From the NCBI RefSeq assembly GCF_009834125.1, contig NZ_CP047146.1:4085501-4149500 (forward strand): DNA of 64,000 nt. Reading direction: 5' to 3'. Made by a program: the position numbers and the translations under genes. Each line of letters begins with the position of its first letter. The stretch's first letter is position 1. Of this stretch, positions 1 through 64,000 are shown in pieces. The stretch is from Streptomyces sp. GS7 (GTDB taxonomy: Bacteria; Actinomycetota; Actinomycetes; Streptomycetales; Streptomycetaceae). The notes beneath the pieces were generated by a model. It worked only from the letters and a program-made list of their open reading frames with translations, ran no database searches and was not told the origin of the DNA.

Positions 1-153
1 GCTTCGTAGCCGGTCACGGGCCAGACTTCACGCCCGTCGCAGAGCCGCACCCGGGACAACGGTCCCTGGGCGGCGAGGGGAAGTAGCTACCAGGCGGCTC
101 GTACGGGCACGTGCGGTTCTGCGGGAAGGCGAGCACACCCGGGTCCGGCACGA

Positions 154-526
154 TCAGCCTCTCAAGCGGCGAAGGGGATCTCGCGTGCAGGCCGAGGCTA
201 GCCACCACCCTGCGGCAAACCCCGGGCACATCACGAGGTCCCGATCCAGCCGGCCGCCAGCTCCGCAGCGTTCCAGACCACGGAACCAAGGCCGTTCCCG
301 CACGCCGGGCCGACACACGCGCCCCTGGCAGAACCGGCTGCTGCCGCCTTCGACTGCAAGAGTTTCCCCGGGGGCGATCTCGGTGGCAGCTGGGAGCAGG
401 TCGGCCCAGTGGGCGAGCCCTCGTAGACCGGGTCCTCGTCCCGGATCGTGAGGGCAGCTTCCTCGGCGGCCCAGCCCTCCGCGCGCCGCCTGGGCCGTCG
501 ATGCCAACGACCAGTGGCGTACTCAT
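154..526 (-). pseudogene. Decayed universal stress protein (USP) gene
   Basis: Read leftward from an ATG at 526 the frame gives MSTPLVVGIDG, the typical start of a USP domain. After a frame change the DNA encodes WAAEEAAL, normally residues 20-30 of a USP, and this runs directly into RDEDPVY, a segment found about 100 residues into the intact USP at 38596-39483. The region between was therefore deleted and the frame was broken. The rest, down to about 154, has an open frame but no USP motif that I can recognise. The gene lies head-to-head with the intact USP at 777, the same arrangement as the pair near 39.5 kb. Bases 1-153 show no gene. Confidence 0.6.
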
Positions 527-653
527 ACAGTTCACCGCCTCACCAAGTGCACGGGCCAGTGGGCCGTGATGCGCTGCGGTGCTCGACCGTGGCACCCACC
601 GTCCCGTCCTCGTCCGCTCGCGGCACCTCGCACGGAGATCGAACGGCCGTGCA

Positions 654-667
654 GGGCCATGCGGCCC
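654..667. promoter_or_regulatory. 14-bp palindrome, DevR/OsdR-like box
   Basis: The sequence is GGGCCATGCGGCCC, with arms GGGCC and GGCCC around a 4-base spacer; the symmetry extends to CA and TG outside. It lies 110 bp upstream of the USP start at 777 and matches the family of boxes seen across the window. Binding by a DevR/OsdR-type regulator is inferred from spacing and gene content. Confidence 0.55.
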
Positions 668-776
668 TGGTGCCATCGACGGCCGGCCCATGCGCCGTGC
701 CACCCGCGCACGAGACGCTGAGGGCGAGGCGGCAGGGCGGGTCGCTGCCGCCGGAAAGCCAGGAGGCGGAGGTCCC

Positions 777-1229
777 ATGAGCGGAGAGTCGAGGGAGCGG
801 GGCCGCATCGTCGTGGGCGTCGACGGCTCGGAATCCTCGGAGGAGGCCCTGCGCTGGGCAGTGCGCCAAGCAGAGCTGACCGACAGCACCGTCGACGCGG
901 TGACGGCATGGGAGTATCCGCCGCTGTACGGATCGATCGGCTGGATCGACGCACCGCAGGAACTGGCCAGCGATATGAAAGCCGCGGCGAGCCAAGCCCT
1001 CGACCATGCCGTCAAGGAGGCCGTGGCGCCGGAGCAACAGGCCCGGATCCACAGCGTCCTGGCGTACGGCACGCCTGCCGCGGTGCTGCTCGACCAGGCA
1101 AGGGGCGCCGATCTGCTGGTGGTCGGCAGCCGCGGTCACGGAGGCTTCGCCGGCGCTCTTCTGGGTTCCGTCGGTCAGCACTGCACCCAGCACGCACCGT
1201 GCCCGGTTGTCGTCGTTCGGCGTCAGTAG
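777..1229 (+). CDS. Universal stress protein, single domain
   Basis: A 150-residue single-domain USP. VVGVDGSESS opens the fold, and the ATP-binding loop GSRGHGGFAGALLGS fits G-2x-G-9x-G-S, so nucleotide binding is expected. These cytoplasmic proteins respond to starvation, redox or hypoxic stress; the individual role is unknown. The ATG at 777 is chosen because AGGAGGCGGAGG lies just before it. The last 7 bases overlap convergently with the USP on the other strand. A close paralogue, now decayed, lies at 39704-40042. A 14-bp regulatory palindrome lies upstream at 654-667. Confidence 0.9.
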   Translation: MSGESRERGRIVVGVDGSESSEEALRWAVRQAELTDSTVDAVTAWEYPPLYGSIGWIDAPQELASDMKAAASQALDHAVKEAVAPEQQARIHSVLAYGTPAAVLLDQARGADLLVVGSRGHGGFAGALLGSVGQHCTQHAPCPVVVVRRQ

Positions 1230-2122
1230 CCGTCTTTCCGTGGCTGCGGTACGGCGATGACGGGACATTGTGCGTAGCGCAGCACGCCCTGGCTCACCGA
1301 GCCGAGCAGCAAGCCGGTGAAGCCGCCGTGCCCGCGGGTTCCCACCACCAGGCACAGGGCGTGGGCCGACGCCTTGGCGAGTTCTTCCACCGGGTGGCCG
1401 AGGACGACCTCGTGGTGCAGTTCCACTTCGGGGTAGGTCGCGGTGCGGCCTGCCACGGTCTCGGACAGGAGGCTGCGGCATTCGCTTTCCACGGTGTGCG
1501 CGTCCCGCCCACGGAACCGCTCCGGGCTCTGTACGTACACGGCTCTCAGGACGGCGCCATGCAGGGCGGCGTGCTGGAAGGCGACGTCCACGGCAGCTGC
1601 GGAGTGCGCGCTGCCGTCGACCCCGACGACGACGTACGACGGGTCCTGGGTGATGTGTTCCGGTTCGGGTACCACGACAACCGGGCAGGAGGCATGAGCC
1701 ATGACGGGTAGCGCGATGGACGCCGAAGTGAAGACTTCCTCCACCCGGCCCAGGTGACGGGAACCCAGTACCACCTCGGCGGCCTCACGGGCCTGTTCCC
1801 GCAGGACCCATGCCGGTGTGCCCTCGGCCAGCAGAGCCGAGAGCGGCACCTGCGGTTGCCGGTCCTCGACGAACGCCACCGCGCCCTGGAGCACGCGCTC
1901 GCCGGCTTCGTGCAGTGCCCGGTTCCACTCCTCCCATGACGGGTGTACTTCAGTCTTCCGGTAGCCACCGGTGGGTACTCCCTCGGCGTGGACCAGGCAC
2001 AGCGGTGTCCGGCGGCGGGCCGCCTCGTCCGCTGCCCAGGCCAGAGCCATCCGCAGGGAAGGGTCCGGGTCCACGCCGACCACGATCGGCCGGCGAACCT
2101 GGTGAACTGCTGCTGAGGCCAT
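1223..2122 (-). CDS. Universal stress protein, tandem domains
   Basis: Two USP domains in about 299 residues. The first begins IVVGVDPDPS and has a degenerate nucleotide loop (GSRHLGRVEEVF). The second begins YVVVGVDGSAHS and keeps a full ATP-binding loop (GTRGHGGFTGLLLGS). Two in-frame ATGs exist, at 2128 and 2122. GGGAG abuts the first but lies six bases before the second, so 2122 is preferred. The gene converges on the USP at 777-1229 with a 7-base overlap. It is probably a ligand-binding stress sensor. Confidence 0.9.
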   Translation of the reverse strand: MASAAVHQVRRPIVVGVDPDPSLRMALAWAADEAARRRTPLCLVHAEGVPTGGYRKTEVHPSWEEWNRALHEAGERVLQGAVAFVEDRQPQVPLSALLAEGTPAWVLREQAREAAEVVLGSRHLGRVEEVFTSASIALPVMAHASCPVVVVPEPEHITQDPSYVVVGVDGSAHSAAAVDVAFQHAALHGAVLRAVYVQSPERFRGRDAHTVESECRSLLSETVAGRTATYPEVELHHEVVLGHPVEELAKASAHALCLVVGTRGHGGFTGLLLGSVSQGVLRYAQCPVIAVPQPRKDGY

Positions 2123-2228
2123 TGCCATCTCCCTGGCTGCATTGTTTCGTCGTCCACTTCCGGAATCGCGCCGTCGACGGGGTACGGCACGACAGCCGGA
2201 CGTGAGCGCGGGAATACACGGAAGAGCC

Positions 2229-2242
2229 GGGCCAGGCGCCCC
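2229..2242. promoter_or_regulatory. Weak 14-bp DevR/OsdR-like box
   Basis: GGGCCAGGCGCCCC matches the recurring palindrome with one mismatched arm position. It lies about 107 bp upstream of the tandem USP start at 2122, within the distance range of the better copies. It is weaker than most copies. Confidence 0.3.
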
Positions 2243-2262
2243 CGCTTCCGACTGGTGACCGT

Positions 2263-2292
2263 CCTGTCCCCGCGCGGGGCTGGTGGGACAGG
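2263..2292 (-). terminator. Possible terminator of the acs-pdh-acp operon
   Basis: CCTGTCCC at 2263-2270 pairs perfectly with GGGACAGG at 2285-2292 across a 14-base loop that itself contains the palindrome CCCCGCGCGGGG. The hairpin lies 40 bp after the stop of the last gene of the minus-strand operon. There is no U-tract, which is common in high-GC actinobacteria. Confidence 0.4.
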
Positions 2293-2332
2293 CGCCTTGC
2301 CATGTTTCCGCCTTCCTTGATGGTCGCGGCCG

Positions 2333-2578
2333 TCACTGCGCGTGGGCCACGAGAAACCTGGTGCTGTCCCCAAGCGTGGTGAGGTGCGCGGTGTCCTCGT
2401 CATCGATCCGAATGCCGGTGCGCTCTGTGAGGAGCTCGACGAAGCGCAGGAAGTCGAGCGAGTCGATTCCCAACGCATCCCGGAACGTGTCGTTGGGGCC
2501 CAGGGTGGTGATGTCGGCATCCGGTACGACATCGGCCAACGACTCCTTCACGATGTCCAGTGCTTCGTCGTGTTTCAT
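2333..2578 (-). CDS. Acyl carrier protein
   Basis: An 81-residue free-standing acyl carrier protein. The phosphopantetheine attachment site is GIDSLDF, with the modified serine at residue 40. Its ATG overlaps the stop of the E2 gene by four bases (ATGA), so it is translationally coupled as the last gene of the acs-pdhAB-E2 operon. No ketosynthase or acyl-CoA carboxylase lies nearby. Known family role: carrying acyl groups as thioesters. Its role beside a pyruvate dehydrogenase is unknown; receiving an acyl group made by this operon is one inference. Confidence 0.9.
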   Translation of the reverse strand: MKHDEALDIVKESLADVVPDADITTLGPNDTFRDALGIDSLDFLRFVELLTERTGIRIDDEDTAHLTTLGDSTRFLVAHAQ

Positions 2579-3984
2579 AGCTCCTCCGGGTTCTGCAAGA
2601 GGCGGTCGACGGTGGTGAGATAGCGGGCCCCGACGGCACCGTCGGTTGCCCGGTGGTCGGCCGCGAGGGTGGCCGTGGCCACCGGCCGTACGCCGAGCAG
2701 GCCGTTGACCGCCCACGGTCGTTCGACGACCCGGCCGAAGCCCACCAAGGCCACTTGCGGTGGGTAGATCACCCCCAGGACCACCTCCACCCCTTGGTCA
2801 CCGAGGTTGGTGACCGTGATGGTGGGGTCCGACACTTCGGAGCCGCGTAGCCGGCCGTTTCGGGCGCGGTCGACCAGGTCCTTCAGTTCAGCCATCAGCT
2901 CCGGGAGTTCGAGAGCGTCGGCGTTCCGCAGAACAGGGGCGATGAGCCCGCCGCCGCGCAGGGACACCGCCACGCCCAGGCGCACCTCGTCACCGGCGGT
3001 GAAGTGGCCGTCGATCCAATAGCCGTTCAACTCGGGTACCTCTCGGGCCGCCCGGGCCGCGGCTTTGAGCAACAGGGCTGCGGGGAGAAGGCGTTCGCCT
3101 ACGGGGCAGTGGTGGTTGTGCTCGTGCGTCCAGTGCATCGCGGTGGTCATGTCGATGCTCGTGGACAGGTAGTAGTGGGGGATCTCCCGGTTGGCACGGG
3201 CCATCAGACCCGCGATGGCCTCGCGCATCCCTGTCTCCCTCCGGACCGCGGAGGGACGGGCAGGTGCGCTGCCGTCGGACTCGGGCTCGGCGGGTACCGT
3301 CGGGCCGGGAGCCGCCGCGCGGACGTCCGAGGCGCGGACGGTGCCGTCCGCGCCGGCGCCTGTCAGTCCGTGGAGATCGATGCCCAGTTCGCGGGCCAGT
3401 CTCCGCGCGTAGGGAGTGACCCGGGCGGGCGACCGCGCTGCCGCAGCGGTGCGCTGGACATCGGCACGGGTGACACGCCTGCCACGACCCGTCCCGTGGA
3501 CGGTGTCCAGGTCAATGCCCGCCCGCTCGGCGAGGTGCCGGACGAGGGGGCCTTCGTCACCGTGGCCGTGGGGGTGGTCGGCGCGGTGGCGGTCGGTGAG
3601 AGCGGCCGTCGCCGCTGGCGCCGGTTGGGGCGTTGATTTCCGCCGTGGGGATTTCCGTGCCGTCGGTCCTGCCCCCTCTGGCGTCGGCAGGCGGGGGGAT
3701 CGCGTGGGTTTCGCGGGCGCTTCCGGTTTCGTGGGTGTGCCGGCCTCCGCCCTCGGCTCGATCTGTGCGAGCGGCGTGCCCACCGGCACCGTCGTACCCG
3801 GGGGCACGAGCAGCTGCCCGATCCTGCCCGTCTCGAAGCACTCCACCTCGATCGTGGACTTCGCGGTCTCGACGACCGCGACCGGATCGCCTTTGCTAAC
3901 GGGGTCACCGGCCTGCACCAACCACTCCTGCAACGTCCCCTCGTCCATGTCGGCGCCCAGTGACGGCATCGTGAACTCGGCCAT
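2575..3984 (-). CDS. Dihydrolipoamide acyltransferase (E2 of a pyruvate dehydrogenase-type complex)
   Basis: A 469-residue E2. An N-terminal lipoyl domain occupies residues 1-78 with the lipoyl lysine at 42 (ETAKST). A Pro/Lys-rich linker follows, then two E3/E1-binding domains near 147-180 and 190-222, and a catalytic domain from about 250. The active-site motif DHRATDG lies near residue 443. Two peripheral-binding domains in one E2 is unusual; most have one. It follows E1beta with only two bases between and is coupled to the acyl carrier protein gene. No E3 (dihydrolipoamide dehydrogenase) gene lies in the operon, so a housekeeping E3 is presumably shared. The preferred 2-oxo acid is not proven; pyruvate is most likely. 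Confidence 0.9.
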   Translation of the reverse strand: MAEFTMPSLGADMDEGTLQEWLVQAGDPVSKGDPVAVVETAKSTIEVECFETGRIGQLLVPPGTTVPVGTPLAQIEPRAEAGTPTKPEAPAKPTRSPRLPTPEGAGPTARKSPRRKSTPQPAPAATAALTDRHRADHPHGHGDEGPLVRHLAERAGIDLDTVHGTGRGRRVTRADVQRTAAAARSPARVTPYARRLARELGIDLHGLTGAGADGTVRASDVRAAAPGPTVPAEPESDGSAPARPSAVRRETGMREAIAGLMARANREIPHYYLSTSIDMTTAMHWTHEHNHHCPVGERLLPAALLLKAAARAAREVPELNGYWIDGHFTAGDEVRLGVAVSLRGGGLIAPVLRNADALELPELMAELKDLVDRARNGRLRGSEVSDPTITVTNLGDQGVEVVLGVIYPPQVALVGFGRVVERPWAVNGLLGVRPVATATLAADHRATDGAVGARYLTTVDRLLQNPEEL

Positions 3985-3986
3985 CG

Positions 3987-4988
3987 TCAGTCCACCGCCC
4001 GATGCGCGGCCGCGACGATGTCGGCGGTCTGTGGGAGGGCGGCCTGTTCAAGCAGCCGTGCGTACGGGATGGGGACTTCCGCGCTGCACACCCGCTCGAC
4101 CGGCGCGTCCAGTTCGTAGAGCGAGTCCTCGGCGATCCTCGCGGACACCTCCGCGGCGAGGCTGCCGCTGCGCCATGCCTCGTCGATGACCACCGCGCGG
4201 TGCGTCCGCGCCACGGAAGCGGCGATGGCCGCGTCGTCGAGGGGCCGCAGGGTGCGCAGGTCGACGACTTCGGCGTCGATGCCGTCGGCTGCCAGTGCGT
4301 CCGCCGCGGTGAGCGCTTTCGGGAGGGAACCGCCGTAGGTGATCAGGGAGACGGCGGTGCCCGGTCTGCGTATCGCGGCGTGGTCCAGGTCCACGGGGGT
4401 GGTGCGCGGGGCCAGTTCACCGGTGGCGTTGTAGAGGCTGCCGTGTTCGAAGATCAGCACGGGGTCGGGGTCATTCAGTGCCGGGGCGAGCATGTGGCGT
4501 GCGTCCTCGATTGTCGCCGGGGCGAGCACCCGGATCCCCGGGATGTGCGCGTACCACCCTTCGAGGCTGTGCGAGTGCTGGGCCGCGAGCTGCCGGCCGG
4601 CGCCCGTCGTCATGCGGATCACGAGCGGGACGGGCAGCTGACCGCCCGACATGTGCAACAGGGTCGCGGCGTTGTTGAGGATCTGGTCGAGGGCGAGCAG
4701 GCTGAAGTTGACGGTCATGATCTCGACGATCGGCCGCATCCCGTTCAGCGCCGCGCCGATGCCCGCCCCCACGAACGCGGACTCCGACAGCGGAGTATCA
4801 CGGATCCGCTCGGGCCCGAACTCCTCCAGCAGGCCGAGGCTCACGCCGAAGCAGCCGCCGTACCGGCCCACGTCCTCGCCCATGAGGAAGACCCGGTCGT
4901 CGGCGCGCAGTGCCTCGCGCAGGGCCTCACGCATCGCCTCGCGGTATGTCGTCTTCCGCTCGTCCGGCCGGTCGGTGACCATGGTCAC
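3987..4988 (-). CDS. Pyruvate dehydrogenase E1 component, beta subunit
   Basis: A 333-residue transketolase-type beta subunit. [10 protein letters not shown] near the N-terminus, the [11 protein letters not shown] segment and EIMTVNF are hallmarks of the two-chain E1 of pyruvate or branched-chain dehydrogenases. The C-terminal half carries the transketolase C domain ([17 protein letters not shown]). With the alpha subunit it decarboxylates the 2-oxo acid using thiamine diphosphate and acylates the E2 lipoyl group. Its start overlaps the alpha subunit stop by four bases, indicating coupled 1:1 synthesis. Confidence 0.92.
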
Positions 4989-6009
4989 CTCACCTCCGAG
5001 GGAGCACTGGTGACATACCGCAACAGGTTGCCGACCGGCTCCTCCGGCGCCCGCTCGGCCGCGTCGACGGCGGCGTCGATCTCTTCGGTGATCCGGCGTT
5101 CGATCTCGGCGAGCTTCGCCTCGACCGGCTCGGCGTCCTCACGCATGCGGTCCGTGAGCCGGGCAATCGGGTCGCGCGTCTTCCACTGCTCGATCTCCGC
5201 CTTGTCGCGGTAGCGGTCCGGGTCGTACATGGAGTGGGCGCGGAAGCGGTAGGTGCGTATTTCGAGGAAGCGCGGTCCGCCGCCGCCCCGGATGCTTTCG
5301 GTGGCCCGGCGGGCGGCCCGCTCGACGGCTTCGACGTCCATGCCGTCCACCGCCCACGCCGCCATGCCGTAGGAGGCGGCACGCAGGGCCAGGTCGGTCT
5401 GCGCCTCGTGCCGTTGCAGGGCCGTGCCCATGGCGTACAGGTTGTTCTCGCACACGAACAGCAGCGGCAGACCCCACAGGGCGGCCAGGTTCGCCGTCTC
5501 GTGGAACTCGCCCTCGGCGTAGGCGCCGTCGCCGAAGAAGCAGCAGGTGACACGGAAATGCCCGCGCATGCGGTCGGCCAGCGCGAGCCCCGCGGCCAGC
5601 GGGAGTCCGCCGGCGACGATCGCGTTGCCGCCGTAGAAGCGGCGGCCGGTGTCGAAGAGGTGCATGGACCCGCCGCGGCCCCCGCTGCACCCGGTGGCCT
5701 TGCCGTACATCTCGGCCATGACGGCCTCGGCCGGGAGACCGCGGGCCAGCGCGTGGCCGTGCTCGCGGTAGGTGGAGACCACCGCGTCCTCGGCGGTCAG
5801 GGCTTCGTTGACGCCGACGGCGACGGCCTCTTCACCGATGTAGAGGTGGACGAAGCCGCGGATCTTGGCGGCGCTGTACAGCTCGACGCAGCGCTCCTCG
5901 AAGCGCCGGATACGCAGCATGGCGTGCAGCAGTTCGCCGCGGTGTTCGGCCCGGGCCGCCTCGGTCGCACCGATCGTGGCCTTGCGCTTGCGGGTGCCGC
6001 GGACGGGGG

Positions 6010-6013
<4 letters not shown>
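4985..6013 (-). CDS. Pyruvate dehydrogenase E1 component, alpha subunit
   Basis: A 342-residue alpha subunit with the thiamine diphosphate/Mg2+ motif beginning [12 protein letters not shown] and ending CENN. The phosphorylation-loop region [14 protein letters not shown] is typical of Pdh[12 protein letters not shown] matches the active-site channel of pyruvate-type E1. Start and stop both overlap their neighbours by four bases (ATGA). The operon order acs, E1alpha, E1beta, E2, acp suggests that acetyl-CoA formation from acetate and pyruvate is co-induced under stress. Confidence 0.93.
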
Positions 6014-7803
<1,790 letters not shown>

Positions 7804-7865
7804 CGCGGTTCCCTCCGGCGCCTCGCGCCATCTCCAGGATCACGGAACCCGCCGCTGCGCGCATG

Positions 7866-7879
7866 GGGCCGAAGGGCCT
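7866..7879. promoter_or_regulatory. DevR/OsdR-like box upstream of the acs-pdh operon
   Basis: GGGCCGAAGGGCCT is almost identical to the box at 18304. It sits 63-76 bp upstream of the acs-like start at 7803, between that gene and the stop of the next minus-strand gene, so it most likely serves the acs-pdh-acp operon. Confidence 0.6.
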
Positions 7880-7959
7880 GGGGCAGGGGCCGGCCAGACC
7901 GCCAGTGGGATGTGCCCTCAGGGCGCTGTGCCCACCGGCTCTGACGGATGTCGTACCCG

Positions 7960-8418
7960 TCACGGGACGTCGGCCAGCGACGCCGTGCCCCGTTCGTTGC
8001 CGCTGTGTGGGTGCCCTTTCAAGAGCCGACCGGTCACCAGCTCGGGGGCGATCCGGATGAAGGCGTCCTCCGCCACGGCCACCCACGAGCGGAGCCCGAC
8101 CGCACGCAGCCGTTCCTGCTCCCTCCGGTCAGCGACCAGCGTGGCTCGCCCGATCACGATGACGCTCCAGCCCGACTGCGCGGCCTCGTCGAACCAGTCC
8201 GCTTCGAAAGCCACGACGGCACCGTCGACGGCGTGTGCCATACGTGACATGGCCGACGTCCGGAGTACCACTGCGTGATCTTGATCCAGAGAGAAGTTGA
8301 CCGGCAGGACGGCGGGCAGCGCCTCGTGCGTGTACACGATGCGCCCGATGGGCACCAGCGTCAGAAAGCGCAGGCACTCCTGCTGGTCCAATTGCCGAAG
8401 GCCGTCCTCCCACTGCAT
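7960..8418 (-). CDS. Pyridoxamine 5'-phosphate oxidase-fold (flavin-binding split barrel) protein
   Basis: 152 residues of the PNPOx-like split-barrel family. Residues 1-25 (LDQQECLRFL, IGRIVY) and the following AVLPVNFSLD segment match small flavin- or F420-binding members, and GWSVIVIGRATLV is the typical central strand. Such proteins bind FMN, F420 or heme and carry out or sense redox reactions; the cofactor cannot be read from the sequence. A box at 8455-8468 lies immediately upstream. A related fold is fused to an XRE domain at 32134-32856. Confidence 0.82.
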   Translation of the reverse strand: MQWEDGLRQLDQQECLRFLTLVPIGRIVYTHEALPAVLPVNFSLDQDHAVVLRTSAMSRMAHAVDGAVVAFEADWFDEAAQSGWSVIVIGRATLVADRREQERLRAVGLRSWVAVAEDAFIRIAPELVTGRLLKGHPHSGNERGTASLADVP

Positions 8419-8454
8419 GCCCTCATCGTGTGCGCACCGTGCTGGCGCGGCGTT

Positions 8455-8468
8455 GGGCCGATGGTCCT
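8455..8468. promoter_or_regulatory. DevR/OsdR-like box
   Basis: GGGCCGATGGTCCT closely resembles the box at 39637 (AGGCCGATGGCCCT). It lies 37-50 bp upstream of the flavin-barrel gene start at 8418. The 8419-8743 intergenic region holds this box, the one at 8642 and no gene that I can support. Confidence 0.5.
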
Positions 8469-8641
8469 CGCCTTTAGGGCAGGTCGGGCCGTCCCCGCGG
8501 GGCCGTACGCCGCACGCCTGGCCTTGTCCACGTCGGCCGGCACCTCAAGCGGTGATCCTCTACACGGCGACCGGCTGCGTCTTGGCACTCGCCTTTCGCC
8601 AGCTTGTCCACTGCCCGTTCGCCGTTGCTCCCCGCTCCTTT

Positions 8642-8655
8642 GGGCCAAGGGGCCC
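8642..8655. promoter_or_regulatory. DevR/OsdR-like box, perfect arms
   Basis: GGGCCAAGGGGCCC has perfect GGGCC and GGCCC arms with a 4-base spacer, 88-101 bp upstream of the USP start at 8744. Confidence 0.6.
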
Positions 8656-8743
8656 TGTCGCCGGCCGAACGGCGACAGCACGCTGGAAGGGAGGGAACGT
8701 GCTCGTTTCCCGCTCCGACTCGCGGCACGAGGGAGGCAACCGT

Positions 8744-9616
8744 ATGCACCGCGTCGTCACTGTGGGCCTCGACGGTTCGGTCGAGAGCCTGGCGGCAGCA
8801 CGCTGGGCCGCCGAGGAAGCCGCCCGTCGCCGGCTCACGCTGCGCCTGCTGCACGCCTGGCCCATGCTCGCGCCGGAGGCCGTGGAGATGCCTCCCGAAG
8901 CGGATCAGAACTACTGGGCGAAGCTGATCGTGCACGACGCCCACGCGGAAATCCGCGAGCACTACCCGGATCTCCCCGTCGTCGACGACCTGGTCGCATC
9001 GGACGCCGAGACCGCCCTGCTCAGCGCGTCGGCGCAGTCCCAGCTGCTGGTGCTCGGATCACGCGGACTTTCCGCCGCCGCAGGCTTCTTCCTGGGCGAC
9101 ACCGCTATGGAGATCGTGGCCCGGGCGGAACGGCCGGTGGCCCTGGTGCGCGCCGGCATGCGCCCGGTCCCGGATTCCGCTCGCCGTGCCGGCGGAGTGG
9201 TGGTGGTAGGGGTCAGCCTGCATGGGCGGTGCGACGACTTGTTGGAGTTCGCCTTCGAGTCCGCTGCCGTGCGCGATGTGCCCCTGCACGCCGTTCACGG
9301 AAGAAGCCTGCCGGTGGAGACGTATGCGCCGTGGGCCATGAATCCCGACGTCATCGAAGAGATCACGGAGGAAGCCCGGCGACGCCTGGACGAGGCACTC
9401 CGCTCGTGGTGCGAAAAGTTCCCCGGTGTGCGGGTGGTCGACAGCGTACTGCTGCAGAGTCCCGCCCGGGCCGTCGCACAAGCGGCCACGGCCGCCGATC
9501 TGCTGGTGCTCGGACGACGCAGGCAACGGCCCACCCTGGCACCACGGCTGGGCAATGTCGCGCACGCCGCGGCACACCACGCGTCGTGCCCCGTCGTCAT
9601 CGTTCCCCACGACTGA
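8744..9616 (+). CDS. Universal stress protein, tandem domains
   Basis: 290 residues with two USP domains. Domain 1 starts VVTVGLDGSVES and has a near-consensus loop (GSRGLSAAAGFFLGD). Domain 2 starts VVVVGVSLHGR and its loop is altered (GRRRQRPTLAPRLGN), so it probably does not bind ATP in the usual way. The ATG at 8744 follows GAGGGAGG. Paralogues of the same subtype lie at 32912-33775 and 27960-28811. Upstream is a perfect regulatory palindrome. Confidence 0.9.
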   Translation: MHRVVTVGLDGSVESLAAARWAAEEAARRRLTLRLLHAWPMLAPEAVEMPPEADQNYWAKLIVHDAHAEIREHYPDLPVVDDLVASDAETALLSASAQSQLLVLGSRGLSAAAGFFLGDTAMEIVARAERPVALVRAGMRPVPDSARRAGGVVVVGVSLHGRCDDLLEFAFESAAVRDVPLHAVHGRSLPVETYAPWAMNPDVIEEITEEARRRLDEALRSWCEKFPGVRVVDSVLLQSPARAVAQAATAADLLVLGRRRQRPTLAPRLGNVAHAAAHHASCPVVIVPHD

Positions 9617-9695
9617 AGAACCCGGGACCGGTCCAGTCGCGATGGCCTGTGGTCGTCCCGCCATGCGCGCTCCGACGACCCCTGGCGGTCAGTGG

Positions 9696-10463
9696 TCAGC
9701 GTGCCTCGCCCGGCCGTTGGGTCTCGGGGCCGGTGGCCCACGCGAGGGCGTCGTCGAGTTCGTCGTATGCGAAGCGTCGCACGTCGGCGTGGACGAAGTG
9801 GTTCGCCAACTGGGGCACCAACGCGGCGACCTTGCCGTCCGCCGCCAGCGCGATCCTTTCGACCTTCCGGCGGTGATCGCGGATGAACCGTGCATGGCGG
9901 ATCAGGCTGCCGATGTTCTCCCAGCCGGGAAACTCGCGCGTATGGATGACGACGCCGGCCAACGCGTCGTGGGTCCGCAGCCAGTTGTCCGCGGTCGCGG
10001 CCAACGCATCGAAGTCCTGGGTACGCAGCGGGTGTTGGACTTCGACGACCAGCACACGGGAGTCGGTCAGGAGCCGGTGGGCGATGCCGGGGCTCTCGGG
10101 AAGCGAGACCAGCCACTGCAGGGCCTCGTCGCGTTCCCGGGTGCTGAAGACGTGCACGGGGCAGGGCATCACGAAGCGCGTCAATCGGGTCGTCCCACGG
10201 ATCCAGCGCGCATCGCTGACCACGGCGCAGCCCTCGCACAGCCGCATCGCACTGGGGGCGATCTTGAGGTCTTCCCAGCCGGCGGCCGGCGTGAACGACC
10301 GGAACTCCGGCCCGATCTCGCACAGGACCCGAAGGCGGCGCCCCTCCCTGCGCGCGTCTTCGACGAGTGGCTCGACCACGGTCTCGTAGTCGCTCTTCGA
10401 CACGGTCCCGATCGCTTTCACCACGTCGATGCCTGCCGGCGTTTCCCTGGTTCTCTGCAACAT
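9696..10463 (-). CDS. Hypothetical protein, possibly two SpoIIAA/STAS-like halves
   Basis: 255 residues without a signal peptide or membrane segments. Two regions, about 15-115 and 130-240, look like repeated alpha/beta units of the SpoIIAA-like (DUF3478-type) fold: DYETVVEPLVEDARREGRRLRVLCE in the first resembles the typical opening of that fold, and the second contains IALAADGKVAALVPQLANHF. The ATG at 10463 follows GGAGGAACCTC. It diverges from the stomatin-like gene. The family assignment is tentative and no function is claimed. Confidence 0.6.
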   Translation of the reverse strand: MLQRTRETPAGIDVVKAIGTVSKSDYETVVEPLVEDARREGRRLRVLCEIGPEFRSFTPAAGWEDLKIAPSAMRLCEGCAVVSDARWIRGTTRLTRFVMPCPVHVFSTRERDEALQWLVSLPESPGIAHRLLTDSRVLVVEVQHPLRTQDFDALAATADNWLRTHDALAGVVIHTREFPGWENIGSLIRHARFIRDHRRKVERIALAADGKVAALVPQLANHFVHADVRRFAYDELDDALAWATGPETQRPGEAR

Positions 10464-10671
10464 GAGGTTCCTCCCTCCGTACGAGAGCGACGGGACTCGC
10501 GCGGGCGTGGAACGTCGTACGGCGCCGCTCATTCGGAGCTTCGCCCTGTGTTCCAGTATTCCGCTTTCGTGGGCTCGCGCAGCCAGTCGAAGTCGAAGGG
10601 CGCGAGCCCCTTCTCCCGCGCCCGAGCCGGTCGGGCGGGGCCGGAATCCGGTCAGATCGACCCCGGGCCCA

Positions 10672-10685
10672 GGGCCGGAGGGCCC
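10672..10685. promoter_or_regulatory. DevR/OsdR-like box, perfect arms
   Basis: GGGCCGGAGGGCCC lies 60-73 bp upstream of the stomatin-like start. The box is in the divergent region shared with the gene starting at 10463. Confidence 0.6.
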
Positions 10686-10744
10686 AAGCGTCAACGAACC
10701 GAAGCCCGGCACTGTGGAGCACGAGCCTCACGGAGGTGGGCGCC

Positions 10745-11410
10745 ATGGCGAATCTCGGTGTCGCGATCGTGCGCCAGTACCAGCGCGGAGTGGTGTTCCG
10801 CTTCGGGAAACTGCGCGACGTCCGCGAGCCGGGCATTCGTTTCATGATCCCCTTGGCGGACCGGATGTGGCAGGTCACGCTGCGGACGGTGACCATGCCG
10901 ATCCCGTCGCAGCAGGTCATCACCCGGGACAACGTCTCCATCGGCGTCGCGGCCGTCGCCTACTTCCGTCGTGTCGACCCCGTGAAGTCCATCGTGGAAA
11001 TCGAAGACGTGTCGGCCGCCATCGGCCAGATCGCCCAGACCACCGTGCGCAACGTCGTGGGCCGGTCCCTCCTCGACCAGGTCCTCACCGACACCGAGAC
11101 GCTGAACACCCGGATCAAGGACATCCTCGACGGCCTGACCCAGCGCTGGGGCATCTACGTCCTGCTGGTGGAGCTCAAGGACATCGAGCTGCCGCCCACG
11201 ATGCAAAGAGCCATGGCACGCCATGCCGAGGCCGAGCGGGAGAAGCGCGCCAAGATCATTGCTGCCGAGGGAGAAGCACTGAGCGCGGACCGTCTCGCCG
11301 AGGCCGCCGTCGTCATCAGCGCCCACCCCGTCGCCCTGCAGCTGCGGAACCTGCAGATTCTCTCCGAGATCGCCGCGGAGAAGAACTCCACCATCGTCTT
11401 CCCCGCGTAG
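10745..11410 (+). CDS. Stomatin-like SPFH/band 7 protein, apparently truncated by a stop codon
   Basis: 221 residues of an SPFH domain ([19 protein letters not shown], then the [15 protein letters not shown] core and the coiled [17 protein letters not shown] region). Family members organise membrane microdomains and often work with proteases. Two oddities appear. The N-terminal membrane anchor is missing; only eight residues precede VRQYQRG. The TAG at 11408 is followed in the same frame by FLESARALARFVEDE, a plausible continuation of the family C-terminus, reaching a TGA at 11534-11536. A CAG to TAG change is the simplest explanation. The ATG at 10745 has GGAGG eight bases before it. Confidence 0.85.
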
Positions 11411-11702
11411 TTCCTGGAGAGCGCCCGCGCCTTGGCCCGATTCGTCGAGGACGAAACACAGCGCACCACCGCACCGCTGCCGGCACGACCTCCAGGAAAC
11501 GAGCCGGTGTCCATGGCGGGAGCCACGGTGGCATGAGCGGGCCGGAGCGGGAGACGCGTTCGCTTGCCCGCCGCGGAAGGGCGCAGCGACCGACGCTCGG
11601 TGTAGCCGGCCGAAATCCTCATCTCGTCCTCCAGCGAAGCGGGCTGTGCGGGGGCAGGCCCGACGCTGGTCCAACGCCGGCGTCTCACGCAAGGGAGTGG
11701 CC

Positions 11703-12503
11703 ATGACTGAACCGGTCGTCGTCGGGGTCGATGGTTCCGGGCGGAGTTTGCGGGCCCTGATTTGGGCGGCCCAGGAGGCCGCATCACGAGGCCGTGCTCT
11801 GCACATCGTTCACGTTCTGCCCCCGGCACATGAATACGCCACCACCCCGGCAGGGCATGCCTGGGAACTGGGCCAACGCGACAAGGGTGTGGTAGCCGAG
11901 GCCACCACGATTGCCAAGGAGGCGCATCCGGGCCTGGAAGTGACATCCGCGCTGCCCTCCGGTGCCCCGGCTGCCGTGCTGCTGTCCGAGTCGGAGCACG
12001 CACCCGCGCTTGTGGTCGGCGCCAAGGGCATGGGCGGATTCGGGAGCCTGCTGCTGGGCTCGGTGGCGTTGCAGGTCGTCGGGCACGCGGCGTGCCCCGT
12101 GGTCGTCGTCAACCACCTCAGCACCGGCCACCACCGCATTGTGGTGGGCACGGACGGCTCGGCTCACTCACACGCCGCCCTGGCGTACGCCTTCGAGCAG
12201 GCGTCCCTGCGCCGTGTCCCCTTGGTGGCCGTGCATGCTTGGACCCGCCCGGGGCTGCACGGTCTCGCAGTCGGCGACGCCCTGGACGAAGAAGTACTGG
12301 AGTGTGCGGTCGACGTCCGCCCCGGGCACTGTCCGGTGCTGCCGAGAGCGTCGGCGAGCCGGCCGACGGCGGCGGTGCCTGGGCGACTGTGTTCACCGGC
12401 GTGGCACGTCCCAGGAAGGGACGTCAACCGGACTGGGGTGTGCGGTGTGGGCGGACGACCGCCAAGGGGCATCCGGTGCCCGTGGACGCCGCCGTCGACG
12501 TGA
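11703..12503 (+). pseudogene. Tandem-domain universal stress protein, 3' half replaced by a deletion junction
   Basis: The first USP domain is intact (VVVGVDGSGRS; loop [15 protein letters not shown]). The second starts normally ([11 protein letters not shown]) but homology stops near 12300, after about 55 residues, just past [11 protein letters not shown]. The frame then runs on in unrelated sequence to 12503. A metallo-beta-lactamase gene lacking its 5' part begins downstream in another frame, so a deletion probably removed the end of one gene and the start of the next. Domain 1 could still be made and be functional. Confidence 0.7.
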
Positions 12504-13433
12504 CCACCGGAACCACACCGACCCTCCGGCGCGCCGGCCACATCCTGGGCTCGACGTGGGCGCACCTGACCCTGGAGGACGGACCCACCCTCGCGGTGAG
12601 CGGCGATCTCGGACGCCCCGGACATCCCCTGCTACGCCCGGCGGAGCCGTTCTCCGGCGCGGACGTGTTGCTGGTGGAGTCGACGTACGGCGACCGCCGG
12701 CACGACGACGAAGCCGGTCGGGCACGGTTCTCCCACGTGCTGGCCCGCACGCTGCCACGCGGCGGAACCGTGGTCATTCCGGCCTTCGCCCTGGACCGCA
12801 CGGAAATCGTCCTCAACGAGCCGGCCGCCCTGCGTATCCAGGGCACGCTGCCCAAGAAGGTCCCGGTGTACGTCGACAGCCCCATGGCTCTGAAGGCCCT
12901 GGACGTGTACCGGGACGCCATCGGCTCCCGTGCCGCCGAGCTGCTGCCGGACATCACGTTCGTGGGGGTGGCCGCGCTGAGTCCCGAACCGTTCACCGCC
13001 GCCCGCTCCGTCCAGGAGTCGATCGACATCAACCACACACACGGCCCGGCGGTCATCGTGTCGTCGGCGGGCATGGCGACCGGTGGACGCGTTCTGCACC
13101 ACCTGCGGCGGCTGCCCGATCCGCGCAATGCCGTGGTGATCGTGGGGTTCGCGGCCGTGGGCACCCGCGCCCGCGACCTGGTGGACGGGGCCACCGCGCT
13201 CAAGACGTTCGGTGAGTACATCCCCGTACGAGCCGAGGTGGCGAACGTTCCGCGCTTCTCGGCCCACGCGGACGCGGCGCAGATCGTGGACTGGCTGCGC
13301 GCCGCCCCGCCACCCCACGTACCTGGTGCACGGCGAGCCGGACGCCTCCACGGCGCTGCGAGACCGTATCGCCCGGGAACTGGGCTGGCTCGCGGTCGTG
13401 CCACGGTCAGGAGAGAACGTCCTGGTCCGCTGA
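12464..13433 (+). pseudogene. Metallo-beta-lactamase/beta-CASP RNase-like gene, 5' truncated and frameshifted
   Basis: The frame encodes the middle and end of an RNA-processing exonuclease-type beta-CASP protein: [60 protein letters not shown] and FSAHADA are all family landmarks. The N-terminal part with the HxHxDH metal site is absent. Near 13310, in a C-rich run, the frame shifts, and the conserved end (PTYLVHGEP onward) continues in another frame to a TGA at 13431-13433. Loss of the metal site and the frameshift make activity very unlikely. The left limit is approximate. Confidence 0.75.
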
Positions 13434-13534
13434 GCGCCGGACGGACCTCCCACGCGCTCACCCAACCCGGCCCGAGTCGCCGAGCGACTTCCGAGCGTGC
13501 GGCATGGAACGCATCCGAACGCAGTCGACCGCTG

Positions 13535-15481
<1,947 letters not shown>

Positions 15482-15829
15482 TGATGGCTCCCTCGATGCA
15501 GGCCATCCTTCGGCCAGGCTGTTTCCGCGATACGGAACGCTCTGGGCCGCTGCTGGCGCCTCTCTTTCACGGTCAACGCTATTCCCGTGTCGTGCAGCAT
15601 GAAATGCGAAATGCGACAGCACGGGCCTTGCACCGCTCACACCGTGGCGCCGAGGCCGGCTGCCCGGCAGCAGGGACCCTCGGCCTTCCACTCACCGTTG
15701 GCCGGAGACCAGTCTGGAAGATGCTGATGTGGTTCAGTCCCGGGGCACGACCACAGTCAGGCCACTCCTGCCCCGGTCGGTGTTCAGCGGAGGCGCAGGG
15801 CGGGTCGGCCGGGAAGGCGGCGAGTACCG
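15482..15829. other. Intergenic region between ftsH and a CBS gene
   Basis: 348 bp between divergent genes with no supportable gene. A weak relative of the recurring palindrome, GGGACCCTCGGCCT, lies at 15673-15686, about 145 bp before the CBS start. No clear -35/-10 pair was seen. Confidence 0.4.
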
Positions 15830-16332
15830 ATGGAGATCAAAGACCTCATGAGCATGCCACCGGCCGGCATTCCCCTGGACGCGCCCCTCGAAGACGCGGC
15901 CCGGCACATGGCTGATGCCGGCGTGGGGGCTCTGCCCGTGGTCGAGGACGATCACGTGGTGGGCGTGATCACGGACCGGGATCTGGTGGTACGGGCAATG
16001 GCCCGCGGACTGTCGCCGCAGGTGCGGGTCGAGGCCCTGATGTCGACCGACCCGGTCACGGTGGAGGCGGACACACCGGTCCCGGCCGCGATGCACGCCA
16101 TGGGCACGATCGACGCCCGCCACCTGCCTGTGGTGGACAGGGGCGGCTTGTCGGAGTGGTTTCCTTCGACGACCTGTTCTGGTTCGCCACCAGCCAGTTG
16201 AACGCACTGGCGGCCGTGGTCAACGCCACCCGCAAAGTGCCCGAACCGCTCCCTCGGTCACACGACCGGACAGCCGCTCGTGACGTTCCCGCCGATCCGC
16301 AGGGTCCTGCGCCGGACGCACACGGACTCTGA
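15830..16332 (+). pseudogene. CBS-domain protein, frameshifted near its end
   Basis: Two CBS motifs: DLMSMPPAGIPLDAPLEDAA with VVGVITDRDLVVRA in the first, and VEALMSTDPVTVEADTPV with RHLPVVDRG in the second. At about 16138-16142, in AGGGGCGG, the frame breaks. The expected continuation RLVGVVSFDDLFWF and a C-terminal tail are encoded in the next frame down to a TGA at 16330-16332. As it stands the product stops at 16201 with the last strand of the second CBS motif replaced. Such proteins bind adenosyl ligands. A sequencing error is possible; a recent frameshift is the alternative. Confidence 0.7.
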
Positions 16333-16435
16333 GTCGGGGCGGCGAGATCCCCCAGGATGCCCCATGGGGCCACGTGCGAGTACGAGTTGACGGCTGGCGC
16401 CGGTGCGCGGCCGCTGATCGACATGTCGGGATCGG

Positions 16436-17926
16436 TCACTGGCCGTGGTAGAGCCTGTCGACGTCGATCAGGAGGACCTCTCCTCTGGCTTCCGCGGCCC
16501 GCAGTTCCGGGCTGAACCCGATCCCGCCGTAACACGCAGGCGTGGCCCCGTTGACGTCCTCGCCGGAGGCTCCGAGGACGGACAGAAGGTGGCGCAGCGA
16601 TTCAAGGTGGTGGATGTCCATGGTCTCGTTCCAGCGGGCGAGACCGACCGAGAGCAGGACACCGGGTCGGCCCTCGACGTTCCCTCGTACCGCCACGTCG
16701 ACATCGAGACGGTTGTGCCCGGAAGGGTCGGGGACTGTGCCGCGGACGGCCGTTGTGGGTTCCCCTCCGAAGGTGTCGGGGGCGGCGTATTCGGTGCTCC
16801 AGCTCCGGCACAGCTGGGCGAAGTGCGGCGTGGCGACCGCGGAGTCGAAAGTGGGGCGGACGCGTTGCCACACACTGGCGGCGTCCTCCTGCTCTATCCG
16901 GGCGCGATGGGGCCATGCGACGGCGTGCTCGAAAGCCAGTAGCGGCTCGGCGATGCGGTAGCGCGTCAGCGAGGGCCGGAACGCGTCGGGCTCTGCGTGC
17001 AGCAGACCACTGTTCCGCAGCACGGCCAGGACGTGGGACACGTCAGGCAGCTGGGCTCCGATGCGTTCGGCGATCCCGCCGGGTGTGGAGCGGCCGGCGG
17101 CGATCGCCACCAGCACGGAGTGGGACAGCGCCCGGTCCGCGTGATTCGCCTCTTCCTCCAGCAGATTGCGCGCCTCCCAGAACAGGGGGACGCGTGGGTT
17201 GAGGACGGTTCTGCACACCCATGCGTCGAAGTCATGCGGGCCGGCAGGAGCGTCGTCACACACAAGATCGCGTCGATAGGCGGGAGTTCCGCCCACGACG
17301 GCATGCACCTGTACGGCCAGCCGTGGGGATCGCATGCCCCAGAACCGCGCCGCCTGGCGGAAGCCGAAGGGCTGCACCAGGAGTTCCAGCGAGGCGAGCC
17401 GGTGCAATGAGGACGGGCCGGAGAAGAGCCTCCGCATCAGGGAGGGGGTCCCTCCGCCGAGGATGAGGCGGGCCCGGTTGTGCTGCTGCACCTCGTGCAG
17501 ACGGCGGTATGCACCGTGAATGACGGAGGGCAGTGCCGGGCTCGGGCCCACAAGGTCCGGGAAGTTGTCGATGACCACGGGAGCCGGCCGCTGGTCGCCC
17601 AGCGCCAGCAGTGCGTCCACGGCATCCTCCCAGCGCTGCCAGCGTGGTGGTTGCGTCGCCCGGGTGTGCTCCCCGAACCGCTCCGCCAAGCGGTGCAGCG
17701 TCTCGGCCTCTGCTGCCGCCTGCCCGTCGAAATAGAAGCCTTCGGCAGCCTTGGCGACGGCTTGCAGCAGGAAGGTCTTGCCCTGCCGGTGCTGTCCCGA
17801 TACCAGGCCGAGCGTGGCTCCGGGACGCGGATCGCACACGAAGTCAGCCAGCTCGGCCCACTCGGCCTCCCGATCGAATACCCGATCGGGCTTCGCTGGG
17901 CGGGCGGCAGCATCCGATGGCGACAC
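16436..17926 (-). CDS. AAA-type ATP-binding protein (archaeal-ATPase/DUF234-like)
   Basis: 496 residues. The N-terminus VFDREAEWAEL and the loop SGQHRQGKTFLLQAV form a variant Walker A; VVIDNFPDL is the likely Walker B. Middle regions resemble STAND/archaeal-type ATPases with a winged helix (about 270-330), and the C-terminal part (from 390) looks like a degenerate nuclease-like DUF234 domain (LDVDVAV). The GTG start at 17926 has GAGGGAG upstream. Function is unknown; members often belong to toxin-like or mobile modules. It is transcribed away from the SHOCT gene. Confidence 0.75.
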   Translation of the reverse strand: MSPSDAAARPAKPDRVFDREAEWAELADFVCDPRPGATLGLVSGQHRQGKTFLLQAVAKAAEGFYFDGQAAAEAETLHRLAERFGEHTRATQPPRWQRWEDAVDALLALGDQRPAPVVIDNFPDLVGPSPALPSVIHGAYRRLHEVQQHNRARLILGGGTPSLMRRLFSGPSSLHRLASLELLVQPFGFRQAARFWGMRSPRLAVQVHAVVGGTPAYRRDLVCDDAPAGPHDFDAWVCRTVLNPRVPLFWEARNLLEEEANHADRALSHSVLVAIAAGRSTPGGIAERIGAQLPDVSHVLAVLRNSGLLHAEPDAFRPSLTRYRIAEPLLAFEHAVAWPHRARIEQEDAASVWQRVRPTFDSAVATPHFAQLCRSWSTEYAAPDTFGGEPTTAVRGTVPDPSGHNRLDVDVAVRGNVEGRPGVLLSVGLARWNETMDIHHLESLRHLLSVLGASGEDVNGATPACYGGIGFSPELRAAEARGEVLLIDVDRLYHGQ

Positions 17927-18303
17927 GGACCGCTCCCTCGTTCGGCGACCGACGGTGTCGTGATAGGTCCAGTACAGCTCCGGTGCCCGGACCGCGCCTT
18001 GCCGGCTGGCCTGTCCGGGGTACCCGAGGGGCTGCCGGTACGGTCACCGGGGCATGGCGATATCGGTGGTAGGGCGACAAGTCAGCCACCGATCCGGCGC
18101 TGATCGACTCCAGCCCCTCAGCGAGGCCGTGGCGTTGTGTATGCGGATCGTTCGGCCGGCAGCCATGTCCGAAAATGAGCGGGAGATACGGCGCCTAGGG
18201 CGGTTGGTCCTTCGTTGGCCCCATCGCTGTCGGGGGTACAGGCCCGTCATCTGCCGCTGCTCGTGCCCGGTGGTAGGAACAGGTGACCAGTGGCCCCGTC
18301 GTT
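17927..18303. other. Intergenic, no gene seen
   Basis: About 380 bp between the divergent AAA ATPase and SHOCT-protein genes. Frames here are short or lack coding character. The only recognisable element is the palindrome starting at 18304. Confidence 0.4.
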
Positions 18304-18317
18304 GGGCCGAAGGGCCC
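18304..18317. promoter_or_regulatory. DevR/OsdR-like box, perfect arms
   Basis: GGGCCGAAGGGCCC has perfect arms and lies 75-88 bp upstream of the small SHOCT gene. The same core with one change stands before the acs-pdh operon. Confidence 0.6.
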
Positions 18318-18391
18318 TGGCTCGTCGTCGCGCCTGCAGACGGACACTGCAAGCAGGCGAGAACCCGCCGACGGAGGCGGTGAGAGCAGTG

Positions 18392-18652
18392 ATGTACTGG
18401 GACGGCGGCTGGGCCTGGATGGCCTTCTTGCCTCTTGTATGGATCGTGTTGATCGGCCTGGTTGTCTGGGCGGTCATCCACCTGGTTCACGGACGTTCCA
18501 ATGGAGGCACCGGCACGGGAACACGTGAGGGTCAGCGGCGGGAATCGCCACAGGAGATCTTGGACCGTCGCTTCGCCTCGGGGGAGATCGATGCGGACGC
18601 ATACTCGGAGGCGAAGAAGCGGCTCGCCGAGCGTCAGCCCGGGGCACCGTAG
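18392..18652 (+). CDS. Small membrane protein with C-terminal SHOCT motif
   Basis: 86 residues. One transmembrane helix spans about residues 10-30 (FLPLVWIVLIGLVVWAVI). A basic linker follows, then the short SHOCT oligomerisation motif at the C-terminus (EILDRRFASGEIDADAY). Proteins of this design are common stress-associated inner-membrane proteins of unknown role. GTG codons at 18380 and 18389 are alternative starts; GGAGG lies at 18373-18377, so 18389 or 18392 is best placed. Confidence 0.8.
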   Translation: MYWDGGWAWMAFLPLVWIVLIGLVVWAVIHLVHGRSNGGTGTGTREGQRRESPQEILDRRFASGEIDADAYSEAKKRLAERQPGAP

Positions 18653-19120
18653 GCGCCCATTCCCATCTGCGCGCGGTTGTGGGCACTGATCATGATGGCG
18701 GCGGCGAGCGCGAAGCCCTTGACCGAGCGCGCGGGCCGGCAGCGCGGACGGCGTCCGGCGCGGGCCAGGGCGGCGCACCGGGCGCACGAGTGGTCGAGCC
18801 TGGTCAGGCCGGCAGGTGGGGGCGGCGTTGCGGTCGCTGTCGGCGCCCGGTCCAGCCACGCCTGCCGATGACGACGAGAGCTGCACGGGTTGGCGGCGTC
18901 CGACAAGTGCTGTGCGGGCTCGCCGAGGACGGCCTGTTCCACGACGTTCAAGGCCGGATGCGCAGCACGCCGCGGCCGCAGCGTCCGGAGCACGGATCCG
19001 GCCGTGCGTGGTGCGGACGGCTGGGAGATGGCGCCCCGTCGGCGGGAGGAGGCATACCCAGGGCCGCAATCGGCCACGGACCAGGGCGCCCTCCGGCCGT
19101 GACCGCCGGGCCCGGGACCG
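18653..19120. other. Region without a confident gene; possible minus-strand relic
   Basis: 468 bp after the SHOCT gene. On the minus strand, the last 30 or so codons of a frame ending at 18634 (FALAAAIMISAHNRAQMGMG) have strong G/C third positions and natural-looking composition, as if the tail of a lost gene. The frame overlaps the SHOCT gene end and has no start or family that I recognise, so it is not called as a gene. Confidence 0.3.
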
Positions 19121-19696
19121 TCACGGGCGGTGGTGCCGCCCTGGCGCGTCCAGCTCCGCCCACTCCTTCTCCCATTGGGCGTGGCGCAGGTGGTCCAGCA
19201 GGCGGACACCGGCCCGGTCCACGGCGAAGAGCAGCAGACCGGTGGTGGATGCCGCCACGGTGCCGGCCGCGATGCTCATGGCCACGGTGTTCACCGGGTC
19301 GCCGGGGTCCCGCACCAGCGCGCCGCGCCGGTCCAGCCACACCGTGGTCCGAGCCCCGACGCGTACACCGGGCGGCAGGAGCGTCTCACCGGTCCGCACC
19401 CTGCGGTCCGGGGCCGTCCATCGCACCGTCGCATAGACCCCTGCACCCGTCCCGCCACCTTTGTCGGCGCCGATGCGTGCCGAGGGCTCCTCGGTCACCA
19501 CGGCGGTGACACGGTGCCACTCGGCGCGCTGCCGCTGGGACGCCGCGTCCACCGCCTGGCCGGCCGTTACCCCGGCCGCCGGCACCGCCACGGCCATCAG
19601 CAACCCGGTGGCCAGGGCCATCCAGGACTGGGCCACGTCCGTGCCCCGACGGAGCGGGCCACGTCGCCATGGGGGGCGAAACTTCACCAGAGGCAT
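19121..19696 (-). CDS. Rv1733c-like two-helix membrane protein
   Basis: 191 residues. Helix 1 lies at about 24-46 (MALATGLLMAVAVPAAGV), a central extracytoplasmic domain at about 50-130 includes VYATVRW and GVRVGARTTVWLDRRG, and helix 2 lies at about 137-158. This is the architecture and motif set of the Rv1733c family, whose mycobacterial founder is a dormancy-regulon gene. The function is unknown. The ATG at 19696 is chosen because the box at 19755-19768 then sits 59-72 bp upstream and the preceding residues are low-complexity. Confidence 0.8.
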   Translation of the reverse strand: MPLVKFRPPWRRGPLRRGTDVAQSWMALATGLLMAVAVPAAGVTAGQAVDAASQRQRAEWHRVTAVVTEEPSARIGADKGGGTGAGVYATVRWTAPDRRVRTGETLLPPGVRVGARTTVWLDRRGALVRDPGDPVNTVAMSIAAGTVAASTTGLLLFAVDRAGVRLLDHLRHAQWEKEWAELDAPGRHHRP

Positions 19697-19754
19697 CCGA
19701 CACCCCTCTTCACCTGCTGTTCCGAGCGTGGCACCCCGGGCGCACGCCGGGAGA

Positions 19755-19768
19755 GGGCCGAACGGTCC
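19755..19768. promoter_or_regulatory. DevR/OsdR-like box
   Basis: GGGCCGAACGGTCC, 59-72 bp upstream of the Rv1733c-like gene. The GAAC spacer recurs in the box at 39595. Confidence 0.55.
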
Positions 19769-19945
19769 CGCACGGGGGCCCGGTGTGCGCCTGGAACGGC
19801 GGGCCGGGGACCGTTCGGCTTCGCTGCACCACGCCTGGTGCCACGATCGACCGGTGGAACAGAGGCCGTCTGCCCGGCCGGAGGGCGCCAGGAGCGAGAC
19901 GGACGTGCTCGGCGTAGAGACCGGCCTGGCCCCACGCATCCAGGC

Positions 19946-20163
19946 TCACCCCCGCGACTCTGTCTTCGGGGGCGCGGGCGCTCGGTGGTATCCCGGAAGC
20001 GGTGCCCACCAGATCAGACGGGTGCCGCCGTCCGGCCGCGCCTCGACGGACATTTCGCCGCCGGCGCTCTTCGCCCGATCGGCCAGGTTGAGCCGATGAC
20101 CGCGGGCTACGAGGGAGACACCCGCCGCGCTCGCGTGCGCGTGCCGGGCGACATTGAAGCAGT
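19946..20163 (-). pseudogene. Relic of a DevS/OsdK-type sensor histidine kinase (ATPase-domain end)
   Basis: The minus-strand frame encodes NVARHAHASAAGVSL, the N-box helix of a HisKA_3/HATPase kinase, and then after only a few residues HRLNLADRAKSAGGEMSV and GGTRLIWWAPL, the usual last part of the same domain. About 30 residues with the DDGxG nucleotide motif are deleted and everything upstream is absent. The ending resembles NarL-type partner kinases such as DevS. It sits between the Rv1733c-like gene and the ATPase operon. It cannot be active. Confidence 0.7.
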
Positions 20164-20168
20164 CACGG

Positions 20169-20798
20169 TCAGCCTCCGGTGCCGGCTCCGCCGCGCCGCG
20201 CCGCCCACCGCCGCCGGACGGCGTCCTCGTGCTCCGACTGCTCCAGAGCCAGCTCGACGGCCGCCAGGTTCTGTTGGAGGCGGGGGATCCGGTGCCGGCG
20301 CAGCGCCCTGACCCGCACCAGCGTGGTGCGCATCCGGACCTCGACGAGACGGGACGCGGTCGCCGCGGCTCCGTATCGCGCGGCCGCGGCGACCGCCGCA
20401 CCGTAGGCGGTACGGGCATGCACCAGTGCGGTGTTGCCGGGAGCGGCGTCGGATGTGGCTGCGGTGCCCGGGGACACGGTGCTCCGGCCCGGGTGCCGTA
20501 CGCCCAGAGTGTCCTCCCACTTGACGGTGATGTCCGCGGCCGAGACGCGTGAGGCGGTCCGCAGGGCGTTCTCCCCGCTGAGCAGCAGCCCGCGCAGCAG
20601 CCATGTCCGGGCCTCCCGAAGCCGTACCTCCCACTCGTCACGGGCCGCTGCCTCGGCGCGCCGCAGGTCCGCCAGTTCGGCGCGCAGGAGGTGGAGTTGC
20701 CGGTCGAGCAGGTCCGCGCCGCGGGTGGCGATCTGAAGGCTGCGGCGCAGCCGCAGGCGGGCGGCCCGGCCGACGGGGGGAGGAGCGGCTGTCGTCAT
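20169..20798 (-). CDS. V/A-type ATPase subunit D
   Basis: 209 residues, predicted mostly alpha-helical. N-terminal RAARLRLRRSLQIATRGADLL and C-terminal RRHRIPRLQQNLAAVELALEQ are the two long coiled-coil helices of the central rotor shaft, matching subunit D. It is the last gene of the run and overlaps subunit B by four bases. A C-terminal RRGG-rich tail follows. Confidence 0.88.
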   Translation of the reverse strand: MTTAAPPPVGRAARLRLRRSLQIATRGADLLDRQLHLLRAELADLRRAEAAARDEWEVRLREARTWLLRGLLLSGENALRTASRVSAADITVKWEDTLGVRHPGRSTVSPGTAATSDAAPGNTALVHARTAYGAAVAAAARYGAAATASRLVEVRMRTTLVRVRALRRHRIPRLQQNLAAVELALEQSEHEDAVRRRWAARRGGAGTGG

Positions 20799-22195
20799 GG
20801 CACGGCTCCGGGAGTGCCGTCGCCGGTCCGTGCGTTCAGCAACGCCGCCGGGAGCATGCCCAGTTCGCTGGGCGGCAGTGTCAGCAGGACCTGCCAGGCA
20901 CGCTCCAGTGACTCGTCCAGTGCCAGTTTCGTGTCGCGTCCCTGGTGCAGGAAGTCGTGGAGATAGACGGGGTACATGGCGAGGTAGCGCCGGTCGGCCG
21001 GGCTCAGGGCCGATTCCCCGGCGAGTTCGGCGAGTTCGCCGGCCTGCCGGGCGCGGGCGAGTGCGGCGATCAGCTGGGCTGCCACGTCCAGGTGGTCGGG
21101 GCGGGTCCGGCCGGGGCCCGCGCCCTTGCGCATCAGGCGGGAGAGTGAGGCCAGGGCGTCCACGGGCGGGTAGACCCCCGCGGCGTGGATCTGCGGGGAG
21201 AGCACGATCTGCCCTTCGGTGATGTACCCGGTGAGATCGGGCACCGGGTGGGTGATGTCCCCGGCCGGCATGGTCAGGACGGGCAGCACGGTGACCGAAC
21301 CGGGTCGGCCGATGATGCGCCCGCACCGCTCGTACAACGAGGCCAGGTCGCTGTAGAGGTAGCCCGGGTAGGCCCGGCGGGCCGGCACCTCACCGCGGGC
21401 CGCGGAGACCTCGCGCAGCGCCTCGGCGTAGGACGTCATGTCCGTCATGATCACCAGTACGTGCCGGCCGCCGCCGAAGGCGAGGTGTTCGGCGACGGTG
21501 AGCGCCAGCCGTGGGGTGAGGATGCGCTCGATGACCGGATCGTCGGCGGTGTTGAGCAGCAGGCACAGTTCACCGGCGGCGGCGCGCTCTTCCAGCGCCT
21601 CCCGGACGAAGAACGCGTCCGCATGGGTCAGGCCCATGCCCGCGAAGACCACGCTGAACCGTTCGCCCGCCGTGGTGGCCTGGGCGGCGATCTGCACCGC
21701 GAGTTCGAGGTGCGGCAGCCCGGCGGTGGAGAAGACGGGCAGCTTCTGCCCGCGCACCAGCGTGGTGAGCGCGTCCACCGCGGCGATGCCGGTGAGCACC
21801 GGCTCGCCGGGCGGCTGCCGGCGCACGGGGTTGATCGCCACTCCCTCCACCGGTGCGGAGACCGGGCCGAAGACGGGCGGCCCGCCGTCGCGCGGAGCCC
21901 CCTTGCCGTCGCACGTCCGGCCCAGCCAGCCCTCCCCGACGGGCACCGTCAGCGGGGAGCCGCTGAACGTCACCCGCAGCCCGGTCGGATCCAGCCCGCC
22001 GGTGCCCTCCAGCACCTGGACGACCGCGAGATCGTCCCGCACCTCCAGGACGACACCGTGCCGCCGCTCGCCGGAAGCAAGCGTGATCGTCCCGAACTCG
22101 TCCCAGCCGACCCCGCCGACCCCCGCCACCACGACGAGCGGTCCGCGCAGCTCCCGGATCGAGGTGTACCCGACCGGCACCGGGCCGGCGCTCAC
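20795..22195 (-). CDS. V/A-type ATPase subunit B
   Basis: 466 residues. It lacks a Walker A loop, as expected for the non-catalytic B subunit: RGQKLPVFSTAGLPHLELAVQIA occupies that place. VIMTDMTSYAEALREVS, RRAYPGYLYSDLASLYERCG and TMPAGDITHPVPDLTGYITEGQ are diagnostic (listed as separate segments). It alternates with subunit A in the V1 head. It overlaps subunits A and D by four bases each. Confidence 0.93.
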   Translation of the reverse strand: MSAGPVPVGYTSIRELRGPLVVVAGVGGVGWDEFGTITLASGERRHGVVLEVRDDLAVVQVLEGTGGLDPTGLRVTFSGSPLTVPVGEGWLGRTCDGKGAPRDGGPPVFGPVSAPVEGVAINPVRRQPPGEPVLTGIAAVDALTTLVRGQKLPVFSTAGLPHLELAVQIAAQATTAGERFSVVFAGMGLTHADAFFVREALEERAAAGELCLLLNTADDPVIERILTPRLALTVAEHLAFGGGRHVLVIMTDMTSYAEALREVSAARGEVPARRAYPGYLYSDLASLYERCGRIIGRPGSVTVLPVLTMPAGDITHPVPDLTGYITEGQIVLSPQIHAAGVYPPVDALASLSRLMRKGAGPGRTRPDHLDVAAQLIAALARARQAGELAELAGESALSPADRRYLAMYPVYLHDFLHQGRDTKLALDESLERAWQVLLTLPPSELGMLPAALLNARTGDGTPGAVP

Positions 22196-23934
22196 CGGTG
22201 CTCTCCCAGGGCGTGGAGCACGGCATCACGAGCGGCCCGGACGGTGGCGGTGTCGTCCGGCCCGGCCTCCTCACGAGCCCGCAACAGGGCGGTGAAATCG
22301 GCCTGTTCGACCTCTTCCGGCGGCGTACCGGATGCCACCAGGGACCGGCACCGCTCGACGACGGCGAGCACCGCGTCGGCGAGCGCGGCCGTCTTGGCCG
22401 GGGTGCAGTGCGCGTCGTTGGGGGAGAGGGCGCTCTGCTGCAGCAGGCCCTCCCGGACCAGGCGTCCGGCCAGGACACTGACCCGCTCGGGCGCGGGCAG
22501 TGCGCCGATACCCACCAGATCCACCAGGTCCGCCAGGCGGTCGGCCTCCGCCAACAGCCCCGCGACCGCGGCCCGGTGCTCCGCGGTCTCCCGTCCGGCC
22601 CGGCTCGGGGCGAGGGCGGAGGCGTCCCGGGAGAACGAGTGCGACCACGACAGCGCGGGGTAGTGGCGGGCGTAGGCCAACTCCCGGTCCAGGGTCCACC
22701 GACAGCGCACACAGCGTTCGGTGTGCGCGGTGACCGGCTCGGCCAGGTCGCCGCCCGGCGGGGAGACGGCCCCGATGACGGTCACCGAGCCGGGACCAGC
22801 TCCCAGCGTCGTCACCGCCCCGGCCCGTTCGTAGAAGGCCGCGAGTGCGGACGCCAGACCGGCCGGGTAGCCCTCCTCCGCGGGCAGTTCGCCGGTCCGC
22901 GAGCCGAACTCCCGCAGGGCCTCCGCCCAGCGGGAGGTGGAGTCGGCGATGACCACCACGTCGTACCCCATGTCGCGGAAGTACTCGGCGACGGTGACAC
23001 CGGTGTGGATGCTGGCCTCGCGGGCCATCATCGGCATGTTGGACGTATTGGCGACGATCACGGTGCGGTCGGCGAGGCGCCCGCCCGTGCGCGGGTCGGA
23101 GAGTTCGGAGAACTCGGCGATGACATCGGCCATTTCGTTGCCGCGCTCGCCGCAGCCGACGTAGACGATGACATCGGCGTCGCACCACTTGGCGATCTGC
23201 TGGAGCAGTACGGTCTTGCCCGTGCCGAAGCCCCCGGGGACCGCGACGGTGCTGCCCCGCGCAACGGGGAAGAGCAGGTCGATCACCCGCTGTCCCGTGG
23301 TCAGCGGAGCAACGGCCGGGACCCGCTCGCGGACCGGGCGGGGCCGACGCACCGGCCAGCTGGTCACCGACCGGATCTCGGTGCCGCCGACCACGGCGAG
23401 CACCGCCTCTTCTGGATGCTCCGCTTCGGCGGCCACGTACGTGGCCTCGCCCCCGCAGCCGGGCGGTACGAGGATCCGGGGCCGCGGACCGCCGGTGCCG
23501 CCGACCTCCCCGATGACGGCTCCCTCGGGCACCTTCTGACCAGTGACGACGGCCGGAGTGAACCGCCCGCCTCCCGGGGCCGGATCCGGGGCGACGCCCG
23601 GTGTGAGCCGGTCCCCGGCGGCGGACAGCGGGCGGAGCAGCCCGTCGAACACGCCACCCAGCAGGCTCGGGGAGAGCCGCGCGGAGACCGGGACGCCCAG
23701 CGGGCGGCCGGTGTGCCCCGGTGCCAGACCGCCCGTGTACTCGTACGCCTGGACCGTGACCCGGGACGTGGTGATCGCGACCACCTCCGCCGGCAGCTGT
23801 GCCGCGCCGAGCAGCACCAGGTCGTTCATGGCGACCCGGCCCGTGTTCTCCAGCTCGACGAGCGGCCCGGCCACCCGCAGGATGCGGGCGGTCGCAGACT
23901 TGCGGAGGCCGGGCGCCGCCGTCAGGTCTGCCAC
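22192..23934 (-). CDS. V/A-type ATPase catalytic subunit A
   Basis: 580 residues from a GTG at 23934 that overlaps the E subunit end by 13 bases. Walker A is GGFGTGKT and Walker B lies around VVVIADSTSRWAEALRE. The A-specific non-homologous region precedes it (residues about 110-200, EGAVIGEVGG). DVIVYVGCGERGNEMADV follows the P-loop. This is the ATP-hydrolysing or ATP-synthesising subunit. In actinobacteria it is an addition to the usual F-type enzyme; whether it pumps H+ or Na+ cannot be decided from this subunit. Confidence 0.94.
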   Translation of the reverse strand: MADLTAAPGLRKSATARILRVAGPLVELENTGRVAMNDLVLLGAAQLPAEVVAITTSRVTVQAYEYTGGLAPGHTGRPLGVPVSARLSPSLLGGVFDGLLRPLSAAGDRLTPGVAPDPAPGGGRFTPAVVTGQKVPEGAVIGEVGGTGGPRPRILVPPGCGGEATYVAAEAEHPEEAVLAVVGGTEIRSVTSWPVRRPRPVRERVPAVAPLTTGQRVIDLLFPVARGSTVAVPGGFGTGKTVLLQQIAKWCDADVIVYVGCGERGNEMADVIAEFSELSDPRTGGRLADRTVIVANTSNMPMMAREASIHTGVTVAEYFRDMGYDVVVIADSTSRWAEALREFGSRTGELPAEEGYPAGLASALAAFYERAGAVTTLGAGPGSVTVIGAVSPPGGDLAEPVTAHTERCVRCRWTLDRELAYARHYPALSWSHSFSRDASALAPSRAGRETAEHRAAVAGLLAEADRLADLVDLVGIGALPAPERVSVLAGRLVREGLLQQSALSPNDAHCTPAKTAALADAVLAVVERCRSLVASGTPPEEVEQADFTALLRAREEAGPDDTATVRAARDAVLHALGEHR

Positions 23935-24446
23935 AGGGTCTCGATTCCGGCGCCGCAGCGCTCCAGGACACGTCCGGCCACGGCATCCAGGCTCAGATCC
24001 GCGCTCCGGCCGTCGGCCGTCCCGATCACGCCGCCGTGCGGGTGCTCGGTGACGGTGGCCTCCGGGCCCAGGACACGGCGGGCCTGCCCGGCCAGCCGGT
24101 CGCGCACGGTGGGATACGCCGCTTCCCGCCGGCAACGCCGCACCTGGGCGAACACCGTCCGGCACAGCTCGTCGTACGCTTCCGCCCGGGCCTTCAGCAG
24201 GCCGGCCCGGGCCGAGCGGTGAGCCTGGGCCACGGCGGCGGCAGCGGCGCGGGCTCCCTCCCGCTGCCCCCGGTGGCGCGCCTCGCGGAGCAGGGCCGCC
24301 GACCGGGACCGGGCGGCGGCGACGGTCGCCTCGGCATCGCGTCGCGCCGCGGCCACCAGCCGCTCGGCCTCCTCGTCGGCGGCGCGCACCAGCGCCGCCC
24401 GGACAGGGGCGAGCGGGTCGGCAGCGGCAGCCGGGGCGGAGGTCAT
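23922..24446 (-). CDS. V/A-type ATPase subunit E
   Basis: 174 residues. The Ala/Arg-rich N-terminal coiled coil (residues 20-90, EEAERLVAAARRDAEA) and the C-terminal globular part (LGPEATVTEHPHGGVIGTADG) match the peripheral-stalk subunit E. It overlaps F by four bases and A by 13. Confidence 0.85.
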   Translation of the reverse strand: MTSAPAAAADPLAPVRAALVRAADEEAERLVAAARRDAEATVAAARSRSAALLREARHRGQREGARAAAAAVAQAHRSARAGLLKARAEAYDELCRTVFAQVRRCRREAAYPTVRDRLAGQARRVLGPEATVTEHPHGGVIGTADGRSADLSLDAVAGRVLERCGAGIETLWQT

Positions 24447-24664
24447 GGCGGCATCACCACTGCCAGCGGCTCGGGCACGTCCAGTGCGTCAGGGCCCAGC
24501 GCCGCGGCGGCGGCAGGAGTAAGGATCACCAGGGCCACATCCGAGGGCAGCTCCCGCCACAGTGCGCGGACCCGGTCGGGCGCCTCGGCGGACCGGACCT
24601 CCATACCGGCCAGCGCGAACCCCGCGGTCCGCGCCCGCTCCCCGATGGCGATGACCGTGCCCAT
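24443..24664 (-). CDS. V/A-type ATPase subunit F
   Basis: 73 residues, shorter than the usual 100. VIAIGERARTAGFALAGMEV and DVALVILTPAAAAAL match the Rossmann-like N-terminal core of subunit F, the regulatory tip of the rotor; the C-terminal helix is reduced. It starts four bases before the stop of the proteolipid gene upstream is cleared. Confidence 0.82.
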   Translation of the reverse strand: MGTVIAIGERARTAGFALAGMEVRSAEAPDRVRALWRELPSDVALVILTPAAAAALGPDALDVPEPLAVVMPP

Positions 24665-24668
24665 GGCC

Positions 24669-26468
<1,800 letters not shown>

Positions 26469-26482
<14 letters not shown>

Positions 26483-27389
26483 CGAAGCCCTCCTGGAAGG
26501 ATGCGCCGTTCGCGGCCAGTTCCAGCGCGCCGCGGGTGCGCCACGCATCGGCCGACAGAACCGCGACCGCGCCAACGACGGGATCCATGCCGTACCGGGT
26601 ACGGCGCGCCATCGTCAGCCCGTCCTGCTCAATATCCCGCCACCACCGCCCCTCCGCCTGCCAGAGAGCGGCCGGTTCGTCGATGCCGCGCAGCGCCCAC
26701 CGGGCCGGCGCCGGAAGCCGGCGCAGGTACTCCCGGAAGTCGGGGGCACGGTGGGCGGAGCCGAGGAGCTGAGCGGCCGGACCAATGGCCGAGGCAGGCA
26801 GCGCCCGACCGTGCACGAACCGCTCCCGTGCGACGAGCAGGGCGGCCCGGCCCGCCGACCAGCGCGCAGCGCAGGGCACCCGTACCGCGGTCCTGGCGGC
26901 CGAGGTCAGCCGCAGCCCCACCGCCAGCTCGGCCGCCGTCCCGCCGGGGTCGCGCCACGGTGACGTGCTGAGCGCGGTCCGCAGCTCCTTCGGCCGTGCG
27001 GCGCGGGCGACCCTGTTCCAGGCGGTGGCGAGAGCCCCCAGCTCATACGGGGACGGCTCCGCCACGCCGCTGCTGAGCAGCCGGTAGCGGGCCTCGATGT
27101 TAACGATCTCGAAGCCGGCCGCCAGCAGACGCAGACAGTCCACCCCGCGCCTTGGCAGCCAGCCGGCGAGCACCCGCAGATGCCAGAGCAGGGTGCCCGT
27201 GACCGCCCGCTGCGCTGCCGGCAACGACATGTCCGTGGTCAGGCGTCCTCGATAGGGCGTGGTGGCCAAGTGGCGCAGCGCCGCGTCCAGTGATCCGGCG
27301 TCCGCGATCCGACGGGCACCGGGCTCACCCGGGCACCGGGTGAGCAGGCCGCGTGCCCGTGTCACCCCGGCCACCCATGCGGCACTCAC
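26469..27389 (-). CDS. V/A-type ATPase subunit C (d/AC39)
   Basis: 306 helical residues. The opening AAWVAGVTRARGLL, the middle FEIVNIEARYRLLSSG and YELGALATAWNRVA match the AC39/C family that links the rotor to the membrane ring. It is rich in Ala/Arg like its neighbours. Four-base overlap with the upstream stalk gene. Confidence 0.82.
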
Positions 27390-27865
27390 GGGCCGCCGCC
27401 CCGCTCCTCGGAACCCGAAGGGCGCCCGGCCCGCAGGCCGGGCAGGCCGAGTTGGCGGCGTACCTCATCGGTCAGCCGGTCCGCCACGAACGGGATCCGC
27501 GCCGCGGCCCGGCTCCTCAGAGCCGCCTCGGCGCGCGCTCCCTCCGCACGGACCGCGTCGGCCTCGCGGCGGCCGAGTTCCTGCCGCCGCTCGGCGGCCC
27601 GGGAACGCACACGTTCGAACAGGTCGTCCGCACGCGCGGTGATGGCGTCCGCGTCCCGGGCGGCGTCTCGGCGGATACGGTCGGCCTCGCTACGCCCGGC
27701 GAGGCCGATGGCCTCGGCCTCGACGGCCGTGCGGTCCAGCTGGGACAGCGTCGGCGTCAGCTCCGCGGCCAGCTCGGCGGTGCGGTCGGCGGGCACACCT
27801 GCGATCGCCGGGCCCGGGGTGCTGACCGGACGGAAACGCATCAGAAGATCGCGCAACCCGGCCAT
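27386..27865 (-). CDS. V/A-type ATPase peripheral-stalk subunit (G/H-like)
   Basis: 159 residues dominated by a long charged coiled coil (about 50-120, RDADAITARADDLFERVRSR). This fits the G/H peripheral-stalk partner of subunit E, and its position at the head of the ATPase genes matches bacterial operons. Sequence identity alone is weak for such coiled coils. It starts 94 bp after the USP stop at 27960, so it may share the upstream transcript. Confidence 0.72.
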   Translation of the reverse strand: MAGLRDLLMRFRPVSTPGPAIAGVPADRTAELAAELTPTLSQLDRTAVEAEAIGLAGRSEADRIRRDAARDADAITARADDLFERVRSRAAERRQELGRREADAVRAEGARAEAALRSRAAARIPFVADRLTDEVRRQLGLPGLRAGRPSGSEERGGGP

Positions 27866-27959
27866 CGCCGTTCCTCCCTCCGTCGGCCGTGACGCCGATG
27901 CGGCCGTACCTTCAGTTTCTCCATGGTGCGGTGAATGGCGCTCGGCAGGGCGCCTCGGG

Positions 27960-28811
27960 TCACAGGCGTGGCACGACTGCCACCGGGCAGCGGGAGTGGT
28001 GCAGCAGGGCGAGTACGGCCGGGCCGAGGGGCATGGGAGCGCGTTGCGGCCGGCGTCCGACGACCAGCAGTCCGGCCCGTGAGCAGGCTCCCAGCAGCAC
28101 GGGCAGGGCCCTGCCGTCGGTGACTTCCTCGATCACCCGCACGTCGGGGAACTTCTCCCGCCACAGGGCCAGGCTCGCGGAGAGCAATTCCTCGTCGCCG
28201 CTCGCCGTGGGGGCCGTCGCGTCCGGCGAGGTGGCGGGGGCGCCGCGGGGGGTGTCGGGCGGCCGGGCCCGTACGGCTCGCAGGGCCGTGTGATGGGCCG
28301 CGGCGGTGGTGAACGCGTAGTCCAGCACGGCGTCGCCTTCGGCGCCCAACTCCTGTACGCCGACGACGATTTCGGGGCCGGGGCCGATGGACTGTTCCTC
28401 CTCGCGGACCGTGACCACGGGGCACTGCGCGCGCCCGAGCACCCGCAGGCTCACCGAGCCCAGGAGGAATCCGGAGATCGTGTCGTGCCCGCGCGATCCG
28501 AGCACCAGGAGTGTCGCCGCCTCGCTGCGTTCGGCCAAGGCGTCCGCCGCATCCTCGGAGACCTGCTCGGCCGTCACCGCGATTCCCGGATGCACCTGGC
28601 GGACCAGGGATTCGGCCCGGCTGAGCACCGCGGCTCCGTACCGGTGCTTCTCGGCTTCGCCCCAGGTGGGGGAGGCCGGCCAGGGCTGGGAGACCCAGGA
28701 GTGCAGGAGGTGGAGGGGGAGGTTCCGTACCGCCGCCTCCTCGGCGCCCCAGCGCACCGCGGGCACACTGTTCCCGGTTCCGTCCAGTCCTACGAGGACC
28801 GAGCCGCCCAT
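27960..28811 (-). CDS. Universal stress protein, tandem domains
   Basis: 283 residues. Domain 1 (VLVGLDGTGNS) keeps the ATP loop GSRGHDTISGFLLGS. Domain 2 (IVVGVQELGAEG) has a degenerate loop (GRRPQRAPMPLGP). The ATG at 28811 has GGAGG six bases upstream. It lies between the DUF1918 gene (37-bp gap) and the ATPase genes (94-bp gap) on the same strand, suggesting that a ligand-sensing USP is made together with the ATPase. Confidence 0.9.
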   Translation of the reverse strand: MGGSVLVGLDGTGNSVPAVRWGAEEAAVRNLPLHLLHSWVSQPWPASPTWGEAEKHRYGAAVLSRAESLVRQVHPGIAVTAEQVSEDAADALAERSEAATLLVLGSRGHDTISGFLLGSVSLRVLGRAQCPVVTVREEEQSIGPGPEIVVGVQELGAEGDAVLDYAFTTAAAHHTALRAVRARPPDTPRGAPATSPDATAPTASGDEELLSASLALWREKFPDVRVIEEVTDGRALPVLLGACSRAGLLVVGRRPQRAPMPLGPAVLALLHHSRCPVAVVPRL

Positions 28812-28848
28812 GTCACACCTCCGCGGAGTCGCTGCGCGAGGACGGGCA

Positions 28849-29097
28849 TCAGGTGCCACCGCCCGTTCCCCGCTCGGTGAAGCCGTGCTCCGAGGCGGCC
28901 TCCGAAGGGCCTTCGAGGTGCCGGACGTGGGTGTCGGGACCGGGGAAGAAGATCGTGATCTGGTCGCTGTCCGACCAGCGGACGTCATAGGGCGGGGTGC
29001 CGTCCTCGTGGTGGAGTCCGACGATTTCCCCGTCCCGGCGGGTGGCGCCCGTGGTCGGGCTCTCGACCACGAGCTGATCGCCGACATGTGCCTTCAC
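28849..29097 (-). CDS. DUF1918 protein
   Basis: 82 residues from a GTG at 29097 (VGDQLVVES), with GAGG about 11 bases upstream; an earlier GTG at 29106 is possible but too close to its ribosome site. The short beta-rich body (GEIVGLHHEDGTPPYDVRW) and FFPGPDTHVRHL are the DUF1918 signature. The fold is SH3-like; the role is unknown. It is first in the presumed DUF1918-USP-ATPase transcription unit. A regulatory palindrome stands 95-108 bp upstream. Confidence 0.88.
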   Translation of the reverse strand: MKAHVGDQLVVESPTTGATRRDGEIVGLHHEDGTPPYDVRWSDSDQITIFFPGPDTHVRHLEGPSEAASEHGFTERGTGGGT

Positions 29098-29191
29098 TGC
29101 CGTCACCGCCTCTGCGCGCGCACCACGATGTCCTGTGCCGAACGTGCCACAGGCGCCCTGTCTGCGTTATGGGGCGAGTTGCCCCGAGAAA

Positions 29192-29205
29192 AGGCCGTCC
29201 GGCCC
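29192..29205. promoter_or_regulatory. DevR/OsdR-like box before the DUF1918-USP-ATPase run
   Basis: AGGCCGTCCGGCCC has a perfect inner palindrome GGCCGTCCGGCC up to the central pair. It is 95-108 bp upstream of the DUF1918 start. A second dyad, GGGGCGAGTTGCCCC at 29171-29185, is adjacent but has a different spacing. A degenerate copy, AGGGCGAACGGACG at 29401-29414, faces the gene at 29481. Confidence 0.55.
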
Positions 29206-29480
29206 ATGGGATGGGACCGGACGGAACTCGTGCGCGGCGCCTCCGTGCGGTTCACTGAAAGTGACAGGGAGGACGGCAGACGCGGAGGAGCGGAGCGAGA
29301 CCGCGCACCGCGCAATCAGGGCCCGCGAGAAGTGGGCGGTTCTCCTTGCCGTCGGATGCCGGCTCGCCTGCGCGGGCCGGCCCGTTCATGACCCGCAGAC
29401 AGGGCGAACGGACGCCGCAACCGGATGACTTGGGCCGCGGCGCTCCTGACGCGGCACGGTCGGCAACCAGGAGAGCCGCC

Positions 29481-29942
29481 ATGACCACCACCCCGTTGCT
29501 GCAACATCTCCCGCCCAACGGAAGGGAACGGCTGCTGGCGTTCGCCCACGAGGTGTCCTTTGCGGAAGGCACCCGCATCTTCGAGGAAGGTGGCGCCGCG
29601 GACCGGTTCTGGATCATCCGCACCGGCTCGGTCAATCTCGACCTCCGGATGCCGACCCGACGGCCGGCGGTCGTCGACGTCCTCGGCCCGGGCGACCTGC
29701 TGGGCTGGTCGTGGCTGGTGCCGCCGTACCGCTGGCGGATGGGGGCGGAGGCGTTCACCCTCGTGCGGGCCCACGAATTCAACGCGACCCGGGTACGCGC
29801 GCTGTGCGAGGCGGACCCGGTCCTGGGGCTGGTGGTGACCCGCCGGGTCCTCGACGTCGTCGCCCGCCGGCTCCTGGCCACCCGGCGCCGTCTGGTCGAC
29901 CTCGGCGCCACGAGCGCGAGCACCCCGCCCACACCGCTGTAA
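29481..29942 (+). CDS. Cyclic-nucleotide-binding domain protein (Crp/Fnr-type sensor domain only)
   Basis: 153 residues forming a single cNMP-binding jelly roll: GTRIFEEGGAADRFWIIRTGSVNL, DVLGPGDLLGWSWLVPPYRW and the C-helix region ARRLLATRRRLVDLG (listed as segments). There is no helix-turn-helix, so it is a stand-alone sensor or regulatory subunit. The usual phosphate-binding RAA signature is not evident, so the ligand may not be cAMP. GGAG lies ten bases before the ATG. Comparable genes exist in dormancy islands of other streptomycetes. Confidence 0.85.
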   Translation: MTTTPLLQHLPPNGRERLLAFAHEVSFAEGTRIFEEGGAADRFWIIRTGSVNLDLRMPTRRPAVVDVLGPGDLLGWSWLVPPYRWRMGAEAFTLVRAHEFNATRVRALCEADPVLGLVVTRRVLDVVARRLLATRRRLVDLGATSASTPPTPL

Positions 29943-29970
29943 ACGATTCCCACGGCAACTGCGTACGGCC

Positions 29971-31335
29971 TCAACCGGACACGTGGTCCGAACGCCCTAC
30001 AGGGGTTGTGCCGAACACCGCACGTTCGATCCGCTGCCGGACGCGCACGGTCAGCGCAGCGAGCGGCTTCGAGACGGTGGCGCGTACCGGTACCGGCGAC
30101 CGGATTTCCCGGGCCGCAGCCGGGAGCTGTGCCACCTCCGCGGTGAGCTGACGCCGGACCTCCTCCAGCGGAGGCAGATACGTACACCGCGCCCCGCCGC
30201 GCATCATCGTCTCCAGCAGCGGCACACTGCCGACCGGGGGCGTCTCGTCGGCCAGGCCGATCACGTCGGCGCAGCCGCGGCGCCGGAAGACCTGCTTGCG
30301 GCCGGGAGCCGTCACCTTGGCCGACGACAGCTTCATCATCGGACGTCCGTCGTACTCGACGAGCTTGTAGGCGGAGTCCAGGTACGGGGCGTCGGCACTG
30401 ACTCCCACCCGGGTCCCGACGGCGAAGACATCGATGGGTGCCCCTGCCGACAAGAGGTCGTGCACGGCGAATTCGTCCAGGCCGCCGCTGGCGATGATGC
30501 GTACCTGCGTCAGCCCGGCGGCGTCGAGGACGGCCCGCGCACGGAAGGACAGCTCCTTGAGGTCACCGCTGTCCAGGCGGATGGCAGAGCCGTCGGCGCG
30601 GCCCAGGGCGCGCAGGACGCGGGCCGCAACGGCCACACCGGACTCGGTGTCGTAGGTGTCCACCAGGAGCGTGACCGGGCCGGGATGGCACCGGGCGAAG
30701 GCGGTGAAGGCCGCCTCCTCGTTCTCGAAGGCTTCGACGTACGAGTGCGCCATGGTGCCGACCGCGGGGAAGTTCAGGGCACGGGCCGTGGCGACATTGC
30801 TGGTGCCCGCGTAACCGGTCAGGGCGGCCAGCCGGGCCGCCTGGAGGCCGGCGGCCGTCCCGTGGGTGCGGCGCAGCGAGAAGTCCACGACCGCATGCCC
30901 TTGGGCGGCGATGACACACCGGATGCACTTGGAGGCCACCATGGTCTGGTGGCTGAGGTGGTTGAGCACGCACGTCTCGACGAGCTGTGCCTGCGGCAGC
31001 GGTGCGGTGACCTCCATCAGCGGCTCTCCGGCCAGCACGACGCGACCCTCGGGCACCGCGCGCACCGTACCGGTGAACCGCGTACCGACCAGCGGCATCA
31101 GATCGTGGAGCGGACGTCCCAGCGCCTCCGCGAACGCCTTGGCGTCGTCGAGACCGACGCGGTACCGGGACAGATAGCTCAGGGCGGACTCGGCGCCGGC
31201 GCATACCAAGAAGCCCCGGTCGGGGGGTAGTTGGCGGACGAAGCAGCTGAAGGTGGCCGGCTCCGTCATCCGCTCGCGCAGATAGGAGAGCGCCATCGTC
31301 ACTTCGTACAGATCGGTGGTTGTGGTCTCGGACAT
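29971..31335 (-). CDS. pncB: Nicotinate phosphoribosyltransferase
   Basis: 454 residues. DLYEVTMALSYLRE at the N-terminus, FSLRRTHG, SNVATARALNFPAVGTMAHSY and the DSGDLKELS motif near the phosphoribosyl-pyrophosphate site are diagnostic. It makes nicotinate mononucleotide from nicotinate, PRPP and ATP for NAD salvage. One of the two PncB copies of M. tuberculosis is a dormancy-regulon gene, which fits this setting. The ATG at 31335 precedes SETTTTDLYEV. Possible regulatory dyads lie at 31461-31491. Confidence 0.93.
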   Translation of the reverse strand: MSETTTTDLYEVTMALSYLRERMTEPATFSCFVRQLPPDRGFLVCAGAESALSYLSRYRVGLDDAKAFAEALGRPLHDLMPLVGTRFTGTVRAVPEGRVVLAGEPLMEVTAPLPQAQLVETCVLNHLSHQTMVASKCIRCVIAAQGHAVVDFSLRRTHGTAAGLQAARLAALTGYAGTSNVATARALNFPAVGTMAHSYVEAFENEEAAFTAFARCHPGPVTLLVDTYDTESGVAVAARVLRALGRADGSAIRLDSGDLKELSFRARAVLDAAGLTQVRIIASGGLDEFAVHDLLSAGAPIDVFAVGTRVGVSADAPYLDSAYKLVEYDGRPMMKLSSAKVTAPGRKQVFRRRGCADVIGLADETPPVGSVPLLETMMRGGARCTYLPPLEEVRRQLTAEVAQLPAAAREIRSPVPVRATVSKPLAALTVRVRQRIERAVFGTTPVGRSDHVSG

Positions 31336-31460
31336 GGGGGGCCGTTCCTTCCACGCCGCTGCCGTCACCGCGCCGGTGTCGTCGCGCCGACGGGACGCCC
31401 GCGTGCGCGCAGCGGAACCGACTTCCAGCACAGCAGACCGGTGCGCCCGGGGACAGAACC

Positions 31461-31491
31461 GGACGGCCCGGTCCGGCGGTCCGAAAGGCCG
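31461..31491. promoter_or_regulatory. Two overlapping-type palindromes upstream of pncB
   Basis: GGACGGCCCGGTCC (31461-31474) and GGTCCGAAAGGCCG (31478-31491) are 14-base relatives of the recurring box, 126-156 bp upstream of pncB. They are weaker matches than those at 8642 or 18304. Confidence 0.35.
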
Positions 31492-31545
31492 TTGCGCCGT
31501 CGGCCGTTTCGGCTCGTGGTGGCCGTCTGCGGATCGCTGCCCGTG

Positions 31546-31559
31546 GGGCCCTTCGGCGG
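31546..31559. promoter_or_regulatory. DevR/OsdR-like box before the CBS gene
   Basis: GGGCCCTTCGGCGG is the complement-orientation form of GGGCC-GAAG-GGCCC with two changes in one arm. It is 78-91 bp upstream of the CBS start at 31637. Confidence 0.5.
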
Positions 31560-31636
31560 CGGGCGGGGACGACCGGCCCACAGCCCCGCCGGCGCTGGCG
31601 CGCGACAGTGGGTTGGACCCTGTGAGGAGGCACGTG

Positions 31637-32065
31637 ATGCGGGTCCGCGACGTGATGCGTGTGCCGGTGGTCACGGTTGCTCCCGATGCCACCTTGCGGG
31701 ACACCGCGCGGTTGATGCAGCAGCGCACCGTCGGGTGCGTGGTCGTGGTGTCCGGCGAGGTGGTCCTCGGCATGGTCACCGACCGGGACCTGGCCGTGCG
31801 CGGTCTGGGCGAGGAGCGGAGCGCGACCGCGCCGGTCCGCGACGTGATGACGGTGCCGGTCCATGCCGTCCTTCCGGGCGACGACGTGGATGCCGCGTAC
31901 CGCACCATGTGCCGCTCGGCCGTCCGCCGGCTCCCTGTCCTGGACAGGGGGCGGCTCGTGGGTGTGGTGGCATTGGACGACCTGCTGATGGACGTCTCCC
32001 GGCGGCTGTCCGAACTGCTCGGCGCGGTCTCGTGGTGCGTCCTGGCGGAACCGCCCATCGGGTAG
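31637..32065 (+). CDS. Tandem CBS-domain protein
   Basis: 142 residues consisting of one CBS pair: RDVMRVPVVTVAPDATLRD with VLGMVTDRDLAVRG, then RDVMTVPVHAVLPGDDVD with RRLPVLDRGRLVGVVALDDLL. CBS pairs bind AMP, ATP or related ligands and signal energy state. The intact second motif shows what the frameshifted CBS gene at 15830 has lost. GAGGAGG lies ahead of the ATG. Confidence 0.9.
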   Translation: MRVRDVMRVPVVTVAPDATLRDTARLMQQRTVGCVVVVSGEVVLGMVTDRDLAVRGLGEERSATAPVRDVMTVPVHAVLPGDDVDAAYRTMCRSAVRRLPVLDRGRLVGVVALDDLLMDVSRRLSELLGAVSWCVLAEPPIG

Positions 32066-32133
32066 CTTCCGCGGGCCTGTCGACGTGCCGCGGCTCGCGC
32101 CGGGGCGGTCTCCGCACGGCGCGCCCGGCCGGT

Positions 32134-32856
32134 TCACGCGTCCGCTTCGGTGCTCCCGGTCGGGGGTGTCGGCGCCCCGGGAACGCGGATGCGGCGCCCG
32201 CTGAGGCGGGTCGGCCGGATGGCGATCCACTGGTACCGGCCGCCGCCTACCCAGGGGGCCGAGTACGCCTGCTCTTCGAACCTGCGGGACTCGTAGAAGC
32301 CGGTGACGACTTCGGCGGGCCCGACGGCCAGGACGCTCCATCCCTGGCTGAAGGCGTCGTCGATGTGGTCCACCTCCAGCGCGGCCTCGTGGCCGGCTGC
32401 TGTGGCCGGGCCGGAGTCCGCGTGGGTGCGGTAGGCGATCACGTCGTCGACGACGGTGTAGTTGACGGGGAAGACGGCGGGGGTGTCGCCGATGGTGACG
32501 GCCACTCTGCCGATGCCGTGCGTGGAGAGCAGTTCGCGGCATTCGGCGGGGCCGAGCACCAGCACCTCGGGGTGCGCCGCGGCCTTGCCGAGGCCCTCCG
32601 GGAGGTCGGCGGTTCCGCCTGTGAGGTCTGCGACGGTGGTGTCGAGGGCGTGGGCGAGGCGCAGCAGGAACCCGATGTCCGGTTCGGCGGTGTGCTCCTC
32701 GACGTACTGCACATACCCCGGTGAGGCGGCGGCCCGGGTCGCGACCTCCTCGCGGGTCAGCCCCAGTTGCTGCCGGCGCAGTGCGGCGCGCCGGCCCAGA
32801 TCGCTGCCGGGCCGACCCGGCGCGGCGCCGGATCCGGGTGCCTGTTCGGTCGTCAT
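32134..32856 (-). CDS. XRE-family helix-turn-helix fused to a flavin-type split-barrel domain
   Basis: 240 residues. An XRE DNA-binding domain (about 22-78: RQQLGLTREEVATRAAASPGYVQYVE) is followed by a PNPOx-like split barrel (about 92-225: LSTHGIGRVAVTIGDTPAVF, GWSVLAVGPAEVVTG). This pairing suggests a transcription factor whose DNA binding answers to a bound flavin, F420 or heme, an inference from domain order. It is last in a minus-strand group with the USP and CBS-BON genes (55 bp after the USP stop). Confidence 0.85.
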   Translation of the reverse strand: MTTEQAPGSGAAPGRPGSDLGRRAALRRQQLGLTREEVATRAAASPGYVQYVEEHTAEPDIGFLLRLAHALDTTVADLTGGTADLPEGLGKAAAHPEVLVLGPAECRELLSTHGIGRVAVTIGDTPAVFPVNYTVVDDVIAYRTHADSGPATAAGHEAALEVDHIDDAFSQGWSVLAVGPAEVVTGFYESRRFEEQAYSAPWVGGGRYQWIAIRPTRLSGRRIRVPGAPTPPTGSTEADA

Positions 32857-32911
32857 CGCGCACACATCCTTTCTTCCAGCGGGTGCGGCCCCGTCCGTGC
32901 GGACAGGGTTG

Positions 32912-33775
32912 TTACTCGTGCGGCACGATCGCGACGGGGCAGGGGGCGTGGTGGACGGCCGCATGGACGACGTGGCCGATGCGGGGGACCGCGTGGCCGA
33001 TGTGCCGGCGGCCGACGATCAGCAGCTGCGCAGCCGCGGCGCCGTGCAGGAGGGCCGGCGCCGGACTCTCCATCACCACCTGCTCCTCGACCCGCACGTC
33101 CCGGAACTTCTCCTGCCACGGGCGCAGCGCCTCGAACAGTTCCTCGCGTGCGATCCGGGCAGCTTCTTCCGCGGCGGCCCGTTCCACGGCACCGCCCCGG
33201 TCGTAGGCGAACGGCGGCAGGTTCCTGCCGTGCACGGCGCGGAGCGGGACGGCTCGTCGGGCCGCGGTCTCGAAGGCGAAGGCCAGCAGCCCCTCGCTGG
33301 GGGCGTGCAGGCTGACACCGACCGCGACGCTGTTGCCGCCCTCGGTCGCCGGGCCGTCCTGGCGGGCCCGCACCAGGACGACCGGAACCGCGACCCGTGG
33401 CACCAGGTCGAGTCCGGTCTCCCCCAGCGCGAAGCGCGCCGCCGGTCCCAGCCCCCGCGACCCCAGGACCAGCAGATCCGCTTGCCCGGCGGCTTCGACC
33501 AGGGCTTCCAGCGGCTCTTCGCGCACCAGAGCCACGTCCACGGGGAGCCCGGGCTGCGCCGACTCGACCGCGGACCTGGCCTCCTCGATGATCGGGTCCG
33601 GCCAATGCGGCACTTCCGGCGCCCAGGGTGCGCCCCGCGGCCTCGCCGTGAGGGGTTGCCAGGCGGTCAGGAGCCGCAGGCGGGACTGCCGCAACTGCGC
33701 CTCGTGCGCCGCCCACCGCGCGGCCGCCAGGGCCTGGGGCGTACCGTCCACACCGACGGTGATGACGTTCTTCAT
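32912..33775 (-). CDS. Universal stress protein, tandem domains
   Basis: 287 residues. Domain 1 (ITVGVDGTPQA) has the loop GSRGLGPAARFALGE and domain 2 (VAVGVSLHAPS) the loop GRRHIGHAVPRIGH. Neither has the full G-2x-G-9x-G-S/T, so ATP binding is doubtful. It is most like the protein at 8744-9616. Its start overlaps the CBS-BON stop by four bases, so the two are translationally coupled. Confidence 0.9.
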   Translation of the reverse strand: MKNVITVGVDGTPQALAAARWAAHEAQLRQSRLRLLTAWQPLTARPRGAPWAPEVPHWPDPIIEEARSAVESAQPGLPVDVALVREEPLEALVEAAGQADLLVLGSRGLGPAARFALGETGLDLVPRVAVPVVLVRARQDGPATEGGNSVAVGVSLHAPSEGLLAFAFETAARRAVPLRAVHGRNLPPFAYDRGGAVERAAAEEAARIAREELFEALRPWQEKFRDVRVEEQVVMESPAPALLHGAAAAQLLIVGRRHIGHAVPRIGHVVHAAVHHAPCPVAIVPHE

Positions 33776-34479
33776 GAGGACGACCGGCTTTCTGCTGCTC
33801 GTCCTTCGTCTGTCCCGCCAGACGGGCCGCCGCCGGCCGGCTCCGGCTTCAGGTCCTCGGATACCGACACCACGCCGTCAAGGCTCGCGCACATCCGCAC
33901 CAGCACGGGAACGAGCAGCAGGTCGGTGACCGTGCCGTGCAGGGCGACCTGTCCCCGATTGACCTCGGCGGTCATGCCCGCGGCACCCAGGCGTGCAGTG
34001 CGTCCGATGACCTCGCGGGTGATCTCCTCGCGGATCGCGTCGTCCTTGCGCAGGAAGACGCGCAGCAGGTCGCCGCGGCTGACGATGCCCAGCAGGATGT
34101 CCGTCTCGTCGACCACGGGCAGCCGCTTGACCTGCTGTACCTCCATCAGTCGCGCCGCCTCCACCACCGTCCAGTCGGGATGGGCGCACACCGCCGGGGC
34201 CGACATCAGCTCACCGGCGGTGCGGCCCTCCGCCCGCGCCCGCTCCCAGGCCTCCAGGTGCGGCAGCGGGGTCCTGCCGGACAGATCGGACCGGTCGGCG
34301 GCCTTGCGCAGCAGATCGGCCTCCGAGACGACGCCGGCCGGCCTGCCGAGGCTGTCGAGCACCGGTACGGCACTCACCGCGTTGTCGGCGAGGGTCTGCG
34401 CGATCTCCTTGAACGGAGTGTCGAGGCGCACGCTCACGACCTTGCGGGTCATCAGCTCACCTATCGTGCGGTGCTCCAT
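33772..34479 (-). CDS. CBS-pair protein with C-terminal BON domain
   Basis: 235 residues. Two CBS motifs (GELMTRKVVSVRLDTPFKEI to GVVSEADLLRKA; AGELMSAPAVCAHPDWTVVE to LLGIVSRGDLLRVF, given as end points) are followed by a BON domain (about 160-215: EVIGRTARLGAAGMTAEVNRG). BON domains bind lipids or mediate contacts; CBS pairs sense nucleotides. The ATG at 34479 follows AAGGAGCCGGAG. It heads the CBS-BON, USP, XRE-barrel group. Confidence 0.9.
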   Translation of the reverse strand: MEHRTIGELMTRKVVSVRLDTPFKEIAQTLADNAVSAVPVLDSLGRPAGVVSEADLLRKAADRSDLSGRTPLPHLEAWERARAEGRTAGELMSAPAVCAHPDWTVVEAARLMEVQQVKRLPVVDETDILLGIVSRGDLLRVFLRKDDAIREEITREVIGRTARLGAAGMTAEVNRGQVALHGTVTDLLLVPVLVRMCASLDGVVSVSEDLKPEPAGGGPSGGTDEGRAAESRSSS

Positions 34480-34556
34480 CTCCGGCTCCTTCCGCCGCGG
34501 CGGCCGGTGGTGCGGCCACACCTCAAGCGTGGCCGGGGCGGTGCACGTTCCGGCAT

Positions 34557-34631
34557 GAGCCGGTCGGCCCCACCCCCCCAGCCGGCCGTCCCTGGAAAGC
34601 CGACCGGTCCCCGTCCAGGGCTCTATGGCCC
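34557..34631. promoter_or_regulatory. Cluster of three DevR/OsdR-like boxes in a divergent promoter region
   Basis: GAGCCGGTCGGCCC (34557-34570), AAGCCGACCGGTCC (34597-34610) and GGGCTCTATGGCCC (34618-34631). The first is the exact reverse complement of the box at 39614 and lies 78-91 bp before the CBS-BON start. The last lies 102-115 bp before the nitroreductase start. Centres are 40 and 21 bp apart, close to whole helical turns. Confidence 0.6.
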
Positions 34632-34732
34632 CTGATGCCACCGACGGCGCACCGCGACGCTGGAAGGGCAACTGCCGGTTCCCCGTCCGTGGCGTGTCCG
34701 GCCGCGGTCCCGATCCGCCCGGGAGGTCCCCG

Positions 34733-35725
34733 GTGCTCACCCACCCCACCCTCGACGACACTGCCGTAGCGTCGCTGGTGGCCGACGCCACCGCCGCGCC
34801 TTCGATGCACAACGCCCAGCCGTGGCACTTCGACTACTCCCGGGCGTCGCGCACCATGCTTCTCACCGCCGACCTGGATCGCGCGATGCCGCAGGCCGAC
34901 CCCAGCACCCGGGGGCTGCACCTGGGCTGCGGCGCGGCCCTGCTGAACCTGCGCGTCGCCGCCGCGCATGCCGGCCACCGCACGGCAACCACTTTGCTGC
35001 CGGCTCCCCAGACTCCTGGGCTCCTTGCGGCCGTGCGCTTCGACGTACCGCACGAGCCCCTGGACACAGCCCTCTCCGACCTCTGTTCCGCCATCCCCGA
35101 CCGGCACACCAGCCGGTACCCCTTCACCGAACGGCGGATCCCGGAAAGCCTCCGCACTGCCCTCGTCGAGGCCGCGTCCCAGGAAGGGGCCCAGCTGGCG
35201 TTCCTGACCACCCCGCACCGCGAGGCGGTGCTCGACCTCGTCCTGCACGCCGAGGGGTACGACCGCATGGACGACGGCCGGGAAGTCGAACAGCGTCGAT
35301 GGACCCACGACGCCTCCGCTGAATCGCCTGTGGAGGGCATCCCCGAATACGCCTTCGGTCCTGCCAAACGTGGTGGTGCGGCCCCCGTACGGGACTTCGC
35401 CGGCCGGCGCGCGGTTCCCGGCCGTGCCTACGCGGACTTCGAGAAACGGCCGCAACTGGCCTCCCTCAGCACCACCCGCGACGGCCCCGCCGACTGGCTC
35501 CGCGCCGGCCAGGCACTGGAACGGGTCCTGCTCCTCGCCACCTGCCAGGGGCTCGTGAGTTCCTTTGCCACGCAGCCGCTGGAGTGGCCCGACCTGCGCT
35601 GGCTGCTGCGCGAGCCGGTCTCCGGCACCGGCTACGTCCAGATGATCCTCCGCCTGGGATACGGCCCCCAGGGGCCGCACACCCCGCGCCGGCCGGTGGA
35701 GGAGGTCCTGACGATCACGTCGTGA
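34733..35725 (+). CDS. Acg-like nitroreductase-family protein
   Basis: 330 residues from a GTG with GGGAGG upstream. APSMHNAQPWHF near the N-terminus is the FMN-site signature of the nitroreductase fold, and the two-half architecture with DRHTSRYPFTERR in the middle matches the Acg (Rv2032) family of M. tuberculosis, known as a dormancy-regulon product. Acg proteins bind FMN but often lack usual nitroreductase activity, so sequestration of FMN is one suggested role. It diverges from the CBS-BON gene across three regulatory boxes. Confidence 0.88.
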   Translation: MLTHPTLDDTAVASLVADATAAPSMHNAQPWHFDYSRASRTMLLTADLDRAMPQADPSTRGLHLGCGAALLNLRVAAAHAGHRTATTLLPAPQTPGLLAAVRFDVPHEPLDTALSDLCSAIPDRHTSRYPFTERRIPESLRTALVEAASQEGAQLAFLTTPHREAVLDLVLHAEGYDRMDDGREVEQRRWTHDASAESPVEGIPEYAFGPAKRGGAAPVRDFAGRRAVPGRAYADFEKRPQLASLSTTRDGPADWLRAGQALERVLLLATCQGLVSSFATQPLEWPDLRWLLREPVSGTGYVQMILRLGYGPQGPHTPRRPVEEVLTITS

Positions 35726-35775
35726 GGGCCGGTGGTTGGGGGATTCGGCCAGTCGGCTGTAGGGCCCCGCGGGCG

Positions 35776-38115
35776 TCAGGAGGAGAGCGAGAAGTAGCTC
35801 TCCTCCTCCTGGCTGAAATGGAGACGCAGCACGGTGTGAAGCCCGTACAACGACGCCCGGAGATCGTCGAGTTGCTCCGGCAGCAGGTCACCCGTCGCGT
35901 CGGCGAGCGCGAGATGCGTGGCGATGCGCTGGGCGAGGCGTGCGATCTCGGTGTGAGCGCGGCTCATGGTCTCCGTGGCGTCCGGGCCGCCGAACTGCGC
36001 GTTGAGCGCGGGGTAGAGCTGGTGCTCCTCGGCGTACTCGTGCGGGAGCAGCCGCTCGGTGAGCAGCCGGTCGACCTGGTGGACGGCCGCCAGGGCACGC
36101 GGACCGGGGTCGGTGGAGAGCAGGCCGGCCGCCTCACGGATCGCGTCCAAGGTGCCGCGCAGGGACTCGTGTTCGGCGGCGAAGCGATGGATGAGGCGCT
36201 CGGCCGCGGGTTCGAGGGGCGGGCCGCCGGTGCCGCGGGCCGGCAGCACGACGCGGAGCGCGTTGAGGATGACGGCCACGTCGATGGCCTCCTGGAGGAG
36301 CGCACCGGCGGCCGGTGGCAGCAGTCCCAGCAGCGCCGCGACCATCGCCGCCAGCGACATCACCATGCCGCCGGCCGCGCTCTGCACCGCGATCCGACGG
36401 GTGCGCACGGCGATGTCCATCGCGTCGGCGAGCCGGGCGACCCGGTCGGTGGTGAGCACGATGTCGGCGGCCTCTGATGCCGAGGTCGCGCCGCGTGCCC
36501 CCATGGCGACACCGACGTCCGCGGCGGCCAGGGCCGGAGCGTCGTTGACACCGTCGCCGACCATCACGGTGACGGCGCGCCCACACTCCTCCCTCACGGC
36601 CCGGACCTTGTCGGCGGGCAGTTGCCCGGCACGGACGTCGTCCAGCCCCAGGACCGTCCCCACCTGGCGGGCCGGTTCGGGCCGGTCCCCGGTGAGCAGC
36701 AGCAGCCTGGCCAGCCCGGCCGCCCGCAGCCGCCGGACGGTGCGTGGCGCGTCCCGGCGCAGCGGGTCGTGCAGCAGGACGGCACCGGTGAGCGTGCCGT
36801 CGACCGTGACCCAGGCGACCGTGGCCCCGTCGAGGAGAGCGCGGTTGTCCACGGTCCGGGCCCAGCGGGGAAGCTCCGCCGATGCCAGATCGGTCTTCCC
36901 GACGGCGATCCGGCAGCCGTCGACCGTGCCGGTGACACCGCGCCCCGGCTCCTCGGTGACATCGGTGGGCGGGGACAGGACCAGGCCGCGGTCGCGTGCC
37001 TCCCGGGTGATCGCCTCGGCCAGGATGTGCACCGAGACCTGGTCGACCGAGGCGGCCAGCCGCAGGACGTCGGTAGGGGAGGGGCCGCCGAACGCCGTGG
37101 CCACTTCCAGGACCCGGGGCCGTCCCGCGGTGAGCGTGCCGGTCTTGTCGATCACCAGGGTGCGAGCCCGGCCCAGCGATTCCAGTGCCCGGCCGTCCCG
37201 CACGATCACACCCCGCCGGGCCGCTCGCGACATGCCGGAGACGACGGCCACCGGCACCGCCAGCAGCAGCGGGCAGGGCGTTGCCACGACCAGCACGGCC
37301 ACCGCCCGGACGGCCTCACCGCCCACCCCCCAGGCCACGCCCGCCAAGCTCAGCGAGAGCGGCAGAAACCAGGCGGCGTACCGTTCCGCGAGACGCACCG
37401 CAGGCGCCTTCTCCGCACCCGCCTGCCCGGCCAGCCGCACGATCTCCGCGTAGGTGCTGTCCCGCGCGGTCGCGATGGCCGTCACCTCGAAGACCCCGCC
37501 GGCGTTGACCACGCCACTGCGTACACCGTCGCCGGTCCGCCGCTCCACCTGCGCCGACTCACCGGTGAGCACCGACTCGTCCAGGGTCGCGGCGCCGGTC
37601 ACGACTGTTCCGTCGACCGGAACCACCTCACCCGTGCCGACCACGATCACATCGCCGACGGCGACCTCGTCCAGGGCCACGGTGGCGATCTCCCGGCCGC
37701 GTCGGCGCCGTGCCGAGCGCGGGGCGTGCTCCAGCAGGGCACGCAGATCGCGGGAGGCCCGACGGGTAGCCGTGGCCTCCAGCGTCCGTCCGGTCGCCAG
37801 CATCACGGCGACCAGCGCACCGGCCAAGTATTCGCCCACTGCCAGAGTTCCGGCCAGTGCCAGCACCGCGATCAGATCGACGCCCGCCCGCCCCTGCCGC
37901 AGCGCGCGAACGACCCAGACCACGGAGGGGACGACGGCCAGCACCGTTCCGGCCGCCCAGCACGCATCGGCAACGTCCGGCCGGCCGGCCGACCACGCGA
38001 CGCTGCCGCAGACCAGTGCGGCCGTCGTCGCGATCAGCAACACCGTTGCGAGCGGACGCCGATCCTCTGCGGTCCGTGCTGCCTGGTCTCGTCCCCGGCC
38101 TCCGACGTACCGCAC
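35776..38115 (-). CDS. Heavy-metal P-type ATPase with C-terminal hemerythrin domain
   Basis: 779 residues from a GTG preceded by GGAGGG. Actuator TGES is at 184-187, the phosphorylated aspartate at 323 (DKTGTLT), and the hinge GDGVNDAPAL at 520-529. The transmembrane metal site reads ATPCPLLL (CPL at 281-283) instead of the common CPC/CPH, and the P1B HP motif is HI at 363-364. There is no N-terminal metal-binding domain. After the last helix, residues about 638-779 form a hemerythrin-like four-helix domain with His at 649, 692, 698, 721, 760 and 766 and acidic residues near 770, suited to a di-iron or O2/NO-sensing site. The cargo metal is unknown. Confidence 0.9.
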   Translation of the reverse strand: MRYVGGRGRDQAARTAEDRRPLATVLLIATTAALVCGSVAWSAGRPDVADACWAAGTVLAVVPSVVWVVRALRQGRAGVDLIAVLALAGTLAVGEYLAGALVAVMLATGRTLEATATRRASRDLRALLEHAPRSARRRRGREIATVALDEVAVGDVIVVGTGEVVPVDGTVVTGAATLDESVLTGESAQVERRTGDGVRSGVVNAGGVFEVTAIATARDSTYAEIVRLAGQAGAEKAPAVRLAERYAAWFLPLSLSLAGVAWGVGGEAVRAVAVLVVATPCPLLLAVPVAVVSGMSRAARRGVIVRDGRALESLGRARTLVIDKTGTLTAGRPRVLEVATAFGGPSPTDVLRLAASVDQVSVHILAEAITREARDRGLVLSPPTDVTEEPGRGVTGTVDGCRIAVGKTDLASAELPRWARTVDNRALLDGATVAWVTVDGTLTGAVLLHDPLRRDAPRTVRRLRAAGLARLLLLTGDRPEPARQVGTVLGLDDVRAGQLPADKVRAVREECGRAVTVMVGDGVNDAPALAAADVGVAMGARGATSASEAADIVLTTDRVARLADAMDIAVRTRRIAVQSAAGGMVMSLAAMVAALLGLLPPAAGALLQEAIDVAVILNALRVVLPARGTGGPPLEPAAERLIHRFAAEHESLRGTLDAIREAAGLLSTDPGPRALAAVHQVDRLLTERLLPHEYAEEHQLYPALNAQFGGPDATETMSRAHTEIARLAQRIATHLALADATGDLLPEQLDDLRASLYGLHTVLRLHFSQEEESYFSLSS

Positions 38116-38226
38116 GGCAGCCCTCCGGTTCTCCGGGGATCTTGACGGTGCCCCGGGTGCCGAGCTCGTGGACCGGTACCCGGCTCGTATGCCATCCACG
38201 TCACCACGGCGCCCGGTACCGCGCCA

Positions 38227-38240
38227 GTGCCGGACGGTCC
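38227..38240. promoter_or_regulatory. DevR/OsdR-like box upstream of the metal ATPase
   Basis: GTGCCGGACGGTCC, 112-125 bp upstream of the P-type ATPase start. A better copy, GGGCCGTCCGGTCC, lies at 38460-38473 in the same intergenic region. Confidence 0.45.
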
Positions 38241-38595
38241 CTCACCAGGCTGCCCCGGAACTCCGGCTCTGCTGCCAAGCAGGACCGCGCCCGTCTCCTC
38301 AGGGCCAGCGGGTTCTCTCGGCCGCTTCGATCGGTCCGTGGAACTGGGGTGGGCCGTCCCAGGAGACGCCCGCCCCAGCAGCGGAGGACCATTCCGCGTA
38401 CATGCCATCTTCGGCGACGCGGACCATCGCGCCAAGGTCCGGACGGGGACACGAGGAGAGGGCCGTCCGGTCCCTCCCGGCACAGGGCACGGCGGGCGAC
38501 AGCCGACGCACGCCAGTCGCGCAGTGCCCGAGTCATCCGCTTGGTCTGTGGGTGCACCACACCGCGATATGCGGGTAGCAGGACGGCCCGCGCTC
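38241..38595. other. Intergenic region, one box and one doubtful small frame
   Basis: Between the metal ATPase and the next USP, both on the minus strand. It contains the box GGGCCGTCCGGTCC at 38460-38473. A minus-strand frame, 38299-38427, would give a 42-residue peptide beginning MVRVAEDGMYAEW; it has natural-looking composition but no ribosome site or known family. It might be a small protein or a relic. Confidence 0.35.
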
Positions 38596-39483
38596 TCACC
38601 CGCCGCTCGGCTGTACGGGGACGATCGCGATGGTGCACGGCGCCTGGCGGAGCATCGCATGGTTGACGGGCCCGAGTTGGGGGCCGAGCGGGTCCCGACG
38701 TCGGCGGGCGCCGAGCACCAGCAGTTCCGCGTTCGCCGCGGCCCGGAGAAGCGCCGGATGCGCCCGACCTTCGACGATGATGCGGCGTACCGGCACGCCT
38801 GGGTGTCCCGCGACGGACCGTGCCAGGACGTCGTCCAGCCACTGTTCGGCTCGCTGACCACCCTGAGCCCGGTGATCGGCGGAGAGACCGACGCGCGGTG
38901 CGGCGTGTTCCCCGTCGTGGCGCATACGGGCGTGCAGCACGGTGACCCCGCAGCCGCGCAGTGCCGCTTCCATGAACGCGAAATCCGCCGCCTCCGGTGT
39001 CCGCTCCGGCGCTCCGAGTCCGAGCAGTACCCACCTTCCTCTCGTGGGGACTTCACCAGCGCCATCTCGCACTACGACCACCGGGCAGTGGGCACGGGCC
39101 GCGACGGTCACACTCACCGACCCCAGCAGGACCCCGGAGAGGCCGTGCCCCCGGCTGCCGACCACGACCATGGCGGCGCGGTCGCTCTCGTCGACCAGCG
39201 CGTAGACCGGGTCCTCGTCCCGGACCACGGCGGACACGGCTACCTCCGGCTGCCGCAACCGGGCCCGCTCCTCGGCGGAGGCCGCCACGCTCCTGGCCGC
39301 GGCATGTCGCCGCGCCTCCGGATACCGTCCGACGGACGGCGCGGAATCCTCGTACTGCACCCACAACGACGCATGCAGAAGGTGGAGTGGGCAGCCGCGG
39401 AGGGCTGCCTCGTCGGCGGCCCAGTCCACCGCGCGCAGCGCGTCGTCCGAACCGTCGGTGCCGACGACCAGTGGTGCATCCAT
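38596..39483 (-). CDS. Universal stress protein, tandem domains
   Basis: 295 residues from the ATG at 39483 (MDAPLVVGTDGSDD). Domain 1 has a complete ATP loop (GSRGHGLSGVLLGS); domain 2 has a degenerate one (GARRRRDPLGPQLGP). It is the intact relative of the relic at 154-526: both share the MxxPLVVGxDG start and RDEDPVY. It stands head-to-head with a decayed USP at 39704, mirroring the left pair, where the opposite partner is intact. Confidence 0.9.
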   Translation of the reverse strand: MDAPLVVGTDGSDDALRAVDWAADEAALRGCPLHLLHASLWVQYEDSAPSVGRYPEARRHAAARSVAASAEERARLRQPEVAVSAVVRDEDPVYALVDESDRAAMVVVGSRGHGLSGVLLGSVSVTVAARAHCPVVVVRDGAGEVPTRGRWVLLGLGAPERTPEAADFAFMEAALRGCGVTVLHARMRHDGEHAAPRVGLSADHRAQGGQRAEQWLDDVLARSVAGHPGVPVRRIIVEGRAHPALLRAAANAELLVLGARRRRDPLGPQLGPVNHAMLRQAPCTIAIVPVQPSGG

Positions 39484-39594
39484 CCGCCTCACCGCCTCAT
39501 CGGGGTCAACCGGGATCGAGTCCTTTCGAGGCTGCGCGGATCCCGGATACGGCACCCAACGCCTATCGTCGGGCGGCTGCCACGTCCGGTACAG

Positions 39595-39650
39595 AGGCCG
39601 AACGGCTCCGCGGGGGCCGACCGGCTCCGCTGCCGTAGGCCGATGGCCCT
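39595..39650. promoter_or_regulatory. Three tandem DevR/OsdR-like boxes between divergent USP genes
   Basis: AGGCCGAACGGCTC (39595-39608), GGGCCGACCGGCTC (39614-39627) and AGGCCGATGGCCCT (39637-39650). Spacings of 19 and 23 bp between starts are near two helical turns, as for cooperatively bound response-regulator sites. They could serve the USP on either side. Confidence 0.6.
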
Positions 39651-39703
39651 ATGCGTCGTGGTCACCACGAACCGGACGCTGGGGCAAGAACGCAGAGGCG
39701 GTC

Positions 39704-40042
39704 AGGAGCGGACAAACGAGGGAGAAGGGCCGGATCGCCGTCGGCGTCGACGGTTCGGCATCCGCGAGGGCGCCCCCGCGATGGGCGGTACGCCAAGCCG
39801 AGCTGACCGACAGCACCGTACGCGCGGTGAGCGCAGGGGAGTCCCCGCCGTCGTACGGGGCGATCGGCGGGCTTGACGCACCGCAGCGACTCGGCGGCCG
39901 CATGAAGGGGGCGGCGAGCCAGGCCCTCGACCAGCCCGCCAGCGAAGTCGTGCGGCCGGAGCAGGCTGTGAGGGTGCACCCCGCCCTGGCGTACGGCGCG
40001 CCCGTCGCGGGATCGGGAGCCACCTTGTACGACCGTGTGTGA
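39704..40042 (+). pseudogene. Decayed universal stress protein gene (start codon lost, 3' truncated)
   Basis: The frame matches the USP at 777-1229 along most of its length: GRIAVGVDGSAS, WAVRQAELTDSTV, DAPQ and LAYGAPVA align with GRIVVGVDGSES, the same WAVRQAELTDSTV, DAPQ and LAYGTPAA. Where the intact copy has ATGAGCGG this one has AGGAGCGG at 39704, so the start codon is mutated. The frame ends before the ATP-binding loop and terminates at 40042. The two genes are clearly duplicates. Confidence 0.8.
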
Positions 40043-41010
40043 CATGCCTCGCTCTTCGCATGCGGGTCTCTCCCCGCCTCCGGCTCAGGGTTCCCGGAGA
40101 CGGCGAGAAAGACCGCATCGGAGAAGAAAATGCGTAAGCCGGCATTGCTGCGTGTCTTGTGCTTGGCAACTCGTGAGCCGGCGTTGGGATGCCGGGACGG
40201 CCAGGATGCCGCGTCCGTCGCGGAAGCGACCGGCGCCGCACGCTGAGGAGGCTGTGACGCCGCTCCCCGTGTGGGGGAGGCTCATTGCGAAGGCCCCTTC
40301 GAGGCAGGGGCGTTAGCGGGCGCGGACCGGCTGCCGGATGGCGGAGGGCGGGCGTCAGGCGACAGTGGCGGCTGGTCGCTGCTGAGGTGCGGCGGCTGCA
40401 CGGGCCGGGAGCTGTCGGTGGCCTGAGCACGGTGCGGCATCATCGACAACCTCGGTCCCGAGGCCCATTGCCGCGGGCAGCCCGGATATCGGTATCGAGG
40501 GCGCGGGCGGAAGCGAAGGGCGCCTCCCGGCGCCGGCCCCACTGCGGCGGAGCGGTTCGCCATCCGACCGAGGAAGTTGTGTTCGGGGGCGGGTGGGGTG
40601 TGGCGATTGAGGTGGTATGTCGCGGCGGACGTGACGTCGTACTGCGCGGCGCGCGGGGATCGGACGGCTTGTTCCTCGGCGGGTTGAGTCGTGGTGCGGC
40701 TCGGCGGGGGCTTGGAGGTTGTTGCCGGCCAGTCGTTCGAAGCCCACCCGCCGCAGGATGTGGTCGGCGACGCGGTTGTCGTGCGAAGCCGCTGCCACGA
40801 CGCCGTAGCGATCGTGGTGGCTGACGGGAAACGTGTAGTGCCCGCACGGGCCAAGCGGTTTGGGGCGATTCCGCGTCTCGCAGGAGACGGATGTCGTCGA
40901 CCTGAGCCGGGTAGGGCATCCACCGCGGCTGGCTGGTGCCGGGCGGCCGGCGGACAGGATGAGCGGTGCCGGCTCCCCTGTGGCTGCGATGTCTGCCCCG
41001 GGGCGGCGGC
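40043..41010. other. Long intergenic region, no gene supported
   Basis: Nearly 1 kb between the USP relic and the APC permease. Frames exist on both strands (for example 40691-41056 plus and 40355-41080 minus) but have neither recognisable domains nor ribosome sites, and third-position bias is not convincing. A half-like element GGATATCGGTATCG at 40484-40497 recalls the palindromes downstream. Possibly decayed sequence. Confidence 0.4.
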
Positions 41011-41015
41011 CTCCG

Positions 41016-41032
41016 ATATCGTCTTCCGATAT
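41016..41032. promoter_or_regulatory. 17-bp operator-like palindrome before the APC permease
   Basis: ATATCG-N5-CGATAT (with TCTTC in the middle), 36 bp before the permease ATG. The same arms and the same 5-base spacer occur at 42406 before doxX. The two copies point to one repressor or activator controlling both genes. Confidence 0.6.
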
Positions 41033-41067
41033 CGAGAGCCGCAGGACGGTTGCTGAGGGAGCTGGGC

Positions 41068-42345
41068 ATGAGCAAGCCATTGCTCCCCGCAGGGAAACGG
41101 GACGAGCTGCAGCGGCGGCTCGGGCTCTCCGATGCGGTGGCGATCGGTCTGGGTTCGATGATCGGTGCGGGTATCTTCGCCGCCCTTTCGCCGGCCGCCC
41201 GCTCAGCCGGTTCCGGGTTGCTGCTGGGCCTGGCCTTGGCCGCCGTGGTCGCCTACTGCAATGCCACCTCCTCCGCCCGGCTCGCTGCCTGTTACCCGGC
41301 CTCGGGCGGTGCTTACGTCTACGGCCGCGAGCGGCTGGGTGACTTCTGGGGATACCTGGCCGGGTGGGCCTTTGTGGTCGGCAAGACCGCTTCCTGCGGG
41401 GCGATGGCCTTGACGGTCGGCTCGTACGTATGGCCGGGGCAGGCTCATGCGGTCGCGGTGGCGGCGGTGGTGGTGCTGACGGCGGTGAACTACGCAGGCG
41501 TGCAGAAGTCCGCCTGGCTCACCCGGGTGATCGTGGCCGTTGTGCTGGCCGTACTGACTGCCGTGGTGATCGCCGCGCTGACCTCCGGCTCCCCGGACAC
41601 CTGGCGCTTGGACGTCGGCGGCGACGCGTCCTTCGGAGGGGTGCTCCAGGCTGCGGGCCTGCTCTTCTTCGCCTTCGCCGGGTATGCGCGCATCGCCACC
41701 CTCGGAGAGGAAGTCCGGGACCCGGCGAGGACCATTCCCCGTGCCGTCCCGATCGCGCTTGGCATCGCCCTGGCCGTCTACGCCATCGTCGCCATCGCCG
41801 TGCTCACCGTGCTCGGCCCGCGGCAGCTGGCCGAGGCCGCCGCTCCGCTGTCGGACGCCGTGCGGGCCGCGGGCGTCGGCTGGTTGGCGCCGGTGGTGCG
41901 GGTCGGCGCCGCCGTGGCGGCGCTGGGCTCCCTGCTCGCGCTGATCCTGGGTGTCTCGCGCACCACGTTGGCGATGGCACGGGACCGGCATCTGCCGCAC
42001 GTATTGGCCGCCGTCCACCCGAAGTTCAAGGTGCCGCACCGCGCTGAGCTGGCGGTCGGCGCGGTGGTGGCGGTGCTGGCGGCGACGGTGGATGTGCGCG
42101 GGGCGATCGGGTTCTCCTCCTTCGGAGTGCTGGTCTACTACTCCGTGGCCAATGCCTCCGCCTGGACCCTCACACCAGAGGAGGGGCGTCCGGCTCGCGT
42201 CATTCCGATCGCCGGGCTGGTCGGTTGTCTGGTCCTGGCCTTTGCCCTGCCGGCGTCCTCGGTGATCTTGGGCGCGGTGGTTCTGGCCGTCGGCGTCGCT
42301 GCACATGGGGTGCGGGCGGTCCTCGCCTCGCGTCGTTCGCCATAG
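41068..42345 (+). CDS. APC-superfamily amino acid/polyamine permease
   Basis: 425 residues with about 12 membrane helices. Helix 1 has the substrate-backbone motif GLGSMIGAGIFAAL. YPASGGAYVYGRERLG and FFAFAGYARIATLGEEVRDP are typical of cationic amino acid and related APC carriers. Substrate is unknown. The ATG at 41068 follows GAGGGAGC. A 17-bp palindrome lies just upstream, and the doxX gene 104 bp downstream carries the same palindrome, so the genes are probably co-regulated rather than strictly co-transcribed. Confidence 0.88.
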   Translation: MSKPLLPAGKRDELQRRLGLSDAVAIGLGSMIGAGIFAALSPAARSAGSGLLLGLALAAVVAYCNATSSARLAACYPASGGAYVYGRERLGDFWGYLAGWAFVVGKTASCGAMALTVGSYVWPGQAHAVAVAAVVVLTAVNYAGVQKSAWLTRVIVAVVLAVLTAVVIAALTSGSPDTWRLDVGGDASFGGVLQAAGLLFFAFAGYARIATLGEEVRDPARTIPRAVPIALGIALAVYAIVAIAVLTVLGPRQLAEAAAPLSDAVRAAGVGWLAPVVRVGAAVAALGSLLALILGVSRTTLAMARDRHLPHVLAAVHPKFKVPHRAELAVGAVVAVLAATVDVRGAIGFSSFGVLVYYSVANASAWTLTPEEGRPARVIPIAGLVGCLVLAFALPASSVILGAVVLAVGVAAHGVRAVLASRRSP

Positions 42346-42405
42346 CCCTGGTGGGTTACGCCGGGTGGGCGCAACGCCGTACGTCGGCGGATGGGGCGCG
42401 GGATG

Positions 42406-42422
42406 ATATCGGTGTCCGATAT
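42406..42422. promoter_or_regulatory. 17-bp operator-like palindrome before doxX
   Basis: ATATCGGTGTCCGATAT is a perfect 7+3+7 palindrome, 27 bp before the doxX ATG, with the same ATATCG-N5-CGATAT skeleton as the site at 41016-41032. Confidence 0.65.
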
Positions 42423-42449
42423 GTCACCGAGGTGAAGGGGCCCACGAGC

Positions 42450-42947
42450 ATGAGCCAGCTCAGTACCTGGGTGGCGAAGCTGATCGGGACCACCGCGCCA
42501 CGATCGGTGGTGCTCATCCGCCTGTATGTGGGGGCGGTCTTTCTCGTCGAGGGCATCTTGAAGTTCCTGCGCGAGCATGCGCTGGGCACGGGCCGCTTCG
42601 ACAAGGCCAACATCCCCGCCCCGGACTTCCTCGCCGCCCTGGACGGGGTCTTCGAGATCCTCTGCGGGCTGCTGATCCTCGCCGGGTTGCTCACCCGGCT
42701 TGCGGCGGTGCCGATGGTGGTGGACATGCTCGGCGCGCTGCTGATCACCAAGCTGGGGATCCTGTGGGGCGGCTCCGGGCTGTTCCACGGCGAGTCCGGC
42801 TGGTGGGACTTCGCCCACGAGGCCCGTCTGGACTTCGCCCAGCTGTGCGGCAGCCTCTTCCTGCTCATCGTCGGTGCGGGCGCCTGGTCCCTCGACGCAC
42901 GCCTGAGTCCCGGCCGCGGCCGTCCTGCCGATCCTGCGCGCGGGTGA
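42450..42947 (+). CDS. DoxX-family membrane protein
   Basis: 165 residues with four predicted helices. RLYVGAVFLVEGILKFL near the N-terminus and DGVFEILCGLLILAGLLTR are the DoxX signature; the C-terminal helix is QLCGSLFLLIVGAGAW. DoxX proteins are linked to quinone or thiol redox balance, but their chemistry is unsettled. The ATG at 42450 follows GAGGTGAAGGGG. Confidence 0.87.
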   Translation: MSQLSTWVAKLIGTTAPRSVVLIRLYVGAVFLVEGILKFLREHALGTGRFDKANIPAPDFLAALDGVFEILCGLLILAGLLTRLAAVPMVVDMLGALLITKLGILWGGSGLFHGESGWWDFAHEARLDFAQLCGSLFLLIVGAGAWSLDARLSPGRGRPADPARG

Positions 42948-43009
42948 AGCGCCATCGCCCTGCCGGACACACGTCCGAGGGACGATCGGGACCGGGGTTG
43001 GACCCGCAA

Positions 43010-43345
43010 TCAGAGGGTGACTTGCCCGCCGCGGGCGTGGGCGGGAACCTCGAAGTGTGGTGCGGAAGTTGCGGCCGTCGGGGGAGCGGTGGAGTCTTCA
43101 GAAGGGTCGGATGTCGCCGCGTCGGCGCCGACGGCCGCGGTGGAGGTATAGCGGTCCCCGCTGCGTGTGAGGAGGCCGCCTTCGACGGCTTCAGCCAGGA
43201 GCGTCGCGAGCCGTGCTTCCTGCATGTGCGGGTGACGTCGGGCTGCCTCCGCGGCCACGGCTGCATGGTCCATTCCTGCGGATGCGGCGGCGACGAGTGT
43301 GGCGATCTTCCGTGCCGCTGGAGAGACTCGGGCTCGACTGTCCAT
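43010..43345 (-). CDS. Small hypothetical protein, winged-helix-like
   Basis: 111 residues. The N-terminal 65 (ARKIATLVAAASAGMDHAAV to LTRSGDRYT) read like a compact winged helix with an alternating helix-helix-wing pattern. The remaining Ala/Thr/Pro-rich tail seems disordered. The ATG at 43345 follows AGGAAGGAACACTC. No family recognised; it converges on doxX with a 62-bp gap. Confidence 0.55.
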   Translation of the reverse strand: MDSRARVSPAARKIATLVAAASAGMDHAAVAAEAARRHPHMQEARLATLLAEAVEGGLLTRSGDRYTSTAAVGADAATSDPSEDSTAPPTAATSAPHFEVPAHARGGQVTL

Positions 43346-43876
43346 GAGTGTTCCTTCCTACGTCGCCGCGCCGGGCGGCTGGCTGGCCGACGTGGGGGAT
43401 GCGGGACACCCGTCCAGTTGGTTGGACCACGGGCTGCGCTGTCGGTGGGAGAATTTTGGTGTGACGTGACTAACCGGAACGACGGCGCGTCCGTGCACGG
43501 TGTGCACGTCTCCTGCGCACGACTCTTCTCGAAGGCGCCGGGAAGCAGCGCAGATCCCGACGGGGCGGCGAAGCCGCTGACGTGTTCGCCATCGGGTGGA
43601 GGAAGTGGTCTGCCCGGTCGAGCTGTGGCTCTGTCAGGTGGCGACGCGCCCAGTCGTCTTCGAGGGACGGTGTCTCAAGGCTTGAGGCAGTCCGGGCCAC
43701 CTGGTCCGTTCTCCGCCGAGACCACGGCCGTACCATCGGTGTTGGATTGCACTCCCCACACGACACCCCCTGACCAGGGCCCTCACCCCCGGCCCCCGTG
43801 CAGCCCCACCGGACCATCGCAGCGATGAGGCGTATCACTGCAGACCACCGGCGGCGATTCCGGAGTTCACCATACT
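43346..43876. other. Intergenic region, no gene seen
   Basis: About 530 bp between the small hypothetical gene and a transposase fragment. It is less GC-skewed than coding DNA around it and contains no supportable frame. It probably holds flanking remnants of the insertion sequence. Confidence 0.4.
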
Positions 43877-44359
43877 GTGGTGTGGCGCACATGCGGAGGT
43901 CTTCTGAACAAGCCGTTCCGCCACTTTGGGCGCGCTCCCTGGCGCTGCACACCCCCACCCCGGGCTCCGCAGAAGCCGGCCCCGGAGTGGGACCATGCTC
44001 TACTGTCCGATCCCTCCCTGACCGGCATGTCCCGGCAGCAACTGAGCGATCTCACAGACACTTTGGCCGTCGATGGCGACGTCAAGCGCGGACGCCGGCC
44101 CCGACTCACCTTCCCCGACCAGGTCCTGGCGACCCTCCTTCACCTGCGGGTCGCCCTGGCCGCGGAACCCCTCGCCGTGCTGTTCGGCAGCAGTCGCACC
44201 GCCATGCACCGCACCCTGCTGAAGATCAGGACACTGCTCAAGGCGCACAGCATCGTTATCTCGCCGGCAGCCACCCCACCCTCCGCCCTCACAGCCCTCC
44301 AGGCTCGGGTGCGAGCCCTGAGTGGCGACCCCAGCAGCATGATCAAGACAACGTGTTAA
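43877..44359 (+). pseudogene. Transposase N-terminal fragment (IS5-like)
   Basis: 160 residues with the helix-turn-helix part of an IS5-superfamily transposase: GRRPRLTFPDQVLATLLHLRVAL, then FGSSRTAMHRTLLKIRTLL (segments). The DDE catalytic domain is missing; the frame stops 15 bp before the convergent symporter gene. Most likely the left piece of a truncated element. Confidence 0.6.
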
Positions 44360-44373
44360 TGATCTGCAAGCCC

Positions 44374-45969
44374 TTAGCGCTTGGCGCCGATGCCGGTCAG
44401 TGCTCGTACCTCCATCTCCGCCTGCTTGTCGGGATCCGCCGGTTGCTTGCTGAGTACCGTGCCCAGGAATCCGCAGAGGAAGGAGAGCGGAATCGACACG
44501 ATGCCCGGGTTGGTGAGCGGGAACCAGTGGAAGTCGACACCCTTGACGATGGACGTGGGTGTGCCCGACATCGCAGGTGAGAAGGCGATCAGCAGCAGTC
44601 CGGACACCAGCCCGCCATAGATGCTCCACAGCGTCCCCGTGGTGTTGAACCGCTTCCAGTAAAGGGAGTAGAGCATGGTGGACAGGTTCGCGGACGCGGC
44701 GAGCGCCAGGGCCAGCGATACCAGGAAGGCGACGTTCTGCCCGTTGGCCACGATGCCGCCGATGATGGCCAGGAAACCGATCACTATCGCCGTCAGGCGG
44801 GCGACCCGTACTTCGGACCGCGGGTCCGCCTTGCCGTGCCGGAGTACGTTGGCGTAGACGTCGTGCGCGAACGACGCGGAAGCGGCGAGCGTCAGACCGG
44901 CGACCACCGCCAGGATGGTGGCGAAGGCCACCGCGGAAACCACGCCGAGCAGCACCGCGCCGCCGATCCGGAAGGCGAGCAGCGGTGCCGCGGAGTTCTC
45001 CCCGCCCGGGGCGGCCAAGATCTTGTCCGAGCCCACCAGTGCGGTGGCGGCGTATCCGACGATGAGGATCCCCAGGTAGAACGCGAACATCGACCAGGAG
45101 CACCACACCACCGACCTGCGTGCCTCCTTGGCGTCCGGCACGGTGTAGAAGCGCATCAGCACGTGCGGAAGGCTGGAGATGCCGAGGACCAGCGACAGGG
45201 CCAGCGAGACGAAGTCGAGCTTGCCCATCGCGTTCTGGCCGTACCAGCCGCCTGGTTCCAGCAAGCGCTCGCCCAAGGGGCTTTTCTGCGCCGCATGCTC
45301 CAGCAGTCCGGACAAGCTGAAGCCGAACTTGCCGAGGATGAAGACGCTGATGAAGGCCACGCAGAGCAGCAGCAGGGTGGCCTTGATGATCTGCACCCAG
45401 GTCGTGCCCTTCATGCCGCCGACCAGGACGTAGAAGACCATGACAATGCCGACGGCCGTGATGACCAGGGCCTGCCCGCCCTTGCTGTGCACATTGAGCA
45501 GCAGGGCGATCAGACCGCCGGCGCCGGCCATCTGGGCCAGCATGTAGAAGAACGTGATGACCAAGGTGGCGTTGGCCGCCGCCGCCCGTACCGGGCGCTG
45601 TTTCATCCGGAAGGCCATCACATCGCCCACGGTGAACCGGCCGGTATTACGCAGCCGTTCGCCGATGAGCAGCAGAGCAACCAGCCAGGCGACCAACCAT
45701 CCGACGGAGTAGAGGAACCCGTCGTAGCCGTGGACGGCGATTGCTCCCGAAATCCCGAGAAAGGAGGCCGCGGAGAGGAAGTCGCCGGACAGCGCGATGC
45801 CGTTCTGCATCCCGCTGAAACCGCTGCCTGCCGCGTAGTAGTCGGAGGCGGTGGGGCTGCTGCCGCTGGCCCGGTAGACCACGTACAAGGTGATGCAGAC
45901 GAAGGCGACGAATACGGTCACGTTGAGCGTCGGACTGCCGGTCGTGCCGACCGCGATCGACACCATCAC
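44374..45969 (-). CDS. ActP-type cation/acetate symporter (SSS family)
   Basis: 531 residues with about 13 helices. SDYYAAGSGFSGMQNGIALSGD, the long first-loop motif, and FLGISGAIAVHGYDGFLY identify the sodium:solute symporter family acetate branch. It would bring acetate or a related monocarboxylate in with a cation. Its ATG overlaps the DUF485 stop by four bases, the standard pairing for ActP. Sequence alone cannot exclude pyruvate or propionate as substrate. Confidence 0.9.
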   Translation of the reverse strand: MMVSIAVGTTGSPTLNVTVFVAFVCITLYVVYRASGSSPTASDYYAAGSGFSGMQNGIALSGDFLSAASFLGISGAIAVHGYDGFLYSVGWLVAWLVALLLIGERLRNTGRFTVGDVMAFRMKQRPVRAAAANATLVITFFYMLAQMAGAGGLIALLLNVHSKGGQALVITAVGIVMVFYVLVGGMKGTTWVQIIKATLLLLCVAFISVFILGKFGFSLSGLLEHAAQKSPLGERLLEPGGWYGQNAMGKLDFVSLALSLVLGISSLPHVLMRFYTVPDAKEARRSVVWCSWSMFAFYLGILIVGYAATALVGSDKILAAPGGENSAAPLLAFRIGGAVLLGVVSAVAFATILAVVAGLTLAASASFAHDVYANVLRHGKADPRSEVRVARLTAIVIGFLAIIGGIVANGQNVAFLVSLALALAASANLSTMLYSLYWKRFNTTGTLWSIYGGLVSGLLLIAFSPAMSGTPTSIVKGVDFHWFPLTNPGIVSIPLSFLCGFLGTVLSKQPADPDKQAEMEVRALTGIGAKR

Positions 45970-46400
45970 TTTCTGCCACCCTCCGCGTCGGCCCGCACCT
46001 GCTCGCGAATCCGGTCGACCTGGGGGTCGAGCCGCCTCTTGGCGAAGCGCGCATAGGTCACGACGATCATGATCGTGGACAGGAATTGCAGCAGGCCGAA
46101 GAGGGTCCCCACATTGATCTCGCCGACCGCTTTGCGCCGCATGAATTCATGACCATAGGCGGACAGCAGGGCGAAGGTGAGGTACCAGCAAAAGAAAAGC
46201 GCGCTCATCGGAAAGACGAACAGCCGCAGCCGTCGGCGAAGCCGGGTGAACTCCGGGCTGGCCTGGATCGCCGCAAAGTCGGGCTCGCCTGCCGGGTCGC
46301 ACAAGGGCTGGTCGCCGGCTTTAGTGAAAGGGGCCGATAATCCGTGGCCGGTGGTCGGCGCCGATGGGGGTGGAGCGGGAGGCCGCATGTCTCTCGTCAT
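45966..46400 (-). CDS. DUF485 membrane protein, partner of the symporter
   Basis: 144 residues. After a Pro-rich start, two helices (FPMSALFFCWYLTFALLSAY and the segment ending STIMIVVTYARFAKRRLDP) form the DUF485 domain. This small membrane protein is nearly always upstream of actP-type genes and is thought to assist it. A clear promoter lies 57-84 bp upstream. Confidence 0.88.
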   Translation of the reverse strand: MTRDMRPPAPPPSAPTTGHGLSAPFTKAGDQPLCDPAGEPDFAAIQASPEFTRLRRRLRLFVFPMSALFFCWYLTFALLSAYGHEFMRRKAVGEINVGTLFGLLQFLSTIMIVVTYARFAKRRLDPQVDRIREQVRADAEGGRK

Positions 46401-46456
46401 GATTCTCTCCAGGTTTCGGCGCGTTGACCGGTCCGCCTACCGCCGTTGAGACAGGG

Positions 46457-46484
46457 AGTGTAGCGGTCCACTCTGCGCAGTCAA
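46457..46484 (-). promoter_or_regulatory. Promoter of the DUF485-actP operon
   Basis: Read on the minus strand: -35 TTGACT at 46484-46479, 16-base spacer, -10 TACACT at 46462-46457. Expected start is about 50 bp before the DUF485 ATG. Confidence 0.5.
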
Positions 46485-46760
46485 AGGCGTTGGATCGGCG
46501 ACGAGTTGGCCCGCTACCGGACAGTAGCAGCCGTTCCGCTTGTGGCGCACCAGGGGGAGCCGACCTCTCTCCGGGGCCCGGGCCGTTCGACCCGTTTACC
46601 CATTGCCTGGGCGAATCACGCTGCTTTCTGACGAACCATCGTCAGCAGTTCTCCGGCAATCGTCGCCGGTGGTCCGACATCGCCCGAAAGTACCGCTCTA
46701 CGCGCGGAGCGTTCCCCTCCAGTAAACGTCGCCACACTCGACAGCAGACAGGTCAAACCA

Positions 46761-46789
46761 TTGGCAGGGGCGATCAGTTGCCCTACACT
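46761..46789 (+). promoter_or_regulatory. Promoter of the OFA-type MFS gene
   Basis: -35 TTGGCA at 46761-46766, 17-base spacer, -10 TACACT at 46784-46789, giving a leader of roughly 75 bases before the GTG at 46872. The -10 is identical to that of the divergent symporter promoter. The remaining 46401-46871 region has no gene. Confidence 0.5.
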
Positions 46790-46871
46790 CGCCACCGCTT
46801 GACCGCTGGACATGCATCCAGGCAATTCGCCTTTCAATTACTTCTGCCCAGGCCCGGGAGGTAGACCACCG

Positions 46872-48239
46872 GTGCGACTCCTTGAGCATTCCCGCATCAT
46901 CGCGCGACCAGGATGGAGTCGTTGGCTGGTGCCCCCGGCTGCGCTGGCGATCCACCTGTCGATAGGTCAGGTGTATGCCTGGAGCGTTTTCAAATTACCC
47001 CTGGAGAGCGCGCTGCATATCTCGGGGGCGGCCAGCGCATTACCGTTCCAGGTCGGCATTCTCGTACTGGGGCTCTCCGCGGCCTTCGGCGGCACCCTCG
47101 TCGAGAGCAGGGGTCCGCGATGGGCCATGTTCGTCTCGTTGGTGGCCTTCTCCACCGGGTTCCTGATCGCCGCACTCGGCGTCGCCACCCGCTCCTACTG
47201 GCTGGTGGTCTTCGGCTATGGCTTCGTCGGCGGGATAGGCCTGGGCATCGGCTACATCTCGCCGGTGTCCACCCTGATGAAGTGGTTCCCCGACCGGCCG
47301 GGCATGGCCACCGGCACCGCGATCATGGGCTTCGGCGGTGGCGCACTGATCGCCTCTCCCTGGTCGACGCAGATGCTCTCCGCCTTCGGCAGCGACACGG
47401 GTGGGATCGCGAAGACCTTCCTCGTGCACGGCGTGACCTACGCCGCCCTCATGACGCTTGGCGTGCTGCTCGTGCGCGTGCCGCCCTCGGGTTGGCGGCC
47501 GGCCGGCTGGCGGCCCGCCGAGGACGCCGGGAAGCGGCTCGTGACGACCGCGAACGTATCCGCGAGGAATGCGGTGCGCACGCCGCAGTTCTGGTTGCTG
47601 TGGGTCGTGCTGTGCATGAACGTTACGGCCGGGATCGGAATCCTTCAGAAGGCCGCGCCGATGATCCAGGACTTCTTCCGGGACACGCCAAGCCCGGTCA
47701 GCGCGACAGCCGCCGCCGGCTTCGTCGCGCTGTTGTCCCTGGCCAACATGACCGGCCGGATCCTGTGGTCGTCGGTCTCCGACGTGATCGGCCGCAAGAA
47801 CGTCTATCGGCTGTACCTGGGCATCGGCGCTCTGCTGTACCTGACGCTGCTGCTCGGCAAGAACAGCAGCGTGACGCTGTTCATCGGCGCCGCCATGGTG
47901 ATCCTGTCCTTCTACGGCGGTGGATTCGCCACCGTCCCCGCCTACTTGAAGGACCTGTTCGGCGGCTACCAGGTCGGCGCGATCCACGGCCGGCTGCTGA
48001 CCGCCTGGTCCGTCGCCGGAGTCGCGGGGCCGGCCATCGTGGACGCCATCGCGGACATGAGACAGCAGGCCGGGCACACCGGGCCGAGCATGTACGCCTT
48101 CTCGTTCTCCATCATGATCGCGCTGCTCGGCGTCGGATTCGTGGCCAACGAGCTGGTGCGCGCGGTGAATCCGAAGTTCCACGAACCCGAGACGGCGGTC
48201 CGCAGTCAACCCGACCCCGTCCCGGCCGAGAACGCATAG
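46872..48239 (+). CDS. OFA (oxalate/formate antiporter)-family MFS transporter
   Basis: 455 residues with 12 helices. IGQVYAWSVFKLPLE in helix 1, GGIGLGIGYISPVSTLMKWF and the PDRPGMATGTAIMGFG region are OFA landmarks, and WSSVSDVIGRKNVY is the MFS loop 8-9 signature. Substrate may be oxalate, formate or another carboxylate. The GTG at 46872 has GGGAGG about ten bases upstream. It is divergent from the acetate symporter operon. Confidence 0.88.
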   Translation: MRLLEHSRIIARPGWSRWLVPPAALAIHLSIGQVYAWSVFKLPLESALHISGAASALPFQVGILVLGLSAAFGGTLVESRGPRWAMFVSLVAFSTGFLIAALGVATRSYWLVVFGYGFVGGIGLGIGYISPVSTLMKWFPDRPGMATGTAIMGFGGGALIASPWSTQMLSAFGSDTGGIAKTFLVHGVTYAALMTLGVLLVRVPPSGWRPAGWRPAEDAGKRLVTTANVSARNAVRTPQFWLLWVVLCMNVTAGIGILQKAAPMIQDFFRDTPSPVSATAAAGFVALLSLANMTGRILWSSVSDVIGRKNVYRLYLGIGALLYLTLLLGKNSSVTLFIGAAMVILSFYGGGFATVPAYLKDLFGGYQVGAIHGRLLTAWSVAGVAGPAIVDAIADMRQQAGHTGPSMYAFSFSIMIALLGVGFVANELVRAVNPKFHEPETAVRSQPDPVPAENA

Positions 48240-48502
48240 GGACGCGGTGAAGGTGATGACTGAACCAGGATCGAACGAAGGCGCGTAGCGGCGGTACAGG
48301 TACGGATCAGCCCTGATGGAACGTCAGTTGTTCGAGAACTGAAGTGGGGATGCAAAAAAGTGCGTGGTGGGCTCGGTCCTGCGGACCTCGTCGAGACGAA
48401 GGGAAGGGACGAAGCTTCCCTTCCAGGACACGTCCGCATCCTGGAACCACCTCGTGAACGGTCGGGGCGAGGCCACCAGTTCAGGGGCGGGGGACGCCTC
48501 TC

Positions 48503-51358
48503 GTGACCCCGGCAAGGCATGCGTATCCGCGGGTGCGCCGGGTGCCGAGGTGGTCCGCTGTCGTGCAGTGGCGGAACTGGCGGCTGCCCGTCAAGCTGGC
48601 CGCCGTCCTGACGGTGCCGGCACTGCTCGGCGTCGCCTCGTCAGTGGTGCAGATCCAGCACGAGGTCGCAAGCGCGGAGGAATACGCGGACATCCAGCAG
48701 CTGGTCGAACTGCGAGGTGATCTGACGACGTTGATCGGAGGGCTGCGGGAGGAGCGGACCCTGTCCGCCGAGAACCTGGGCGACCGCACGCCCCTCGACC
48801 GGGCCGCGCTCCGGCGGCAGGCCCTGGACGTCGATCACGCCGGAGCGACCGTCAGGCGCACGGCCGGCAAGTACTGCCACCTCGACCAGGTCTCCAAGAC
48901 CCGGTACGACGAGGCAGGCACGTTCCTGCGACGGTTGCCTGCGCTGCGCGGCCAGGTGAACTCGGGAAGGGTCGCAGTCTGGAGCGCCACGGAGCAGTAC
49001 AACGCGGTCATCAAGAGTGCACTGGATCTGGACCAGGCCCTGGTCAACCAGTTCGGCGACCCCCAGCTCTCCCGGCCGGCCACCGCGTCGTACGACCTGG
49101 AGGTGGCCCAGGAGCAGATCAGCCTCCAGCACGTCCTCCTCCTGGAGGCGGCCAGGCGCGGCAGCATGGAGGACCGGGAGCTCAGCCGGGCGCTACAGGA
49201 CTCCGACACCAGGATGCGGGACAAGCTCGCCGACTTCCGGGCCTTGGCCACCCCCGCGGAGGAGAAGTCCTACGAGGAAACCGTGACCGGTGCGGACGTC
49301 AAGCGGCGCGCCCAACTGGTGAAAGCCGCACTGTCCGAGCCGGAGGCGTCCGACGGCCCGGGGCGGGGCACTTCGTGGCAGATCCCGGTCAAGGACTGGA
49401 AGGTCAGCTCCGAGCGAACCGGCGAGCTGATGAACAAGGCGCAGCTCCAGCTCGCCCACGACCTGCGTACGGTCTCCGCCAGGTTGCAGGACCAAACCAG
49501 CGACCGGGCGGGGGCGGCGTCCGTGATCCTGCTGGCGGTGCTGCTGCTCGCGGTGGGTATCGGTGTGCTGATCGGCCGCTACCTGCTGCGGTCGCTGGTC
49601 CTACTCCGCTCGACCGCCTTGGATGTGGCCGAGCACCGGCTGCCGGCCGCGGTCGCGAACATCCGCGAGGGCCGTACACCGAACGCGGTGGTCGAGTCGG
49701 TGCCGGTGCACACGACCGAGGAGTTCGGGGAGCTCGCGCGGGCATTCGAGGCGGTACACGGCCAGGCCGTGCGGCTGGCGGTGGAGCAGGCCACGCTGCG
49801 CAGCGATCTCCGGAACACCCTGGTCAACCTTTCCCGGCGCAGCCAGAGCCTGGTGGAGCGTCAGTTGCGGCTGATGGAGCAGCTGGAACGGCATGAGGAG
49901 GACCCCGATCAGCTGGCCAACCTGTTCAAGCTCGACCACCTCGCGACCCGGATGCGCCGCAACAACGAGAACCTGATGGTGCTCTCCGGCAGCGAGCTGG
50001 CCCGCCGCTTCGATCAGCTCGTACCGCTGGGCAACGTGCTGCGGGCCGCGGTTTCCGAGATCGAGCACTATCAGCGCGTCGTGGTGCAACTACCGGCGCC
50101 CCTGGAGGTGATCGGGTACGCGGCCGGTGACCTGGCGCGGCTGGTCGCCGAGCTGATGGACAACGCCACCAGCTTCTCCCCGCCGGACACCCAGGTGGTC
50201 ATCGGCAGCAGCCGGCGGCGCGACGGTTCGGCGCTGATCGACATCCTGGACCAGGGCATCGGGATGAACGACGCCGAACTGGCCGAGGCCAACCGGCGGG
50301 TGGCAGTGGGCTCTTCTGCGGACGTGCCCACCTCGCGGCAGATGGGCCTGTTCGTGGTCGGCCGGCTGGCGACTCGGCACGGCATCGGCGTGAAGCTGAC
50401 GATGGACCAGAAGGGCAGCGGTCTACGGGCCTTGGTGCTCGTACCGGCCGGACTGATGAAGGATGAGGCCTCAAGCACCGTGGGCCAAGCGGGAACCCCG
50501 CTGAGCACGCCGGACACCAAGTCCGCCTCGCGGGTGGCGGCACTCCGGGCGACCGATACGGTCACCGCACCCCCGTTGCCGCGCCGGGGCGATGGCCGGG
50601 TGACCGCCACAGCCCGCGTCGACGACTCCGCCCCGACCTCCGGGTCCAATCCCGACGCCGCCGAGCCGGACCGCCTGGCCGACACCGGTTCGTTCGCGAC
50701 CCTGTCCGCGCCATGCCCGCCCACACCACCCGTCACCGAGGACGTGGCGGACGTCACCCAGGACGCGCCCGACGTCACCGACAGCGGCCCCGCGAACGGG
50801 ACACCGGTGAACTGCCACACCCTCCAGGACGCCATGCACCGGCCGGTGCCTCCGACGCCGTCCGGAACCGCAGACCCACGCGACGCCGCCACCTCCTGGT
50901 TCCGGCCGGCCACGCCGGAGCGGCCCGGGGCCGGCCCTCAGGACATCGCACGCGCACCCGCACAGCCCGCCGCGAACGCGGGCGGCCCGGCAGCGTCACA
51001 AGACACCGACGGATTCTCCTGGTTCGCGGCCGGGTCGGCCCGCCCGCCCGCGGCACAGCCCCTGGACCCCCCGCAACCACAGCCCACCGCAGGCCCCTCC
51101 AAACCCGCCGCGCCGCGCCGATCGCCCGCGGCCGAGCCGACGGGCGCCGCGGAGGCAGCCGACCACACGCGGGTCGGACTGCCCAAGCGGGTGCCGCGCG
51201 CGAACCTGGCACCGGGGCTGGCCGCACCGCGCGCCGGTGGCGTCGGCGACGTACCTGTGAGCGATGACGTGCGCGTAAGTCAGGACGCCGGCCAGACCCG
51301 CGGATTCCTCAACAGCTACCAGGCAGGAATCCGTCAGGCTCGCCCCGATGAGACGTGA
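48503..51358 (+). CDS. Conservon sensor, CvnA-like histidine-kinase protein
   Basis: 951 residues. Helix 1 lies at about 28-49, an extracytoplasmic nitrate/nitrite-sensor-like (NIT) region at about 50-330, helix 2 at about 337-365, a HAMP-like linker follows, and an ATPase domain at 540-660 has AELMDNATSFSPPDT and DQGIGMN. No clear phosphoacceptor His box is present. The C-terminal 270 residues are Pro/Ala-rich and probably disordered. This is the first component of a conservon, a eukaryote-like G-protein-coupled signalling operon of actinobacteria. GTG start at 48503. Confidence 0.88.
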   Translation: MTPARHAYPRVRRVPRWSAVVQWRNWRLPVKLAAVLTVPALLGVASSVVQIQHEVASAEEYADIQQLVELRGDLTTLIGGLREERTLSAENLGDRTPLDRAALRRQALDVDHAGATVRRTAGKYCHLDQVSKTRYDEAGTFLRRLPALRGQVNSGRVAVWSATEQYNAVIKSALDLDQALVNQFGDPQLSRPATASYDLEVAQEQISLQHVLLLEAARRGSMEDRELSRALQDSDTRMRDKLADFRALATPAEEKSYEETVTGADVKRRAQLVKAALSEPEASDGPGRGTSWQIPVKDWKVSSERTGELMNKAQLQLAHDLRTVSARLQDQTSDRAGAASVILLAVLLLAVGIGVLIGRYLLRSLVLLRSTALDVAEHRLPAAVANIREGRTPNAVVESVPVHTTEEFGELARAFEAVHGQAVRLAVEQATLRSDLRNTLVNLSRRSQSLVERQLRLMEQLERHEEDPDQLANLFKLDHLATRMRRNNENLMVLSGSELARRFDQLVPLGNVLRAAVSEIEHYQRVVVQLPAPLEVIGYAAGDLARLVAELMDNATSFSPPDTQVVIGSSRRRDGSALIDILDQGIGMNDAELAEANRRVAVGSSADVPTSRQMGLFVVGRLATRHGIGVKLTMDQKGSGLRALVLVPAGLMKDEASSTVGQAGTPLSTPDTKSASRVAALRATDTVTAPPLPRRGDGRVTATARVDDSAPTSGSNPDAAEPDRLADTGSFATLSAPCPPTPPVTEDVADVTQDAPDVTDSGPANGTPVNCHTLQDAMHRPVPPTPSGTADPRDAATSWFRPATPERPGAGPQDIARAPAQPAANAGGPAASQDTDGFSWFAAGSARPPAAQPLDPPQPQPTAGPSKPAAPRRSPAAEPTGAAEAADHTRVGLPKRVPRANLAPGLAAPRAGGVGDVPVSDDVRVSQDAGQTRGFLNSYQAGIRQARPDET

Positions 51359-51396
51359 CACCAGCACCCCGACGAGTCCGGCAGGAGAACGATCCC

Positions 51397-51840
51397 ATGA
51401 CCGCACCCCAGCTCCGGCAGGTGAGCCAGTTCGGATGGCTGGTCACCAACTTCACCGAGCGCGTGCCCAACGTGGCACACGCCGTGGTGGTCTCGGTCGA
51501 CGGGTTGATGCTGACCGCGTCGAACCGGATGCCGGACGCCCATGCCCAGCAGCTCGCCGCGATCGCCGCAGGCGCCGTCAGCCTGATCCAGGGCGCTGCC
51601 AGCTGTTTCGAGACCGGTGACGTACGTCGGACCGTCGTCCAGATGAAAAACGGGATCATGCTCCTCATGTTGATCAAAGACGGCTCGTGCCTCGCGGTGC
51701 TGGCGGCGCCGGACTGCGAGATCGGCCAGATTGCCTACGAGATGACCGTACTCGTCGACCAGGTGGGCGAGATCCTGACCCCGGAACTACGCGCCGAGTT
51801 GTACGAACTGAACCAGGCCGCCGCTCAGCAGCCTGGATAG
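51397..51840 (+). CDS. Conservon CvnB-like roadblock/LC7 protein
   Basis: 147 residues. FGWLVTNFTERVPNVAHAVV, VVSVDGLMLTAS and LIQGAASCFETG define the roadblock/LC7 fold that acts on the partner small GTPase. The ATG at 51397 has AGGAG nine bases ahead. It lies 38 bp after the sensor stop. Confidence 0.92.
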   Translation: MTAPQLRQVSQFGWLVTNFTERVPNVAHAVVVSVDGLMLTASNRMPDAHAQQLAAIAAGAVSLIQGAASCFETGDVRRTVVQMKNGIMLLMLIKDGSCLAVLAAPDCEIGQIAYEMTVLVDQVGEILTPELRAELYELNQAAAQQPG

Positions 51841-51847
51841 GGCGACC

Positions 51848-52465
51848 ATGAGCACTGGTGGAGGCCCCTTCGGAACCCCTGGGGAGGATCAGGGGCCGGA
51901 GGACGACCAGACGTTCGCCGACGTGCTCAACGCGTTCAGCTGGGACAACGCGCGACGCAGGCGGAAACGCTCCGAGCCCGGCGACCGACCCGAGGCCGCA
52001 CCTACCCAGGAGACGGACCGCCTGCCGACGCATCCGTCGCCGGGCTCCCCGGAGGCCGCCCCGCCCGCCGACCCGCTCAGCGCCTGGACGCCCGAGTACC
52101 AGCACCAGGACACCGACCAGTACGCGGCCTCGATCGTCCGCGCCTACACCTGGACGGGCGGCCGGACCAGGTCGAACCACCACTTCGAGATCGAGACCCT
52201 GGTGACGGCCACCGAGCTGGGTTACCGCTCCACCGCCATCGCGCAGACCGAGTACCGCGCGGTGATCGGGCTGTGCGGACAGCCGGTGTCGGTGGCCGAG
52301 GTGGCCGCGCTGCTCACGATCCCCCTCGGGGTGGCCAAAGTACTGCTCGGTGACATGGCGGAGTGCGGACTGATCACCGTGCACCAGACCGCCACCACCA
52401 ACGGCACCCCCACCCCGGATTGCGTGCTGATGGAGCGGGTGCTCAGCGGACTGCGTCGGCTCTAG
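51848..52465 (+). CDS. Conservon CvnC-like DUF742 protein
   Basis: 205 residues. The C-terminal DUF742 domain (about 95-205) contains VRAYTWTGGRTR, EYRAVIGLCGQPVSVAEVAA and VLMERVLSGLRRL. The N-terminal 90 residues are a Pro/Glu-rich extension, longer than usual. In other conservons the GTPase gene (cvnD) overlaps this stop; here an insertion sequence begins within a few bases of it. Confidence 0.9.
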   Translation: MSTGGGPFGTPGEDQGPEDDQTFADVLNAFSWDNARRRRKRSEPGDRPEAAPTQETDRLPTHPSPGSPEAAPPADPLSAWTPEYQHQDTDQYAASIVRAYTWTGGRTRSNHHFEIETLVTATELGYRSTAIAQTEYRAVIGLCGQPVSVAEVAALLTIPLGVAKVLLGDMAECGLITVHQTATTNGTPTPDCVLMERVLSGLRRL

Positions 52466-52466
52466 G

Positions 52467-53356
52467 TAGAAGTCCTAACAGAAGTGGTTGATCATGCGAC
52501 TGCTGGCTTATCCGCTCGTTGGTCTGGTCGTGGGGAAGCGTCAGTCGCGGCCGTGGGTGGTGTCGGATGAACTGTGGGCGTTGGTCGAGCCGTTGCTGCC
52601 CAAGCCGGGGCCGAAGCTGGTTGAGGGACGGCCGAGGGTGCCAGACCGGCGGGCATTGTGCGGGATCCTGTTCGTGCTGCACACCGGTATCCAGTGGGAG
52701 TACCTGCCGCAGGAGCTGGACTTCGGTTCGGTCATGACCTGCTGGCGGCGGCTGGCTGCCTGGAACGCGGCCGGGGTGCGGGACCAACTGCATCTGCTGC
52801 TGCTGAAGAAGCTGCGGTCGGCGAAGAAGCTGGACTGGTCCCGGGCGGTGATCGACTCTTCCCATGTGCGGGCGGCTCGCAGGGGCCCCAAAGCGGTCCC
52901 AGTCCGGTCGGTCGCGCACGGCCGGGCAGTAAGCACCACGTCGTCACCGACGCCCGGGGCATCCCGCTCGCGGTGTCGCTGACCGGCGGCAACCGTAACG
53001 ATGTCACCCAGCTTCTGCCTCTGCTCGACAAGATCCCCGCCGTCGCGGGGGTTGTCGGCCGGCCCCGGCGACGGACCGACGCACTGCTCGCCGACCGTGG
53101 CTACGACCACGACAAGTACCGGCGTCTGCTGTGGCAGCGCGGCATCCGTCCCGTGATCGTGCGGCGAGGCGAGCCACACGGCTCCGGCCTGGGCATCTTC
53201 CGATATGTCGTCGAACGAACGATCGCCTGGCTGCACGGCTTCCGTCGCCTGCGTATCCGGTGGGAGCGACGGGACGACATCCATGAAGCCTTCCTCGGGC
53301 TCGCTACATGTCTCATCACCTACAGACACGTCCAACGCCTTTGTTCGGACCTCTTG
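52467..53356 (+). mobile_element. IS5-type insertion sequence
   Basis: About 0.9 kb. AGAAGTCCTAACAGA at 52468-52482 is matched at the other end, in reverse complement, by AGAGGTCCGAACAAA (53354-53340), 12 of 15 identical, which are the likely terminal inverted repeats. No clear target duplication was seen. The element directly follows the cvnC stop. Confidence 0.7.
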
Positions 53357-53404
53357 AAGCCCCGGCCGTTCAGCTGGTTGCCGAGAACGCGTCGACGCCG
53401 GTGA
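52494..53404 (+). CDS. IS5-family transposase in two frames (orfA/orfB)
   Basis: The first frame (52494-52982) has WVVSDELWALVEPLLP and IDSSHVRAARRGPK. The second frame, from 52892 to 53404, continues RPGSKHHVVTDARGIPLAVS, GGNRNDVTQLLPLL, LLADRGYDHDKYR and VERTIAWLHGFRRL with the DDE residues. The two join exactly if the ribosome moves back one base at AAA, 52890-52892. This may be programmed frameshifting or loss of one A from an AAAA run. The C-terminus runs past the right inverted repeat. Confidence 0.78.
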
Positions 53405-53620
53405 GTTCGGCCGAGAGCCTCCACAGGCGTGCGGCTTGTTCCCGGCCGGTCGCGTAGTCCCGCACGCCACTGGTCAGTACGGCGTCGCTCGGTGCGGGTT
53501 CGGCGATGTCGCAGTCCTCGCAGTACAGGCCGTCCATGCGGGGGATGTGACGTGCCAGTGCAGTGGCGATGACGCCGGGATGGAGCGAGAACGCCCGCAC
53601 CCCCAGGTCCCGGATCAAAC
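53370..53620 (-). pseudogene. Relic of a short-chain dehydrogenase gene
   Basis: RDLGVRAFSLHPGVIATALARHIPR is the late Rossmann-fold region of a short-chain dehydrogenase (quoted as two parts: RDLGVRAFSLHPG, VIATALARHIPR). It runs directly into MDGLYCEDCDIAEPAP and the usual C-terminus EQAARLWRLSAELTG. About 35 residues between are deleted and the first two thirds of the gene are absent. Confidence 0.65.
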
Positions 53621-53703
53621 GGGCACGCCACCTGCATCCCAGATAGGCCACGTGAGTCGGGCACGCTGGCCGGGGTCGGGTCCGCCGTTCTATCTCCAAC
53701 CTG

Positions 53704-53718
53704 TGTTGTTCCTAGAAT
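53704..53718. promoter_or_regulatory. Operator-like 15-mer over the regulator's promoter
   Basis: TGTTGTTCCTAGAAT. Its reverse complement ATTCTA-GG-AACAACA matches the site at 54392-54406 at 13 of 15 positions. It contains the -10-like TAGAAT (53713-53718) that stands seven bases before the GTG start, so binding here would block transcription: likely autoregulation of a leaderless gene. Confidence 0.5.
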
Positions 53719-53724
53719 GGCCGG

Positions 53725-54414
53725 GTGGAGGACATCGACGCGATCGCGGCGTTGCAGGATCCGGTGCGGCGTCGCCTGTACGAGTACGTGGCGGCGCAGG
53801 GACGCGAGGTCGGGCGCAACGAGGCCGCCGAGGCGGCCGGGGTTGCGCGCACGCTGGCTGCGCACCATCTGGACAGGCTGGCCGAGGTCGGGCTGCTGGA
53901 GATCGGCAGCCGCCGTCTGTCGGGCCGCTCGGGGCCGGGGGCGGGCCGTCCTGCCAAGGTGTACACGCGGGCGCAGGCGGAGCTGTCGGTGTCGCTGCCC
54001 GCCCGCGACTACCGCACTGCCGCCGAGCTGCTCGCCGAGGCGGCCGAGCAGGCCGGGCTGGATGCCGGGCTGTGTGCGGCGGCGCGCCGCCGGGGTGAGG
54101 TCCTGCGTGGCTCGGCGGCGCCCTGCGGTGGTCTTGAAGAGGCCATGGAGATGCTGGCCGCTCGCGGCTACGAACCACACCTGGAAGGCGCCGAAGACGC
54201 CAAAGGGGTGTCGGGGGCGGCCGCAAGTGTCGTTCGTATGCGCAACTGCCCCTTCCATGCCGTCGCTGAACGCTTCCCGCCACTGGTCTGCGGCATGAAT
54301 CTCGCGCTGCTGGAGGGGATGTTCGGCACGGACGGCCCCGTCCGCGCCCGCATGGACCCCCGGCCGGGGGAGTGCTGCGTGGTGGTCGAGAATTCTAAAA
54401 ACAACATTGATTGA
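53725..54414 (+). CDS. ArsR-like transcription factor with C-terminal Cys cluster (SufR-like)
   Basis: 229 residues. A winged helix (about 5-75: LQDPVRRRLYEYVAAQGREV, ARTLAAHHLDRLAEVGLLE) is followed by a dimerisation region and a Cys-containing end: NCPF, then VCGMNLALLEG, then GECCVVV. Spacing of these cysteines resembles iron-sulfur regulators of the SufR type. It starts at a GTG with a -10 box only seven bases upstream, so the mRNA is probably leaderless. The gene is bracketed by two copies of one 15-base motif. Confidence 0.82.
   Translation: MEDIDAIAALQDPVRRRLYEYVAAQGREVGRNEAAEAAGVARTLAAHHLDRLAEVGLLEIGSRRLSGRSGPGAGRPAKVYTRAQAELSVSLPARDYRTAAELLAEAAEQAGLDAGLCAAARRRGEVLRGSAAPCGGLEEAMEMLAARGYEPHLEGAEDAKGVSGAAASVVRMRNCPFHAVAERFPPLVCGMNLALLEGMFGTDGPVRARMDPRPGECCVVVENSKNNID
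54392..54406. promoter_or_regulatory. Operator-like 15-mer upstream of DUF3291
   Basis: ATTCTAAAAACAACA overlaps the last codons of the regulator gene and lies 40-55 bp before the DUF3291 ATG. It is the inverted copy of the motif at 53704-53718. Confidence 0.5.
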
Positions 54415-54446
54415 CATAGAAATGGGGGCCGTGCTGGGATGAGGTC

Positions 54447-54959
54447 ATGACCGCATCCGTGCATGCCGCCCACCTCGCCCACCTCAACGTCGCCAAGCTC
54501 CGACACCCCCTTGACGATCCGCGCACGGCGCCGTTCGTCGAGATGCTCGACCCGGTCAACGCCTCCGCCGACGCCGCGCCCGGCTTCGTGTGGCGGCTCG
54601 TGGAGGAGGGGGCGGCCGACGCCACCGGCCTGCGCCCGGCGGGCGACGACGTCATCGTCACCCTGTCGGTGTGGGAGACGCAGGAAGCCCTGTGGGACTT
54701 CACCTACCGCAGCGGGCACCTGGAGGCCATGCAGCGGCGCCGCGAATGGTTTGAACGGCCCGTCGAGGCGCACCTGGTGCTCTGGTGGGTCCCGGTCGGC
54801 CACCTCCCGACCGTCGACGAGGCCCTGGAGCGGCTGGCGGACCTGCGGGCCCACGGACCGTCCCCCCGCGCGTTCACCTTCGCCTCCTCCTACACCGCAG
54901 CCGAGGCCGTCCAGCACCTTCAGGCCGCGCCGCCAACGCAAGCTGAAGCGATCAACTGA
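54447..54959 (+). CDS. DUF3291 protein
   Basis: 170 residues. AHLNVAKLRHPLDDPRTAPF, PGFVWRLVEEG and the HLVLWWVPVGHLPTVDEALERL region are the DUF3291 signature, a dimeric alpha/beta-barrel-like family related to monooxygenases such as heme or polyketide-type ones. Function unknown. It is 33 bp after the regulator stop and shares its presumed operator, so it is the likely target of that regulator. Confidence 0.85.
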   Translation: MTASVHAAHLAHLNVAKLRHPLDDPRTAPFVEMLDPVNASADAAPGFVWRLVEEGAADATGLRPAGDDVIVTLSVWETQEALWDFTYRSGHLEAMQRRREWFERPVEAHLVLWWVPVGHLPTVDEALERLADLRAHGPSPRAFTFASSYTAAEAVQHLQAAPPTQAEAIN

Positions 54960-55034
54960 TCCACAGGTCTTGACGATTACTCTGGTCAAAAAAACCAACG
55001 GCGGGCACAACCTGGCCTTCTGCATCCCCCCCGG

Positions 55035-56168
55035 CTGATGCTCATGACCCTGTGCGAAACAGGCACCCGCGGCCTGATCGCAGCTATCTTCGGCCCCGCC
55101 TCCAAGGGCGAGACTGATTACGCCCGGGACCTGGTCGGCCACCTGACCTCGGACACGCTCCTTCTGGCGGACCGCGCCTTCGACAGCAACGAACTGCTCG
55201 CAGACATCGCGGCTCAGGGGGCGCAATTTCTGATTCGCGCCACCGGCGTCCGACGCCCGCAGGTGCTGGCGCTGCTGCCCGACGGCTCCTACCTGACCCG
55301 GATCGGGGGCCTCCCGCTGCGGGTGATCGAGGCCGAGGTCCACTCCCGCACCGCCGACGGCGCCGACTTCGGCGGGACCTACCGCCTGCTGACCACGCTC
55401 AGCGACCACCGCACCGATCCCGCGGACCACCTGGTGCGCCTCTACCACGAACGCTGGGAGATCGAGATCACCTACCTGGCGCTACGTCACACCCTGCTCA
55501 AAGGCCGAGTTCTACGCTCGAAGGACCCGATGGGTCTCAACCAGGAGATGTGGTGACTGCTCACCCTCTACCAGGCCCTGCGCTCGATGATGGTGACCGC
55601 GGTGGAGACAATGCCCGGCTGCGATCCCGACCGGGCTGGCTTCACCGTCGCTCTGGAGGGCGCCCTTGACACGGTCGTCAGCCTCGTCGGAGCGACCACA
55701 GCCTCAGAGCCGAGTAGCTGCTCCGACCTGGTGGGACACATCGGCGCCCGCGTCCTGCGCGCGCTGCTTCCCGGGCGCCGGATGCGGCTGCCCGCCCGCA
55801 TCGTCAAGTGCGGAACCTCCCGCTACAACATATGGAACCGCGACGGGCGTCCACGCGACTGCGCCCCGATCACCGTCATCGAGATCACCGTGCACCCACC
55901 GGCCCTGCCCGGCGCGCAGGACCCGAGCCGGGTCCTCTCCGGCCGCTGGAGCCAGGTCTGCCGGATCATGGCCGCGAACTCCAACCATGCCATGCACACC
56001 CGCGACATCGCACAGCACCTCGGCCTCGCCACCACGGGGCGCCCCCTCAGCAGCCTCACCGCACAACTCTGCTACTGGGCCCGCAACGGCCGGCTCACCC
56101 GCACGGCACCGACCACCTACGAGATCACACTCCCCGACGCCTTGACACCGCCAACGAGCCGTTACTGA
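55035..56168 (+). pseudogene. IS4-family transposase, 5' truncated with an internal stop
   Basis: The frame from 55038 has LLADRAFDSNELLADIAAQG and LVRLYHERWEIEITYLALRH, the IS4 DDE region with the YREK-like motif. At 55554 a TGA interrupts the frame after LNQEMW, but LLTLYQALRSMM and the conserved C-terminal region continue in the same frame to 56168. The N-terminal part is missing. Its end is cut by the IS630-type terminal repeat at 56161. Confidence 0.7.
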
Positions 56169-56208
56169 CTTCGGCGTTTCGGGGTCTGGTTCTGAGTCGG
56201 GACCGGTG
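56161..56208 (+). repeat. IS630-type terminal sequence, left copy of a 48-bp inverted pair
   Basis: This 48-bp stretch, starting GTTACTGACTTCGGCG, matches the reverse complement of 61937-61984 at 45 of 48 positions. The latter is the right end of an IS630 element; here it occurs without transposase sequence. The pair encloses the LuxR/AAA regulator, GNAT and DHFR-like genes. Confidence 0.75.
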
Positions 56209-56224
56209 CTTCTGCCCGCACCGG

Positions 56225-59008
56225 CTACCCACCGAGCACGTCGGCGAGTTGGGTGCGGGAGCTGATGCCGAGCTTGGGGAACGCCCGGTAGAGGTGGTGC
56301 CCCACCGTGCGCGGGCTCAGGAGCAGCTGGGTGGCGATCTCCCGGTTGGTCGCGCCGGTCGCGGCGAGCCACGCCACCTCGCGCTCCTGTGGACTCAGCC
56401 GCGCGATCGGCGAGTTCGGGGCGAGCGTCGGGTCGTGGTGTCCGCCAGCTGCCCGCAGCTCGGTCCGGGCCCGCCGCACCCACGGCTGCGCGCCCACTCG
56501 GTCGAAGCGCTCCAGTGCGGCGCGCAGCCGGTCGCGCGCGTCGAGCTTGCGGCGCTGGCGGCGCAGCCACTCGCCGTAGAGCAGCTCGGTGCGGGCCCGT
56601 TCGAAGCTGTCGTCGATCGGGTGCAGGTCGAGAGCGGCGAGGTAGTGCTCCTCGGCCCGGGAATCCGGTCCGATCAGGGCCCGGCAGCGGCGGGACTGCG
56701 CGCCGACCGCGGGCTGCCGGAGGGCGTCCGCGCAGGCCGCGAGGGCCTTCGCGGGTGCCTTCGCCCGCTCCGGGCGGCCGGCCCGCACGGCAGCCTCGAC
56801 CAGGTCGGGCAGCAGGTGGCGAGCCATCAGCGGGTGACCGGCCGCATCCTGCGCCGCCTCCAGCCGGTCCAGTGCCCGCTGGCCCTGCCCGGAGCCGAGG
56901 TCGAGCAGGCCCAGCGCCCACAGTGCGTCGGCGGTGCCCCGGCCGACGCCCCGCGGGCGGGTGTATTCCAGGGCCCGGTGGGCGAGTTCACGGGTGCGGT
57001 CCTCCTCTCCGCGGGCAGCGGCCAGCACGGCGAGCAGGGCGCGCAGGTGGGCAACCCGGTGGTCGAGGTCGTAGTAGTCGGCGAGTCGGAGCGCCTCGGC
57101 GGCGTGCGAGTGGGCGTCATCGCGCCGGCCGAGCGCGAGCTCTACCTGGGCGAGCAGGTGCAGCGTGGTGGGCAGCCAGCCGCCGACGCCGCGGTCGCGG
57201 CAGTGCGCCACGGCGGCGGAGGCGACCCGGTGCGCGGTCGCGTGGTCGGCGAGCAGGTGGCAGTAGTGCCCGGTCATCAGCCGGTCCATCAGGCTGACTT
57301 CGGCGCGGTCGCAGGCGGTCACCAGCTCGGCGAGCGGCTGCCGCGCGCCGCGGAGAGCGGGGGCAGCAGGGGCAGCAGGGACGCCGTCCGCGGCCGCATC
57401 CCCGTCATTGCGCCGGGTGGCCGCCGCGTCGGCGAAGACGTGCACCGGCACCGCGAGGACCGGCAGACCGGGCGCGCGGGCCGCGATCTGGGCGATCAGC
57501 GCCGCGTTCCCCGCGGCGAACGCCGCGTGCAGCGCGTCCGTCAGCAGCACGGGGAGCTTGTCGGGGCGCTCCGCGGCGGTCGCGTCCGCGCCCTCGGCGA
57601 GGATCCGGGCGGCCCGCGCCGGGCTGCCGAAGCCGAGCTCGACCACGGCCCGCACCCGGGCGAAGTCCGCCGCCATGCCGGGGTCCTGCAGCGGCTGCGG
57701 CACCTGGTCGGCGAGGGCGCCGCAGCGCTCGTCCTGTCCGGCCTCGCTGGCCCGCTGCGCCGCGCCGATCAGAAGCCTCGCCCGCAGCGCCGGGTCCGCG
57801 GTGAGCTGTGCGGCCCGCTCGTAGGCGGCGGAGGCCGACGCCATCGCCTGCCGGCTGCCCGCCCACTCGGCGACCCGCTCCAGCTCCGCTGCCACCTGCT
57901 CATCCGGTCCGGTGGCCGCCGCGGCAAGGTGCCAGGCCCGGCGGTGCGCGTGCCCGGCGCCGTCCAGTGTCTCCGCCAATGCCCGGTGCGCCGCGATGCG
58001 CTCCGCGAGCGGGACGTGCCGGTAGGCGGCGAACCGGACCAGCGGATGTCCAAAACGCAGCCCCGCGCCGGAGACGGCCAGCAGTCCGGCCTGCTCGGCG
58101 GGCGTCAGATCGTCGACCGACCCCCCGCACCGGGCCGCCGCCGCCAGCACCACGGTCAGGTCCCCGGTGTCGTCGGCGGCGGTCACCGTGAGGATCCGAC
58201 GGGTGGCTTCGGGCAGCCGGCGGACCCGCTCAGTGAGCGCCTCCTGCAGCCGACTCGGCAGCGCCGACGGTGCCTCCGGCAGCACCAGCGGCCCCAGTTG
58301 ACCGGACCGCTGCGCCGGGGTGAGCGCTGCGGACAGCTCCCGCAGCGCCAGCGGATTGCCTTGCGCCTGGTCGATGATCTGCTCGGCGACGTGCGGCGCG
58401 AGCCCGGGCAGCAACGCCGCGGCCGTGGTCCGGTCGATGCCGGTGACGTGCAACGTGGGCAGCGCCCGCGCCGTGCTGCCCGGCGAGTCGCCGCGGGCGG
58501 CGAAGAGCATCGCGACGCCCTCGGCGCTCAGCCTGCGCGCGGCGAACGCCAGCACGTCCACGGACGGCTGGTCCAGCCACTGCAGGTCGTCGACGAGGCA
58601 CAGCAGGGGCGTGTCGGCGGCGGCCTCGGCGAGGACGGACAGCGTGGCGAGGGCGACCGTCAGCCGGTCCCGCACCGGCGCGTCGACGAGACCGAAGACC
58701 GAGCGCAGCGCCCGGGCCTGCGGGGCGGGCAGCCGGTCGAGTACCTGAAGGATCGGCAGGACGAGTTGGTGCAGTCCGCTGAAGCCCAGCTCCATCTCGG
58801 ACTCGATGCCCTCGACGCGCAGCACCCGCAGGCCCTGCGCGCGGGCGGCGGCGTGTTCGAGGAGCGCGGTCTTGCCGATGCCGGCCTCGCCGTGCAGCAG
58901 CAGGGCGCCGCTCTGGCCGTGCAGGGCGTCGGCGAGCATCAGCTCGATCCGCCGCAGCTCCTCGTCGCGTCCCTGCATCCGTGCCCCCGGATCCGCCAAC
59001 CCGGCCAC
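56225..59008 (-). CDS. LuxR/LAL-type AAA transcriptional regulator
   Basis: 927 residues. Walker A is GEAGIGKT near residue 40 and Walker B is CLVDDLQWLD. A long helical repeat region (TPR-like) spans about 350-860. A LuxR helix-turn-helix closes the protein (about 866-927: LSPQEREVAWLAATGATNRE). Such large ATP-regulated activators control sugar use or secondary metabolism in streptomycetes. The start is a GTG at 59008; an ATG at 58978 (MQGRDEEL) is also possible. Its target is unknown; the two genes upstream on the same strand are candidates. Confidence 0.9.
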   Translation of the reverse strand: MAGLADPGARMQGRDEELRRIELMLADALHGQSGALLLHGEAGIGKTALLEHAAARAQGLRVLRVEGIESEMELGFSGLHQLVLPILQVLDRLPAPQARALRSVFGLVDAPVRDRLTVALATLSVLAEAAADTPLLCLVDDLQWLDQPSVDVLAFAARRLSAEGVAMLFAARGDSPGSTARALPTLHVTGIDRTTAAALLPGLAPHVAEQIIDQAQGNPLALRELSAALTPAQRSGQLGPLVLPEAPSALPSRLQEALTERVRRLPEATRRILTVTAADDTGDLTVVLAAAARCGGSVDDLTPAEQAGLLAVSGAGLRFGHPLVRFAAYRHVPLAERIAAHRALAETLDGAGHAHRRAWHLAAAATGPDEQVAAELERVAEWAGSRQAMASASAAYERAAQLTADPALRARLLIGAAQRASEAGQDERCGALADQVPQPLQDPGMAADFARVRAVVELGFGSPARAARILAEGADATAAERPDKLPVLLTDALHAAFAAGNAALIAQIAARAPGLPVLAVPVHVFADAAATRRNDGDAAADGVPAAPAAPALRGARQPLAELVTACDRAEVSLMDRLMTGHYCHLLADHATAHRVASAAVAHCRDRGVGGWLPTTLHLLAQVELALGRRDDAHSHAAEALRLADYYDLDHRVAHLRALLAVLAAARGEEDRTRELAHRALEYTRPRGVGRGTADALWALGLLDLGSGQGQRALDRLEAAQDAAGHPLMARHLLPDLVEAAVRAGRPERAKAPAKALAACADALRQPAVGAQSRRCRALIGPDSRAEEHYLAALDLHPIDDSFERARTELLYGEWLRRQRRKLDARDRLRAALERFDRVGAQPWVRRARTELRAAGGHHDPTLAPNSPIARLSPQEREVAWLAATGATNREIATQLLLSPRTVGHHLYRAFPKLGISSRTQLADVLGG

Positions 59009-59089
59009 CGTCGGGCCTCGTTGATCGTCACTGTACGCGGACCGGGCGGGACGGACCGGTGACGCACCCCGGGGCGGCGACCGCTGCGG

Positions 59090-60052
59090 CTACGGCGCTC
59101 GCTCCTGATCGGCCACCGGCGCCGACCAGATCATCCGGATCTCCGTGGTCCGGTAGCCGGCCCGGGCGAAGGCCGCCGCCATCGGTGCGTTCCCGGTGTC
59201 GGTGGTGGCGGTGATCAGCTCGGCGCCCGCCTCCGCATGGCTCCGGGTGACCTCGGCGAGCAGGTCGTCCACATAGCCGCGGCCGCGGAACTCGGGCAGC
59301 ACGCCGAGGAATCCGACGTTACGGGCGTAAGGCGTCGCGGAGGGGATCGCCAGTCCGGCGAGCCCCCCGTCGGGGCCGTACGCCAGCCGCCACCAGTCCC
59401 GCTCGCCCGGGCAGCCGAGGTAGAACTCCAACTCCTCTCGGGCGGCCGCCTCGACGCCCATCGCGGCGACCTTCCGGCGGGTCTCGTCGTCCAGGCTGCC
59501 GATCGCGATCCGCCGGAACATCCCGAGGAACTCCTCGTCGGAGGCCGGGGCGAAGGTGAGCCGGCCCTCGCCTCCCGGCAGCGGATCGCCGCTGGTCCAC
59601 TGCAGCTGCAGTCGCTCCACCTCGTGGCTGAGGCCGGTGGCCCGCGCGGCGGTCCGGCGCCAGGCCACCGCGTCCGCAGCCGCCGGGTCGTCGTGCCAAC
59701 CGACCGGCAGCCTCAGGATGTACAGCGGCGGCTTCGGCGCGCCCGCGGCGGCGAACGCCTGCAGCCCGGCGGTGAGCAGCCGGGCCGCCACCCGGGCCCG
59801 GTCGCCCGCCCCGGGGTCGACGTGCAGGCAGTCCAGAGCAACCGGGTGGGCGCTGTCCGCCCGGCCCCACCACAGGGCGCGGGCCAGCAGCCGGCCGTCG
59901 CCGTCCTCGGCGACCCAGGTCCACTCCGGTCGGTACATTCCCTGTCCGAGCTCATCCCGGTAACGGTCGGCGTCGATCCAGCCGACGGGTGCGGGGACCG
60001 TCACCGCGGCGACGCGGTCGACCTCGGCCGCGGTCGTGGGTCGAAACAGCAT
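59090..60052 (-). CDS. GNAT-family acetyltransferase, probably double domain
   Basis: 320 residues. The C-terminal GNAT domain has the acetyl-CoA loop VLPEFRGRGYVDDLL and NAPMAAAFARAGYRTTE. The N-terminal half (1-160) looks like a degenerate GNAT repeat (WTWVAEDGDGRLLARALWWG). Substrate unknown. It lies eight bases after the DHFR-like gene and 81 bp before the LuxR regulator start, all on the minus strand. Confidence 0.85.
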   Translation of the reverse strand: MLFRPTTAAEVDRVAAVTVPAPVGWIDADRYRDELGQGMYRPEWTWVAEDGDGRLLARALWWGRADSAHPVALDCLHVDPGAGDRARVAARLLTAGLQAFAAAGAPKPPLYILRLPVGWHDDPAAADAVAWRRTAARATGLSHEVERLQLQWTSGDPLPGGEGRLTFAPASDEEFLGMFRRIAIGSLDDETRRKVAAMGVEAAAREELEFYLGCPGERDWWRLAYGPDGGLAGLAIPSATPYARNVGFLGVLPEFRGRGYVDDLLAEVTRSHAEAGAELITATTDTGNAPMAAAFARAGYRTTEIRMIWSAPVADQERAP

Positions 60053-60060
60053 CGATGCTC

Positions 60061-60630
60061 CTAGCGTCGGACGTAGCTGGTCAAGGTGGCGCCGGTGAGG
60101 AAGACCCGGGAGTCGCGGAGCAGCCAGTCGGCGGGGGCGAAGGGGGCGCGGAACAGCGGGATGCCGCTGCCGAACACCACCGGGTAGCGCTTCACCACCA
60201 GTTCGTCGATCTCGCCCAGCAGTTGCCCGGCCAGGCTCGCCCCGCCGCACAGCCAGATGCCCGCGCCCGGCTGCCGCTTGAGGTCGCGGACGAGCTCCAC
60301 CGGGTCCCCCGACACCACCTCCACCTCGGGGTCGGTCCGGGGCAGGGTGGAGGAGAAGACGTACTGCCGCAGGTGCGGATAGGGGCTGGTGACGCCGATC
60401 CGCAGGGCGGGATCGTAGGTGGCGCGTCCCATCAGGATCGTGTCGAAGACCTTGTTGGGCACGTCGGCCAGACCCAGTGCCTCACGGGCGTGGCCGGGAA
60501 TCGTCTCGGGGTACTCGGTGAGGATCGCGTCCTTCAGGTCGCCTTCGAAGCCGGAGGAGTCGGTCTCCCCGTCCGGTCCGGCGATGAAGCCGTCGAGGCT
60601 GCAGCCGATGTAGTAGGTGAGCCGGCGCAT
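60061..60630 (-). CDS. Dihydrofolate reductase/RibD-C-like reductase
   Basis: 189 residues. YYIGCSLDGFIAGPDGETD at the start and ILMGRATYDPAL with DLKRQPGAGIWLCGGASLAG identify the RibD_C/DHFR-like NADPH-binding fold. These are usually not true folate reductases. GAAAGG lies before the ATG. It heads the DHFR-GNAT pair. Confidence 0.88.
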   Translation of the reverse strand: MRRLTYYIGCSLDGFIAGPDGETDSSGFEGDLKDAILTEYPETIPGHAREALGLADVPNKVFDTILMGRATYDPALRIGVTSPYPHLRQYVFSSTLPRTDPEVEVVSGDPVELVRDLKRQPGAGIWLCGGASLAGQLLGEIDELVVKRYPVVFGSGIPLFRAPFAPADWLLRDSRVFLTGATLTSYVRR

Positions 60631-61033
60631 GGGCCGCCTTTCGGTTGTCGCTGGTTGGCCGTCGGGGCGCGGGCGGCGACCGACGAGGACAGTCCGAACC
60701 TAGGCCCCGGTCACCGCCCCGGGCATCGGTCACGACGACCCAATGTGCCGGTCCGACCTACCGACCCTGCCGACTGCCGTCGTCAGCCGTCGACCTGGAC
60801 GGCTCCCGGATCGCGGCGGCGCTCCGGACGATCCGCCGGTGCTGTGACCACATAGGTCGCCGAGCTCGGAGCAACCGTGCGCCGTGTGGGCGGTCCGGGT
60901 CTGACAGTCGCCGGCAACGGCACCGAGGGCAGAGCGCGCCCGGACTGAGTCGTGTGAACGCTGCTCATTGATCTTCCACAGCTACGACACCGCATAGCCG
61001 TCATCCAGTCACCTCATTCGATGCCGGCGTTTG
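60631..61033. other. Intergenic region, no gene seen
   Basis: About 400 bp upstream of the DHFR-like gene up to the IS630 end. It should contain the promoter for the minus-strand genes, but no convincing -35/-10 or repeat was identified. Confidence 0.4.
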
Positions 61034-61984
61034 CTGACTTCGGCCTATTAGGGTCCTCCTCGTCCATCGAGAGTGAGCCCCGTCCCGGCGAGGAATCCGC
61101 CGAGGACGCCATGTCGGTACTGCAGCGCCTTGAGCCGACTGCGGAGCAGAGTCTCCAACTCGCTCAGGGTGCGGGCAGCTAGGTTGGCCAGGCTCCGCTT
61201 GATGTGCGCCCACAGGCCCTCCACCGGGTTGAGGTCGGGCGCATACCCGGGCAGCAGGACCACTGTCAGCCAGTCCCGTTCGGCAACGAGTGCCTGCATC
61301 GTCTTGGAGATGTGCGTGCTCAGCCGGTCCCACACCACGATTAGCGGGGCCTTCAGTAGTTGGTGGGCGCCGTCCAGCAGGCGAATGTAGTCCGTCTCGC
61401 CCAGCGAGCGACGCTCGCCCTTGCGGCCGGTATGCCGACGCAGCCGGTAGCACAGACGGGCGGGCAGGCCCGGCCGGTAGCACAGCAGCCCGGCCACCGA
61501 GAGCCGTCCCCGGCTGCGGGCGGAGACCTTGACTCTCGGGGTGATGCCGCGTCGCCCCCAGGTGCGGCCCTTGGGCGCGTGCGTACCCTTGCAGCGGTCC
61601 ACACCTGGTCGTCCATCCAGCCGTGCGCGGCCGGCCCCTCGTCGAGCCATGCCGCGAGCCTGGCCTGCAGGTGGGGACCGAGCCGGCAGCCGTGGCCGGC
61701 GGGACCTCTGGAACGCAGCGCCTCGCGTCCGTCCGCCCTCCAGGTACGGCGCCACTGGTAGACCGACTTCTCGCTCACCCGTAACTCCCAAGCGATGAAC
61801 GGGACTTCCACGCCTTCCTCGAAGAGGTCAACGGCTCGCATCCGTACCTCTTCGCGGCGCCTGCGCTGCTCGGAGGTCAGCCCGCCCCCGTCCGGATACC
61901 GCATGCCTCCGGCGTACCAGCCCGGACGCGGCGCGTCACCGGTCCCGACACAGATCCAGACCCCGAAACGCCGAAGTCGGTAAC
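61034..61984 (-). mobile_element. Defective IS630-type element
   Basis: The transposase reads leftward in two frames. The N-terminal helix-turn-helix (MRAVDLFEEGVEVPFIAWEL, VSEKSVYQWRRTWRADG) is in one, and the DDE domain (VVWDRLSTHISKTMQALV, PGYAPDLNPVEGLWAHIKRS) in another. Between them roughly 100 residues are missing, with a jump from DDQVWTAARV into THAPKGRTWGRRG. Ends are TGACTTCGGCCTATTAGGGTC on the left (61035-61055, 21 bases with one extra base) and a related sequence on the right. It cannot encode an active enzyme. Confidence 0.72.
61937..61984 (-). repeat. IS630-type terminal sequence, right copy of the 48-bp inverted pair
   Basis: Right end of the defective IS630 element. Its reverse complement matches 56161-56208 at 45 of 48 positions, in inverted orientation 5.8 kb apart. 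Confidence 0.75.
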
Positions 61985-62150
61985 TTCGTGGCATTGGTCC
62001 AGCATCTGGCGATGGCAGTAGCCCTCGGGCTGTCCGCCCCGCCCCTGGAGCCAGGCCGGAACCCGAAGCAACGGCCGGACGGCCGCCCACTCCGCGTCCG
62101 TCATGTCCGACGGATACCGGCGTACCCGATCGGTATGGTCGGCCGCGTTG
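61985..62150 (-). pseudogene. IS5-type transposase fragment cut by the IS630 element
   Basis: On the minus strand RRYPSDMTDAEWAAVRPLL and GRGGQPEGYCHRQMLD are the N-terminus of an IS5-family transposase. The frame is interrupted where the IS630 end begins, so the IS630 copy appears to have jumped into it. The rest of the gene is not present on the far side of the IS630 element. Confidence 0.65.
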
Positions 62151-62385
62151 CCGTACACATGCGCGAGGCAATCACACGATGGGGCAGCCGAGTTGAACTG
62201 GACGGGCTCGGACGCGTACAACAACGACACCAGGGCCTCCCGGCATTGCTCGGTCAGATTCGCATCCCCGAGCTACCGAGGGGCCCTGCCCTCATGCACG
62301 CGCAACGGGAAGATCACCCCGGCGGGAAACCTGTTCGACCTGCGCGTTCCATGAACGGTTGAGATACGGCTTCTCAACCCAGCCC

Positions 62386-63963
62386 TCACCGCGTCCTCTC
62401 GTACACCGTCACCCGGCGTCCCCCGGCCTCGCCGGAGGTGATGAGGGTGAAGTGCTGGGCGAGTGTGGTGAGTTTGGCCAGGTCGCGAGGCGTTGACGCC
62501 TCCGGGGAGGAACTGCTGTCGCTGACCACGACGATGCGCTTGTGGGTCAGCATGGCGGCCCGTATGCGTTCGGGTGCGGCCTCTACGCCATACAGGGTTC
62601 CGGAAGCGACCGGGCCCTTGGCCAGCGCGAGATCGTCGAGCCCGCTGAACGAGGACGGTGTGACGAGTGCGGCGTCACGCCGCTGGTCGGGTATGAACAC
62701 GACGCCATCACCTGTGCCGGCCAGCGCCGCGACCTTGTCGGCGGCAACCCGCACATCGTCCGTCCTGCTCTTCGGTGCCCGAAGGCCCAACTCCAAGGGC
62801 AGCAGCGCCAGGAACACGACCGCCACGACCCCGGCGAGCAGCGTCTCGCCACGCACCCGTCCCCAGCGACGGCCGCGGGCCCGGCCGTACGACAGCGCCG
62901 CCTGCACCGCCCGGGCGACGGCGGGACCGACGAGCAGCGACAGCCCGATGTATGCGAAGAGTACGTAGCGGTCGACATAGAGCGGCTTGACGAGCCAGGA
63001 GGCCAGCAGCAGCCCGAGTTGCGGGACGGCGAGCAGTGACAGCCCCACCGAGACCGGCGACGGAACGGTACGCACGCCGCGCGGCACTCGGGCGCATACC
63101 AGGGCGACGACCAGCATCGCGGTCACCCCCAGCAAGCTGGCGGCCGAGACCGACGGTATCCATGCCACCTGCTTCGCCTGCAGACGGCTGGCGAGTGCGA
63201 GTGGCAGCGTTCCCGCCACGATCACGGCGGCTGTCACCAACCACCCTGTCAGCAAGGCACGTTGGCTGCCGCGCCTGCAGATCAGGACGGTCGCGCCGTG
63301 AGCCGCCAACGCGAAGAGCGAAAACCAGTTGAGCAGTGCGGTAGCGAGCATGACCGCCGTATAGGCACCCCAGCGCCACGCCCATGCGGTTTTGCGCCCA
63401 CGCCCGTCGCGCGGGGCGGTGTTCCCGGCAGGGCCCGCCGGGAACACCGCCCCGACCAGCAGCCAGGTTGCCACCGCCACTCCGGCAGCCACCAGCGCGA
63501 AGGAGCGCCCCTCCTGCGCGTACCGCTGCATCACCGGCAGCAAGGCCAGCACCAGACCTGCCGAGAGGCCGCCCATGGGGCCGGCGAGCCTGCGGCCGAT
63601 TGCCGCGGTGGTCGCCGCAGCGATGAGCGCACCCAGCACCGAGGGCAGCCGCAGCCCCGCCAGGTTCGCTCCGAAGACCTCGAACACGGTGTGTATCAGC
63701 AGGTAGTAGAGGCCGTGGACGATATCCACCTGCCCGGTCATGTGCCAGATCTCGGGTATAGACCGCTGGGCCACCTCCCATGTCGCGGCCTCGTCCCGCC
63801 ATATGGCGCCCTGGCGGGGTAACCCCCACAAGCCGAGTGCGAGTGCCAGCAGAGCGGGCGCCCCGGAAACCAGCCAGGTCGTCCACCGGTGCGCTCCGGC
63901 GGGGGCCGGGGTGGCTCTTCGCTCGGCGAAGGCGAGCGCTGTGGAGTCAAGATCAAGGGACAT
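62386..63963 (-). CDS. Membrane glycosyltransferase (GT39/ArnT-like)
   Basis: About 525 residues with roughly 11 membrane helices. The first extracytoplasmic loop contains WRDEAATWEVAQRS, the acidic motif of polyprenyl-phosphate-sugar-dependent mannosyl- or arabinosyl-type transferases. A C-terminal soluble domain (about 400-525) follows. An ATG at 63978 also exists, but it lies inside an operator-like palindrome, so 63963 is preferred. A remarkable 17-bp inverted repeat is embedded at 63413-63453. Confidence 0.82.
   Translation of the reverse strand: MSLDLDSTALAFAERRATPAPAGAHRWTTWLVSGAPALLALALGLWGLPRQGAIWRDEAATWEVAQRSIPEIWHMTGQVDIVHGLYYLLIHTVFEVFGANLAGLRLPSVLGALIAAATTAAIGRRLAGPMGGLSAGLVLALLPVMQRYAQEGRSFALVAAGVAVATWLLVGAVFPAGPAGNTAPRDGRGRKTAWAWRWGAYTAVMLATALLNWFSLFALAAHGATVLICRRGSQRALLTGWLVTAAVIVAGTLPLALASRLQAKQVAWIPSVSAASLLGVTAMLVVALVCARVPRGVRTVPSPVSVGLSLLAVPQLGLLLASWLVKPLYVDRYVLFAYIGLSLLVGPAVARAVQAALSYGRARGRRWGRVRGETLLAGVVAVVFLALLPLELGLRAPKSRTDDVRVAADKVAALAGTGDGVVFIPDQRRDAALVTPSSFSGLDDLALAKGPVASGTLYGVEAAPERIRAAMLTHKRIVVVSDSSSSPEASTPRDLAKLTTLAQHFTLITSGEAGGRRVTVYERTR
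63413..63453. repeat. Perfect 17-bp inverted repeat inside the glycosyltransferase gene
   Basis: GGGGCGGTGTTCCCGGC (63413-63429) pairs perfectly with GCCGGGAACACCGCCCC (63437-63453) around a 7-base loop AGGGCCC. The stretch encodes a Gly/Pro/Ala loop between membrane helices. Confidence 0.85.
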
Positions 63964-63971
63964 GTCGCGAA

Positions 63972-63988
63972 TATACATTCGATGTATA
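63972..63988. promoter_or_regulatory. 17-bp operator-like palindrome at the glycosyltransferase start
   Basis: TATACAT-TCG-ATGTATA is a perfect palindrome 9-25 bp before the ATG at 63963, in otherwise very GC-rich DNA. The AT-rich 17-mer fits a TetR, GntR or PadR-type repressor site. No regulator gene is visible before the window ends. Confidence 0.6.
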
Positions 63989-64000
63989 CGCTCAATTTGC

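Follow-up and report, generated by a model that had tools for sequence, protein, structure and literature searches.

Introduction

Among the closest described systems is the OsdR (SCO0204)/OsdK regulon of Streptomyces coelicolor (Urem et al. 2016, PMC5069765). There, boxes with the 16-mer consensus AGGGCCGATCGGCCCT precede genes for USP, pyridoxamine-phosphate oxidase, nitroreductase, and Crp-like proteins as well as the regulator gene. As the scheme was published, OsdK, a haem-GAF sensor kinase similar to DosT/DevS, phosphorylates OsdR upon a change in oxygen or redox state. In S. lividans, genes for NAPRT, CBS-type proteins, USP, nitroreductase, and pyridoxamine-phosphate oxidase rise with osdR, according to Table 2 of PMC6302529. 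The terms 'ATPase', 'ATP synthase', 'hydrogenase', 'pyruvate dehydrogenase', and 'nicotinate' are absent from the main text of PMC5069765. In the available portion of PMC6302529, no V-type ATPase is seen in the OsdR-correlated group, and 'ATPase' appears once, for SecA. In the related DevR/DosR system of Mycobacterium tuberculosis, a primary box is accompanied by a secondary one at a spacing of 22 bp in the tgs1-Rv3131 P+S probe (excerpt of PMC3029386), and divergent promoters can be shared by two DevR-regulated genes, as described for tgs1-Rv3131 and narK2-Rv1738 in sections of PMC3029386 and PMC7018068. A V-type ATPase module is listed for Nocardia seriolae in a section of PMC5336288.

The locus analysed here is a 64,000-nucleotide stretch of the Streptomyces sp. 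GS7 chromosome (the window), where a 14-bp palindrome, GGGCC-N4-GGCCC, had been predicted at 17 positions to link a stress island into one regulon of the OsdR/DevR type. The palindrome is already known as the published OsdR box, and the published consensus contains the predicted 14-mer (PMC5069765), which supports that assignment. Several of the genes also belong to types (USP, CBS, pyridoxamine-phosphate oxidase, nitroreductase, NAPRT, and Crp-like) that occur in the S. coelicolor/S. lividans OsdR set, in the part of PMC6302529 that lists it. Unlike in S. coelicolor, boxes also precede a ligase/dehydrogenase/ACP operon, a Band7 gene, a P-type ATPase gene with a hemerythrin domain, and DUF1918-USP-V-ATPase genes, and the genome has two regulator pairs. 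The gene content differs from that of the M. tuberculosis dormancy regulon. The box arms, GGGCC and GGCCC, presumably differ from the mycobacterial DevR box core as well. No nar nitrate reductase genes were found among the 40 window proteins and 10 left-flank proteins scanned.

Results

The enrichment of the palindrome resides in strong matches and in their position. A scoring matrix was built solely from published OsdR sites of S. coelicolor (25 sites), with a score of at least 9 counted as a strong match, and gene boundaries for all counts came from our own codon-usage gene calls. As the proposed matrix scan had anticipated, strong matches occur at 18 intergenic places and no coding places in window positions 1-40,100. 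When the intergenic pieces were resampled 300 times with a first-order Markov model, the mean was 1.0 and the maximum 5, versus 16 observed by the same counting. Upstream regions of up to 300 bp contain a strong match in 16 of 19 cases in the island versus 4 of 191 in 16 evenly spaced 20-kb control pieces of the same genome (P = 1e-17), and a match of at least 10 in 13/19 versus 0/191. When whole gaps are counted once, a strong site is found in 11 of 14 promoter gaps (window 1-40.1 kb; the gap holding site 654, which starts left of the window, is counted there), compared with 6 of 141 in pieces drawn at random from this genome (P = 2e-10). Loose motif counts and exact 14-mer genome counts did not discriminate and were replaced by the matrix. 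With up to two mismatches the 14-mer is found 210 times in the window versus a shuffle mean of 244, and the exact 14-mer is rarer genome-wide than its reversed control (138 versus 306). Equal frequency in coding DNA, proposed as a refutation, was not observed; the loose 14-mer does not exceed shuffled sequence.

The palindrome or a variant of it is present at each of the 17 predicted positions, and all of them, rather than nearly all, lie outside gene calls. Two (8642, score 6.3; 31546, score 6.2) are weak by the OsdR matrix. Perfect 5-bp arms are present at four sites (654, 8642, 10672, and 18304) instead of five, and several window sites have asymmetric centres. The distance to the nearest downstream start codon, given as about 40-125 bp to a start codon, is 37-154 bp for 16 sites and 345 bp for site 38460. 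Six strong sites had not been listed (8476, 13433, 15672, 15797, 18197, and 31565; Table 1). The cluster extends to the left of 654, with stronger sites at -15911 (19.6), -14033 (18.9), and -10757 (15.1), and boxes span about -16 kb to +40 kb, or about 56 kb of chromosome. The genes behind boxes encode USPs, CBS proteins, PPK2, Hsp20, an Rv2632c-like protein, the acetate-CoA ligase/2-oxoacid dehydrogenase/ACP operon, pyridoxamine-phosphate oxidase, Band7, NAPRT, nitroreductase, the metal P-type ATPase with a hemerythrin domain (at most 73% identity in the relatives drawn), and DUF1918-USP followed by the V/A-type ATPase. The ligase gene at 6010-7803 scores above the cutoff of NCBIfam NF003313, and the 'pyruvate' dehydrogenase is a Pfam-level reading with a putative substrate. 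No strong site lies within 300 bp upstream of FtsH (13535-15346) or of the USP gene at 1223-2122. The [NiFe] hydrogenase cluster is inside the box span and has no box of its own (best score 2.5 within 300 bp upstream).

Table 1. OsdR-type boxes and neighbouring genes in the window
Feature	Position	Strand	Score	Context
OsdR-type box	653..668	.	12.5	110 bp before USP gene 777-1229
Box	7865..7880	.	10.1	63 bp before ligase/dehydrogenase operon; weak neighbour 7886 (6.4)
Box	8454..8469	.	9.2	37 bp before pyridoxamine-phosphate oxidase-like gene 7960-8418
Box	8476..8491	.	10.1	exactly 22 bp from 8454
Perfect-arm palindrome	8641..8656	.	6.3 (low)	89 bp before USP-like gene 8744-9616
Box	10671..10686	.	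12.9	between divergent SpoIIAA-like 9696-10463 and Band7/SPFH 10745-11410
Box	13433..13448	.	11.6	convergent-gene gap beside probably broken beta-CASP gene; no clear target
Box	15672..15687	.	9.1	centre 150 bp before CBS protein 15830-16201, 333 bp before FtsH
Box	15797..15812	.	9.5	centre 25 bp before CBS protein 15830-16201
Box	18197..18212	.	9.9	upstream of SHOCT-like protein 18389-18652
Box, perfect arms	18303..18318	.	14.6	72 bp before SHOCT-like protein 18389-18652
Box	19754..19769	.	15.9 (window maximum)	59 bp before gene 19121-19696 (no Pfam match)
Box	29191..29206	.	13.4	95 bp before DUF1918; proposed control point of DUF1918-USP-ATPase transcript
Secondary box	29213..29228	.	7.0	exactly 22 bp from 29191
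Box	31565..31580	.	13.8	between divergent NAPRT 29971-31335 and CBS protein 31637-32065; weak 31546 originally listed
Box	34556..34571	.	9.9	between divergent CBS-BON 33772-34479 and nitroreductase-like 34733-35725
Further boxes	34596, 34617		6.8, 8.3	same CBS-BON/nitroreductase gap
Box	38226..38241	.	10.6	112 bp before P-type ATPase with hemerythrin domain 35776-38115
Box	38459..38474	.	14.2	345 bp before the same P-type ATPase gene
Box	39594..39609	.	9.7	112 bp before USP 38596-39483
Box	39613..39628	.	11.5	131 bp before USP 38596-39483
Ligase/dehydrogenase operon	2333..7803	-		acetate--CoA ligase family (6010-7803), 2-oxoacid dehydrogenase E1a, E1b, E2, acyl carrier protein (Pfam)
V/A-type ATPase operon	20169..27865	-		159-aa protein, C (putative), I, K, F, E (putative), A, B, D
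USP-like (27960-28811) and DUF1918 (28849-29097)	27960..29097	-		co-directional, directly upstream of ATPase genes; gaps 94 and 37 bp

The 22-bp paired-box geometry of a mycobacterial dormancy promoter recurs in Streptomyces. Exactly 22 bp separate the boxes in 6 of 18 unique pairs of this genome (next commonest spacing, 2) and in 11 of 29 unique pairs of its relatives (next commonest spacing, 3).

Two OsdR/OsdK-like pairs, located via kinase matches, strong boxes, and protein search, are present in the genome, both outside the window. The best PDB match of each regulator is DevR 3c3w (L081:11664-12371, 226 bits, next VraR with 138; L135:9985-10692, 262 bits, next VraR with 142), and the OsdR-like label refers to this match, not to a comparison with S. 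coelicolor OsdR. The L081 regulator, about 457 kb from the window, keeps the AEKTVKN stretch and has a perfect box, AGGGCCGAACGGCCCT (21.3), 154 bp upstream, and the L135 regulator is preceded by boxes of 11.0 and 13.0. The best matches of the L081 kinase (10038-11645) are DosT/DevS-type GAF domains (E 1.8e-47 to 1.3e-43), among which PDB 2vzw is taken here to be DosT. The L135 kinase is 56% identical to the L081 kinase, and both are predicted to be OsdK-like haem-GAF sensors. The solved structures closest to the regulators and kinase are those of the M. tuberculosis DevR/DosR-DosT/DevS system. A strong site lies within 300 bp upstream of 32 of 38 distinct OsdR-like genes (41 rows less 5 repeats, plus L109, with a box, and L133, without one). 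The presence of an OsdR-like gene was rejected as a discriminating trait, being too common (139 of 150 genomes).

A V/A-type ATPase is owned by 13 of 150 sampled Streptomyces. Subunits A, B, D, F, I, and K are recognised by Pfam/NCBIfam, F just over the cutoff, and the names C and E are putative, taken from a gene order that is kept in relatives. The 159-aa protein probably takes the stator position. Walker A is intact in subunit A, where the GGFGTGKT columns are invariant in 13 sequences. In the window, no box is present in the gap at 27866-27959, just ahead of the first ATPase gene (best -0.9). The nearest strong box, which stands before DUF1918, is 1.3 kb away from that gene. A strong box is found directly before the ATPase, or before a co-directional USP/DUF1918 ahead of it, at 12 of 15 Streptomyces loci. 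The same holds, directly or via a co-directional gene, at 4 of 6 loci from five other Streptomycetaceae genera, which were fetched after the Streptomyces set. Twelve boxes are direct (9/15 Streptomyces, 3/6 others), with scores of 10.7-21.8 and 65-96 bp before the ATPase start. At the locus studied here and at L104, L146, and L234, the USP or DUF1918-USP that precedes the ATPase on the same strand has the box in front of it. Five of the 21 loci have no strong box (the Streptomyces loci L098, L145, and L154, and among the others L232 with none and L233 with only 8.1), and L154 is S. rhizoryzae, the closest of them (83% identity). Outside Streptomycetaceae, the S. coelicolor-derived matrix finds a close box at only 2 of 13 ATPase loci (L153 and L155), and for this reason no pan-actinobacterial box is claimed.

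Discussion

The palindromes are very probably sites of an OsdR/DevR (DosR)-type response regulator of the NarL family, which would activate the island as a single regulon. Dimers of phosphorylated OsdR would bind the boxes, often paired at a 22-bp spacing and no more than about 150 bp from start codons, and the box at 29191 would give rise to one DUF1918-USP-ATPase transcript. The V/A-type ATPase would perhaps pump ions with ATP, holding membrane potential and pH when respiration stalls. If the OsdR reading is true, about 56 kb of a Streptomyces chromosome is under one known oxygen-linked switch. Chance matches in GC-rich DNA, or terminator or attenuator hairpins, are a very improbable source of the palindromes. 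Loose matches are indeed not above shuffles, and the pair 29191/29213 can fold into a hairpin whose stem has 11 base pairs and is trailed by T-rich sequence. However, strong matches are concentrated in the promoter gaps of the island, only 1 of 17 strong sites is in a convergent gap, and this pair is the only one of five terminator-like sites in positions 1-40,000 that overlaps a listed box, so the hairpin identity was rejected. A NarL-family regulator other than OsdR might read the palindrome here, since a search at E<=1e-60 finds three OsdR-like regulators in the genome (two of them placed, L081 and L135), which also has 44 HisKA_3 matches, and since none of the 35 exact GGGCCGNNCGGCCC sites of the genome is in the window, where asymmetric centres occur. 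This is improbable, as the matrix made from published OsdR sites scores the window sites high and the island gene types are the known OsdR types.

The original prediction that the regulon includes NAD salvage and a pyruvate dehydrogenase agrees with the boxes before NAPRT and the dehydrogenase operon, but its ATPase has no box before the first gene and is included by assuming the DUF1918-USP-ATPase transcript. It is tentatively proposed, with some doubt, that in the minority of Streptomyces with a V/A-type rotary ATPase this enzyme belongs to the OsdR/DevR dormancy regulon as a conserved member; in other actinobacteria, the ATPase often neighbours DevS-like kinases, [NiFe] hydrogenase, or NAPRT. 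An oxygen-switched module for energy maintenance would then comprise the ATPase, the acetate-CoA ligase/2-oxoacid dehydrogenase operon, NAD salvage, PPK2, and hydrogenase, and within it phosphorylated OsdR would replace respiration-driven membrane energisation by ATP-driven ion pumping in dormancy. The boxes may instead be real while the ATPase and the ligase/dehydrogenase operon are mere neighbours, with OsdR acting on the adjoining USP, DUF1918, and CBS genes. This is rather unlikely, though the distance of the nearest box in the window, the box-free ATPase gap, and the five loci without a strong box fit it. Each of the 12 direct boxes lies in a gap with a divergently oriented CBS-domain gene and possibly serves the CBS side, which makes ATPase membership somewhat less likely and the neighbour explanation somewhat more so. 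On the other hand, the direct boxes are close to the ATPase start, sharing of divergent promoters is known for DevR, and a same-strand stress gene carries the box at four loci. In addition, L093, L095, and L096 have paired boxes (11.1-19.6) in a co-directional gap before the ligase/dehydrogenase operon.

An OsdR box ahead of a V/A-type ATPase operon, direct or via a stress gene, is apparently new. Among titles and abstract openings of open-licence papers, no link to OsdR/DevR was found for an ATPase named as V-type. The second rotary ATPase is a candidate OsdR target for which no report was found. How non-growing actinobacteria keep their membranes energised is an old question, and the ATPase offers a candidate in genetically tractable soil bacteria.

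Because two regulator pairs exist, either regulator may act on the island; L135 is closer to DevR and has weaker boxes than L081. A tblastn search with both L081 proteins, covering the window plus flanks of 40 kb, found no OsdR-like regulator. Its only match there was a LuxR-type DNA-binding stretch at 56237-56467.

Results and Discussion

OsdR-type boxes are concentrated in the promoters of the stress island. The window occupies positions 4,085,501-4,149,500 of a genome that is a single contig of 9.07 Mb. Gene calls came from a codon-usage script, and Pfam matches were sought for 40 proteins of the window and 10 of the left flank. The 17 palindromes listed in the original prediction are all present and all outside called genes; its five sites with perfect GGGCC/GGCCC arms come down to four. 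Loose counting is uninformative, since with up to two mismatches the 14-mer occurs 210 times in the window versus 244 expected, and the exact 14-mer is rarer genome-wide than a reversed control (138 versus 306). Urem et al. 2016 (PMC5069765) published the OsdR consensus, AGGGCCGATCGGCCCT, together with a table of predicted sites; the window was scanned with a symmetric matrix built from 25 of the sequences printed there. Matches scoring at least 9 do discriminate: there are 18 intergenic and 0 coding in positions 1-40,100, with three intergenic and two coding in the remainder of the window beyond 40,100. Resampled intergenic DNA gave a mean of 1.0 and a maximum of 5 (300 runs) versus 16 observed, and sixteen evenly spaced 20-kb pieces of the genome hold 39 matches in 320 kb (0.12/kb) versus 18 in 40.1 kb. 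Among upstream regions of up to 300 bp, the island has such a site in 16 of 19, the genome pieces in 4 of 191, and the 64-kb stretch right of the window in 1 of 39. For whole promoter gaps the figures are 11/14, 6/141 and 3/29, and one of 17 sites scoring at least 9 lies in a convergent gap.

The island continues leftward of the window (see table). Counting the gap with the site at 654, 5 of 11 left-side gaps have a site of at least 9; the gap ahead of the hydrogenase cluster has no strong box (best score 2.5). The block of PPK2, CBS and acyl-CoA-synthetase-like genes has a near copy elsewhere in the genome, with boxes of 17.8 and 16.0. PPK2 is 275 aa in that copy and 128 aa in the left-flank block, where only the first half of the profile is matched.

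Features of the island and related loci of Streptomyces sp. GS7 (negative positions lie left of the window)
Feature	Position	Remarks
Box 19.6	-15911	Precedes PPK2/CBS-BON genes
Box 18.9	-14033	Precedes USP/CBS-like genes
Box 15.1	-10757	Precedes Hsp20 gene
Box 10.0	-9773	Precedes Rv2632c-like gene
Hydrogenase cluster	-9718 to -4392	HycI protease, 4Fe-4S protein, NAD-binding subunit, small subunit, [NiFe] large subunit
PPK2/CBS/acyl-CoA-synthetase-like block	-16384 to -11470 (locus L002, 3616-8530)	
Near copy of block	3.70 Mb (locus L083, 8953-13998)	
Beta-CASP/RMMBL gene	12092-13430	
ATPase subunit I	25052-26482	476 aa
P-type heavy-metal ATPase	35776-38115	C-terminal hemerythrin domain; boxes at 38226 and 38459
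Response regulator, locus L081	about 3.628 Mb	235 aa; perfect box (21.3) 154 bp upstream; GAF histidine kinase faces it
Second OsdK/OsdR-like pair, locus L135	5.76 Mb (L135, 5813-14781); pair at 5.768 Mb	Adjoins NAPRT-like and USP-like gene

Full-length orthologues of subunit A of the V/A-type ATPase (E<1e-200) occur in 13 of 150 sampled Streptomyces, GS7 included, and a second draw found them in six genomes of five other family genera (7/101 counting GS7). Six subunits of the enzyme were recognised (A, B, D, F, I and K), the Walker A motif is invariant across 13 sequences, and the nearest named relative of subunit A is in S. rhizoryzae (83% identity). Subunit I is short; the nine matched family models have 608-701 positions.

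The box directly ahead of the ATPase is conserved, though it is not the only conserved part of its region. Seventeen Streptomyces ATPase loci were in hand, and 15 were scored, L097 and L164 being without the operon start. Nine (L093-L096, L099-L103) have a box of 14.4-21.8 directly ahead of the first ATPase gene, and three have one ahead of a co-directional USP or DUF1918-USP gene upstream of the ATPase (GS7 13.4, L104 11.7, L146 13.5); L098, L145 and L154 have no box of at least 9. Six loci of other Streptomycetaceae genera were fetched afterwards as a fresh test. Direct boxes are found in L231 (18.4), L236 (16.5) and L235 (10.7), and a box of 11.3 precedes a USP gene in L234; L233 reaches only 8.1 and L232 has none. 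Direct boxes stand 65-96 bp ahead of the ATPase start, and each of the 12 shares its gap with a divergent CBS-domain gene; the box may therefore act on that gene, on the ATPase or on both. When ten divergent-gap regions, the boxless L098 among them, were aligned, 21 of the 225 columns proved invariant, and these take in GCCG and one further G of the box.

Related genes recur near the ATPase. In L100, L101 and L102 the 20 kb that hold the ATPase also hold OsdR-like genes, and L102 has in addition an OsdK-like kinase and a homologue of the hemerythrin ATPase. This homologue, called as two adjacent genes, stands between the V-ATPase and the OsdK/OsdR-like pair. In L093, L095 and L096 the adjoining ligase/dehydrogenase operon carries paired boxes of its own. 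Thirteen actinobacterial loci outside the family were also compared (Rhodococcus, Nocardia, Dactylosporangium, Actinoallomurus, Streptosporangium, Demequina, Arthrobacter, Actinomadura). Eight (L147-L149, L151, L153, L155, L157, L162) carry a gene that, among the GS7 island set, matches OsdK, NAPRT or a hydrogenase gene best by blastp, the OsdK label being loose because OsdK is the sole kinase in that set. A close box is found at only L153 and L155 of the 13. Beyond the family, the gene neighbourhood of the ATPase is more widespread than the box.

Candidate regulators are encoded elsewhere in the genome; the window and 40 kb on either side encode no OsdR-like protein. The L081 regulator has DevR (3c3w) as its best solved relative at 226 bits, followed by VraR at 138, and the best solved matches of its kinase are DosT/DevS-type GAF domains. 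The L135 regulator is nearer to DevR (262 bits), and its boxes are weaker (11.0, 13.0). L135 is a second small dormancy-type cluster, its NAPRT-like and USP-like genes being named by sequence appearance. A site of at least 9 lies within 300 bp of 32 of 38 distinct OsdR-like genes, as expected because the published motif was derived from osdR promoters.

Paired boxes are most often 22 bp apart. Secondary boxes of at least 5 were sought around intergenic boxes of at least 9 at spacings of 16 to 60. The 22-bp spacing accounts for 8 of 68 positions in GS7 (any other spacing, at most 2) and 15 of 98 in relatives (others, at most 4). Unique pairs at exactly 22 bp number 6/18 in GS7 and 11/29 in relatives, where some promoters are common by descent, so that not every pair counts as independent. 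For the tgs1-Rv3131 promoter, the P+S probe printed in PMC3029386 also carries its two sites at the 22-bp spacing, with scores of 8.4 and -4.3. Pairing at this spacing in Streptomyces appears to be new, a weaker claim than that for the ATPase because the literature compared consists of DevR papers and part of PMC5069765.

The published OsdR/DevR scheme suggests how the island may be controlled. OsdK most likely senses oxygen or redox state, and phosphorylated OsdR would bind the paired boxes and activate the island. In S. lividans, genes of these types, including NAPRT, rise with osdR (PMC6302529). When respiration slows, the ATPase could act as an ATP-driven ion pump that keeps up membrane potential and pH. 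NAD, redox balance and acyl-CoA would meanwhile be maintained by NAPRT, hydrogenase, PPK2 and the ligase/dehydrogenase. The box, its regulator and this kind of regulon are already known; a V-type ATPase as an OsdR target appears to be new, judging from a search of open-licence full-text literature.

Two island sites have further features. The pair at 29191/29213 ahead of DUF1918 has the 22-bp spacing, and its boxes are mutually complementary; at 29195-29224 they form a stem of 11 pairs with a T-rich stretch behind it, which gives a terminator-like match. The beta-CASP/RMMBL gene, which we take to be RNase J-like, had no N-terminal metallo-beta-lactamase domain matched in Pfam. It looks broken, its matches falling in an open frame that extends under FtsH on the opposite strand.
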